This document shows, in pieces, positions 1 through 64,000 of a stretch of 64,000 nt of DNA. Below the pieces are notes generated by a model. The model was not told the origin of the DNA. It saw nothing but the letters and a program-made list of their open reading frames with translations, and made no database searches. Made by a program: the position numbers and the translations under genes. Position 1 is the first letter of the stretch, and each line of letters opens with the position of its first letter. The stretch comes from Bryoerythrophyllum caledonicum (Eukaryota; Streptophyta; Bryopsida; Pottiales; Pottiaceae), in assembly GCA_963971425.1 (NCBI GenBank), contig OZ020520.1, positions 5,250,553 through 5,314,552 on the forward strand. Direction: 5' to 3'.

Positions 1-37
1 ACTTATGATAACTCTTGTATTTTCAATCTGGGCACAG

Positions 38-459
38 ATTGAAGTGAAGATACGTCTTCAGCAAGCCCTCTCTCCACAGGAAATGTTCCAGTTGGCACGG
101 AATCTTGAGCAAAATAGCATGAGTAAGTACTAGTGATTTCTTCACATGATCATGTGGAAGATCCTAGAATCACGATTTTAATGTTCATATTGGAGATAAA
201 CTGATCAGACTATCTTATTTTACGTTTACAACCATGCTTGTAAGATTTATTTTTCTTGTCAAAATTTCTCTTGAAGTGATATAGGTTTCCTGATATGCAT
301 GCAGACGTGGTTACCGGCGCACAGAGAAACATCATCATCGTCTCGGGGATCCCTTCTCGTTTACAGTACGATGATCAGAGCGTGCTTGCGGAAGTCGAAA
401 GATTTGATAAGGGCGCAAAAATTGTTGATCACGTATTTACTGAGGAAGAAAATTTTTGA
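38..459 (+). CDS. Possible 3' exons of an unidentified gene
   Basis: Two segments read as exons. The first (38-122) follows an AG acceptor and ends at a GTAAGT donor. The second (305-459) follows GCAG. Joined in phase they give about 79 codons ending in TGA at 457-459, with a peptide that looks like real coding sequence (it includes ALSPQEMFQLARNLEQNS). The gene would begin left of the window. I do not recognise the family. A longer frame at 299-604 overlaps the second exon in another phase and looks less protein-like. Confidence 0.35.
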
Positions 460-696
460 TCATATACAGAGACAAACTGTATGGGATATATTTACCGGGA
501 CCCAGTCATCGTCTCTAATGTCACTGCAGACACAGTTTCATAAAGTTGATGATTCTTCAGATCCAGTCTCCAGATTTGTGATTGTGACGTGTTCTAGGGA
601 CTGATTTCAACAAACAAACTAGAGAGATGTGAGTTTGATCACGTCAACCTGGATGTCATGCTGAACCACACTACACTAACGATCACTTTTAGTGTA

Positions 697-868
697 TGTC
701 ACACTAATTGGTTTATAGATGCTTTAACTTTTTACTCTTGGTGAATATTTTTACCAACTATGTCTACTACGATCTGCCCCTTTGAGCAGTATAGATAGTT
801 GTGCTCTTAGTAAAAAATACTCATCAAAAGTAAAAAGTTATAGCATTTCTAAATCAATTAGTGTGACA
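697..868. repeat. MITE-like hairpin repeat, copy 1
   Basis: The two halves are near-perfect inverted repeats of about 55 bp, starting TGTCACACTAATTG and returning as its complement near 868. There is no coding capacity. A related hairpin lies at about 60811-60970. The length and structure fit a miniature inverted-repeat transposable element. I could not settle the target duplication. Confidence 0.55.
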
Positions 869-2060
869 GATCATTTCTTCACATGATCATTTCGAAATGT
901 GATCTTTAGTGTACTGAGGTTGTGGACGTATTGCACCAAATTAGTAGCCAGTTAATTTTGATTAAACGTGACCATGGAATATTATCTAACTCAGAAGAAG
1001 AAGCCACGACACTCCTCTGATACGGCAAACATTCTCCCTGGTAATTTCACTCCTCCATCTGATTGAGCAGACACGCTTCTCGATTTTATATAATATTTTC
1101 AAGCTTGTCTGCCAAGTCGTCGATTTAAAGTGTTTGCGGACAATTCAATCAAGCATAAGTACTACATTGATCTATATATGACGTATTCCTTTCTTGAACA
1201 GCTACATAGTTACGAGAGTTTTCATTCATATTTCAACGATTAAACATGGACTCCAGTTGCCTTCGAGAGGAGGTAACAATCTGGTTTTGTCAATTATATA
1301 TTTTCTACTGTGATGTTAACCTACCCTTCAAAACAGTTTTATTTTTTTAATTACTGTTTTGTTGAATTGATGTTCACTAGCAGACTTTTAGGACTCTGCA
1401 GTCGGCCAAACGACTTGGTTATGGCCCCAGAAAGGTCAAGTCATACGGTACATACATGATCTCAAATTAGTACTCTGATTAGAAAAATGGCCTTGATCTC
1501 ATGTCTTACGTGAAACCAGATGATTAATATTCCAACCACAGTTCAAATGGGGCTATTTTCCGCACTCTAAATTTAAGACTTTCTAATCAAGCATTTAAAA
1601 AAGTGTGGAAAACTTATGTATAATGTACAAGTGACAATTATGGCTAATTTTTTGAGAAGAAGATGAAAATGAGAACTAATTAGTCACTACTTTGCAGCAC
1701 TTATGAATTGGAGTTTGGAGTTGAGAAACATGGAACTTGCTCTCAATGAATTCTAGCTCATAGTTAAGCTCTCAATATTTATTTTATATTTAGCATGTTA
1801 CAATTGATATATATTTGCACTGAACTTTCTTCATTATATCCACTGGTAATGGAACACGACGATAGAGCAAAGGTAGTGTCATGTACGGTCACGGTTTGCT
1901 AGGCTTACTCACTTTCCGGTAAAAACTGAGAATTCAATAAAAATTTAAAAACAAAGTTTTTTACATTGTAGTTGGTTGGTGGTAGAAGTTAACTTGATTT
2001 TGCATGTAGCCCTAATTTTTTGTTATTTAGTTCCTTCTACAAGAAATTTTATAGGAACGC
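869..2060. other. No confident gene
   Basis: AT-rich sequence. A short ATG-headed segment at 1246-1272 followed by a GTAACA, and a segment at 1381-1450, could be exons, but nothing supports a product. Confidence 0.3.
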
Positions 2061-2065
2061 TAAAA

Positions 2066-2096
2066 ACACGCAATTAAGCAATTATGCACTTGGCCA
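2066..2096 (+). repeat. Left TIR of the outer element
   Basis: It matches the reverse complement of 25655-25685 at 29 of 31 positions. Both copies run into a subterminal GTGCACTTGG motif, so each end holds a short inverted pair of CACTTGG. TAAAA (2061-2065) lies immediately outside. Confidence 0.8.
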
Positions 2097-2636
2097 TTTA
2101 AAAGTGCACTTGGGTACAACGGCGGCCATTGCGAACAAAAGTGGCAAAATTGAAAAAAAAAAAAAAAATCAAAGAAAAAAAAAGTTTTCCTAAGGAAAAA
2201 AAATTGAGCTTCTACAACAATATTATGTACAATCATGGTTGTTCATATTGGAAGCGATTTTTTGGCATTTTCAACTAATTTGTGGTGGCCCCTCGTTAAT
2301 ACTAGATAAATGTGTATTTAATATAGTTTCACAATATTCCAAAGATAGATTTGAAGAATTATAGTATATAAACAGACGTAATTACAAAAAAACATACTTT
2401 TTGCAAGGGTTGGCAGTTGATTAAAAGATATTCTACATAGTACATAATGCATACAATGGTGAAAACTAAATATAGATGCTTCAACAATTGGACTTAGCAC
2501 CAATAGTAAACACAGCTTTACTCTAAAGGATTAATGACATAACGTCTTACATCACCCTTAGAATATACTACTCTTACACATACACTATATATCAATTACC
2601 ATACACAACTAGTATACTCTAAAAAAGGCACACTAT

Positions 2637-5600
2637 CTACTCCATAGAATTTAGGGCTGCTTGCAAACGGTCGTCATCGATAGCTTCGGTTTGCATTGCA
2701 ATATATTGTAGGATGTGAGCCTTTGCCGATTGAAGAATGCGAATCCTGCTTTCAACCTGCGCTCCAAATACATTGCGCTTTCTGCACCCGCTGGCCCCGG
2801 ACATGGTTCTTTCCGGTGTGTCTACCCATGAAAAAATGCATGCATCTTTCTCTACCCAACTATGGCTCTCCCCAGATGGCTCCCAGATTGAGTCCATGCA
2901 ATTTGCATACCGTTGTGCAGAAGACCCATGTCCATCAGCAACCCCCCTTTGGATGATGGGCCAATACCAACAAACCTTTATCTTAAGTCTCCATCGGTTT
3001 TTTCCTTCCTCAATCACTTTCCCCACATAGAATGGTACACCGCCTTCTATCTCTGCTCGATCAACACTCAAGGCTACAAATTGTCCACAACGGATATCAG
3101 ATTGTGGATTAAATGGTGGAAATGGGTCGTGATTACTTTCATACATTGTTCCTTCTTCGGCGCGTTCCTCAACACAGTTGCGCTCTGTTTGTTGTGCCCT
3201 ACGCACTGCTTGATTAGAGGGTCTTCCTCTACGAGGACCAAAGTATCCTCGAGCCTCGGCATTTGGAAGCATGGCCACTACCTGCTCTACGACATATATC
3301 TCGCGATTTTCTTCACTTGTACCATCCATTACATCCAAAGATGCGCTCCCTGTAGGTCCGGTGTTGGAGAACTCTGAAGGCCAAAACGGTGTGGTACGAT
3401 GCTCATTGCTACGGTCTTTGTGTGGAAATTGAGCTAAATAGAGTTTCAATCTTTCAGCCTCTACTTTTGCCTCACGATTCTTGTCCTCATGCTGCAACCT
3501 TTGAATGCACCTTTGTTTATATGCAATGAAGTCATCCAACGCCTTCAACTCCCGTTCGTCCGTTGCAAATACTTCTGCAAACGATGGTCGTTCATCCCTA
3601 TTTGGCAACGACCTCAAAGTTTTTGTCCCTGCCTCCGGTCCCCATGGATCCTTGCAATAATGCTTGTGTTGTACTCGAACTTCATGACTCCCTTCTCGAT
3701 TGTCCATATAGAATCGCATGTGGTGCGGAAATGTTATGCCCACCAATGAATCCTGACCTGTCAGTAAGTGAGGAGTTATGAACAATTTCCAATTCCATAC
3801 ATTCTCTAGCAGTCGGGCGCTAACAAATGACTCCGTAGGAGATGTTCCTCGTTCTATAAGACTCATCATTTCCTTCAACGAGTCGACGTCCGACCTCTTC
3901 AACGTATTTGATATACAACTGAAACGTTGATCAATATCTTCGTGGGTATGGCCCACTATAAGAAAAGATAGTTCCACCTCCTGAAAAAACCCCAATCCCA
4001 CCAATGTAGCACATAGAGCAAACATATAAATATTTTTGTTCTCACGCGTGCAGTTGTCGGCCTGAATCCGCAATGTTGGTGGCAAAAAGCCCCTCCTCCG
4101 AAGCACATCTCCAATCACATACAACAATGTACTCACGACTTGATTGCTATCGTGTTTGTGGTGAGCCCCAAACTACACGTCGCAATATAAACCAATGCCA
4201 TGTACAAGAGCACCACACAGATGGGTCTTCACAAACCGGTGCTCAATGTTCTTCACAGTCTGACGCATCCTCGGTACCATGGTCGTGTTTTGGTCCATGC
4301 CATCCACTATGATGCACATGTACAACTCAGGGCTAATATAACACGACCTCTTGAATATCCAATAATGCCTACGTTCTTCCATCTGATAGCGTAGATGCAA
4401 CATAAACAACTCCTTTATCTTTATCCTTGCATCCGCATTGGTGGTTCCTTCCATGGCACATTTATACTCCCAACAATGATAACACTTTGAGAATCTCGAG
4501 AATGGAGGTACCTGAACGTGGGGATACTTGATGCGCCACATCCTCCGGAACGAACTCATAGAAATGGTTTCCCCATTACAAATACTCTTGACCTCCTCGT
4601 TCACGTAATTGAATACATCAAATTTGGCTGTATTCATAGGAAGGAGAATGAGAGGCACCACTTCGTTGTCACTCTTACGGCGAATACAGCGATGAGGTTG
4701 AGGACAACCAGCTTCATCGACAAACGATTTAAAGCAAGCCTCTGCTGCAGACATTCTAGTACTCTCTCTTATCGGATCTGAAAGCGTATTGCCGTGAATC
4801 GATGTTACTCTTCCATATATTAGACAGTCCTTCTTCAATTGCTTAAAGCGCCTCTGTGAATATCCAACCCCAAGAGCGTAGCAAGCATTGCAAACTTCTT
4901 TCCCATCTAACTTTGTTACAAACTTGTCTCGACGAGTTCCTTCCGTCCTTGTGTAAAAAGAAACTAGCATCTGTCTCATCCACGTACTTCGAACTGAAAA
5001 CTCATTACCCCATGCATTATATCGCATGTTCAATAGATACCTTGCTGGAACGTCCCTCAAACAATTGCGTTTGCATCCTCCTTGTGTCATTGCAATTTGC
5101 ACGCTTCTAAGCGATACCTTAGATGGTGCAGCTTCTGTCAATGATGGCTCCCTAGAATCTCTCCTTCTCCTATTTTGCATAGAATATGGACGACGTGCTG
5201 GTCTAACATAAACAAATCCATCTACATGGGGCAAATCTTGGATGTTTGAGGGAGTAGGCTGGGAAAACGGCAAATTTTCATCTTCCGCATTTGAAGCATG
5301 ACTACTGCGTCGAGACCTCTGGGTGGATCCTGGTGTGTTGATGAACTCAGGAAAATCAAATTCTGGGGCCATCACTTCTGTAGGCGCTATCTGTGATCCA
5401 ATGTCACCATGGACACCTGTGATATCAGGTTCTACAGTCACTACACGTAGCAAAGATCGATGCCAACGAATGATCAAGCCCACACACATGCCAAGGCGTT
5501 CTCCTACAATCTCTCCAGTCCAATGCAATGCATCATCTACCCTAATGATACGCACTGCCACCTCAAATGGGAACAACTTTGACCCATTCAATTCCATGCC

Positions 5601-5828
5601 ACTTTTGAATGCATGCTCCCTGGTTGCTAAGCCCACCACATCTCCTTTCTCAGAAAGCAATTCAACTGTCCTCTCCAATTCAGATGTTCTGATCCCAACA
5701 GATCTCTGCTGAATTTGCCTTGCACGTGCTGCTCGTACTAATCGAGCCCCCATAGAGCTATTGGAGTGCATATTATCCCTTTGGATGTGTGGCCGTATCG
5801 AAGGAGTCTGAATCGTGCGGCTGTCCAT
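2637..5828 (-). CDS. DUF7869-type putative DDE transposase, one in-frame TAG
   Basis: A frame of about 1,060 codons broken only by a TAG at 4173-4175. I start at 5828 because an intron-like acceptor (TTTCAATAG) lies just upstream. The N-terminal third is low-complexity. A cysteine region follows (KRNCL, then GKEVCNACYALGVG), as in proteins annotated DUF7869. Three acidic motifs line up as a possible DDE-type triad: VDGMDQNTT, LRIQADNCTRENKN and VGHTHEDIDQRFS. The last two are hallmarks of the family. The C-terminus has a small beta-rich region (near VGKVIEEGKNRW) before the stop at 2637. It lies inside a TIR element and reads away from the ParB/methyltransferase gene. The transposase role is inferred from the motifs and the element context. 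The TAG may be a decayed TGG or CAG codon. Confidence 0.75.
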
Positions 5829-6084
5829 TATCACTATTGAAAAAATAAGAACATTATGGCTGCACATTAGTCAAAATATATGTACTAATTGTTAACCTTC
5901 AAAGCACCATTCATTTGATAAAAGATATATTTCTAAATACATATTCACTGTTCAAAATATGATGATGATATTAGACCTTTTGATGAAACAACTTTGAAAT
6001 GAAAAAATTAAGAATTTGTAGAGCATGAACTCCTTGCACAGAGTCATTAACCCTGAAGGTACAATGACAGTTTTACACCAAAAA

Positions 6085-6690
6085 CACTTCAAAATTCTTG
6101 GATTCTAGTGCAATGAACAAAAAAGGAAACAAAAACTTTTATTTCTAATTTTGACTGTAGAATCTCAATTACGGCTTGTTAAGTAATATAAAACAAAATT
6201 TCATAAACTTTGACCGCATGGATTGAAAGATTATAGTGTTTGAAGTCAAGCATATGGTTCATTTTCTTCCCTGAGTGCAGTGGATCAGCAGACTTTGACT
6301 TCACTTGCTATCAAATTTTTGCACTACACAAGGTCTAAATCCATAACCATCTTGTTAAGCTTGATGTTAGTTCTTTGTACACCAATTTTTAGAGGTAGAG
6401 AACGGGTGTAGCATATTCAAAACAATTGTGCAAGGAGTGGAAGTTTGGAATTTCTTAAATCACACTATAATTTTTTGTGAACTTAATATGTTTTAGATTG
6501 GTAATCCAAATGGTCATAAGAAGGTTTACACCACATATTGTTGTGGAAAAAATAAAAAGTGAAAAATAAAAAAATATCTAGGTTTTATTTGGAAAACAAA
6601 AAGTTTTTTTGGTACCTTGCCCAACACTGACTGACAATGTGTGAAAATGTTTGACTTGGGTTGATATGCTATTTTTCACTAATGACAAGA
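6085..6690 (+). repeat. Spacer repeat, copy A
   Basis: AT-rich block of about 600 bp, related throughout to 8830-9415. Shared landmarks are GACCGCAYGGATTGAAAGATTATA, split here as GACCGCATGG plus ATTGAAAGATTATA, and ATTTTTAGAGGTAGA before a GTGTAGCAT motif. A diverged inverted copy lies at about 62440-63350. Confidence 0.6.
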
Positions 6691-8098
6691 ACTTATTTTG
6701 ACAACATCAAGGGAAATAGTATTAGTTGTAAGTACCGAAAATCTCACATTCAACATAGTGTCATAGCAAAAGTTTTTGAACATGCCCGACTTGCCCGACT
6801 TGCCCGCTCTCCCCATTTGAAATTCAAAACCCTTCAACTTTTTGATCAAATGTCCAATTTAGGTCAAAACTATTTTCCCACTAAAGTCTTGATAATGCCT
6901 TCCTATGATAAAATTTTCAAAGAGAAATGTTGGAAATTGACACCATAGGAACATGACCGAACTTTCAAAAAGCCCATTTTTGACAATTGATCCTTTAGGG
7001 GTTAAATATGTTACACCTCTTCTGCATCCCTAAACATTGGTGTAAAATAGAACTTATATCATTTCTAACATGATGATAATGAATCTAGATCATGTGTGAT
7101 GTAATCTTTTGAATCCAAGGGAACTGAAATGAAGGGATTCCACAGAATCTAGGGAAGAAAATGAACCATGTTGTCTACTTGCTATTACTGACACTATTGG
7201 AATTTGTTACAATCGCTAATAAATGAAAGGGTTTATACATCCACATCAAGGTTTTTCTATAAATTACATAGTATAGAAGATCAATCAACAATCAATCTTA
7301 AACTTGTATAAAAATAAATGTTTACCTGAAGATGCGTTGCAGGTGTTAGCGGTACACGCACTAATGCTTGATGGCGTTCAACATTAATTCAACATTATGT
7401 CGTTGTTGTTGAACATGTTTTCCAACCCTTCCCACTGTACCTGCAACATATGCATAAAATTTATATGGTAAACTATGTGATAAAAAATCCCAAGTATCTT
7501 TGTATTACATGTAGGCTATAGCCAATTTTTTTAATATAATATGTAAAAAGCTTAAACAAAAGGAGAAACAAAGCAAAAGGTCCAAAGTTCTAAAGTCAAA
7601 CTTTGACTAGTAAACTTGGAGCACAAGGTTCCAACAAGGATATAAGGTTTCTATGCAAATCTAGAGGTCTCTTCCCATCTCAGTTTCTAAGGTGAACTCT
7701 CTTGCAATCGAAACCTCAAGGCCATGTGTATTTTTACTTCATTCACTAATTTCTGTCAACTTGTGTGTAGTGTGTAGATTGGAGGAAATTTGAACATCGA
7801 AAAGTTTCTTGAAAATTTGGTAAGTTTCTGACCTTGTTTCAATTCTGAATGAGGGAACTCCAGTATTAGATTCATGATGATTAAAGATTAGTCAGAGATA
7901 CAATAGTGTAAGGTGAGCAGAACCAAGAGTTGAGCACCCAAATGAAAACATCCACTTCAGTATGTTCAAAGATTACAAATTCAATAGAAGTAAGATGTTT
8001 ACAACTAGTGAGTCAACTAGTGACATCAAAGAGTGACACCAAAATCCACTGAGAACTTCAATAATGAGAGTAGCCCGTAGTATTGTATTAAAACCATG

Positions 8099-8298
8099 NN
8101 NNNNNNNNNNNNNNNNNNNNNNNNNNNNNNNNNNNNNNNNNNNNNNNNNNNNNNNNNNNNNNNNNNNNNNNNNNNNNNNNNNNNNNNNNNNNNNNNNNNN
8201 NNNNNNNNNNNNNNNNNNNNNNNNNNNNNNNNNNNNNNNNNNNNNNNNNNNNNNNNNNNNNNNNNNNNNNNNNNNNNNNNNNNNNNNNNNNNNNNNNN
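8099..8298. other. Assembly gap (200 N)
   Basis: A run of exactly 200 N, probably a fixed-size placeholder. Apparent frames that cross it have no meaning. Confidence 0.98.
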
Positions 8299-8480
8299 CT
8301 CCAAATTTCTCTCCCTCACCCCTCCCCTCCAAATTTCTCTCCCTCACACCTCCCCTCCATTCCTCTCCTCACACCTCCCCTCCATTCCTCTCCCTCACAC
8401 CTCCCCTCCATTCCTCTCCCTCACACCTCCCCTCCATTCCTCTCCCTCCCACCTCCCCTCCATTCCTCTCCCTCACAACT
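8299..8480 (+). repeat. CT-rich minisatellite
   Basis: Tandem copies of a unit of about 26 bp, CTCCCTCACACCTCCCCTCC plus ATTCCT with small variations. The array abuts the assembly gap, so its true length is unknown. Confidence 0.85.
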
Positions 8481-8829
8481 CTTCTCTTCTCACAAGCCTT
8501 TCTCTCACAAACCCACAAGCCTCCAAACCCTTCTCCAAATCCTCTCTCTCACAGTGGCAGCCTCCTCACAACAATGGCATGGGTGTGCGCGCGCACACCC
8601 CTCCTTGGACTACCCAAGGATTGATATCCGTAGTTGATACCCTCAGAACAAAAACCCTAATTTTCAAACCCTAATTGATACCCTGAACAAATACCTATGT
8701 TGATAACCGGATGTTGGTACCCATGAAATCATACCCTGGTTGTGATACCCTCGCTATTGATACCCAAAGCACCATAGTCCATAAATGGTGTAAAGAATAT
8801 CTCAACCAAAACTCGTAAAAAATGCTTGT

Positions 8830-9415
8830 TTTAGTGCAATTAGCTTGCATGAAAAAGTGAGGTATTTTTTGTAGTTTTAACCGTAGGATCTCAATAAAGG
8901 CTTATAAAGTAATGTACTCACAAAATTTCATAAAGTTTGACCGCACGGATTGAAAGATTATAATGTTTGAAGTTGAGAAAAGGCTCATTTTCATCCCTGC
9001 GTTTTATGGATCAGCAGACTTTGACTTAAATTAGTGTCCAATTTTTGCATTTCAAAGGGTCTCAATTAATTACCATAATGTTTAGCATGATGTTAGTTTT
9101 CTGTATACCAATTTTTAGAGGTAGACAAGGAGCGTAGCATTTTCAAAAAAATTGTGCAATGAGTGGAGGTTCAAAAATTCTCAATTCACGTTACATTTTT
9201 TGGGGAACTCAATATTGTTTTAAATGAGAATCCAAATGGTCAATAAGAAGTTTTACATCACATAATGCTGTAGGAAAAATAAAAAGTGAATCATACAAAG
9301 ATCTCAAAGTTTTATGTGGGAAGGTAGTGGTTTCTTTGGTACGTTGGCCGAAAATGTGTGAGAATGTGTGAAAATAATTGATTTGGATTGGCGTGCTATT
9401 TCACCAAAGAACTAA
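8830..9415 (+). repeat. Spacer repeat, copy B
   Basis: Same unit and orientation as copy A at 6085-6690, clearly related over its whole length. Confidence 0.6.
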
Positions 9416-9900
9416 CAACATGCTTCACACGATGCTGTTGGATTTTGATCTTGTGTAGTGCAAAAGTTTTTAGAGGTAGAAAAGGAGTGTAGCATATTTA
9501 AAAAAATTGTGCAAGGAATGGAGGTTCAAAAATTCTCAATTCACGTTTTTTTCTTTTGGGGAACTTGATGTTGTTTGAAATGAGAAACCAAATGGTCCAT
9601 AAGAAGGTTTACATGATGTAATGCCGTAGCAAAAATCAAAAGTGAATCATACGAAGATCTCAAAGTTTTATGTGGACATGTAGAAGATTTTCTGGTACCT
9701 TAGCAGAAAATTTGTGACAATGTGTGAAAATAATTGACTTGGATTAATATGCCTTTTCACCAAAGAACTAACAACATGCTTAACACGATGATATTGGATT
9801 TAGATCTTCTGAGGTGCAAAAGTTTTTAGAGGTAGACAAGGGGTGTAGCATGTTCAAAAAAGTTGTGCAATGAGTGGAGGTTCAAAAATTCTTATTCCAT
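9416..9900 (+). repeat. Spacer repeat, two partial copies
   Basis: The 3' half of the spacer unit is repeated again from about 9455 and partly from about 9815. Each copy begins with TTTTTAGAGGTAGA and runs through a TGTGCAATGAGTGGAGG-like motif. The last copy ends just before the ParB/methyltransferase gene. Confidence 0.55.
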
Positions 9901-9954
9901 ACTAATAGTGACTATGGTTTTGTAATGATATACAGGTTTTTTGAGTGTTGCGTT

Positions 9955-11107
9955 ATGGCACCACCAAATATTGACAGAATTTGGGAGAGCCACGGCTGGT
10001 GGATCGCGGAAGTGGATGAGTCGAACGCCTTCTTGTGGGAGACGGATTATCCCTTTGAGTTGGGGAAGCGTACATCGGCATTGGGGAAGAGTTTTGGCAA
10101 AATTCAGGCAATCACTCTTCGACCTGATGATATGGTATATGTTACTTGCACAGTAGGTCCTGGTCAATCGGAGGTGAAGACTTCTCTTTCGAAGAAGTTG
10201 CTTCTTGCACCTGTCCCTTTGAATCTTCTTCAAAATCCAGGTCAGGTGAAATTCCTCAAATCATTGCAGACGTTTTGGTTGAATATCTCTCTTGCGGTAC
10301 GTACTGCTAGACACAACAACGTCTTAGCCTGTTTAGCGTTATCACCGGAGATGGTGCTGAAGGCTAAGAAGATTATAGAGGAACATATTAGATATGAGGC
10401 ATTTCGGGAGAGGGACCCATCACGTGCGACAACTCAAGCCCCACCAGCAAAATCGGAAGAAACAGAAGTTTATCGAATTCTTGCTGAGCCGTTGCAACTG
10501 GATTGGCGACCATTGGAGGGGGGGAGAGGAAGTGGAGGCCAACATCCCGCCACAACTTCTGAGGTACAGACATTACCGAATCCTCCATTAACGAGTAGAC
10601 GTCCTACGAAGAGGCCACGACGTGTTGACAGTGATGTAGCTTCTGGTTCAAGAGAAGGCCCATCAAGTTTGGATCCAAGTGGGAGGAGGTTGATTGGGAG
10701 AAGTGCAAGATCAGGTGCCAGGATTCCTAGGTCGGGGCTCAGGACGTCTGATGGTCATCGTAGGGCCCCTACATCTACAGCGGGAGATTTAGCTGATTTG
10801 TCAGCCATGGCGCCGGAGGAAGAAGATTTTCACAACCTTCCAGACAGTATACCAGAGGATTTTGAAGGCAATGTGGAGATACCACAGGATCTTCCAACTC
10901 CAATGAATTTAAGAGCACCAGTGCCTACAACAGAGGAGATTGCGAAAGGATCAGTGTGGGGAAATTTCGTGTTTAAGGCACACATAGACCGCATTGTCTC
11001 TGTGGAGAATCCAGAAACCAACCACCGGGTTTTATCACAGAAGAGGGTCATAGAAGTATTCAACCGCTTACGGGACCCAGAATCCGCGACTCGGGTGAGT
11101 AGATTGG
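9955..11107 (+). CDS. ParB/methyltransferase-like protein of the outer element, 5' part
   Basis: Starts at ATG 9955, about 20 bases after an acceptor (GATATACAG), so an upstream non-coding exon is likely. The first 130 or so residues form a compact domain of unknown function (begins MAPPNIDRIWESHGWWIAEV). A disordered, Ser/Arg/Pro-rich linker follows, then the start of a domain that continues after the insertion. The open frame runs on only to a stop at 11133, inside the inserted element. The true coding sequence breaks at the 12-bp repeat 11096-11107 and resumes at 22277 in the same phase. With the insertion and one repeat copy removed, the gene has 1,322 codons including the stop. It is disrupted here and not expected to give full-length protein. 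Confidence 0.7.
11096..11107 (+). repeat. Left copy of the 12-bp direct repeat flanking the inner element
   Basis: TGAGTAGATTGG, identical to 22265-22276 and in the same codon phase on both sides. It is read as the target duplication of the inner insertion. Confidence 0.8.
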
Positions 11108-11108
11108 C

Positions 11109-11185
11109 AGGATTGTTAGTTTGTGAGCGGTGAGCAATGCTCACTGAGCGGTGGGACGTGAGCAGTGGGACTTTGAGCATTGAAT
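11109..11185 (+). repeat. Left terminal heptamer cluster of the inner element
   Basis: TAGTTTGTGAGCGGTGAGCA followed by further TGAGCGG and GTGAGCAG copies. The right end (22196-22257) has the reverse-complement pattern with at least six CGCTCA or CGCTCACC units. These are possible transposase-binding subterminal repeats. Confidence 0.6.
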
Positions 11186-12669
11186 TGTCGGAAATTCGAG
11201 GATGATATTTTGTACAAATTGGATGATTAACCGTGGAGATGTGGTGCTAGAGTACCCAATACCCGTGGAAAATTTGGTGTCGTATTGCCTATTTTTGTAG
11301 AACTTTTGCAGTAGTAGAGCCTGCAATATCCACATTTGAAACCTGGATTATGTTCTCTTGTTTTTGAATATGCATTAAGATTTTATTTTTCTACTGAAAT
11401 AATTTTTTGCATAAATCACATTTTTGTAACATTTAAGTAGTTTATATTCTATGTTTAATTTGTTTACTACATATTAATGCCTCGTGAGAAGTGTTTAAGC
11501 CTTAGGATTACAATCCTTAGAAGGTTAGAGGAGAATATGAATAATAAAAGAACCACCCAATGTATTATGAACATCATTCATCAACCTCAAAGCATTTTAG
11601 TTGTTTATAATTTAGGGTTTAGCTTATACTTAATATTAAATCGTATTAGGATTGAAGATATACTTACAAATTTGAAACTAGATTCAAAATTGGAGACGGC
11701 AGAGAGCACCTCCTTTAGTACTGTTGAAAGTTTAGTTTTTATGAAGGGGCTAGTTTTTAAGAAATAAATTTATAGAAATTGGAGAAATTTTATACTATAT
11801 CATGCTTATTCAATTACTATTATAACCACGGAGAATATTATGTTTTTCTCATGTTAGGGAATGGATTAGATCTACAAAGAGGATGAAATGTTAGATGGAA
11901 GATATAGAAGAGAAGTGTAGAAAATATGAGAGAAGTAGAAAGAAGATAATATAAAAAACTAAGGAAATAGGAAACCAAGTTAAGAAGGAAAAAATGTAGA
12001 GAGAAAGGTTTTTTTGAAAATTAGAGGGAAGAAGAGTAGAATAGTGAAGGGAATAGAATAAGTACATGGAGGAAAGAGAAGAAATATAAACAATGGAGAA
12101 AGTAGAGGAAGATGGAAAGAGAAAGAAAATCATATGTAAGAGGGAATAAGTAGGCTACAAATGAAAAAAGAACTAAAAAATGAAATAGAATGAAGGAAAG
12201 TGAACACAATGAGAAAAATGAGTCACGAATGGAAAAAACACATACCGTTAATGGATGGTTGAGTAATTGAGAACCGTTATACTAGGATGTGGATATTACA
12301 TGGAGAACTTGGTTCAATGCCAAGAAAGCATCAAGTCCTGTAGATGGTTGAAATTGTCGGATCCAACAACTGTCACAAGAATTGGAAGTTTGAAATTTTT
12401 ACACATTTGACAATCACAGAAGACCGAAGCATTGTCACCGAAGCATTTTAAGATAGCTGGGATCATATTAACTAAAACAATAGAATCATAACACAACAAA
12501 CGTAGTGAGTCATGATCGGAGAATAACAACACTACTGAAATGACGATGTAGATACTTTTGAGAGTTCAAGATCTTCCTCAGCTTCAACATCAAGATACAT
12601 AAAGACATCGGAGTTTTACTTAGGACGTGATATAGACGGGGAAGGCTGCGAGAACTGCGAGGCTTGGAG
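11186..12669. other. No confident gene; purine-rich tract
   Basis: From about 11860 to 12235 the plus strand is almost all A and G, so long frames on the minus strand here are low-complexity artefacts. A minus frame at 12314-12532 could be a distal exon of the methyltransferase-like gene, but shows no recognised motif. One copy of the GTCGGATCCAACAAC palindrome lies at 12356-12370. Confidence 0.4.
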
Positions 12670-14937
12670 CCTCGCAACATCTTCCGCATACGACGGAAGA
12701 GCCCAAGTCTTCAAAAGGGAAACATACTATCTGCAAGAATCAATATACATCAAATAGAGACTTAGTAGAAGCTTCTTGATGGAAGAAATGTAGTGAAGAG
12801 GAATGTCAGTGTACTCACTTACTCAGGATCTTCAAGTCTTGGCCTCTTCACCGCTGGAGGACGCATGGTCTTGGAAGTAGTTGGTGCCAAGGTATTTTTT
12901 GCAATTGGAAGAGTTGCCTAGGGTAATACTGGGATCTACATTGAAGAAAGGACTGCTCCATACAACTCCTTGTTTTCCAGAGAGAAGCTCTGTCTACCAG
13001 TAGCATTGCAGGCACAAATGCTATTACCTATAAAGGGTTCAAAGTGTATTTAAAATAAATCCACAGTAATGGAAAAGAGAGAAATAAAAAATTTCTTACA
13101 ACAATGAAGAGACAATAAATAGTATTGGAATTACCTGTAGCAATTGAAACGTCAACCACCACATCGCCAGGGCATGTCAGAGACAATATGAGAGAGGAAA
13201 AGAAATACTCATCCTTCTTCCTTGGACAGCGCCAAGCGCGTTCACCGTTCATCTAAGGAGTTGTGCAATAATTGATAATGGTGTCATTGATACTAAGATT
13301 GTATCCCATGGCTAGAAGCTCAGGCACGTCCTCGAAAGAGAATTTGGACTTCCAGATGGTGGAATCTACGGGCCGACGGACCCGTTTGAGAAGCAAGACC
13401 TTGAAAAGGTTGGTTGTAGTGAACTGAGTCTTTGCCAAAGAAATAGGCAAGTGATTAACTCCCGTCCAATCCTTCAGTGCCTCAAAACCAAAAGCCCCAT
13501 AAAATGAAGATATTTCATCGAGCAATTCTCCATTATCACAGAGAAAAAATAGAAGCATTGCTCCGTCATCATGCAATACCTCATCAGCAAAATCAAAAAG
13601 TTCATTGAAGTAGTGCTCAACACGAATGTTCCAGAATGGAACATCTGAAGAAGGATCTGACACGTTTGGGACGGGTAAGCTTTCAAGGACATCCGTGATC
13701 ACAAGATCAGTAGCACCTTTCATCCGTGGTTTCTCGCCACGTCTGCAAAATCGATTTGGACTACACTCCAGAGAAAACCGACATACATTATGAATGAAAC
13801 CCCGCTGCTTTAAAATAGAGGTGTTGAGAATACGCACTTGGCAGGCCAAAGTAGACATAGTGATCTTTGGCAGTGGATTTGGCTTCTTCAAAACGGCAGA
13901 GGTGAGGGTAACCGGGGAGCTCGTTGCTTCACTCATGGTGGTGTCGTCTTCAGCTCCAGAATTCACAACGGAGACCACCTTTAAAGCCCCAGTTGAGGAT
14001 TTAGTCGGCTTTGTACCTTTTGGATTGGCCTTCTTTGTGGTAACCTTTGTCAGAGATGTCCCCGTAGCAGGGCCCTTCTTCTTCTTTCCTGAGGATTTGT
14101 CGGCTCAAGCAATGCCTCTTTCACCAACCGTGTATCTTCATCGTTGTCTGATACTTCTATAGAAAGAGTTAGTAGATGTTTTATTTCCTCTTTGCATCTA
14201 GACAGAAGTTCTTAGGACACTCTAGATACCAGCAGCATTTGCGGAAATGCTCCCTCGTATAGTTCTTCTTCTGTAGAGGATTGAAAATAAATGTCTCCAT
14301 TGAAGAGGCGGGATCGCACCAACTATGAACCATTGATAGCAGCTTCTTGATAGCCCCAACAGGTAAGAGTTCATGCTTCACATACCTTTAATACTCACGG
14401 AAATTGGTGTTATAATTCAAAGAAACCAAATTCGCGAATACAATGGAATTTGAACTCTAGCTCAATGGTATAGGTGACGTAGAAGTACCTCAGGCAAAGC
14501 CGTTTCACTACTTTGTCGGCATTTTTGACACTCTCAATAGGTTTTCCCTTTTGATGCACCATGTTTCCTGTGAAATACTCGAAGAAAGCTTTGTCCCAAA
14601 GCGTAATCCGCCATGTCTCAACATAATCTTTGAAGGACATGAAATCCTTTGAATTGTCCACTCCACTACTAAGATCTAAGTATGGAAGAAGCTTCTTCTG
14701 GGCCATCTCCTCGAGACCAATCCAAAATGACGCGCGAATAAGAAACTTCTTCAAATGGTCCTTGCTAGCAGGGGGTTTTGGAAAGCGAAGGTCTTGTCTA
14801 ACGCTTAATGAACTATTCCACCATTTGAGCCAACGAACCTTATATTGTGGCTCAGCCAATGAGGTTGCAATGAGTTGCAATTTTTCCAGGGTCATCTCAA
14901 CCTTGGATGCAACATGGACGCTGTAGTGGAATATAAC
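12670..14937 (-). pseudogene. Beta-class amino-methyltransferase-like gene of the inner element (decayed)
   Basis: Exons read leftwards from an acceptor at 14938 (TTTTGTAG). After an N-terminal region of unknown function and a lysine-rich linker come the methyltransferase-like parts. DLVITDVLESLP (13707-13672) takes the place of motif IV, followed by a typical helix-strand run ending DDGAMLLFFL. YFFSSLILSLTCPGDVVVDV (about 13207-13148) is a good motif X to I, and a spliced exon (13027-12823) continues with GRQSFSLENKELYGAVL. The order IV, X, I marks the beta class of N6A/N4C DNA methyltransferases. DPPY is replaced by DVLE and the glycine loop is altered. TAG interrupts the frame at 13253, 12936 and 12918, TAA at 14388, and there are at least two frameshifts. 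It may be the 3' half of one gene with the ParB-like exons upstream on the same strand. Confidence 0.6.
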
Positions 14938-15414
14938 CTACAAAACCAAGACATAAAGTTTGTGAACGTTCCAATCACTTTCTTCCCCTAAGTAAATTTG
15001 ATAAAGTATAATATCAATCTAAATATTCATTGATTGAAGCATCAAAGACTCATCATCAATGAAACAATATTTGAAAAGTATAGCCATTCAAAGTTTACAA
15101 TACATCAAAGAATATATTGATTCAAGCATGGCAAAAACTAAAGACAAGGGTGACTACTTTCAAGATCAGTCAAGCATGACCAAAGCTCAAGAAATAGAGC
15201 AATCATGATTTAAAAGGAACATCATACTTTGAATGGATCATCAAATAGACTTTAATTGTTCTTATGAGCCATACACACGTCCACAACATATATGTGTCTA
15301 TACATACGAGTATGTAGGTAAATTATTGAGACAAGCAAATGCTTACTGGCCACCAATTCCACTACGTATTATTCCAAAGGGAATCAGATGTCTTGTTCTG
15401 ACCTTCATCAATGG

Positions 15415-16815
15415 TTATTGGATCCGACAACTCAAAATTCATACCATTGACACAAGCTACTAATCATCTCTAAACAGGTAGTCAAATCCAGCAACTGAGA
15501 ATTTTACAAATTTAGCTCTCAAAATTCTAACACAATCATGACGTGCTTAACATCTCCAAACTTGATGTAGGATCCAACAACTAGGAACAACACCGATTGA
15601 GCACAAAGAATCCTAACTATTTCATTGGCTACTTATCATCTCCACATCGATTGTTGGATCCAACAATTGACAAATATATTAATTCAGCACTCGTGAACTC
15701 TAACATTGTCACCACATAGTCATCAACTCGAAACGGGTTATCGGACCCAACAACTCTGCTAAAAATTATCATCTGCAAGTTTATGGCATTGATTACTGCA
15801 TGGCTATAGAGTCCTCCTTGAAATATTGAATTTGTCGTTATTCTACCATCTCAAATTGATTGTCAGATCCAACAACAGATAATTATATTGATTTAACACT
15901 CGGGAACTCTAACATTGTCACCACTGAGTCATCAACTCAAAACAAGTTGTAGGATCCGACAACTCTATTAAAAAGTTCCAAGTACTGCTCTTCTAACCCA
16001 AGATGATAAATCTAATGTGCAAGTTCATGGCATTGATTACTCCGTGGCTATATATTCCACCTTGAAATTTCGAATTAGTCGTTATTTTATACCAATTCCA
16101 GCCATTTTTACTACTTATTACAGATTATATCCTCTTTAACTCTTTAAAAACTATCCATAAGCAAAATCACATACACTCTCCCCCGTTTATGATGCTTGGT
16201 ATGTAAATGTTCCCTACCGTTGTTGGAACTGACAACTACTCATTCTTAAAATATTGCATGGTGCTCAAACTTTGTATTAACTAAACGAATTTCACCTTAA
16301 AGAAATGCACCATACTTTATTCTCAAGGATCTAGGTTGTTGGATCCAACATCAAACAAAGTCCAAAATTTCCCATTAGTTCGACTCTAGTGGTGTTAACC
16401 CTAAGTCCAATATCCTGTATATGATGCTTGGTATGTTAATGTTCCTTCCTGTTGACGGATCTGACAACTACTCATTCTTAAAATATTTCTTGGTGATCAA
16501 ACTTTGAATTTAACTAAACAAATTTCACCTTAAGGAAATGCACCATACTTTATTCTCAAGGATCTAGGTTGTTGGATCCAACATCAAACATAGTCCAAAA
16601 TTTCCCAATGGTTCGACTCTAGAGGTGTTAACCCTAAGTCCAAGATCCTGAATTTGATGCTTGGTATGTAAATGTTCCCTCCTGTTGACAGATCCGACAA
16701 CTACTCATTCCTAAAATATTGCATAGTGTTTAAACTTTGAATTTAACTAAACGAATTTCACCTTAAAGAAATGCACCATACTTTATTCTCAAGGATCTAG
16801 GTTGTTGGATCCAAC
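15415..16815. repeat. Array of GGATCC-centred palindromes
   Basis: Palindromes of the form TTGTNGGATCCNACAA recur about every 70-120 bp. A perfect copy, TTGTTGGATCCAACAA, is at 15651-15666. GGATCC cores occur at 15420, 15570, 15656, 15952, 16341, 16574 and 16807. Near-matches lie at about 15480, 15740, 15865, 16220, 16455 and 16690. From 16200 on the array sits in longer units of about 235 bp. More copies lie at 12359, 18768, 19151 and 19326. All are inside the inner element, around the ParB-like and methyltransferase-like genes. Confidence 0.75.
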
Positions 16816-16923
16816 ATCATATAGAGTCTAAATAAGACCAAAGATATTCCTACTTTCATTAAAGCCTAGGTGATCAGAGTACTACAACAAATGAATCCAA
16901 CAATGGATAAAGATGCCAAGCAT

Positions 16924-18429
16924 TCAAACAACACAAATAAATTTACCATGAGTACATAAGTAGATTAAAAAAAATCTTGAACTTAAGAGTTTTGCAAGGA
17001 AACTTATTTGTTCTAATAATCCTTTGTATGCCGGATTGGCGATGGAGCTGCACTTGTTGAATAGATTGCCAAGCTCATCTCTTTTTTTCGTAACCACCTT
17101 CTCCACGTATTTGTGAAATCCTTCTTCACTTTGGTCAGCTTCCTCAACATCTTCAGAGTATGTTTGTCCGGCCTCTTGTGAGGCTTGGACAATTTCATCC
17201 TGATCCAATGTAATCCCGTAAGAACCAAATAACAAGTACGATGCCATTAAAATTTTTGATAATGAACATGTAGTTAACTTACTTGAAAAATAAAATCAAC
17301 CATTAGATACTTGGTTAAGGGATACCAAGTTTTAATAGACTTCGTTACACAGACTTTATATTGATCTTCTGTTAGCATTGGTTTATAATACTCCAGCTTG
17401 TGACTTCCATACAGTTGAATACGATGAAGCGTGTGCACCAATGTTGTTTTGACGTGAGCATTCTGGTTTGCCCTACACATTCAAATATAAGGATTAGAAT
17501 TTCTGCACCAAAATTCAAAACATGAACAATCAATGAAAATAAGAATTATGGCTTACTTGTTTATATCATGCATGGCCTCTAGAATTTCACCTTGACCACC
17601 GGAAGTGTCCAAAACAACGCAATCCGGAATTCCATGCACAGAGTGCCAGTTAACATCCTCCGCATGCAATGTATCAATAACTTCTTTCCAAGCAAGCAAT
17701 CGGTGATTGCCATCGTAGACAAAAAAACATACGACCTGATAAATCTTCTAAATCAGGGTCTGCCAGGAGCCTTTCTCAGATGCAGCATTTTCCTCAATCC
17801 ACAATGCACTCCAAGACTTCATATCGTCATCGGTAACCACCTGCTTATGACCATTCTCATTGTATTCTGATACATACATGGCTGCTGCATGCGGTTGATA
17901 GCCAAATCGAAATGCACCCATTAGTTTGAGAATGTCAGATCGTAGGGTGGGTCTCACCAAAGGCATTGGGATCAACCGACAGAGTGGAATCTTCATCAAA
18001 GACTTCGAGCTCGGAATCCGGCGCATATTTGCAATCACCTCGAAAAAGTTACCTTGAATAAGATCCTCCTGAAGTTTAAGTTCAGCATTATGCAGATTCA
18101 TGACTTGACGGCAAGCACGTTCCTCTGTCGTCATGGGACTTCTTTGGATCTCCATGGGGGCGTTGGTTGGAGAAGGCTCCTCGCGAGCTAATGTTCCTCC
18201 TTTGTTTGAATGGATGCTAGTAGGTGTGTCAATCTCAGGATGTCCCCAAATGGGTTCAAACTAACGGTCTTGAACGTTTTCGAATTAACAGCTCACCTGA
18301 AGACTCTGGCTCCTCTTCATCAAGATTTCCAGCGTCATTGCCAATCAGAGAGTCCATCACAACATCCACCATGTCATTTGATGGAATTGAAGCTTGACTG
18401 AGCTGCTGAACTTCTCCATATGAAGCCAT
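16924..18429 (-). pseudogene. ParB-like domain gene of the inner element (frameshifted)
   Basis: Starts at ATG 18429. Exons that join in phase: 18429-18297, 18199-17557, 17472-17283 and 17199 onward, with GT/AG borders. The fold starts with IPLCRLIPMPLVRPTL (near 17995), like the first strand of ParB domains, and has the signature VYDGNHRLLAWKEVID (17720-17673), like the DGxHR loop of the ParB/sulfiredoxin superfamily. A C-terminal acidic coiled-coil-like segment follows. The reading slips frame between about 17768 and 17722. A run of seven T is the likely site of one slip, and an in-frame TAG at 17748 results. The methyltransferase-like gene lies downstream on the same strand. ParB followed by a beta-class methyltransferase is a common fusion in phages and bacteria. 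Confidence 0.6.
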
Positions 18430-18861
18430 CTACCACACCAAATGCAGATGAATCCATATAAAGGCAAAGTACTTGTGCAATGACTAATTCTAGCACCCTA
18501 TACTAACTCTCAGAGCTTCTTCTAATTATTCTGTTCAGAAAACTCACACTACGCATTGAAAGCACATGTTATGCATGAACATAAATGATCGTTTATAATC
18601 TTATTTAGAACACTCAATAAATGGTTCATCAAAGTTATCAAAAATCGACGCCAGTTTAAGCACAGTTTCACAATTCATCACAGGTTTTTGTTACACATGC
18701 ATTTCGGTTCGCATACACATTACATTATTGAACTCCGCGTGTTGCGAAGATCTTGGAGCCATTTATCGGATCCTACAATGTGAATGTACATTTCTCTAAA
18801 GACAAGATGATTAAAGAAATTATACAATATACACTGAGTATAAATATACAACTCACACATT

Positions 18862-19012
18862 GATCAGTGAGATCAGTTCTAATACCGACACAAGTCAAGA
18901 TCAGTTCTAATATTGACACAAGTCCAGATCAGTTCTAATATCGACACAAGTCTGGACACGACACACATTGATCACTGTGATCAGTTCAAATATCGACACA
19001 AGTCTGGACACG
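18862..19012 (+). repeat. 28-bp tandem repeat, cluster 1
   Basis: Copies of AGTTCTAATATCGACACAAG followed by TC and a variable GGATC-like joint. At least four copies occur here and about five at 19741-19875. Confidence 0.75.
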
Positions 19013-19576
19013 GCTTTATCCAACTACGAAGGCATTTTCACGTCATTGGTTTCTCATACTGGTTTATCATACACATGCATCGCAATGCGACTCAAGTCTA
19101 ATATCGACATAATGAATTCCAGGATTCAACGTCTCCACGTTGTGGTTGTCGGATCCTACAACTTGAAAATAGACTTCCCGAAGTCACGTTGGTTCACTGA
19201 ATGCTACGACTTTCAATAAGTATCACATGAGTTCTAATGATAGTAATTTGGATCAGCACTACTCGCGCACCAGCAAGGTCAATATTCTAAGCCACACAAA
19301 ATCCATGTTCAACTTCACGGTTATTGGATCCTACAATATGAATGAACACTTCTCTGAGGATTGCATTATTAAAGAAATTACTCTAGTAAACCTTGGGTTG
19401 TAATGTAAAATACTTTGAATAAAAACTAAACCCGGCTCCAGTGGCATAGACGCAGTGCATATACTTTGAATGAGAATTGCCATTGCCATCGTCCAGTCTC
19501 ATCAATCCATGCAATATATTACACTAAGAACACTGAACCTGAAATGCAAACCCAATGCCTTTTGGAATGCAGCTAC

Positions 19577-19660
19577 CATGAAACTGGTATGCTCACGGAC
19601 ACAAGTGATGTGTACGCATTTAGCATCGTGCTCATGGAGATCCTGACGGGCCAGAATTAA
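19577..19660 (+). pseudogene. Captured receptor-like kinase fragment
   Basis: A stretch of about 28 codons reads MLTDTSDVYAFSIVLMEILT. It matches the plant receptor-like kinase segment around subdomain IX (SDVYSFGxVLLEILTG). It ends in TAA and has no other kinase parts around it. It looks like a gene fragment picked up by the inner element, as MULEs often do. Confidence 0.65.
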
Positions 19661-19740
19661 ATGTGTATTGCAAACAGGGTAAGGTTATCATTTTATCAAA
19701 GACCCTATATTGCATTGAGGTGTCCACAATTCACACATTG

Positions 19741-19875
19741 ATCACTGAGATGAGTTCTAATATCGACACAAGTCGATAAGTTCTAATACCGACACAAGTC
19801 TGGACACGACAGACGTTGATCACTGAGATAAGTTCTAATATCGACACAAGTCTAGATCAGTTCTAATACCGACGC
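19741..19875 (+). repeat. 28-bp tandem repeat, cluster 2
   Basis: The same unit as at 18862-19012, interspersed with TTGATCACTGAGAT. About 730 bp of other sequence, including the kinase fragment, separates the clusters. Confidence 0.7.
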
Positions 19876-20592
19876 CTCCCTCTCTTTCGACGGGTTTCGC
19901 CCACTCTAGGTGAATACTCTTGCATTTGTCTTAGATATGAAATGATCTTACCAGAACCCCATTTTCTATGATATACTCTCCCATTTCATTCACCATCATG
20001 TACAAAAAACAACAATTGGAACAACATGTACCACCGGACAAGATGTACCAGTGGACCAGTAAAAAAATCGCATCGCTAATACGGCGATCTATTTTAGAGC
20101 AACCATGTTTTGTTAGCAACCAACTATTTATTACATACAAAGAAACACCATACACTCTGACATATCTAGTAAAATCTATATTGGAGTATTACAATAAATT
20201 ATAGCACTTTCCATTACATTACTCATTCTTTCATTAGAGCATTTTCAAATCCTGAATCTTCTTGACTAATTAGGGACTTCTAACCTTCATCCCAACTCTA
20301 TTATGGAGACTTTTATTACTCTTCGAACTGATCCACCGCAAATCATTTTTGGTGGAACAACTGTCAGCAGGCTCCGTCATTGCATCGTGCATCATTTAAT
20401 AGTAGATACAACGTATAGTGCGTTTACTATCTACTAAATCTTGTTTTTTTGTTTGTCTAACGGCACGCCGTCCCATGATGTGCCCCTTTTCTCAACTTTA
20501 AGTCTTCAAGAAGTACAATTGCTCCACAACACTTGTCACTCTCTTTAGGCTTCCTCCCTACCTTTTGACTCTTCTCAAAGTTTTGCTATTCA

Positions 20593-22037
20593 ATGGCAAC
20601 ACTTAGAACTGATGATCATTTCATTCCAATCCGAATCCCTTTAGAAGTTGATGGGCTTGCCTTGGTTACGTCATCCCTCCTTGCACTTCGTTTTGGCTAC
20701 CGTGTAGATACTATCCATATAGAGGAAGAGGTTTTAGATTATGCTGAAAATATCAGCTACACCATGCTTCAACTCAGTATACTTGTGGATGACCAAAAGA
20801 CTTGGTTTTTTAAGGAGGGTACTTTCAAAGTGATCAATTTGAGTGACTTGCAGATGCAGGCATCTACGGAGATCTTGACGCCTCGGAAATCCACCACTTC
20901 CAGCGTTAACCCAGTGTTTAACACTCCACAGACGGGCGCACCAGATTCACCCCCGGCTTCCGTACATCCTACTCCTGCTTTTCCCATTCGTATCTCGGAC
21001 AGCAAAGATGACTTCCCCAAAGAAGATATCGGAGCGCGTACTTCTTCAACCCTTAGCCCGCCATTGGCGTCCATGCACTCCCAACATCAACTTCATCCGA
21101 CTCCATCTTCCACATCACGGCCCCCTCTGCATCTCCAAACCCTAGAAACGCACTAGTGTTGTGGCGTGTTTGAAGAGTCTCGCCTCTAGGCCGGGGATGA
21201 AGAACGCGTTGAAGGCCATCAACTATGCTACAATGCCCCACATGAAAAAGAGAAGATTGTGCACCTGGGTAAAAGTACTCCTGCTCCTACCTATTCTGGA
21301 ATTCTACACGTTCGAAGGACATTGAAGGACCAGGTCATGGAGCTTTTCCACTGTGCGGACGACATAGAATGTTGTGTGAAGGGAACGAAGAGGAAGTGGA
21401 TGAACCACCAACCTCCTGTCTCCACATTATGGCCTGTGCTGAAGGGCACTAATCTCACAAAGGCTGAGATTCTTAGACTGGATTCCAGCTTGAGGAACGC
21501 CGAGAAGTTTCACCAAGGCGTCTGTTTGGAGACGCATCCAATCGTGCTGCACATCCTAGAACTATTCCACTACCTTTTGAATCCAATGCACATCCAACGA
21601 CTCGCAATTGTTGCCACATTCGCCGTCTCCGAAACGCCAAGGTCTCGGTAAAGCAAAGAAATCGTTGGGAGTCAGCTCGTATTCTCGATGCTTGCATCTC
21701 GCAAATTATTCCAATTCCGTATCCGGCTAATGGATGCATCATCTTGCTTCACTCAAAAAAGGCGCAGACCACAACCGAATATTGGTTGACAATCAGCCTT
21801 CTCCCCAATTGTTCTTGTGCAGATTTTAAGGACATGTTGGCACAGACCAAGAAGAGAGGCGCTTGGTACCACTGCAAGCACCTCTACTACATCTTCCGTG
21901 TGGTGTGCAATCTCAATCACGAGGATGACCATTTTGTCCATGCCCCCACTTTCAGCTTCAACAAGATCAAGAAAGTCATGGACAAGGGAGTCAATCGTTT
22001 CCTACAGACGATGCCAAAAACATATTTACTACTATAG
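20593..22037 (+). pseudogene. SWIM zinc-finger protein gene of the inner element (decayed)
   Basis: Begins MATLRTDDHFIPIRIPLEVD at 20593, with a Ser/Pro-rich linker. The frame continues through TAG codons at 21154 and 21187 into a basic region, then shifts frame near 21610-21650. The last part has a clear SWIM finger: CSC, about 19 residues, then CKH (WYHCKHLYYIF, about 21807-21890). SWIM fingers occur in MULE/FAR1-type transposases and in some transposon accessory proteins. No DDE core is evident, so whether this was the transposase is open. It is the only plus-strand gene of the inner element and ends about 230 bp from its right end. Confidence 0.55.
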
Positions 22038-22264
22038 GTCAAATTGACAGTCCTTATGTTTTGCAAATGAAGGTCTCAAAATCCGACAACCCACGGTTAT
22101 AGACAAAAATCAAATTTTAATAATAGAAATATTCGAAAAAATATTCGAATATAATTTTATTTTAAGTAAAAAATATTTATTTTTAGTAACTTTCTGCTCA
22201 CCGCTCATGAAATCACCGCTCATCGCTCATCGCTCACCGCTCATTGCTCACAAACTAGCGTCGT

Positions 22265-22276
22265 TGAGTAGATTGG
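22265..22276 (+). repeat. Right copy of the 12-bp direct repeat flanking the inner element
   Basis: TGAGTAGATTGG, the same as 11096-11107. After it the outer ParB/methyltransferase frame resumes. Confidence 0.8.
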
Positions 22277-25089
22277 TACTTCGACCGATCAGATACATCG
22301 TGCATACTGCCACTGATGATGGTGTCGTTGAGAAGGAAGAGCTGCCATTTCCGTTGGTAGGTACCGCACGAGAGTTTGAACGCATGTTCATTGCACACGG
22401 GAGTGCTTCTACAGAGGGTGTTATGGGATCCCAGTATTCTTGGCTTCAAGATCATATCATTTGGGAACCGGTGGATGGGCAACACATAGTAGCAGCTTGT
22501 AAGTTTGCACAGCAGCAGTGGAGAGATGCTACTATGCCTTTAAACGAGTATCTGGACACGTTTGAGCGGCGGGAGGCCTCTTTTGTGGTGTATGATGATC
22601 GTCGCTTTTACATTGAGAAGTCTGCGCGGATCAACGTGGCGGAGTTCCAAAGACATTCATATTCTACCATGGAGGAGGATTTGAGGAAGATCCGTCAGAT
22701 TTGGGATCTATACGGGAGGCCTGATAGCACACTACGTGCGGACGATGCACGCAGGGCTGTTGCTTTGGTGAGTGCGGCAAGTGCAGTGCACAAGTTGCCC
22801 AAGGGGGATGGAGTTGTCACGGTGAAGAGGTTGGCCAAAAACATGGAGGATTTGACCAATCATGCATGGAATCCGAGCAATGACTGCTTCGAAGCTATCA
22901 TTCAAGTATGCAAGGACTACGAAGACGGCACTCTCTTTTACAGCAAGGAGGAAGAGGACAAGTGGGAGGACATGGCGAGGAAGAAAGAGCTGGATCCAAA
23001 TGTGGACGTACGATCAACAAGAAAGGAGATGACGCAGAATTGGTTGAGGCCATTAGGTAGGGTTCCGAATCCATATTATCTACGGTTGGCAAAGTCTGCT
23101 GCAGCGAAGCCGGTGGGGGAGGATGGAGTAAGACCACGTCAAGCATATTACTTTGACGGTGTAAAAGACAAGAATCCACATCCTCGTACGATTGCCGGTG
23201 TGGTTGACCGATATCAGAGACGAGAAGCTGTGATGAATTCCATCCATTGGTTGATGGTGGAGAACAAGGAAAGTACACCTGATTCCATGGAGGATTTCTT
23301 TCGTATCCGTGTAGGAAAGTATTTTCCGAGGAGTAACGCACAACTTGATACGTTTGGGAAGCTTTTGAATGCTGCCACGAAAAAAGCTTGGACTACTTCT
23401 GTGCGGGGAAAGGTGTCTAAACTGGAAGACATAGGCTACCTCATCCCCCCTTCCATCAGGTTTCATTATGGTGACATTGCAGCAGGGGGGCATGGATACG
23501 TTGGACTGTCCGTGGATGTGGGAGGACTGGCTACTGCTAATTGGGAATGGCAGATGGAAGTCAAGAGGCCAAGCCAGAGCGACACAGAGAATCTTCTTCC
23601 AGTTCGGTGTAGAAGAGGGTTATTCCGCACCGACTACATAGAGTTGGGGAAACCATGTTTGTGGGTGATTGATTGTCGACGTGGCGGTGGGAGGCATGGA
23701 GATGGTCATTGGGGAGACGCCCAGTTATCCGCAGTTTTTGCACAGCTGGCATTATGGATGGCAAATATTGAACGATGGAACGTCATCTTCTTGTTAGCAG
23801 CGGCCGTGTATGCCAACGAAGAGTTTTTCACGAAAGTGAAGCTTCCAGAGGGATGTACTATGCGGCGTGGATGTTGGGCATTTGATCCAAATTCGGTTAA
23901 TCCCTATGCTCTCGATTTTACAGAGAATGGGCGTCTGGAGCAAGTAGTACAACCGATTGGCGATGTTGTGATTTGTATGCAGCACCCTGTGGGTACATCT
24001 CCTGGCCCGAACTATGTTTCTGGAGACGTTCCACTTCCTCTTGTTTTCTTGGATCACTGGAGTGAGGCACGCCAACCCTCTGAAGTTGATTCACTTGAGA
24101 GATCTCCATCAGAGCTGGCAAGACTAGTGGGCTCATACTTGCCCCGTGGTTGGGGTTTAGTGGCGTGTAACATATCAACGGCCATTCCCACGATCCTTGA
24201 AGGAGATTTCCAGGGATCTGAGGTTTTCATCATTGACGATTGTACAGACAGAGTTTCATTTCTGTACAATGAGTTGTCCGACAATTTCCAAGGACAACTG
24301 TTGGTCATGATTGGTGGAACAAGTACTGGTTGCAACATCGTACTTGAGACCGAAGAGGCGGTTGGTGGAGTGAGGAATGAAGACGACAATGCGGATGGAG
24401 GTGGTTTAAATGAGAGATTGCCACGTTCAGGTACCACTGAAGATTTCTCATCACGCAGTGGTTCAGACGCCGATGAAGATGGAGTGAACCAGTCTCCTCC
24501 AAGAGACAGGATTCCATCAACGCAACGGGCGGTGGGAGATACTTCAGGGCAGACATCTGCAACACCTACAGAGAGGATGCAAGATACCGGTGTAGTAGAT
24601 GTTAGATTGGCGGCAAGGGCAGGAGGGGGGCGTACATTTGATGGTCCTAGGCTGGAGATGGAGGAAGAAGGATTGGATTCATGTGAATTTTTTTCGGTGC
24701 AGAGGAGGATTCCACAGCCTTTCATGCCTTCTCAATCACAGCCTGTATCGGAGACACAAGAGACGTTTGGAGGTACTCAGAGTGCTATCGGACCGGGTTT
24801 GCCTTCCGTTCCAAGATCTAGCGTATCCGAGGACATCATTGCATTTCAGGGGGCCTTCTCATCAGAGCGAGAGATGTCCTTCAATCCTGAAGATGGCTTT
24901 TTCTACAATGATGATCGCGTAAGGCATACGCGGGAGGGTGTACCTGGCAATTATCGATTTGTTGAGTGTGCATCCATTGGCATCGAAGATGTGGGAGATC
25001 GTCCAGTGCAGGATCATGAACTGTCCGCTATGGTAGGTAGCGCCATTGGACACGTGGAGGGAGTCGTTCCGCCAGAAGATGAGCTATGA
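22277..25089 (+). CDS. ParB/methyltransferase-like protein of the outer element, 3' part
   Basis: Continues the gene begun at 9955. A ParB/sulfiredoxin-like signature appears early (EPVDGQHIVAA, codons around 22474-22497), where ParB proteins have a DGxHR-type loop. Further on, WVIDCRRGGG (about 23662-23690) sits where amino-methyltransferases have motif IV (DPPY). SPSELARLVGSYLPRGWG (about 24098-24150) resembles motif X running into motif I, followed by FIIDDCTDRV in the place of the acidic S-adenosylmethionine-binding loop. The order IV then X-I is that of beta-class N6A/N4C enzymes. The catalytic and glycine-rich residues are replaced, so I expect a non-catalytic or divergent protein. The C-terminal 250 residues are disordered. 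It ends about 600 bp before the right TIR. Domain names are my inference from motif order. Confidence 0.6.
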
Positions 25090-25654
25090 GCCGTGGAACT
25101 ATATACTATAGTAGAGCATGCACGCAGTTTAGGTGGCAAGTGCATTAGTATAATGTAGTTTGAGATGTGTCTATCGTTCGATAGGTGGTATATATTTATA
25201 TATTGGGTGGTCTATATGATATGTTTGATTTTAGAATTCCTCGGCAATAGTGTGGAATTGCTTGATTATGTATGTTTTTGCATTATAAAATACAGTGAGG
25301 TACTTTACACTGTCTTAGGAAATTGCATATATATTTTTGTATCTCTTACACATTGTATTTGTAGTGCACTACTCTAAAATCCTATAATAACTCATAACAA
25401 ATTTATAATCTCTTTGGGCACATGATTATGATTTTGTAGCAGGATTTGTAAACTAGATTAGATATCATATATTTTCTAAAAAAAGGTAGCAAATGTAAAA
25501 AATATATTACTGATATGAACATGAAGATGCCAAGGTATGACACGACGAACACCAAAAAATTTGACAGAAAACATTCTAAACTTTTGCCAAATTTTGATTT
25601 AAAAAAAAGTTGTGAGCAAATAACTTGCGGCTTTCTACCTACAACGAGTGCACT

Positions 25655-25685
25655 TGGCCAAGTGCATAATTGCTCAATTGTGTGT
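25655..25685 (-). repeat. Right TIR of the outer element
   Basis: Reverse complement of 2066-2096 with two differences. TAAAA (25686-25690) follows directly. Confidence 0.8.
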
Positions 25686-25690
25686 TAAAA

Positions 25691-26980
25691 CTTGAAAGGA
25701 GAAACATGTATTGTGACCTAATAATTCCAAATTTGGATTTTACAATTATTTTAACATTGAACTAATTAAACAAAAATTAGACATACCAACACAATACTGT
25801 TAATGTAATCTTCCAATCAAAAAAAGTGCAAAAAAAGGTATTTTTTATTTTTTATGGAATTCCTCGTTTTTAGTGATTTTAGTGAATAAAGCCAAATATT
25901 GATTACGAATGGTGAATTGCCCTTGGACCCTCGGATCCGTAAGTAATGTTAATTATTTCTCCATATTCAATAATTTATTTTTTCTTCATTTCTATACCCT
26001 TAAAATAAGTAATTAGTGTTTTTTTTCTGACTTTGTGACACCAAAAATGGGGTACCTTAGAAGACCATCACCCTGTAAGGTAGAACCACCTATTTTCGTG
26101 CATTTAAGGAATTCACTATACTTGGAGAGGTGGAATGAGTGGCTTACTATTTTTCAGTGATTACCAAGAAGAAAAGACGAAGTTTCCCTATTTGTACGAT
26201 ATTTATAAGCACTTACAATAATAACTACAAATTTTAGAAATGACCAATATAGGTTAACCTATAACCGAACACCCTACTACATGTACGCATGGAGTACATT
26301 ATGGGTAATTATAGGGTGATCAAATCTTCATTGGAGCAAGAATCTAGCATGTACGCTTATGGGTCGCGTCCGCCTTTAGGTGGTTCTACCTTAGTGTTGT
26401 ACAATAGACCACGTTCAATCCTCCACAAACATTATGAATCTAAGTGAAGGTGGTGCCACTTCTTCAGACCTATATTGACATTGTACTCAATGTTTATTTG
26501 TTACTCAATGTAAATTTTATTTCAACAATTTGTTCCAATGAAGTGGTTGAGTTGCAAGCGATGATTCTAGATCTGAAGATTCAACGGTTGCTTTTATCTG
26601 ACATCTAAAACCCATTTCCTAAGAAATTTGTAGGAACTAGAATGCTTCAAAAACAGAAGAGTTCGAAATATAATGAGGTTGTAACCCTAGCAATGACAAG
26701 GAGGAAGAAAATGAAAATAACATCATAAATTGTGAGTAAAACTCCCAACCATGAACACACATTGGCAAGGTGGTGCCTATCGAACAAAATATGACAAAAT
26801 ATTGAATTTCCAAAATTTCATTATACATGTTCATGATCTGTGTCTTCAAAGAAAATTGTCTTCAAGTAGAATTAAATTGTCTGCCAAGGGACAGAGCTTC
26901 ATATGTTGAGCACAATTTCAGTGCCATGCCTTTCATGGATTGTGTGATTTTGTAGCTGAGCGGAGAGCAGATCCCTAAGT
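25691..26980. other. No gene seen
   Basis: AT-rich sequence with only short frames. Two related GGTAGAACCACCTA-like motifs appear in opposite orientation near 26080 and 26380. Confidence 0.4.
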
Positions 26981-27845
26981 TTAGTTGAGTTGAGAAGATT
27001 CATCCGTTTGGGGAACCCACATGGCAACGTTCGTTCTTCTATTGTTTAGTTCATTGTTGTTTAGTCCCACCTGAGGGTTAGGCTTAGCAGATGGGTATCT
27101 GCTTGGTGGATACACGGTTTCCAGTCTCGTATGCACAGCCTTTGTCGCCTGATCGGTTGAATCTTTTGTATAAAAACCTATTACTCTCATGCTTGCAGTT
27201 TCTCTTTTCAATCTCTGCAGCAAATTATGTAGAGAAAGTGAGTGGAAACCCCATTTCAGGTGCAGTTGGAGGGATGCAAACATGGCTGAATCTCAAGAAG
27301 TGGAGGCTCAGTGGAGGTTAGAGTTGACGGATCTGCCAACCCTGCGACGCTTAAGAAGAGGGCTATCTGGATACCTCATTGAGATGACATGGGGTGGCAA
27401 GAGGTGTGTTAGAAAAGATTTTCCTCTGGGATCAGCATAGCGCCTCAGAATCTTCGAGTGTGAAGTGAAAAAGGTTTGCAAACTCGATGATCAGTGCCCA
27501 AATCTCAGATTCAAGTATTTCAGATCGAAGAATTTTGTGCGCTTCCACAGTATGTTGTCCACCGATAATGTAGAAGTGCGTCGTTTTCTGCGAGGACCTG
27601 CTCTTTTGTGGGTTTGGTTTTGAAGAACTCAACCACTTTATCATCAACGTAAGGTCCTCTCTTCAATGGCAGAATTCAAAGGACCACCTCCTCCGACATT
27701 GTGCTTGTGTTCACTCTCATTGCATTTACAATAGACTTCAGCCCGGTCCTCTTGAATGCCCCTGTACACTACTCCTCCGGGTGTAGCCTTGTATAGGCGG
27801 TTGAAATGAACTTACACTTGGACTTTGTTTTTTTTTTTGGCATCT
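26981..27845 (-). pseudogene. Relic of a third ParB-like gene
   Basis: On the minus strand a frame containing SIVNAMRVNTSTMSEEVVL runs through TAG (27769-27771) and TGA (27676-27678) into GPYVDDKVVEFFKTKPTKEQ. It shifts by one base and gives HFYIIGGQHTVEAHKILRSE. GGQHTVEA (27541-27563) falls where the DGQHIVAA of the outer element and the DGNHRLLA of the inner element fall. A further minus frame down to 26981 may be its C-terminal part. It lies about 1.3 kb outside the outer element. I did not find terminal repeats for it. Confidence 0.45.
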
Positions 27846-28786
27846 TCTGCTGTCAATGGTTGATTCCCGAAGATGTCCAACCTTCACACAGCTTCAATCT
27901 GACATGACTACTACCATCCAGAGATCTCCGTTATAGTTGTAGAAGCAATACTATAGCTAACACAGTATCTCCTCCTGTTCAAATGTTATAACATCTGGAG
28001 ATCTCCGGTTGAAAATGTAGAAGCACAAGTACAGTTAACAAGATCTTTCTTGCTGCTAGGACAGGAAACCATCCGGAGATCTTTGGTTGTGAATTTACAT
28101 GCATATAGATCTATGGAAGAGCAAGGCCTAATATTACATTTCAGCTTCAATTTGCTACAATTTCTGCATTCAAACAGACAATTCATGATTTCAGCGCCTT
28201 AAAATACAATAGTTTAATTACACACTTCTGGATTCCATTGCTTGAATATACAGCAGTTGGAGTTATATCTCAATGAACAAGAAGGGATTGAAGCTGGGAG
28301 TCACGTCAAACACTTGGACTCTAAATCCTAAAAAGAAGGAAAATAAAGAATATGAAGTTTTGGACGTAAAACCTTGAAAAGAGGGAACAAAAACATAATG
28401 CCCGTTTGGGTAATAAGCATGTATAAGCCAGCACACCTCACACGCGGAATGTGCACGACAAGAGGGCATTCCGAAAACCTCACACCGAAAAGCCCGGGCA
28501 AATGCCGAAATTTTTTATTATTTTGCCCGATGGGCATTACAACGGGTGAGGCCCTGCCGCCAAGGCCTCACCCTATACAGAGAGACGCAAGCGGAGAGGC
28601 GCAACGCATGTCCTTTGATGCGATGCACACATGCTTCAATTAAAACACATTGCCCCACGCCAACAGATGCAAACGGAAAGAAACGGAGACAAACCAACAG
28701 AGAAACATAAACTAAACGACGAAAACAGAACTAAACAAACAAACAAATTAAAACTAAACGACATAATCAGACGCAATTAATGTATT
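27846..28786. other. No gene seen; short GGAGATCTCCGG repeats
   Basis: Three spaced copies of a motif close to CATCYGGAGATCTCCGGTTG occur between about 27910 and 28090. Nothing else is recognised. Confidence 0.4.
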
Positions 28787-28791
28787 AAGAG

Positions 28792-29193
28792 TGTTGTGAG
28801 GAGCGAGAAGAAGCATTCAATTAGGGAAAACAGTATGGAGGCGGAAAACTGTAGAAGTGTGTCATGTGTATCTCTGCCACTAACTCTTGGGGACTGTGCA
28901 CATATCCTCAGGAGAGAGAAGGAGGTGACATGTGGCTAGTGTCGGCGTGATGGGACCCATGGGGTCCAGTATGTCTCATGACATGTCACGTAGCTTAAGT
29001 AGTGATGCCTAATCTAGGGTGCACGAGTGATGAGATCTATGAGGTCCAGCATGTCTCTTGACATGTCACATAGCTAAGTAGTGATGCCTAATCTAGGGTG
29101 ATGGGACCCTGGACTTTGTAGTACTCGCATAGTACTTGTATACTGCCGGTAGGCTACGGTATACTACGTATACTACTGTATACTATTACAACA
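28792..29193 (-). repeat. 3' LTR of the copia element
   Basis: 402 bp, TGTTGTGAGG to ATTACAACA. It differs from the other LTR at two sites. Confidence 0.95.
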
Positions 29194-29202
29194 CTCCTCC
29201 TC
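29194..29202 (-). other. Polypurine tract
   Basis: On the element's sense strand GAGGAGGAG lies directly before the 3' LTR, where plus-strand DNA synthesis would be primed. Confidence 0.7.
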
Positions 29203-29475
29203 GAGTGCTATAAAGTCTAAGTATGACAATTCCTTTCGGCTGGAGCTTACGTCTATGATATTTCTTAAGTAAAGAATCCGTTGTGCCGTTAAGTGTTCTT
29301 TTACTACACTCCTCTATGATGCTTCTAAAAAATATCGCTTATGCCGTGGACTGTTTTCTACTATACTCCTCCTTGAGCGCTAATTCCTCATTAAAAAAAT
29401 GCCCTCTCAAGACTTTTAAAAATCTTTGCAAGACAAGGAAAAAATGCATGTCTGTGAGGGAGAAAAAGAGTAAAA

Positions 29476-31719
29476 TCAGCGTCTCTTGAGCTCGTGGAGG
29501 AGTCTCATCCCGGCCATGTGCACCAGCCTTCGGTGTGTGTGGGCCGGGAGAGCTTTTGTAAGTAGGTCTGCGATGTTGTTGCTGGACTCTACCTTCTTGA
29601 TCTGGAGCTTCTTGTCTCGGACCAAGTCTTGAGAAAAGCTGAAAATTTGTGGATCGATATGCTTCGTGCGATCTGCCTTGATGAATCCTGCTCCCATTTG
29701 AGTGACGCAGGCGGCATTGTCCTCGTACAGTGGTGTCGGCTGTTGATCGTGGTCAAGTGGTGTGTTCTTCATGATCAGCTCGTCCATCGTCCGCAGCCAC
29801 ACCAACTCCCTGGTCGCTTCATGGAATGCTAGCAACTCCGAGTGGTTTGTTGATGTTGCGGTAATCGTCTGCTTGACGGACTTCCAAGACACTGGGGCGT
29901 TATTCTTAAGAAAAATATAACCAGTTTGAGATTTACCTGTCTTGGCATCGGATTTGTATCCAGCGTCGGCATAACCTGTGAAGCCTGAAAATTCTGCCTT
30001 GGTGTAGTGTAACCCAAGGTCTTCAGTTCCTCTCAAGTACCTGAACAAGTGTTTTACACCGGCCCAATGGCGTGCTACAGGCTTCTGGCTATGATGAGCC
30101 AAGACACTCACACTGAATGAGATGTCTGGTCGGGTGTAAGTGGACAGGTAAAAGAGAGCGCCAACTGCGGCAAGATATCTGGGTTTATCTAGTTCTTCCT
30201 CCTCCTCCTGGCTTGGAGAGTAGAGATCATCAGAGGTTTTACTCCTTCCAATCATGGGAGCTGAAAGAGGGCTGGACTTATCCATGTCAAAGCGCTTGAG
30301 AATTTTCCTGGTGTAAGCGGTTTGGTGTAACACTATGCTTCCATCGTCACAGTGCTCAACCTGGAGTCCGAGACACAATGTCGTCGGCCCCAGGAATTTC
30401 ATTTCAAATTCACCCTCGAGGAGTGAGACAGCGTACACCATCGCCCGTTGTGTCCCGATCAGGTTCAGGTCGTCAACGTAGGCGGCAACAATAACGAAAT
30501 CTCTATCTCTTCTATAAATGAAAATACAGGGAAGGGTTGAGTCGTTGACGAAGCCATGGTTTACCATAAACTCCTGGAGTCGTTGGTACCACATACGGCC
30601 GGCCTGTTTCAGACCGTACATGGCTTTCTGGATTCTAAGGCCAGGGAAAGAACCAGGTTTCTCTTCTGGGACAGGGTCAGGCAAGAAACCAGGGGGTGGT
30701 TTTATGTATAATTCTGTGTCTAATGGGCCGTGAAGGTAAGCAGTTACTACGTCAAGGAGCTGGATTTTAAGCGAAAACTGGACCACTGTGCCTAGCAAGT
30801 ACCGAAATGTGCCTGAATCCACAACTGGGGAATACGTGAAGTCATAATCTAAACCTGGCCGTTGGCTAAAGCCTTGAGCGACTAATCGGGCTTTGTAACG
30901 AGTTACTTGGCCATCGGGATTTTGCTTCTTTGTAAAAATTAGCTTGTGTCCCATAGGTTTCTTTCTAAGGTTTGGGACGAGCTCACCAAACACTTGGTGC
31001 TTGCGTAGGGAGTGGTACTCGGCTTCCAGGGCAGCTGACCACTTGGGCCAGTCGGAGCTCTGCTGGGCTTCGGCTAGGGTCATGGGTTCTATCTGATTTT
31101 CTGTTGCTAGGGTCTGGGCATTGACATGAAATGTACTGGCCTTACGTTTTCTAGTGAGGGTACTAACTGTGGGAACTGGGGTAAGGCCTGTGCCGGGAGC
31201 TGGGTTGCGAGCTATTCGGGGGGCGTTACTAAATCCATCAGGTAATCTATCGGCTAAGGACTTGAGGCTTAGGAGTTTGACTACTTCCTGTTCGATTAAG
31301 GCGGTTCGCGGGTCTGGGTTTTTAGTGAAGGTTTCTGGGGCATAGAAGTCTAAAGGCTGGGATTTTTGATTATCAGGGAGAGAAGGGAAGGATTGCTCCT
31401 CAAATTGACAGTTCAGTAGTCGGGCTCTAAGGAGAGTCCCTGTCGGTATAGACAAGTATCGGATTATACTCGAAGAGTCATAACCGATGTACAGACCAGG
31501 CTGGCGGAGAGTTCCTATGGTTTTCCTCTGCGGTTCAGGTACAGCGGCCCAAACCTTGCACCCGAAGGTGCGAAGATGCGATACATTCGGGACGTGTCCC
31601 GAAACGAGCTCTAACGGGGACTGAGTATGCAACAGGGTCGGTCTGAGTCTGAGGAGAGCCGCGGCGTGCAAGACTGCGTGACCCCACAAGGTAGATGACA
31701 GGTTCGCTTGAATTAACAA
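29476..31719 (-). CDS. Copia pol: integrase C-terminus, reverse transcriptase, RNase H
   Basis: Open frame of 747 codons. The first part is the end of integrase (SSTLWGHAVLHAAALL, then HLRTFGCKVW). The reverse transcriptase shows MYGLKQAGRMWYQRL and the catalytic YVDD box. RNase H motifs follow (GYADAGYKSDAKTGKSQTGY, then NHSELLAFHEATRELVW). The first Met is internal: the frame is the continuation of a gag-pol polyprotein, cut off from its upstream part by the frameshifting duplication near 31822-31951. Confidence 0.92.
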   Translation of the reverse strand: MLIQANLSSTLWGHAVLHAAALLRLRPTLLHTQSPLELVSGHVPNVSHLRTFGCKVWAAVPEPQRKTIGTLRQPGLYIGYDSSSIIRYLSIPTGTLLRARLLNCQFEEQSFPSLPDNQKSQPLDFYAPETFTKNPDPRTALIEQEVVKLLSLKSLADRLPDGFSNAPRIARNPAPGTGLTPVPTVSTLTRKRKASTFHVNAQTLATENQIEPMTLAEAQQSSDWPKWSAALEAEYHSLRKHQVFGELVPNLRKKPMGHKLIFTKKQNPDGQVTRYKARLVAQGFSQRPGLDYDFTYSPVVDSGTFRYLLGTVVQFSLKIQLLDVVTAYLHGPLDTELYIKPPPGFLPDPVPEEKPGSFPGLRIQKAMYGLKQAGRMWYQRLQEFMVNHGFVNDSTLPCIFIYRRDRDFVIVAAYVDDLNLIGTQRAMVYAVSLLEGEFEMKFLGPTTLCLGLQVEHCDDGSIVLHQTAYTRKILKRFDMDKSSPLSAPMIGRSKTSDDLYSPSQEEEEELDKPRYLAAVGALFYLSTYTRPDISFSVSVLAHHSQKPVARHWAGVKHLFRYLRGTEDLGLHYTKAEFSGFTGYADAGYKSDAKTGKSQTGYIFLKNNAPVSWKSVKQTITATSTNHSELLAFHEATRELVWLRTMDELIMKNTPLDHDQQPTPLYEDNAACVTQMGAGFIKADRTKHIDPQIFSFSQDLVRDKKLQIKKVESSNNIADLLTKALPAHTHRRLVHMAGMRLLHELKRR

Positions 31720-31821
31720 AGGACGACTTATTAAGTGGATCTTCTTAATGTGAGCTTCAGCTAATCCGTTCTGTGCATGTTCGTAAGGGACAGAATACGT
31801 AAGGGTAATTCCCGACGCAAG

Positions 31822-31951
31822 ACAGTAGTCTTCGAAGGCATGAGACCTGAACTCCTGCGCGTTATCTACCCTAAGGGTCTTGATATACAGTAGTCTTCGA
31901 AGGCATGAGACCTGAACTCCTGCGCGTTATCTACCCTAAGGGTCTTGATAT
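31822..31951. repeat. 65-bp tandem duplication inside integrase
   Basis: Two adjacent copies (31822-31886 and 31887-31951), nearly identical. Sixty-five is not a multiple of three, so the integrase frame ends prematurely at 31866. Confidence 0.9.
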
Positions 31952-32816
31952 TATTATCAGGGTAGTGGTTTTTAAATTTTATGATCATCGCAAGGAGCTT
32001 CGGGAATACCATGTTACGTGTACTAAGTAGAGAGACCTCAGCGTGACGTCCAGACGCATCAACAAGAACTAGGAAGTACCTGAATGGTCCTGAAGCAGGT
32101 GAAATGGGTCCGCATACATCACCTTGAAGTCGCTCCAGCGTGACCGGCATCTCCGTGGGCAGCTTCCACTTGGATGGCTGTTTCGCAAATTTCCCCTGTG
32201 AACACGCCGCGCACGCTCCCACCTTCTCCGCGTCACTTGGGCAAACTGTGTGTCCCGTGATTGTCGGCAGCATGCGCCTGTACATCGTCGCTCCTAGGTG
32301 ACCAAGACGATTGTGCCAAAGTAAAATCTTCTTAGGGATTTCCACCGAGTACGCAGAGCCGATTTCGCTATCTCTTGAAGGAGCCTCGCCGAGATATGGG
32401 ATGCGCACCGGTGTCTTCGAGTGTTCACGGTGAACCTCAAGCTGAATGAGGCCCCCATTAATAACGTGCGTGGGGCGACTAGAGTTCGCAGAGGTCGCAG
32501 CTTGCGATGGGTGTAACCTGGATCTTGCGTCGCTCCTCCCGGGAATTGCATGATCCGCATTACGTCGCGGGGTGCCTTTCACCAGCGTCCTGGCCCCACA
32601 GAACGCCTGTGAGACATCAAGATCAGCAGAGGCGGCATCCTTCGCGGCTTGCTGTGGGTCACACCTGGGTCCAGCAGGTACCCCTCCTAGTCTTACAAAG
32701 CCCTGTCGAGGGATGCACCGTATTTTTACTCCATATAGGCCGTTAGCTCCTGCTTTTTGGGCGGTGGCGAGGACCTCCTCTCCCCGCCTGAGCTCGATCA
32801 CCTCTTCACCATTCAA
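31866..32816 (-). pseudogene. Copia pre-integrase and integrase core (frameshifted)
   Basis: Contains the zinc-binding pre-integrase motif (LLWHNRLGHLGATMYRRML) and integrase-core acidic motifs around QGDVCGPISPASGPF and TLRVDNAQEFRSHAF. It is in frame with the upstream protease segment but separated from it by a TGA at 32883-32885. It ends early because of the 65-bp duplication. Confidence 0.85.
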
Positions 32817-32882
32817 CGTTGCGGTGTTGAGGTGGACTCCATTGCTCCTCAGGTCACGGTAACTGATCAGGTTACGCGGTGC

Positions 32883-33777
32883 TCATGGTGCGCACATCGC
32901 TGCTCCACAACTTATTTGGGTCCCACCGGGCAGTTCTATCGTCGCCCAGCCTTCTCTAAACTGGAACTCTTTTCTACCTGCGATCGTCAGGATGTTGCCC
33001 ATCTCCCAGTTGGTGTTGCCACTCTTGAACTCAAAATACTCTGGGTTCCTCAAGATCGTGTGCGTGGTTGCGCTATCTATCAACGCCAATTCTGGATCGC
33101 TTGCTGGCATCCTGTGTATGCTGGCTAAGAAATTTTCCACATCAACGTTAGTGTCGTCTAGGGAGGATGCATCAAATGTGTGAGTCTCACGCTGCGTGGT
33201 GCCCTTGGCCATCTGGAGCTGTCGCATGTCTTTGTACATCTTGGTGACGAACTCAGGGGCGTAGCAGTGTCGCGCAATATGGCCCTGTTCTCCACATTTG
33301 TAACACACTCGTGTCTCTTGGCTTGTGCTGTCTTGTCTTGAACTTCCTCTGCGCTCGTCCTGGTGGTAGTCATTGCGAGACTCATGTCGGCGTAGACTGT
33401 AGCGTGATTCGTAGCGCCGTGGGCTGGTTCGATATTGAGGGCGTCGCGGACTGTCGCGATACTCGCTCCTCTGTTGATAGTCGTTCCTGCGTGGACTGGT
33501 ACGGGATGAGTGTCGTCGTGGGCTGTCTCTAGACTCATATCTGCGCGGGCTGCCGCGGGACTCATAACGACCTTGACGTTGATTATCACGAGGTTGCTGT
33601 TTGGACGACTTAGAGTCATGAGTAGGCTTATCTGATTTGGCTGTCGTTGGTCGATTGTTGTTGTTGGGTCGCATGTCCTTCGGTTTGCGCTTCGAAATCT
33701 CCACAGCGTGGGCCTCCTTGGCTGGTGCTGAGTCTGCATTCTTCAGGAGCATCTGGTGCTGCTTCTCCGCCAGCAGG
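32883..33777 (-). CDS. Copia gag C-terminus, CCHC knuckle and protease
   Basis: Resumes after the CACTA insertion. It has a long Arg/Ser-rich linker in which RYESRxSPRR-like units recur about ten times. A CCHC zinc knuckle (CYKCGEQGHIARHC) follows, then an aspartic protease site DSATTHTIL. The TGA at 32883 is one transition from CGA and interrupts the polyprotein. Confidence 0.85.
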
Positions 33778-36146
33778 CACTATAAGAAACCCGTGTTTTT
33801 TGTCACGTCCTGAATCATGTCCCAGGAGACATGTAGACATCCGAATTTACATCCCTCTGACGTACCAACGCGTGTAACACGCTGTAACGCGTGGGGACAT
33901 CACCAAAAACGCGAGGACATCCCTGCGACAGGGACGATTTTCGGAGATTTTGGGAGGCTGGAAATGGTGCCAACTGGGCGCCACGTAGACGACACCTAAG
34001 CGGCAGGATGACGGGCAGTGCCACATGGCCGGGAAATTCATCCTCTCCATTGGTGACGTGGCATATGACGTGGCATGTGACGTGGATCCACGTGGCCTCT
34101 GATGTGGACCCGGGAAAGAGTGACGTGGCGTGCCACGTCAACAGATATTTGCGTGGTTTTTTTTTCAGATTCGTGTTTGCGGGGACGTCATTGGTAACAT
34201 GGCTGTGTTTTTTAAGACGTCCCGAGTTGACGTGGAGATGTCTTGCTCGACGTCTACGCCAACGCTACCTGGATTTTGATGCTGATTTCGTTGAACATCG
34301 CCATGCCCTAGAGGACGTGGCGATGGACATGATCGCGTCCTCCAATACATTGCCGACCCATGGTCGTCGGCACTGAGGGTGTCATTGCAGACGTTCCAAA
34401 GAACTTATGCGTGTCTGACGTGACATCCCCTGATGCATGGTATTGTTGACGCTGTGTATGTGATGGTGTTTTGAGGGACATCAAGAGATGTTGTACAAGA
34501 CATGAATACGTTGTACAAGACATGAGTATGTTGTACAAGACATGAGTACAAGACATGAATACCTCATCTTACATGTAACATGTACATTCATCCAAATTCA
34601 TGCTTAGTGGCCTACTTGCAAATGTGGTAATATGATATACACGCAATTTAAAATATGTCTCCATAGACACGGGGATGTTTCAAAAGACGTCCTTGCGTTT
34701 CCTAAGTGCTGCGGCATATGTCTTCTACAACATGGTCACGTCTATATGTCGCTCACAGCACATTGCATGTCCAACACTGCACCTCTAACCTCTACACTCT
34801 AAACTCTAACCTCTACACTCTAAACTCTTACCTCTACACTCAAAACTCTAACCTCTACACTCTAAACTCTAACATTCTAACTTGTAAACTCAGTCTACAC
34901 TCTAAAACTCCAACCTCTACATTCTAAACTCTAACTACTTGGAGAAATGAAGGCCAAAGTGAGCTTTGTGCAACCTCAAATTCTACTTAAAGGTCTCATG
35001 ACCTAACTATGGCTGCAGCAGCTAACCCTAGCCGCCTCATGACCTAACTATGGCTGGAGCAGCTAACCCTCGCCGCCTCTATTCATCCAATGAACTTGAC
35101 GAAATTCATCCTACTATGTTTTGCAAGACACGATGATGTTTTCCAGGACATGTCGATGTTTTCCAGGACATGTCAATGTTCTGCCAAACACTGCTGATGT
35201 TTTCAGAGACGTCTCTGTGGGATGTCCTCAAAGACATGTAGACGTTACTCGAGACATCTTCAATTGGATGTCTCAAGTGACGTGGACCTATACACAAAAT
35301 GACGTGTCACCTTGTCCGACATGGAATTGTGTTTGCCATGTAGATGAAGTGCTGTAAACTACAAAATATATAATATGTCAACATAGGTAAGCCACCAAGG
35401 ACTTTACAAAATCACCCTAAATTCCTTATAATTCGGGTTTTGGTAGAAAAGTGGTATTTTAATATTATATTAATTAATAAATATTATTTAATATTTAAAT
35501 ATACAGTACTGAATTTAATATGTCCGCTTTAATTACAGAATAATCAGTTTTTATAAAATATTATTATAATATTAATGAATATTTTGTATTTTTAATATTT
35601 TGTATTTTTAATATTTAAAATTAAATTTTATTTTGGAAACCATTTTGATACGAAGTGGACAAATCAAAAATTTCAGAGGATCAAAGTTAATAAATATAAT
35701 CAGAATATTCTTCAATTTTATATACTTTATATTTTTTATTTTATTTTTTAAAAATCTAGTTTTATAAGGCTCGTGCCTTTTTTTTCCTCCTCTTGCAGAC
35801 CGTTGCCCGTTTCGTTGTTTTTTTTAACGTTGGGCTGCTTTCTACCTTGCACAACAGTAACTTCGACATTCTTACCTCAGGTGAAACGCTTGTTCGCTGC
35901 CAGCGTGGCAATTTTGCGTCACCCAAGATGTCCTCGATGACGTCCTCGGAGACGGGCGCGTTGTTGGAGACATCATCGCGTCTCCTATTTCGCACGCGCG
36001 TTTCGGGACCCTCCCACCTCCACTGTTCATTATTGACGCGTGGACATCCTCACGTTCACGGGGACATTACTGGCTAGCTCCAAGACATCAAAAAAACACG
36101 CTGACATGATTAAGGACATAACAAAAAACACGGGTTTCTTATAGTG
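33778..36146. mobile_element. Non-autonomous CACTA element in copia gag
   Basis: The ends are inverted and start CACTATAAGAAACCCGTG, matching over about 40 bp with few differences. The 3-bp target duplication AGG (33775-33777 and 36147-36149) is typical of the En/Spm group. No transposase is present. The interior has many GGACAT/ATGTCC-like motifs near both ends, which may be subterminal binding repeats. It also has a microsatellite-like CTCTAAACTCTAACCTCTAC block (about 34780-34935) and an AT-rich core. Frames inside it are not coding. Confidence 0.92.
34780..34935 (+). repeat. CTCTAAACTCTAACCTCTACA minisatellite
   Basis: Short tandem units built from CTCTAAA and CTCTAAC/CTCTACA inside the CACTA element. 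Confidence 0.8.
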
Positions 36147-36733
36147 AGGAGGTACGCCATCAGCTGCGAGTGGGTCTTGTAGTGCATGTTCCGATATTGC
36201 TGTGCCAGCAGAGACGACGCGGCGGGAAAGGTAGACAGTGTCTTGTCTATGAGCTCGGCTTCCGTGACCTCCTCCCCGCAAAGACGCAATTGTGCAACAA
36301 TACGATGAAGTTCGAAGTTAAACGAGTTCAAATCAGTAAAGTCTAAAACACGTAATGAAAGCCAATCGCTACGAGCCTGGGGTAAGAAAATGGTCTTCTC
36401 ATGCTGAAAATGCGCCTTGAGTTGTTTCCACAGGTCCATGGGGTTCTTGACCTGGATGTACTGACGCCGCAGGGAGGAGTCGAGATGCCTCCTAATGATG
36501 AGCAGCGCCTTCCACTTGGTGGTGATCGGCAGGTTTGGTTCGTCAGCGCGCCGCTTCTTGAGTGCTGTGTGAAGTTCTTCGGCGCACAAGTAGGCTCGGA
36601 TGTCAACGCTCCACTCCAAGTAATTTGCGCCATCGCCTTGAAGTGCCGGAAATAGGAAGGACTGGACCCTAGGTTGGAGGTCTCCAGGGTCGTTGGGTTT
36701 GGTTGTCATGCTTCTTGTGCTCGTCGAGCACAA
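36147..36733 (-). CDS. Copia gag N-terminus
   Basis: Gag of the UBN2 type found in Ty1/copia elements (LEWSVDIRAYLCAEELHTAL; later NPMDLWKQLKAHF; LSTFPAASSLLAQQYR). The likely start is one of two in-frame Met codons near 36733 and 36709. The CACTA element is inserted after TCTCAGCTGATGGCGTACCT-like sequence. If it were removed with one AGG copy, the frame would run straight into the segment ending at 33777. Confidence 0.88.
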
Positions 36734-37311
36734 GAAGCCAAAAAATAAAACAGGTACAAAAAATTATATAGGTGCTTGTCTGTGAGGACGGACAGGCAGG
36801 TGTAGAGAAAAAGAACGAAAGGACTTCTGTCTGTGAATACAGACAGACAAGCAGACGTCAAGTAGGACAGGGGCGTGTCTGAGGAGACAGACAGGCAAAG
36901 AGAGAGAAGAAAAAAAACGTAGGGGAACTGTAAAGACGTTCACGCATACGGGGACGTATGCGAAAAAAACAGGACAAAATTGCTGTCTGTAGAGACAGAC
37001 AGACCTAGACCAAAAAGACGTTGTGCTTACAAGCACAAGGAAGGTGATAACCAAAAAAAATGCGGGAAAAATAATTCGGTCTGGCGCCAAAAATTAGTAC
37101 TGACAGAGTACTTCCGCAGTTAAGAGAGAAAAAAAACGGCGGTAGGAAAAAAAAATACGAAAAAATCACGTAAGATACTCTTCAACGAAAAGATCAGGAG
37201 TAAATGCAGGAGATCCTATCAACGGAACAGAATTTCACAGTTAATGTTTCGAAGAACAAGGATACTCTTAACAAGAAAGAAAATCAAAAATTAATGCTCA
37301 GAGGTAGTTGA
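36734..37311 (-). other. Untranslated leader of the copia element
   Basis: A-rich leader with several copies of the GTCTGTCTGT/ACAGACAGAC type. The frame at 36764-37090 within it is not a gene. Confidence 0.6.
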
Positions 37312-37329
37312 ACTATTGTGCTGATAACG
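37312..37329 (-). other. Primer binding site of the copia element
   Basis: Directly after the 5' LTR the sense strand reads CGTTATCAGCACAATAG. The TTATCAGCAC core resembles the half initiator-Met tRNA sites used by copia elements. Confidence 0.5.
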
Positions 37330-37731
37330 TGTTGTGAGGAGCGAGAAGAAGCATTCAATTAGGGAAAACAGTATGGAGGCGGAAAACTGTAGAAGTGTGT
37401 CATGTGTATCTCTGCCACTAACTCTTGGGGACTGTGCACATATCCTCAGGAGAGAGAAGGAGGTGACATGTGGCTAGTGTCGGCGTGATGGGACCCATGG
37501 GGTCCAGTATGTCTCATGACATGTCACGTAGCTTAAATAGTGATGCCTAATCTAGGGTGCATGAGTGATGAGATCTATGAGGTCCAGCATGTCTCTTGAC
37601 ATGTCACATAGCTAAGTAGTGATGCCTAATCTAGGGTGATGGGACCCTGGACTTTGTAGTACTCGCATAGTACTTGTATACTGCCGGTAGGCTACGGTAT
37701 ACTACGTATACTACTGTATACTATTACAACA
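37330..37731 (-). repeat. 5' LTR of the copia element
   Basis: 402 bp and nearly identical to 28792-29193. It should hold the promoter for leftward transcription. Confidence 0.95.
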
Positions 37732-37736
37732 AAGAG

Positions 37737-38570
37737 TACTATCATTGCCGCTCAATGTGTCCAATATGTCAAATCAGCATTCACATTCAAAGCTTAAATA
37801 CATGTTTATACCCTATTGATAACCGGATTTACTGTAATTTTTAAAATTTTAAGATAATTTTTTTTTTGAAAACTATATTATAATTTTCTCAAGGTTGAAA
37901 ATGTTTTAAAAATACAACTACTACAAAGTTGTCAAGAAAAAAGTCACCTTTTTCTATCCGGTTCACTTTTAATTTATATTCCTAGGAAACATTGGTATTT
38001 ATATAATCATGGGCTTACAAACTTTACTTTGTTTAGAAAAAATTTGAAATTTGGCTTCTTAGGATCATTACGGGGTCCACTACTATATTTTTAGATTGTA
38101 GTGTCAATATACCTTAGTTACCTAAGTTACTTTAGTTATAGTTTAGTTACCTATTACTAAAGTATTGCAATGCCTTAGTTACTTTTACTCTATCTACCTA
38201 GGAAACCTGGGTATCTAAATAATGGGCATACCTTGAATTTATTGCAAGATTATCATTGGCCCATTGGAAACAACCACTCTGCAAACTGCAGTGGTATATT
38301 AATAAAACAATATGGTCAATAATCATACCAATACCTAGGCTTCCAAAAGTGCACCACATGGCACTGTCTACGTCATTTTTACTACCACAACATTGAAAAC
38401 AATACTTACACATCTATATATATAACAAGTTACAATCGGAAGTTTAATGTTATCCATGTTTTCGGTGATGATTGATAATATTATCTACGTTTTGGCAAAA
38501 CTCATCTATCTATATTGATGATTTTGTGATATATTTGTAAATTTACTTGAACTTTATATATTGCCTTGTA
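37737..38570. other. No gene seen
   Basis: AT-rich sequence with short frames only. Confidence 0.4.
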
Positions 38571-38599
38571 TGTCAAAATTATTAAATATTTTATATAAT

Positions 38600-41500
38600 T
38601 AACGGGAAATAGTATATTTATGAAATAGTTAAAAATGTATTCACCATGTAATACACAATGGTTTAACCAAAATAGTAAAAAGTGAATTTATTAATAAGTG
38701 AATAATGTATCCATCAAATAGTAAATACCGTATTTATCAAATAGTTAATAGTTTATTTATGAAATAGTTAATAGTGCTTAATATTGTGTATATTAATTTT
38801 TAAATAGTAAACACTATATCTCTTAAATAATAAATAGTGTATTTAGCAAGTAGGAAATAGTATATGTGCCAAATAGTAGATACTATTTGTATTGAACAGA
38901 AAATAGTATATTTATCCAATAATAAATAATACATTCACCAAATTGTAAACAATGTTACCAAATAGTGCATAGTGTATTTACGGACTAGTAAATTGTGTAT
39001 TCACCACATGACAAAACAATGTATTTACAACATTATAATCAATGTATTTACCACATAATAAACAATGAATTTACCAATTAACACGTAGTTTATATACAAA
39101 TTGGTAATTAGTGTCATTTTGAAATAGTAAATATAATATCTACAAAATAGAAAACGATGTATCTATCAAATACTTAATAGTGTATCTTTTAAATAGTTAA
39201 TAGTGTATTCAAAAACAGTAGTTGTATACTTAGCACATACTAGATAGTGTATGTCAAAAATATTAAATTTTTGTATAATAAATTGGAAATAGTATATTTA
39301 TGAAATAGTTAATATTGTATTCACCATGTAATACATACTGATTTTATTAAATAGTGTATAGTGTATTTACGGAATAGTGCATGCTGTACTTACGGAATAG
39401 TGCATAGTCTATTTATCACAAAATAAACAATGTATTTACCAAATAATTCCTTGTGTACATGGGAATTGGTAAATAATGTCTTCTTTATTCAAGAAATAGT
39501 GTATCCATGCTATAGTGAATATTGAATTTATAAGAGAGTAAATAGTATATTTATTGAATAGTAAATAGTGACATTACCAAATAGGAAACTTTGTATATAA
39601 TAGTAAATAATGTATTCATCAATTAGTAAATAGTGGCATAGTGCATCTATCAAAATAAAAAATAGTGTATCTACAAAATAATAAATGTGTATTTGTCATA
39701 TTGTAAATAGTGGATCTATCAATAGTTATTACTACTATACTTATTGAATAGTAATTATTGTATTTATAATTAGTAAATATTTTATTTAGCAAATAGTCAT
39801 TACTGTATATATCAAATATGAAGTAGTATACTTACCCAATAATATATAATGTATTCACCAAATAGTAAACAATGAATTTAACAAATAGTGCATAGTGTGT
39901 TTATCACACAATAAACAATGTATTTACCGAATAATACCTAGTGTATATATGAATTGGTAAATAGTGTCAATTTGGAATAGTAAATAGGGTATCTACAAAA
40001 TAGTAAATTCAGTATCTATCAAATAGTTAATAGTTTATTTATGAAATAGTTAATAGTTTATTTATGAAATAGTTAATAGTGCTTAATATTGTGTATATTA
40101 AATAGTAAATACTATATCTCTTAAATAATAAATAGTGTATTTAGAAAATAGGAAAAAATATGTGCCAAATAGTAGATACTATATTTATAGTGATTAAAAA
40201 AATAGTATATTTACCCAATAGTATGTAAAATATTCACCAAATTGTATACAATGTTACCAAATAGTGCATAGTGTATTTACGGAATAGTAAATTGTGTATT
40301 CACCACATGACAAACAATGTATTTACCACATAATAAACAATGTATTTACCACATAATAATCAATTTATTTACCACATAATAAAAAAATTATTTACCAATT
40401 AACATGTAGTTTATATAAAAATTGGTAATTAGTGTCATTTTGAAATATAATATAGTGTATCTATCAAATACTTAATAGTGTATCTTTTAAATAGTTAATA
40501 GTGTATTCAAAAATAGTAGTTGTATACTTAGCACATACTAGATAGTGTATGTCAAAAATATTAATTTTTTTGTATAATAAATTGGAAATAGTATATTTAT
40601 GAAATAGTTAATAATGTATTCACCATGTAATACACGATGATTTTACCAAATAATGTATAGCGTATTTGCGGAATAGTGCATGGTGTATTTACGGAATAGT
40701 GCATGATGTATTTACGGAATAGTGCATGATGTATTTACAGAATAGTGCATGGTGTATTTACGGAATAGCGCATGGTGTATTCACGTAATAGTGCATGGTG
40801 CATTTACGGAACAATGGATGGTGTCTTTACGGAATAGTGCATGGTGTATTTACGGAATAGGGCATGGTGTATTTACGGAATAGGGCATGGTGTACTTCCG
40901 GAATAGTGCATGGTGTATTTACGGAATAGGGCATGGTGTACTTACGGAATAGTGCATGGTGTATTTACGGAATAGGGCATGGTGTACTTACGGAATAGTG
41001 CATGGTGTATTTACGGAATAGGGCATGGTGTACTTACGGAATAGGGCATGGTGAACTTACGGAATAGTGCATGGTGTATTTACGGAATAGGGCATGGTGT
41101 ACTTACGGAATAGTGCATGGTGTATTTATGGAATAGTGCATGGTGTATTTATCACAAAATAAACAATGTTATACCAAATAATTCCTAGTGTATATGTGAA
41201 TTGGTAAATAATGTCTTCTTTATTCAAGAAATAGTGTATCTATGCTTTAGTGAATATTGTATCTATAAGAGAGTAAATAGTATATTTGTTAAATAGTAAA
41301 CAGTAAAATTACCAAATAGGAAACTTTGTATAAATAAAATAGGAAATAGTGTATCTACTAAAGGCAAACAATGTATTTTACCAGAAAGTAAATAGTATCT
41401 AAATAAATAATAACTAATGTATTCATCAATTAGTAAATAGTGCATCTATAAAAATAGAGAATAGTATATATATATATAGTAAATAATGTATTCATCAATT

Positions 41501-41930
41501 AGCAAATAGTGCATCTATCAAAATAGAAAATAGTGTATCTACAAAATAGTAAAGATGTATTTGTCATATTGTAAATAGTGGATCTATCCATAGTTATCAC
41601 TATTGTACTTATTGAATAGTAATTATTGTATTTATAATTAGTAAGTACTTTATTTAGCAAGTAATCATTACTATATATATCAAATAGGAAGTAGTATACT
41701 TACCCAATAATATATAATGTATTCACCAAATAGTAAACAATGAATTTATCAAATAGTGCATAGTGTGTTTATCACACAATAAACAATGTATTTACCGAAT
41801 AATACCTAGTGTATATATGAATTGGTAAATAGTGTCAATTTGGAATAGTAAATAGGGTATCTACAAAAGAGTAAATGTATATCCATCAAATAGTAAATAG
41901 AGTATCTATCAAATACATGATCATAGTGTA
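38600..41930. repeat. AT-rich minisatellite array
   Basis: About 3.3 kb of degenerate units around TATTTACCAAATAGTAAATA (roughly 20-23 bp). The part at about 40650-41150 is much more regular, with near-identical 23-bp copies (ACGGAATAGTGCATGGTGTA plus TTT), about 20 in a row. Longer stretches (for example 39000-39300 and 40280-40590) are repeated at higher order. No coding signal. Confidence 0.9.
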
Positions 41931-42305
41931 TTTATATGGGATATGTTTTTTTTATGGAACATGTGACACTGCACTGAAAATGATAATTAGTGTCATGTTG
42001 CATTTAGTGACACAGTAAGTGATGCTATTTACGTACATCATTACTAAATTATAGTGATATTTATTATTGATGACTCTTGTTGACAATTTGAATTGAGCAT
42101 GATATTTTGAATTTGTAACAGTATTTATCATTTTTAGTGTATCTCATTTTTAGTGTACAGTGAGTTGCCTTTACAAAGCAAACGCACATGTGTGCCTTTG
42201 AGCCTCCGTTGAGGCCCCAACGATTGGTGGTGGGCCCCACTAAACAAAAGGTAAATTTGGATTAAAATTGAAATATGTGAATTGGTACCTAAGTGGAATC
42301 GCATT

Positions 42306-42494
42306 GGAAACTCTTTGGGAACATGGGGAACGTTTTGGAACGCCGAGAATGTGTTGGGAACACGATGGGGAACTATGGGGAACAACACGGGTACTCATTG
42401 GAAACTCTTCGGGAACATGGATAACGTTTTGGGAACGCCGAGAACGTGTTGGGAACACGATGGGGAACTCTGGGGAACAACACGGGTACTCATC
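42306..42494 (+). repeat. 94-bp tandem duplication
   Basis: Two copies start GGAAACTCTT at 42306 and 42400, rich in GGGAAC. Frames through it are repeat artefacts. Confidence 0.8.
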
Positions 42495-42599
42495 ACGAAC
42501 GCAGTGGAAATGTTGTGGTAATAATACGGTAAAAAAGGTAAATGAGAAGAGGGTAACCAGATGGTCTAGTTAGGAACCACATTGGATTTTACCGTAGAA

Positions 42600-43355
42600 T
42601 TGGTGTGGACATGAGGTGCCCAACCGGGACTTTTAGGGACCATATCTGGGAGATGAAGTTCCATGTCGTACTCATGTGCTTCTACTTACAAACGTGTTGG
42701 TACTGCCTGCTATATATAAGGTTGGATGACCTTTAGCCACCAACTTAAGCTTCCTGAGAATTTAAAATAGGCTTTCATTAATATTGCAATTGTCATGACC
42801 ATTTATTCCTTCACATTAAAATTGCTACAAATTTTTAGAGTGGATGGTAAGCCATAACATACAAAACTCACTACTTCCAGTCAGTTGTGCTAATGAGCAC
42901 TTGTCAAAGCCTGCAGAGACTAAAAACCGAGAGTTGTGAACCAATACTAAACTCACACCCAATTATTAACAGATTTTCCTAAAATTTTGGAAATGGGGTG
43001 AGCAGCTGGCGGTTTTGGCCCACATAAGACTGTTGATTCTGGGGTTGATGGTGGTGATAGATTATTCAACCATAAAGGCTTCTATAATGGGAGGCAGTCA
43101 TAATGGAAAGGAAAGGGTCGGGGCAGGTTCTAACGTGGGGGAATGAGATGAATGGTGATGGCTTTTCCAATAGTCATCCAATACTCATACGAATGGAAAG
43201 GGCCGAGTCTCAAAGATGATTGAGCAATTCAATTGTCCTATAAATGTACAGACTAGCACTGTGGGTGTGTGTTTTCATCTTCACTACTTCCTTGATGATC
43301 CTACGTTTAGACCTGGGAAAACTCCAATTGCTGACGTATATGGTAAATTGTTCTC
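42600..43355. other. Intergenic, downstream of RNR1
   Basis: No gene seen. It should hold the 3' untranslated region and polyadenylation site of RNR1. Confidence 0.4.
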
Positions 43356-46300
43356 CTACGCACCACAGGCTAAGCAGTCGTCTTTGTTCTCAAGCGAACA
43401 CACCATTTGCGACAGTTTGGCCTCCACTTCCTCCTCCACAATTGCAGCTGGTGTGGATGGGTTACTCTGCAAGAAATCCAAGAGATTAGTCTGCAACGCA
43501 TTCCTAGAAGACGAGTATCACAGTTGAAGGCACATACGCACCGAGCACACAGGTATTATAATATAAGATATCAAGCAAACAGACATCAATGGAATGCGTA
43601 GTACCTTGATGCTGCTGGCGTCGACTGTGAACTTGATGGCGTCTGCTGCGGCTCGCGAGCGCAAGTAGTACATGCCAGTTTTCAAGCCCTTGGACCACGT
43701 GTAGAAGTGGAGAGAGGTGAGCTTGCCGAAGTTGGGCTGGTCCATGTGAATGTTCAAGCTCTGGCTCTGGTCGATGAAGGCTCCCCTCTCGGCAGCCATG
43801 TCCACGATCGACCTCTGCTTGATTTCCCACACCGTCCTGTAAATCTTCTTCAGGGCCTCCGGGATGATGTCGATCTGCTGGATGGAGCCGTTGTGGTAGA
43901 TCACTTGGTTCTTCAGCTCTTGCGTCCACAGCCCCATGTTCGTCAGGTCGTTCAGGAGGTGCTTGTTCACCACCACAAACTCGCCACTGCCAGAGGACGA
44001 TACCGTTAGCATGTGCTCCAGAAGTACGAGTCAGAACTTGGGAAGGAGTGCAACGTCAGGACTGTACCTCAACACGCGTCTGCTGTATATGTTCGACGTG
44101 TAAGGCTCGAAGCACTCGTTGTTGCCCAGGATCTGGCTTGTCGAGGCCGTGGGCATGGGTGCCATGAGGAGGGAGTTGCGGACGCCGTTCTTGGCGATCA
44201 GCTCTCTGAGAGCATCCCAGTTCCACCGCTCCGAGGGCTTCACGTTCCACATGTCCGGCTGAAGGATGCCCTTGCTGATCGGGCATCCGGCGTACGTTTC
44301 GTATGTTCCTTCCTCCGCTGCCAATTCAGCTGAGGTTTTCAGCGCATGGTAGTAAACCGTCTCAAAAATGTCGCGGTTCAGCTTCTGGGCCTGCAGCTCA
44401 GAGCAACAGCGATGTCATCAAGTGCGCCTGGTGAGTGCGGCAGCTCGTGAGGGACATGATAATGCGCATACCTCTTCGGAGTCGAACGGCATGCCCAGCA
44501 AGATGAAGGCGTCGGCGAGGCCCTGCACTCCGAGTCCAATGGGCCTGTGCCGCATGTTCGACCGTCTCGCGGTCTCCACCGGGTAGTAGTTTACATCGAT
44601 AATGCGGTTGAGATTCCGTGTGACCAGTGATGTTATCTGCCAAACATGCGAGGCCACTTTAACGTCCAGTTCGAGAGAGATGTAAACACGTTAATCAGGT
44701 CATCGATTCAGAGTCCTCGCATTACCTCTCCTAGCTTCTCGAAATCGAAGAAGCGATTCTGGTAACCCTTGCTGCCGATTAACTTGGTGGGATGGGATTC
44801 CATGGGCACACTCTTCTCTCGGACGAAGCGGGGAAGGGCGATGGAAGCCAGGTTGCAGACGGCAGTCTCGTCGGGACTCGTGAATTCCACAATCTCCGTG
44901 CACAGGTTGGAAGACTTGATAGTGCCCAAGTTCTGCTGGTTGCTCTTCCTGTTGCAAGCATCCTGAGAACAGAGAAAAACCTAGTCAGAGTCTGCTCACG
45001 CCCCACGAACTAAAAGCATGTCGGAGCGCAACCATACCTTGAACAGAATGTAGGGGTTCCCAGTTTCGATCTGGGCCTCAAGAACGGCAAACCATAGCTT
45101 CTGAGCTTGCACCATCTTCTTCGCCTTGCCCTACACATGAGTATAAGAGAGAATCGATCAACACCTGGCAGATTCCTCGAGGTGTTTGAAACAAGCCGAC
45201 GTTCATCATGTAAGCTTGAGTTACGTGACTCATATCAGGGTATCAAGAGTCAGAAAAGAGCAAGCAGTTCCTCTTCGGGTACAAGAACGCCTAGCTTGCA
45301 CAATGCACGCGCAGCAGGCTGCCTGATGTGGTACCCGGTGTTGCAAAACCAAAACTCTTAAGAATGAGTGGAAACAAACGATCTAAACTACGAGTCGCAC
45401 CGACAGAAATGCAAGGTACAAAAACCAGGTACAAAACCTCGTCACTGAGTAGTTGGCTCACCTGAGATTCATATTTCGTGTAGAGCTTCTCGAACTCTTC
45501 ACCCCAGCAATCCGCCAGACCAGGGGCTTCGTTGGGGCAGAAGAGAGACCACACGCCGTTGTCTTGCACCCGCTTCATGAACAGGTCCGAGATCCAGAGG
45601 CCGTAGAACAGATCCCGGGCCCTGCTCTCCTCCTTGCCGTGGTTCTTCCTCAGGTCCAGCCAGTCGAAGATGTCCGCGTGCCACGGCTCCAGGTACACCG
45701 CGAACGCGCCCTTCCTCTTGCCTCCGCCTTGGTCAACATACCGAGCAGTGTCGTTGAACACCCGGAGCATGGGAATGATGCCATTGGAGGTTCCGTTGGT
45801 CCCACGAATGTAGCTCCCAGTGGCGCGGATGTTGTGCACAGACAACCCGATCCCTCCCGCAGACTTGCTGATTACGGCGCACTCCTTCAGGGTGTCGTAG
45901 ATCCCCTCAATGCTGTCCCCCTTCATGCACACCAGGAAGCAACTGCTCATCTGCAAACGAAGCACCTCACGTTACTCCACACAATCACATGGAAAAACCC
46001 ACATCCTGTTACATCTAGACGAGAGTTGCTACCTGAGGCCGTGGAGTTCCGGCGTTGAACAGAGTTGGAGAAGCGTGCGTGAACCACCGCTGCGACATGG
46101 TGTGGTACGTCTTCAACGCGGCCTCAACGTTCTCCTTGTGGATCCCCACAGACACCCTCATGAGCATGTGCTGCGGCCTCTCCACCACGACCCCGTTCAC
46201 CTTCAGAAGATACGACCTCTCCAGCGTTTTGAACCCGAAGTAGTCGTAGTCGAAGTCCCTGTCGTAGATGATCTCACTGTCCAACCGGGCAGCGTGCTGG

Positions 46301-47005
46301 AATAGCAAGAAAGACCGTTTAGCCACCAGGAGAGGAAACGCAACACAATCAGTCAAACAAAAACCAAACTCGAACCTTCATGATTATCTCATAAACGTCG
46401 TCGGCAATCAGCGGCGCCTTCAACCCCGACCTATCATTCACGTGGAAGTACATGTCTTTCACCCTGCAAACGGAAGCCAAAGATTGTCACAACCTCAGAA
46501 AATACTCTCAAATAACAGAGATCGGTGCAAATCCTCTCAGAAATCGTCACATCCAGAAAAAACTTTCAAACTGTATGGATGCCAAAACTGAGAATCTCTC
46601 CAAGTGGGAAGAAAATGAGTGGAGTTCGACACTCACGTCTCAGAGAACGACTTCTTTGTGTTCTTGTGCAGATTCGAGACAGCAATTCGCGCGGCCAGCT
46701 GCACACCAAACCCCGTCGCGTATTATCAACACACAAAACTACCTTCTTACTGAACGAGAATTGCAAGAAAGACTTACGATGGCGTAATCAGGGTGATTCG
46801 CAGTCATGGCGGCGGCCGTCTCCGCCGCGAGCTCATCCAACTGGCTGGTGGTGACGCCCTTGTACACGCCCATACACACCTTCTGCGCCACCAACACGGG
46901 ATCGCAGTGCTCCGGGTTCAACCCATAGCTCAGCTTCTTCAACCGCGCCGTAATCTTGTCGAAGTGCACCGACTCCTGCCTCCCATCTCTCTTAATCACA
47001 TACAT
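43356..47005 (-). CDS. RNR1: Ribonucleoside-diphosphate reductase large subunit
   Basis: Class I ribonucleotide reductase R1, which reduces ribonucleoside diphosphates to deoxyribonucleotides with the small subunit. Eleven exons join in phase with GT/AG borders: 47005-46778, 46698-46637, 46463-46376, 46296-46033, 45950-45462, 45130-45038, 44962-44726, 44636-44472, 44390-44068, 43986-43605 and 43466-43356. The product has 813 residues, the usual plant length. The N-terminal ATP-cone starts [20 protein letters not shown]. Expected catalytic residues are present: Cys218 ([10 protein letters not shown]), Asn427, Cys429 and Glu431 ([10 protein letters not shown]), Cys444 (AVCNLAS), the tyrosine pair in [15 protein letters not shown], and the C-terminal shuttle cysteines in CLACGA. 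An in-frame ATG at 47044 would add 13 Gly-rich residues; I prefer 47005 by family length. It appears intact. Confidence 0.97.
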
Positions 47006-47178
47006 TCTCACACCACCGCCGCCGCCGCCGCAACAAAAACCCAAAACCCTGGAAGATCCGCAACACTCCTCAAACCCACCTCAGAACCCACAACCAACGC
47101 AACACGGAAACAGTTCTAGATCGTGAGGAGAATTCTAAACCCCGAGACGAAATGAGCGTCTTGTGAATGGCGAGTGAT

Positions 47179-47187
47179 GGCGGGAAA
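47179..47187 (-). promoter_or_regulatory. E2F-like site upstream of RNR1
   Basis: On the gene's sense strand it reads TTTCCCGCC, a match to the E2F consensus, about 175 bp upstream of the start codon. Plant RNR genes are known E2F targets in S phase. Confidence 0.6.
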
Positions 47188-47273
47188 GAGGCGGCGGAGA
47201 TTGGGTTGTTGTGGGTTTGCGAGAGGGATTTGTCCGGGAAGATGAGCGCGGGAGATGGGCCACGTTGGATGAT

Positions 47274-47287
47274 GGCGCGGGAAAAAA
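47274..47287 (-). promoter_or_regulatory. Second E2F-like site upstream of RNR1
   Basis: The sense strand reads TTTTTTCCCGCGCC, a strong E2F match about 270 bp upstream of the start codon. A CTCCCGCGCTC motif lies between the two sites. Confidence 0.6.
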
Positions 47288-47299
47288 CCGAGGGAAAGC

Positions 47300-48550
47300 G
47301 CGCGATTGGGTGGGGAGTAGGGAGGCAACGGACACAGGCTATGGAGTTTTATTTGCCTGCAACGGACCCATTGCGGTTGTGCCTTTTTTTTCTTTTTTTT
47401 TTGGGGGGGGGGGGGCCTAACCGCTCTGTATATTTCTGGTTAAAGTTAAAATACATGTTGATTGACTTTCATGTCAAAATCAGTTGATTGAATTTCATGT
47501 CAAAATCAGTTGATTACAGTCCTGTTATCGCGAATAAGGGAAAACCGACAAGTTAAGGAATGTGCATGTATGGAGAGAGGAGATAATTATACTATTATTT
47601 TTCAGAGGTAGCCAATAGAATTACAATTCCAACCCAAGTCATTTCATGTTTTTTCGATGAAAACTGAATTAGTTATGAATTTTCAAATTGTGCAACCATG
47701 TTTAGTGGGTGGGCAGCAGTGGTACCCCCATAATCAACGACCAAAAGTATAGGTCTTGACCTTCATTTGGAACTGAGTTGGTGGTAATGGGATGTACGAG
47801 GGTTGGATCTACCCCAATTTTATAGGCGTTGGCTACCAGTTTTTGTTGGTTATGAGGGCTTACCTTAGACTGGTACAGTTTAGTGCAGTGCATGGGTGGT
47901 GGTTGAGGTGTATTGATATCCGGTGGGGTTGTATACCCGTGCTGGGGGGCTTTAGTGATATGGGGCAACAGAAATTGGGCTTCTTTGGGAAGCTACTGAA
48001 ATCATGGGAATGATTTGAAATATTGACTGGTGGGAACTTCAAACTTTGAACTTGAACACGTGTACAGTCAGCTCCCTTTTGTCAACAGCCCCACTTGTCT
48101 TACCAAATTTTATTATTATCCAATTCTCATATCTACCACGAGAATAGATGTTGTAGATGGTACCCTACAACAACATCTACGTTGTTCCTGTAGATGTTGT
48201 TGTAAAGGGCAGCGTTTATATCCTCTTTTTTATTTTAGCAACTTTGGCGACCTCAATATCTAGAAAAGTGCAAAAATGGCTACAAAGCAAATTTTTTATC
48301 TAATAATCTATGGCGAATATGTAGCTACTGCGTGTGAATTTGGCTACACAAAGTTTTTTTTTTGGCCATTTGTGGCGATAGCTTACGGTAGACGCAGTGT
48401 TTTTTTGGCGAAAAAGAAAATATTTACAACATCGTTTGTGGCGACAGTCCTATTTTGGCTCTGCAAAGCTGGCGATAACCACCATCCACTTATAAAGAAC
48501 ATCGTCTAGACTCTATATACAACATCACTGAACTCTAAAAAAACGCACAA
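47300..48550. other. No gene seen
   Basis: Includes a G13 homopolymer run near 47403. Several TGGCGAyAG-like words occur between 48240 and 48480. Nothing codes convincingly. Confidence 0.4.
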
Positions 48551-48553
48551 GGT

Positions 48554-49494
48554 TCAAGCAAATTCAACAACGGACACTACAAATTCATGATCCCCTGAGA
48601 GTATGAACTAGAGCTTGTCACCGAGGTGGAACCCATTTGCTTCGTAAAATGTGGTCCACCCGGATGAAAGGTTCACCCCTTTCTGCCGACTGTTGCTGTA
48701 AAGTTTGGCGTCTACTGCCTCAGTTGTAGCAGGTCTGCGCAAGTCAAAGGTTTTACCATTGAAGAAGCTCGTGCCCACGGCCTGCCAAAACTTCGCGGGG
48801 ACATCCTAATCCACAGAAAGAACACATTAGTTTACATTGTGCAAGCAACACCTTGGAAGTTTAGGGTGTACATCGTACACCAAACAGTCATCAACAATTC
48901 AACATAGCATAACTTCAGGTTTGGAGTTTAGTTTCATTACTTACCATTTTCGCAGTCTTGCAGTGGGAGGGAGAATGGGACTTCTTCAACGTCTTGAAGA
49001 ACGATGGGGAAACATGTTGGTTCTTTGCAGCATGAGCCCGACTTGCAGAGAAAACAAACACGACAATGCGGACCTTCTCGACCACCTCAAAGACGATAAA
49101 GGCACCCACTTCAATGGCATGTTCTTCTACAAACTTCCGCGAGGGAGCAAAGACACGCGGCTTCAGAGAGAAATCCCCTGAACAAGGCTTGAAGTGGATG
49201 TTGTGCTCTGCTCCCCCATCAACATGCTGCAAGGTACATCTTCTTTTGATGCGGTTGCCTCGCTTCTTCAGCAATTCCATTGGAATCTCCTATCACAAAC
49301 AGTGAAGTAGCTGAAGTTAGAAAAGGAAGGTGACTTGATAACATTCTGAGAATTAAACTCTAAAAAGTGGGATGTGGAGATTTTGCACTTACCAAGTTTA
49401 GGGTTGGTCCTGGCGCCTCCACGGTAAACATCCAGTAAGTGGCATTGCGCGCCTCCAGGTTTGCAATAGTAGCCTCAATTCCACTAACCACCAT
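48554..49494 (-). CDS. B3-domain transcription factor, tandem B3, premature TAG
   Basis: Three exons in phase: 49494-49393 (ATG, begins MVVSGIEATIANLEARNATY), 49289-48945 and 48805 onward. The first B3 domain runs from YWMFTVEAPGPTLNLEIP to VGAFIVFEVVEKVRIVVFVF, with the FAPSRKFVEEH step typical of B3 folds. A second begins SPSFFKTLKKSHSP and continues DVPAKFWQAV to LSSGWTTFYEANGFHLGDKL. There a TAG (48608-48610) stops the frame, giving 214 residues. The last strand, FILSGDHEFVVSVVEFA, follows in the same frame to a TGA at 48554-48556, so the TAG probably truncates the second domain by 17 residues. Tandem B3 proteins of this kind resemble the plant REM group and bind DNA. Whether the gene is functional is open. 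Confidence 0.75.
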
Positions 49495-49506
49495 TGCTGA
49501 GCAGAT

Positions 49507-49615
49507 GAAGCCTCAAAGAAGGCTGGAAAACAGAGCCTCACAGAAGCCTCATAGAAGGCCGCAAAACAGAGCCTCAAAGAAATCTCAGAGAAGGTTGCAA
49601 AACGGAGCCTTGGAG
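49507..49615. repeat. 36-bp tandem repeat upstream of the B3 start
   Basis: Three copies of a unit starting GAAGCCTCA and containing AAAACAGAGCCTCA, ending 12 bp before the B3 start codon. It probably lies in the 5' untranslated region or promoter. Confidence 0.75.
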
Positions 49616-50422
49616 AAGACTCCACTGGTCCAGAACTCCAGATTGACCACTTACAAGCAATGCCTCCAACAACTTACAAACATCTCATTAAGTAGGACCT
49701 CAACAGTTACAGCCTACGGGTAACCGGGGGTACCTACTAGAAATCTTCTGAATCATTAGGGGATCTGATGATTCTGGTTCATTAGCAATTAAGATCTTGA
49801 GAAAAGAAGCCAAGGGCTGCAATGAGTGAAAGTAGTAATTGTGACACTGTTTTCCACAATTAATTTTTGATACAAACGAGACCCTTGCACTCAAGTGTCG
49901 CGACTGGCATCTCAGACTCTCAGCCCTTTGGGCAAGTTCACTCCCCCTCTGCCCAGTAGGTCTTCATTGCAGTAGGTTGTACTATGAAAAAAGAAATTAA
50001 AAAAATCAGAAAAAGTAAAAAAGAAGAAAACTATAAAAAAAAAACAAACAATAGGAAAGAAAACCAAAAGAAGCATGCAAGAGCATAAAATTGCTAAAAC
50101 CGCATGCAAAAAAGACTGATTCTCCATAGTTACAACGTCATTTCAATTAACAAGAAAAAAAAAGGGTGATACCAAGAACGATCAAAAGAAAAAATATGAA
50201 GAAAGATAAAAAAAAACCATGCAAGAGTGATTTAGTGGGCGGGTCCTTGGGGGAGGTTGCCATAAGATGGTGACACCAGCAGCCGCTGGTATCACCCCTC
50301 GTCCCCTAGTCATCATCGACATCAGCATGGTTCATTGGGCTCCCGCAAGTGAATAGACAAGTTAGAAGTTACTAGCAAATAATACAAAAACACTGAAAGG
50401 AAAAACAAAATTTCAAGATTGT
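49616..50422. other. No gene seen
   Basis: Only short frames and A-rich tracts (49980-50220). Confidence 0.4.
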
Positions 50423-53400
50423 TCAGGATTCCATGGGCGGCGTCTTCTTTTGCTGTCTCCAACGCTCGTATGCTGCATCGTACGGGAAATTTGCCAAGTC
50501 GAAGAAGTCTTGAGCATGCATGCCGACCACCAATGGCAAATGGGTAGCTAAGCGATTTTGTAGTTTATTCTTCATGAAGGACAATGTGCTAAAAGTTCGC
50601 TCATCTTCGACGCTCCCCAAGATGGTCACCACCGCCAACTCTGCTAGCTTGATGTACTCAGAGAGCTTGTGACGTAGCAACACACTTGCCTCAAGACGAT
50701 GTCATAAGCATGTCAGAGGATTCAAGCCTGGAATGTCTCCTTTCATGGCCAGTTTGCAGTTAGCCGCCATGGTTAACTTAAACATGCTCTTTTGCTCCTC
50801 GAGGATCCTTTCGTCAAGAATGGGCGCTCCAACCCTTGTATGGGAACCGCTTCCCTCTTCTCCTCCATTTCTCTCCAACTGCTCCGTATCCGCTTCCTTA
50901 CGCTTCTTCGAGTCTTTTGCTTTCTCATTGAAATTCTTCTTATAGCAGTAGTGCTCCTTGATAATTTGCAAGTGCTTCTCAAAATTCGACTCTGCATCTT
51001 CCTTGAGCCAGTACTGTGGGTATACAAACCCAAACGCGTCCATCAAGGTCAACGTAGGGAAACGTGCATATAATTCCTCCACAAGTGTCTTGGCAGCACC
51101 TACAAGATACATATTTCACTTTATTATCTACAATTTGAAGGACAACAAGGCAGATAAAACTCAAACAAAGTGGCAAGCAACCATACATGCGCACATCCGC
51201 TTGACCTCCCCACAAATTGCAACGTAGGAGTCACGGGTAACAGGGAAAATACTACCGTCATTTGCTACATGGACAACACAGATATTGTTGCCGACTGGAG
51301 TAAAATGCAGGGTCTCCTGCCCGCCCGCCGAGTTCAAATCCAAGGCGTCGCTCACAATCCATTTCAATGGAATATGGTCGTGCCTCGTCTCCACCAAGGC
51401 TGTGAAGTCCCAAAAAATCTCCTGCGTGAAGGCATTAGAGTCGATGTAGAATGTCAGCACCCCTGCAATACAACATGAGATGGCAGCAATATAATCACAA
51501 ACAAAAAGCTCACGACTTTGGCCAAATTTCATCACAGACTAGACTGAACGTAGAAGAGGAAGTAAGGCTGAGAGGCCCAAAAGGATCTTGATGTCTGTCA
51601 AGAATTCTAGGTTCTTGATTGTCAATTTCCTCAAGCCTTTATCCTTCTTCCCCTTAGTCACGTTGTCTGTGACAGGGACTACACGAGAGTCTCCATCCAT
51701 CTTCACCAGAAGAACATTGTATTCGTTCATCACCCTCACAGCAGGGGAGAGCATTGAAATCCAACGAGTCTTCACGTTCTTTAGGATCTTCAATCCTTTG
51801 GAGTTCATTAGCGCTGCCAACTTCTAAAACTGCAAGTGCCTCTTCGATGAATGAGCAAAGAAACGGTGTAGTGAAGCCAACATGTCCTCTATCCGAGATA
51901 CCACCGGCAAGTCACTCAATGTCTGAACAGCCAGGTTCGTCCTATGCGCCTTCACAAAACAAGGCACACCAAAATTAATGCACACAATACAACACTCACA
52001 TGCAAAGTCCTAAGCACTGAGTAAAATGCATCTGAAAACACACATCCTTACCATGCTGTGAATCCCTAGAAGCCTCGGTGCAAACTTATGCATGAGCTGC
52101 TTTACTACTCCATTTCGTTTGCCTTGAAACGTGCTTACTCCATCTGCACACACATTCATTTAGCAAATCCATAAGCAGCAGCCAAAATACATCATGCAAT
52201 GACTTCATCACATGCATATTGCAAAGATAGGAAAACATGAGGCTTACCAGCACCAAAAGACGCCAGCTTGGTGGCGAGTTCGTCGCTGGGGATGCCAACA
52301 AATGTTGTCGTGGCCTCTACTAGCACCTTTGTCAAGTGATATGCTCCTACGTCCTCCGCAACGCGTTCAAGTGACAGGAGCACATGTCGTTGTTGCCAAG
52401 ACTCACAGACATAGCCGTGGATTGAGATCCAGCTTTGAGTGTCTAAGGTGGTAACTTCATCACACGTTGTTGAAAAGACATGAGCTTGCCGCATGACCTG
52501 CCGGGTTTTCTCCTGGACCTCTTCGTGCACACACACCGCCAAGTCCCACCCCGCTGTGCCGGTCCAATGGCGCGTCGATAGCTTTGGAACCGCCAGGAAG
52601 GTGAACAGAGACTTGAGGGCGGTGTACTCCTGCATGGGGCGCCCTTCATGGAGGAGGTGCAGAATTGTAGCGAATTGGATTCTCTTCCGGGCTCGCTCTC
52701 CTTTGACTGTGCAGACTTGCTCCACCACAGTGGTGCGCTGTCAGCCTACATAAATCCGCTCATTCCGAAGGTGCCTGCAGTTTTTATCAACGTACCATTG
52801 GTCTTTCTTCACAACGTTCCTCAAAACCTTCGACGCTTTTCGTTTCCTACCGTGCTTTTGGAGCGTATCCATCTTGGCAGCCATTGTTATATCTCGACCA
52901 TCAATAGAGGTACACACAAGACACCTCACTGAATCCTGACCCTTCTCGTCTTTGAACAACTCGGCCCAAGGTAGATGCGCAACCCAGGACTCTTGAAACC
53001 TACAAGAAGCCTCATACGACCTTTTGGTCTTCTTCACAGCAATTAGGCCGGGAGTGAAGGGGTTTTTTCGATCAGAGTCGGATCCTAAATCCTCAAACTC
53101 TACAGCTTTCCATTTCCCTTTGTCTACCAGAGTGGTAGTGGAACAGAGAGTGGATCCATCCGACGACAATTGCACAACTTCAACAACATCAGCACTCAAA
53201 GCATGCTTGGGAGGGACAACATCCGATGGTTGGATTAGCCTTATAGCAGGATTAGACCGACGGCGACTGACTTGGGACTTGGGCTGCCGCCTTCGAGGCA
53301 CATTGCACACAGACATGCCCTCACTTTTGCAAGACGCTCCTGACTTAACATTCTCCACAGACTTACAGATTTACAAGGCTCCAGAGACGCGCTACTACTG

Positions 53401-53525
53401 CCTGCAATAGTAGTGCTGATTCTTTGCGGTAGCATTGAACTAGACGAAGAAGAGCCTGTACTAGGCACCCGGGCATAGTACCTGTGCAAAGCTGACCCCG
53501 CGAACATGATGACGACCTCAATCAC
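50423..53525 (-). pseudogene. hAT-family transposase (decayed)
   Basis: It reads leftwards. A Ser-rich start and a BED-like finger come first (SVRCLVCTSIDGRDI, then a His). Next is the catalytic region with HVFSTTCDEVTTLDTQSWIS and, after a spliced joint near 52248, DGVSTFQGKRNGVVKQLMHK. Then comes AHRTNLAVQTLSDLP with VKTRWISML, and at the C-terminus the hAT dimerisation motif EDERTFSTLSFMKNKLQNRL. Introns with normal borders separate the parts. In-frame stops break it: TGA at 52741, TAG at 51834 (between HLQF and KLAALMN) and TGA at 50702. The N-terminal joint near 53350-53380 may hold a frameshift. I did not find convincing terminal repeats or an 8-bp duplication. Confidence 0.8.
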
Positions 53526-54400
53526 AACAAACTACGACAAGAACCCTAAATAAAATTGCGGATCACAACCCTAATTAATAGCCAATTACAAACTCAGATC
53601 GATTAGGCTTATGGCATCGTCTTGAGGCAACTGCGTTGCTGCACCACAAACTCAGACCTAATAGACTCAGACTGCGCCACAAACTCAGATCAAACAGACT
53701 TAGACTGCGCCAGAAACTCAGACCTTGTTGCACTAACAGCGATTGAGCATAAATCAGCAGTGACAACAAACAATGATAAACACTGGACACAAACCCTACA
53801 CCGTCAAACAATGTCGATCCCAGATCTATCCAAAGAAAAGGCTTCTTCTGTCAAGTGAGCACGCACACAAGCATTTTAGTATCCAGCAGGCTGAAGGTGA
53901 GGCCAATTCACTATACGCAAGTGAAATAATGAAATATGATACCTGTGTGAGCGCCGTCTCCTCCTTATATCCATCAACTTCCATTGTGCAACGCCTAGAG
54001 TGCAATTGGGCAAGAACTCCATAACTGATTTGTGATTGGGAAACGCACCCACTGCCTCTCCCGCGCACCCACAATATCTATCATGATCGCGATTCGCAAC
54101 CAAATACAAGAGCAGCGACAAACCCCCAAAAAACAATTTTGTTTGGTGACTGGCGAATCGTGCTGAAGAGTACAAGATACATTATGAGAGATGGTGGCGA
54201 GTGAGTGCGGGACTGTGTCGAGATGGTGGCGAGTATGTTCAAAACAAACGGCTGCGATAGCGCCACCCTGGCGCAACGGGAACGACACTATCACGCGAGA
54301 GGTACGTTTGAAGACCCTAAACTTCAGGATCCAAGGCGACATGTTACCCTAAAAATGTCAAAACTTGGCGATTTTACCTAGGATAAAATCCAGTCCACAT
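53526..54400. other. No gene seen; short repeats
   Basis: Between about 53590 and 53735 there are imperfect copies of ACAAACTCAGACCTAATAGA-like units of about 38 bp. Frames across this stretch are not supported. Confidence 0.4.
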
Positions 54401-56900
54401 CGCCTAAATCCACTCATGGTAATTTCAATTCGCTTCTTGGCAATAATTGGCCTAAAATAAAAACACTAGTAAAGGGGCATGGTTGTATGTGAAATATCAG
54501 GTATTTACATTGGGTACCAAAATACTAAAGGGAGTTTGAGATCGTGTGTGGGTGGGCTTGTTGATATAGAAGAACTCCAGTGTTCGAAGGAAGTCAGCAT
54601 GAATAAAGTGTCTCTCCGTTCGACCACTAAATCAATGCTTTCCAAACATTTTATTGTTGAAGGTTAACTACCCATGCCCCTCTACAAGGAAGCTATTGTG
54701 ATTGTGGACATGAATTTGAATCCGTGATTCGATTTCCTGAGTTTTGGCACGGAAGTGGAGTTTGTTTGTCAGATCATCCTCAATGCATCCACGGAATATC
54801 CACCTTGAACAGCTAAAGGGAGTGATGTGAGGTTCAAATTGGGGTTGAGGGTTGAAGTTGAGGTTCAGGGATGCATTGAGGAAGCCACACGCATGAGTTA
54901 AGATTTCAAGAAAAAATTCATATTTATGTATTTACTTAGTTTGTAATGATTTTTATATTTGAAACAAGTATTGAATGTTAGAATGCACAATTTATGAAAT
55001 GGTGATGTGTTGTACTCAATGTGGTACCTTCAAATTCAAGTAACTTCATAGCAGAGGTTGAATTTTACCCTGAACTTGAGGATGATGAGAAATCATGAGT
55101 CTGGACTTGAACAGCGATTGTTCCCGAGTCAATCTAGCTTTCTGGGGACACGGCTTAGAGCATCTCCACCAGGGCACGGGGCCCCGGTAGAAATGCCGGA
55201 GTGGTGGCAGAATCCGGAGAAAGCCACACACCGCGGGGCCAGGACCGGCGTCCCGGTCCACCGGGCTTTCCGGTCTACTGTCGTCGGTTGATTGCGGCGG
55301 GTGATTTTCTAGATGGCCTGCAAACCGTCTCCGCCTCTGACGAAGATCTCCCTGTCTGCGGTGGGAAATTTTCCGCTAGGGGTGGAGATGCTTTCTAATG
55401 CTTTCTAAGCCGGACAGTACCCCTCTGAAGTAGGTGTCATGTGGTGGCCTATCTCAATGATATCAGTTTTGCGACCTAAAATCAATAACTCAAAATCTGA
55501 AAACCCCGGTCACTATCGGCATTGGGTCATGAAGTGCGCAATTTTGGGTTGCTCCATCTCAATTGAGCTCTCATTGGTGGTTTTGTCTCAAAAGTCAAAC
55601 AAGGCCAATCGGTATTGGGTACCCTCCATGAGTTGGTTATTCATGGCATGTCTTCTCTCTTTTACTCACTCTCATTTATTGGCATTGGGCAAATGAGGGC
55701 ACCAAATCTCACCTACTCTACAGTTTGATTATGGGTTGCGGTGGTTTTTGGGCTTTTAAATTCTATATCAACTTCAAATCTTTGTGATTCAATTTGAAAA
55801 AAATATTCGTTGAGTTTCATTCCTAATTCCGCATCTTTCTACATAAATGTTTTTGACATACAATGTCATTTGAGTCCCCAAGTGGCTTCAATAATCGGTA
55901 TTGGGTGCCTCTACCTTAACGCTTGGTTAGGTTCTAGTTTTCTCATTTGGTACAAGGTTGCAAACCGGTAGTCGTCGTACACGGAGGACAAATTAGTTCA
56001 GGAGAAGCAAGAGTTGCGGAAGATTGGGTTACTTCAACAATCTCTAAAAAGGAGTTTGTGATTACATTCAATAATATAAAATTCTTGATACACTTCTATC
56101 ATTCTTAGATTTATCACATGAGCCAAGAAAAATCATACTTTGACCACTTAGTTTATAGAGAATGTGAAAGGCACCAAGATGATGAATATAACCATCCAAA
56201 TCTGAAGCAATTGTTTTTGTAGAACTTCAAAAAGCAGAAATGCATATCATTTGTATATTTTGAATATCCGTTGTGTTGGAAGTCTGGCAGTTTTCAGTTC
56301 CTTGCAAGATGCAAATTCCAAGTGACAAATTGACTAAGAGGATGGTGTGAGATGATCATCAAAATAGTGGCAATTCATACCAAATTAAATCTTTAACCCT
56401 TTGAGGACAATGGTCAAATCTGTTGCAAGACTCTACGAGGGTCGTAGATTATATTGACCAAATCTACAATCCTTGTAGACTCTTGCAACGACCAGATTTG
56501 ACCATAATCCTTAAAAGCTTGAGGACAATGGCTCTTCAGTGACTAGGCATCTACATTATAGCCTAAAAGCCTTGACAGACCGATGTAAGATCTCTCTGGT
56601 CAAGGATGAATGCAACACCGCACAAATTAATTGCACTTGGCTAACAACCAAAGATTCAGAAAGCTCTTTCTAAGGGCAAAGACAATGCGCAAATTAGTCT
56701 CATTTCAAGCAGCTTGCTCTGATGTAGCCGGGGCCAGAGTCCTTCAATTACATATTGGCACTGCCACAAAGTCCAAGTTTGCAACTTCCTACATCCAAAA
56801 ACAAGTGTCCAAACGACCATAAAGCAGTGGCTCATCCTTGACCTTGTGAGGCCAATGAGCTTTTCTAGCCAGAGAGAATCTATGTGATTTTTAGATCATG
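54400..56900. other. No gene seen
   Basis: Several short frames but no recognised motif. A GC-rich block at 55140-55400 stands out from the AT-rich surroundings without a clear product. Confidence 0.35.
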
Positions 56901-57450
56901 CAAAATGCCATTTACGCAATGGTACATTTCACCACAAAAGTCAACAATTCCACTTTGCGGAAATCACTATAGTTTGCCGATGCTTGCACCAATTGTTGTG
57001 GCAATGGTCTCAACAGATGCCCATCTAACTCCACCTCTAAATCATGGTGTATTTTTTTCCTTTGAGGTGGCCTATAGTGCTTGCTACAAAGGTTCTCGTC
57101 CCAAATCCACCCGTATATGGTTGTTAGGCCTCAAAAGGTTAAACACAACATCAATTCTTTCTATCCATACCCTCCAAATTTCTACACTCTTTAAGGCCGA
57201 TGAGCTTTTCGAGCCTGTGAGAATTCGCAAGTGTTGTCATGCAGAATGACATCTACGCACAGGGTACAAAGATCGACAAACTTAGTTCACGGAAATCATT
57301 GTAGCTCGCCGATGCTAGCACCGATTGTCATGGCAATGGTCTCAATAGATGCCCATCTTCCTCCACCTCATTCTCATAGTTCAAATGTGGCTTGTAGCAG
57401 TTGCTATCGAGACTATCGTGCAGAAACAACCCAAAAATCGATCGCCCCTC
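56900..57450. repeat. About 332-bp imperfect tandem duplication
   Basis: Landmarks GGAAATCACTATAG (56959) and GGAAATCATTGTAG (57291), each followed by GCCGATGCT and ATGGTCTCAA, show two diverged copies. Frames on both strands are similar between the copies, but I do not recognise the peptides. Confidence 0.65.
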
Positions 57451-57681
57451 CTTAAAGAGTGAAAGGGCTAATTTGGTACACTTGTTGCTAGTCTCATACA
57501 GTCTTTCTAGTAGATATCCCAAATGGGCACTATTTGCAGCAGTCAAAACGTTTACATTCATCAACAACCCATTGGCAACAATGTGAGATCCATAATGTTT
57601 GCATGATTGATTGATACAACTAAAAAAAAGAGTCCAAGAGACCACACATAGCATCTGCAGCAAGCGCTCCTCGTCTCCCAT

Positions 57682-57779
57682 CGACTCGTCGTCACCGCCG
57701 CGACAGAATCACCGACCATGGCGAGGTATGGACTCGTCGTCACCGCCGCGACAGAATCACCGACCGTGGCGAGGTATCG
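57682..57779. repeat. 48-bp direct repeat, two copies
   Basis: Two near-identical adjacent units containing ACTCGTCGTCACCGCCGCGA, about 60 bp beyond the stop codon of the ERF gene. Confidence 0.85.
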
Positions 57780-57838
57780 ACCCGGAATCTGCAATCAAAT
57801 GATAGTTATGACTAGTATTTACTGTACAGATGCATGCG

Positions 57839-59045
57839 TCACGTCGCCGCGCACCGACCTCGGTACCTGCTCCACGCCAGATCGTGGCTGGAGCAGGTCT
57901 CAGCGTCGCCGACGTCGCCGACGCGATCCATGTCGGAGCTTTCGCCCGAGATGGCGAAGTTGGGGAACTCGGTGGAGTCGTCGACGTCGGAGTCGCGGAG
58001 GCTGGTAGTGTGATCCTCCAGGAGATCGCTGGTGGTGCACGAGTCGCGGTCCATGGCCTCGGCGGAGAAGTCGAAGGCGGACGCGTACACGGCGAACTCG
58101 CACGTGGACGGCAGGTCCAGGCCGTCGACGAGGACGTAGTCGGACCAGGGAATCATGGCGTCGACCGGGTCGGAGGAGCTGCTGGCGCCGCTCGTCGCGC
58201 ACGAGTGGAGAGAGCTCGACTCGCTGGAGCACGAGAACGCGGACACGGCGCTGGTTTCGCGGTTCGCGGTTGCTGGAGCTGCCGCTTCGGAGGTGCTGTT
58301 GCAGCAAGGAGGAGGAGATGCTGCTGCTGCTGCTGCGGTGTCGCGGGGGAGGATTTCATGAGGCGAGGAAGCGACAGGTTCGATGTGCTCCGGGCCGCCA
58401 CCTGGTGCCGGTGCGTTCTCTCGGCGAGCAGGTTTGGGCGGGGCGATCAAGAGCGGCGGCGGGGTCGCGACCTGGCCACGGCGCTCGTCGGAGTCGCTGC
58501 TGCAGGTGGGTTGCGGGCTCGCGTCGTGGCGCGGCAGCTCGTCCGCGCCGCCGTGACCTAATCTCGCCGCCTCCGCCTGCAGCTTCGCGTTCGCCGCCGC
58601 GATTTGGCGCAGCCGAATGAGGCGCGTGGCTTTCGAGGGCGTCGACTCGCACGTCGACGTCGACAGCGCCGTGACGAAGTTGGTGCGCGTGTTGGCGCCT
58701 CGCAACGCCCTCGCAGCTGCACCCAATCCAAACACACGTCACCAGCTGATCACACACGCGCGCCAGCGGAGTCATATCGACCACCCCCAAGCAAACCGAC
58801 GATCGGCCACACTCACCACTATCGTACGCCTTGGCCCCCTCCTCCGCGGAATCGAACGTCCCCAGCCACAGCCGGATCTTCTGCGTGGTGTCCTTGATCT
58901 CCGCCACCCATCGCCCCGACGGCCGCTGCCGCACGCCCACAAACCGCTTCTTCCCCGCCCCCACCTGCTCGCACCCGTCCTCCCACGCCTTGTGCCGCTT
59001 CATGGATCCCCCCCTCGACTTCCGCTGCGCATCCGACGACCCCAT
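57839..59045 (-). CDS. AP2/ERF transcription factor, RAP2.11-like
   Basis: Plant transcription factor with one AP2/ERF DNA-binding domain. Exon 1 is 59045-58817 and exon 2 is 58716-57839, with a 100-bp intron (GTGAGT to GCAG). The product has 368 residues. The AP2 domain (about residues 34-92) reads [20 protein letters not shown], with [16 protein letters not shown] before the intron and [11 protein letters not shown] after it. [11 protein letters not shown] and the NTRTNF end resemble the Arabidopsis RAP2.11 group. The intron splits the domain near its C-terminal helix. The rest is Ser/Ala/Asp-rich, consistent with an activation region; no EAR repression motif is obvious. The long plus-strand frames here are GC-rich shadows. 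Expected to act in the nucleus on GCC-box-like sites. Confidence 0.93.
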
Positions 59046-59704
59046 ATCTCCCCTGCAATCTCATCTCCCCTCACCTCCCGTCCTCCCTTCTCTCCCTCAC
59101 CCGCATTGTACCTCGAACCGACTTCCACGAGTTTGTTGGAAAAGTCCAACTGTGCCGTGGTGTCGATATCTGAACCGGAATCTCAGCTCGCGGTGGCGTC
59201 CATCCCACTCCACTGGCGCTGTAATATCCCCCACATCCACAACAGCACCAGTTCGCTCAACAATCAGAAGACTCCCTCCCAACGTTTTACTGATCCTGGG
59301 GAGATGCACTTCTTCACTAATGGTCGAGAGCACCTCGAGTTCCGGCCCATGCACCGATAAAAAAGAAAGCAGCTCATGATCTCACCGGAAAATTGGTGAC
59401 AGCTCTGGAGTCATTTCTCTAGTTTCCATGGATTGATTACTTGTGTGATATTATGATACTCGTACTCTTTTCTCGTCATCGACAGCGTCTTCACTTGACG
59501 TAGAACGAGTCTTACAATCATGCTTCTTCCCCTGTCCACTCACCACCTCCTTGTCTTCCAGACAACTAATAAGTCAATCAAATTGCCACACGGCATGTGC
59601 GCAAGGGAACCATGTACCACCGCCCTAGATGATGTCTAATCCCATCAAAGTGGAAAGAAAAAAAAAAAAAGTGGCCTAGGTGTGTTATTTATCCCTCTCC
59701 ACTC

Positions 59705-60330
59705 CCATGATTCACCCTTTAACGTCGGGCTCGATAGATTCTCGAATGCACTCTGGTAGATTGATGGTTGCGCCATAGCCCGCGTAGTGTTGAAGGGTTA
59801 ACGTGCTAACCCTTTAACGACGAGAGCGACCATGTACAAATCTGAAATGTATTTTGTCAAAGAGGTACCTGTTGTTGTCATTTCTGTACATTTTGAAGGG
59901 TTAACAACCATTGCCATGATTCACCCTCTAACGTCGGGCTCGATAGATTCTGGAATGCACTCTGGTAGATTGATGGTTGCGCCATAGCCCGCCCTGTGTT
60001 TAAGGGTTAACCCGCTAACCCTTTCACGACGAGAGCGACCATGTACAAATCTGAAATGTATTTTGTCAGAGAGGTACCTGTTGTTGTCATTTATGTACAT
60101 TTTGAAGGGTTAACAACCACTGCCATGATTAACCCTTTAACGTCGGGCTGGATAGATTCTGGAATGCACTCTGGTAGATTGATAGCCCGCCCCGTGTTGA
60201 AGGGTTAACCCGCTAACCCTTTAACGACGAGGGCGACCATGTACAAATGTGAAATGCAATCATGTCGTTTTGTCGAAGATGTACCGGTTGTTGTCATTTT
60301 TGTACATTTTGAAGGGTTAACAACCAGACC
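59705..60330. repeat. 209-bp tandem repeat, three copies
   Basis: Units start CCATGATTCACCCT at 59705, 59914 and 60123 (the third slightly shorter). Each holds the inverted pair AACCCTTTAACG and AGGGTTAAC. Confidence 0.88.
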
Positions 60331-60810
60331 TATAATTGTGTGACCGAAAGCGACCACTTTCGGCCTTGCTCGTCGTGAAAGGGTTAAAGTGGCACTGGCA
60401 AAAATGCCACAGGTTTTCAGGTGGCAGTTTGGGAACATGTTGAGTGAGTTGGGGGAAATTTAGGTTTGTTCGAGAATCATGACGATTCAGCGACGTGGGG
60501 AACATTCTTCATGGGACCACAGTTGCAAGTACCACCTCCAACTCACACTTTTTGTATGGTGATTTACTGATGAGGTTGGGGATTTCAGACAGTGCAAAAC
60601 TCAGCTGCAGTGGCCGCCACGAATCATCCACAATTGTGTGATTCTTGATTTGGGGCCTATTACCGCGGGAGGGGGCTGTAGACTGGGGGTGTGAAGAGAA
60701 CAATATGTAAAAGAAAAAGAAGAAGAAGAAAAAACCAATATATATGATGTACTTTGCAAGCCCCTCTTTTTTGTTCATGACACTACTCTAAATTTGGTGT
60801 GTAGTGTAGG

Positions 60811-60970
60811 CACACTCTATGATTTATAAATGCTATCAGTTTGTACTCTTGGTGAATATTTTTTTACCAACCATGCTGGGAATGATCACCCTTTTTAAAT
60901 AGTTGTACTCTGAGTTAAAAAATTCATCAAAGGTAAGAAGATTATAGTGCTTTCGAATCATGAAGTACCA
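60811..60970. repeat. MITE-like hairpin repeat, copy 2
   Basis: Diverged relative of 697-868, with the same inverted-half structure (TACTCTTGGTGAATATTTTT in the left half, its near complement in the right). Confidence 0.5.
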
Positions 60971-62400
60971 CGACAGTAAACATCAAATTCAGTGTATTCT
61001 TTTCTGGCTCTGAGTAGCTATGGGATCAATGGGAAGAGCTTGGTTGTCGCTCCTTACTAGGGCTAGGGAGAGGATGGATAGGGTCACCTTCCTCCACGTT
61101 CCTCCAACAACTAGGTTTTAGGATTTTTAGGGTTCGTGAATCAAACTATAGGGTTTTAAGGTTTTTCAGTGATTTCTAGGGTTTAGGGTTTGAGTGGGCC
61201 CCGTAGGAACAGGCCGCGCTATGGAAAGAGGGAGTTGCATGACCCCATCTATCTCTGTCCATCCCCTCCATAGCCAACCAAAAGGATCGTAGCCAAGCTT
61301 GGTGGTACTCAAACCCAGGCTAGAAATAGTTTTAGCCGCCTTTGAGAATGAAGATGGAGAGATCAAGAACCTAAACCGCATGCATCGCTGATAACAGAAA
61401 CTAAGCCGAGATCAACTTAGGACTGAATTCAACCCTTAAACCTCAGTCGGGAACCGTATCCACATGGACATATTTTACTCTGTAGAATACCAAAAAGGTA
61501 TTGAAACCAAGCAAGCACCTTACACCTTTGGAACTGAAAATTCTCCAACTAACATCTTATCATTCAGAGGTCATTTCAACATCTCAACCTTATCATGTTC
61601 AAATACGACATTACACGTGTAGAATATTGTCATAAAAATTTTAAAAAATGAGAGAAGGGGTGAAAACGCTTGGTATCTTCACAAATGAAGGGATTCCGGG
61701 GGCCTACCAATGGGAGGGGCAGGCAGGTCACCAATGACCATGGTCTTTTTCTCATGACCAAGACTGGGTGTGGGAAGAGATAAGGGCAAAACACTGGGGT
61801 GGGTCAAGGAAGGACACCCCTGGACTTGTTCAAGGGGGGTTGTACTGGGTACTGGATTGACCGGGTAATCTTTTAATGAGTCAAGTTTCTCTCAGATTGC
61901 TATTCAGTGGCACACAGCGCTCCTCACTTTTAGGAGAGCATCACCATTTTGCACACAACTCTCACATTTCCCCAGTTGCACTACACCAAAGACTGAACAT
62001 AGAGTGGGGTTCATAATTGACGTGGATCACCCGCACTAATTTTCATCAAGTCAAAATTTGTGTTTTCAAGGCAAGTGTGTGTTAGTCGCCAATTGGATGT
62101 GGATTTCCAATTAGTGTAGAAACTTGAACTACTCTAGTCCACACTATATTTGGTGTTGACCTGGTTCTAGTGTCTCTGTTCTCTGTGATGTGTCTACGGC
62201 TCACACTTTGATGCAGGTGAGGTGAATACCGTACACATTGGTCTGGTTTGGACACCCCTGTACGAACCATTTTTTTAACACTGGTTTGGACACGATGGGT
62301 ATTGCCTAGGTATTACATGAGTATTACCTGGATATTACAAGGGTATGATCTTGGCATTACATGGGTATCACCTTAGACAAATAAATGAAAATTTTTGGAC
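60971..62400. other. No gene seen
   Basis: Short frames only. Near 62280-62390 words such as GGTATTACATGGGTATCACC recur, and similar words return at 63595-63640. Confidence 0.35.
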
Positions 62401-62439
62401 ACCCTCCATTTTGTATTAATTGTGTACGAACCCGACCAA

Positions 62440-63350
62440 GGCGTGGGGTGCTTCAGATTCATTCACTAAATAGACCTTTGTCTTTGTGATGATTGAATCG
62501 CTTCCTGGATGTGAATTCGGCTTTTTAAATCACTAAAGGACTATGTGTGAAAAATGGGCTTTTTGGAAGTTCCGTCAGGTTTCTATGGTGTTGATTTCTA
62601 ACACTCCTCTTTGAAATTTCTAGTGTAGAAGGGCATTAGTGAAAGCTCCGTGGGAATACAATTTTTTTCCTAAATCCGACATTTGATGAAAAAGTTATAG
62701 GATTTTGAATTTCAAACAGGGAGAGCGGGCACATCGGGCACGTCGGGCACCTCTGAAAACTTTTCCTAGGACACTCTACTCAATGTGAGATTTTTGAAAC
62801 TTCTTCCTTTCTACAGAAAACTTTGAGATCTTCATATTTCTTACTTTTTATTTTTTCCACAACTATATTCGGTGTGAACTTTTTTATCAATTACAACATG
62901 AATTGGCAATTAATGAACCTCCAATCCTTGCACGATTGTTTGAATATGCTACACCCTTCCTCTACCTCTAAAAATTGGTGTATAAGGAACCAACATCACA
63001 CTTTAACACAATGGTAATGGATTTAGACTTGTGTAGTGAAAACATGTGAAGTCAAAGTGTGTTGATCCGCTCAACGCAAAGAAGAATGTGAATCATTTTC
63101 TTGACTTTAAACACTACAAAATTTTCAATCCATGCAGTCGAAAGTTTAATATGGAATTTTGTGAGAATGATACTTAATAAGTCTTATTTGAGATCCTACG
63201 GTTAAAATTAGAAATGAAAGTTTTTGACTCCTTCTTTGCTCATTTCACTAGAATCCAATAATTTTGAAGTGTTTTCGTGTCAAACGGTCACAATACCTTA
63301 GAAGTTGAAGCAAAAGGGGTGATTTGAAGTTGGTAGCTAAAGGGATTGTC
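62440..63350 (-). repeat. Diverged inverted copy of the outer element's spacer
   Basis: Read on the minus strand this follows the order of 6085-7010: the GACCGCATGG-like word, then TTTTTAGAGGTAGA with GTGTAGCATATTCAAACAAT, then the CCCGA-CTTGCCCG triplet and AAAAAGCCCATTTTT. No coding part of the element is seen beside it. Confidence 0.6.
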
Positions 63351-64000
63351 TTGTAAATGAGTACTAGGAAATTCGTTTTTTGGCCATCATCATGCATAAT
63401 GGTTGCACTCTACAAGATAGCATCATAGTTATTTGTGAGAACATCATTTACTACATTTTCATATACGAGTGGCGTCTTACCAATATTGTGTTATGTAAAA
63501 TGTCCCAAAATTTTTGCATTACCATACATTCGGGTTAGCTTTGGCACCAAGTTGCTAAAGTAATTATTTTTGTCTTTCGCAAGGCATTTGGACACAACAG
63601 GTATCACCCAGGTATTACATGGGTAACACCTAGATAAATCTCTTCAATTTCCCAAGTTTTAAAAACATTCTCCATTGTTAATTAACAATATACAATATTG
63701 ACAAACACGTAGGGTGTGCACAAATTGTCCCAAAACTGGAATTTGATAAAAAAAAAACTATGGTTCTTATGTGCACTTCTATCTAATGTTATATCTGCAT
63801 TAGAACAAACTCCTCTTGTTCCAAATTCAGTTGTTTTTTGAAAAATATTACAACTTTTAAAATATTTTTCTAGTTTCAAACAAAATGCAATAAAAGAGGG
63901 AATGATCCCCTTTCTCTGCATTAAAATTATTGTGTTCCTTGGCAGTGAAAAGGTCCAAGGTAACATTTTGCTTGTGGACCATGAAGAAGAAGAAGAAAGT
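63351..64000. other. No gene seen
   Basis: AT-rich sequence to the end of the window. Confidence 0.35.

Follow-up and report, generated by a model that had tools for sequence, protein, structure and literature searches.

A TIR transposon family in Bryoerythrophyllum caledonicum with a probable DUF7869 transposase and a putative ParB/methyltransferase-like partner

Organization of the locus

The stretch of DNA analysed here (the window, 64,000 nucleotides of contig OZ020520.1 from Bryoerythrophyllum caledonicum) contains an element bounded by 31-bp terminal inverted repeats (TIRs) at 2066–2096 (plus strand) and 25655–25685 (minus strand). The two repeats match at 29 of 31 positions, as an earlier first-pass annotation had claimed, and a simple composition model leads one to expect 4e-7 TIR pairs of this quality in the span. 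The TAAAA reported on both sides is likewise present, as a direct repeat at 2061–2065 and 25686–25690, and is a target duplication rather than a longer inverted repeat because the outward-read flanks differ (TAAAA versus TTTTA). TIRs and a short direct duplication, the combination by which DDE/D TIR transposons are recognized, therefore occur together at the window copy, the one copy at which the 5-bp duplication is visible. The ends of the element read ACAC. The right TIR has its inner end within a perfect palindrome, GCACTTGGCCAAGTGC, at 25650–25665, and GCACTTGG is found again at the left end, 20 bp further inward.

Within these ends lie two divergently oriented genes. The first, delineated from open reading frames (ORFs), Pfam and relatives, occupies 2637–5828 on the minus strand, with 540 bp between its end and the left TIR, and encodes a DUF7869 protein, the putative transposase; its frame is broken by one TAG at 4173–4175, a break that is absent from the relatives P0009–P0013 (1062–1066 aa). 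The second, gene 2, is encoded on the plus strand and specifies a protein of ~1330 aa that is split in two; 565 bp separate the end of the gene from the right TIR. Its N-terminal part, at 9955–11107 (start hand-counted; ORF 9874–11133), ends within a ParB-like domain, whilst the rest of this domain, the middle of the protein, a methyltransferase-like region and a low-complexity tail are encoded at 22265–25089, the right-hand gene being the C-terminal part of gene 2. Two relatives, P0001 (1327 aa) and P0004 (1344 aa), span both parts, with N-termini matching ORF 9874–11133 and the remainder matching 22265–25089.

The first-pass annotation had the two genes filling the interior, a description that has to be abandoned, as the DUF7869 frame is split by its TAG, gene 2 is itself split, and a nested element and further repeats lie between the coding parts. 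The nested element (11108–22264; 11,157 bp) carries inverted repeat I3 and interrupts gene 2 between two copies of TGAGTAGATTGG, a 12-bp duplication at 11096–11107 and 22265–22276. Inverted repeats TAGTTTGTGAGC close to its ends, together with a SWIM-like CxC...CxH motif seen by eye in an ORF at 21477–22037 (plus strand), suggest that it is MULE-like; a Pfam search with three of its ORFs found nothing. It also contains internal repeats at 15.4–16.8 kb and 18.8–19.9 kb.

Repeats of families D1, D2, D4 and D5 occupy the space between the two genes (6047–9900, borders approximate), and their origin can be read in two ways. Similar sequence lies elsewhere in the window, at 62.3–63.3 kb, and in the DNA flanking two other copies of the element (L004 and L006), which points to a later insertion, whereas two further copies (L002 and L007) run into these repeats with order and orientation unchanged from the window, which argues that they are part of the element. 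A run of N at about 8100–8300 (200 N in the window) lies here beside a 26-bp C/T-rich tandem repeat. The size first attributed to the element was overstated, since later insertions account for roughly half of the 23.6 kb and perhaps for more: by subtraction, the element measures 12.5 kb once the nested element is removed, and ~8.6 kb if the 6047–9900 repeats are foreign too. The layout is the same either way, namely left TIR, DUF7869 gene (minus), spacer, gene 2 (plus) and right TIR. The reading as a single 23.6-kb cargo transposon was rejected because the nested element, which is flanked by its own duplication, interrupts gene 2. With both genes broken, the window copy is no longer autonomous and could be mobile only if the proteins come from elsewhere.

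Outside the element, the window contains Copia-type retrotransposon pieces on the minus strand, in several frames, at 29476–33779 and 36110–36763, in which integrase, reverse transcriptase and gag-like frames are recognizable by eye. Two adjacent minus-strand frames at 52192–53370 resemble by eye a broken hAT-type transposase; in Pfam they gave below-cut-off hits only (Scytalone_dh and zf-C17orf113). An AP2/ERF-like reading frame, also seen by eye, lies near 59 kb.

Other copies in the genome

The assembly (437 Mb, 894 contigs) was searched with a 61-bp query containing the left end and TAAAA. This search yielded 1259 first-look candidates, of which 40 were scored, all with E <= 5.3e-17, and the best eight left-end loci, the window's own among them, were fetched as left ends extending ~1.5 kb inward, with the DUF7869 domain itself outside their reach. 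All seven other fetched loci (L002–L008) carry the identical 31-bp left end with differing bases outside it. The family has thereby withstood one of the tests set for it, the existence of further copies with these ends, at seven other loci and for the left end. It is a genuine repeated transposon family.

These copies differ in what they retain. Over ~1.55 kb, the window interior is matched at 95.6% by L004 and at 96.1% by L006; the C-terminal 323–324 residues of the DUF7869 protein are encoded at both, with identities of 89% and 94%, respectively. Shorter parts of this protein are encoded at L005, L007, L002 and L008, bringing to six of seven the other loci with matching coding sequence; the exception, L003, has ~97 bp in common with the window and no more. 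The match of L002 jumps from window position 2885 to 7044 and that of L007 from 3172 to 6227, the match of L005 ends at 3091, and at L008 an internal deletion joins both ends of the DUF7869 gene. Such a pattern would be expected of a family in which some members are fuller and others deleted. TAAAA stands outside the TIR at five of the seven other loci, with TATAA at L006 and TAAGA at L008, a count that exaggerates any target preference, TAAAA having been part of the query and the loci having been chosen as its best hits.

The DUF7869 protein

Assignment of the first gene to DUF7869 is confirmed by a Pfam domain on 2640–4172 (minus strand), and all 40 aligned relatives match the corresponding family, PF25273. 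Pfam describes this family as being of unknown function, and no paper with the name DUF7869 was found in the literature searched. DUF7869 proteins are also present in animals (P0031–P0033 and P0038).

The idea of an RNase H-like fold, which a structural model could have overturned, survived: in the VIA-align list, where the absence of a family carries no evidential weight, the RNase H-like core in the model of a DUF7869 relative lies nearest to DDE recombinases. This fold support consists of a predicted model, and the arrangement of three acids expected of an RNase H-like transposase is likewise seen in the model and in conservation. A Foldseek search with the model gave no match at E <= 0.001 in the PDB or in viral structures, and a DUF7869 profile returned a single match among PDB sequences, RFX5, at E = 0.57. 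A core of D, D and H-E-D motifs had been proposed for this protein; its DDE-like character is supported by the predicted model, but E is probably not the third acid. Position 633 is D in 38/40 aligned sequences versus E in 32/40 at position 630, so that the D closing GHTxxxxD is the most likely third catalytic acid, in a predicted triad of D509, D591 and D633. The spacing between the second and third acids would then be only 41 residues in 37 of the 39 DUF7869 segments over which motifs were counted (P0029 is without that segment).

The model of P0009 also contains two strand-rich modules flanking the core, at residues ~54–130 and 917–1026. One Foldseek row for this model is an SHL chain from a plant, together with an H3K27me3 peptide (probability 1.00, E 0.076), and hints that one of the modules may be BAH-like. 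A divergent relative, P0048, has GHTKNRCD where others have GHTHEDID, which suggests a wider clan with a common GHTxxxxD. A viral origin was considered and rejected, as 19 stretches in viral_contigs fitted the DUF7869 pattern and none was a relative.

Gene 2

A profile search of proteins with gene 2 listed 13 matches, ten of them new, down to 30% identity, and full-looking relatives measure 1125–1344 aa. WEP[VI]DGQHI is conserved in 16/16 aligned proteins and TN[HQ]R in 12/16, a pair of motifs that we take to fit the layout of ParB N-terminal domains. Further along, DCRR is present in all 11 proteins that reach the region, the other five of the 16 rows stopping earlier. It was placed at motif IV of N4/N6 methyltransferases through a by-eye alignment; the DPPY-type form of this motif, DPP[YFW], occurs in 0/16 gene 2 proteins. 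The C-terminal order is an ID-CRR strand, an acidic stretch and then an ERSPxEL..LV..YLPxGWGL block, resembling, by eye, the succession of motif IV and then X-I in N4/N6 methyltransferases.

Database searches brought up no ParB family: the best matches, at chance level, were at E = 0.1 in Pfam, E = 0.28 in NCBIfam and E = 0.18 for a profile against PDB sequences, none of them ParB, and another PDB search gave nothing at E <= 1. PHROGs returned phrog_35330 (unknown function; E = 0.0018, one of nine members), also not ParB, and tblastn against phages found matches to a tail-terminator gene in five Arthrobacter records (E about 3); both sets of matches cover the same residues, 648–705, of the gene 2 relative P0008. 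The AlphaFold2 model of this relative has a pLDDT of 35. No recombinase family was matched by gene 2 in Pfam, NCBIfam or PHROGs. The designation ParB/methyltransferase-like, which combines the motifs with a published algal parallel (see below), is tentative.

Relationship to known superfamilies

The ends of the element had been said to match those of neither hAT, CACTA nor MULE, and a position outside these groups is borne out by the absence of the motifs of CACTA-like and hAT/MULE-like transposases. The CMCT clade comprises EnSpm/CACTA, Mirage, Chapaev, Transib, Plavaka, ESTA and Lanisha and is defined by CxxC and H(3-4)H between the second D and the last acid (PMC12730594). It is similar to the element in its DDE-type core and in duplications of 2–5 bp, but CMCT ends read CA (PMC12730594), against ACAC here, and the 41-residue acid spacing of DUF7869 sets it apart. 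Among the DUF7869 segments, CxxC is found in 0/39 and H(3-4)H in 3/39, and membership of the clade was rejected on these missing motifs; Lanisha, a proposed superfamily, was excluded along with it, on motif alone. The Lanisha authors Maumus, McDaniel and Carey are reportedly linked to moss work. For hAT, MuDR, P, Kolobok and Dada, which also have a DDE-type core, the defining feature is C/DxxH between the second D and the last acid (PMC10045372). This motif occurs in 0/39 segments, and membership of the group was rejected on that count. For Dada, likewise, only a weak HHpred likeness to retroviral integrases is reported (PMC3706591).

Two further systems were compared by description. KDZ transposons likewise encode large transposases, and those of fungi carry accessory genes with links to DNA modification, but their duplications measure 7–8 bp in the families described (PMC12730594; PMC12477816). 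A close parallel is Sola1-1_Ec32 of Ectocarpus, a 21.5-kb Sola1 family in which a 1104-aa protein with ParB-like and N4/N6 methyltransferase domains is encoded on the strand opposite to the transposase (PMC12477816). Both are large DNA transposons that pair a transposase, in our case a putative one, with an opposite-strand ParB-like/methyltransferase protein. They differ in the transposase, which is Sola1 in Ectocarpus and DUF7869 with a 5-bp duplication here, and in the methyltransferase, predicted to make N4-methylcytosine or N6-methyladenine in the former, whereas DCRR stands at the presumed DPPY place in the latter (PMC12477816). If this likeness holds, the accessory class is already known, and what would set the present element apart is the accompanying transposase and a catalytic motif that seems to have been lost. 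The Repbase superfamily list includes Sola, IS3EU, Ginger, Harbinger, Merlin, piggyBac, Zator, Novosib and Academ (PMC5753468). Judged by its sequence motifs, the element is probably a lineage outside the superfamilies compared (CMCT and the C/DxxH group); a naming in Repbase is possible, and Sola is the main rival.

Alternative explanations

Instead of forming a lineage of its own, the element might belong to the Sola superfamily as a divergent branch, which seems to us rather unlikely. Sola makes 4-bp duplications, against 5 bp at the window copy, although the SDGxxSQYKN / HGKGxxD layout of Sola proteins could parallel DNxxRENKN / GHTxxxxD. The similar arrangement of the Ectocarpus Sola1 family, with its opposite-strand 1104-aa protein, speaks for common membership (PMC12477816); accessory genes can, however, move between transposon lineages, as TET/JBP did (PMC12730594).

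A different possibility is that nested insertions joined the two genes to the outer TIRs, gene 2 being foreign to the element. The interval does contain nested repeats, and a second locus with both genes is absent among the best eight left-end loci fetched, but the placement of the divergent genes, 565 bp (gene 2) and 540 bp (gene 1) from the TIRs, and the similar opposite-strand pairing published in Ectocarpus (PMC12477816) make such an assembly improbable. It is also conceivable that the true transposase lies elsewhere and that DUF7869 has an accessory role or has been domesticated, as might be argued from the DUF7869 proteins of animals and from gene 2, which is also large and conserved. 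Against this, the modelled fold and acid triad fit DDE recombinases, gene 2 is without a recombinase family in the three collections searched, and DUF7869 coding sequence accompanies the left end at all other fetched loci except L003; we consider this explanation very unlikely. The one that we favour, with good confidence, is a TIR transposon with a DUF7869 transposase, a 5-bp target duplication and gene 2 as an accessory gene.

Proposed mechanism and significance

According to the favoured explanation, the DUF7869 protein (~1060 aa) would act as the transposase, binding the TIRs and cutting with an RNase H-like D-D-D core, and the element ends would join the target at 5-bp staggered cuts, giving rise to the 5-bp duplication. 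With less certainty, gene 2 would provide an accessory protein that joins a ParB-like fold for DNA binding to a methyltransferase-like domain with a non-canonical catalytic motif. Such a protein might coat or mark the DNA of the element, for example against silencing, rather than cut it; it could bind or spread on element DNA and either counter silencing or assist synapsis. Were its methyltransferase inactive, it would have to act without DNA modification.

We put forward a broader proposal tentatively, as one that is possible but on balance still doubtful: DUF7869 may represent the transposase of a eukaryotic DDD superfamily that has no name yet and spans land plants, sea urchins and ostracods; its gene 2 partner in this plant lineage would derive from a ParB-methyltransferase protein, be devoid of the usual catalytic motif and act as a binding or spreading factor on the DNA of the transposon itself. 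If the favoured explanation is correct, a Pfam family listed as of unknown function, and present in distant eukaryotes, would gain a function as a DDE-type transposase, and proteins annotated only as DUF7869 would become recognizable as transposon-derived. It would also extend the algal class of ParB-methyltransferase accessory proteins to a probable plant element with a different transposase, and make it testable whether transposons are protected by DNA modification or by binding alone.
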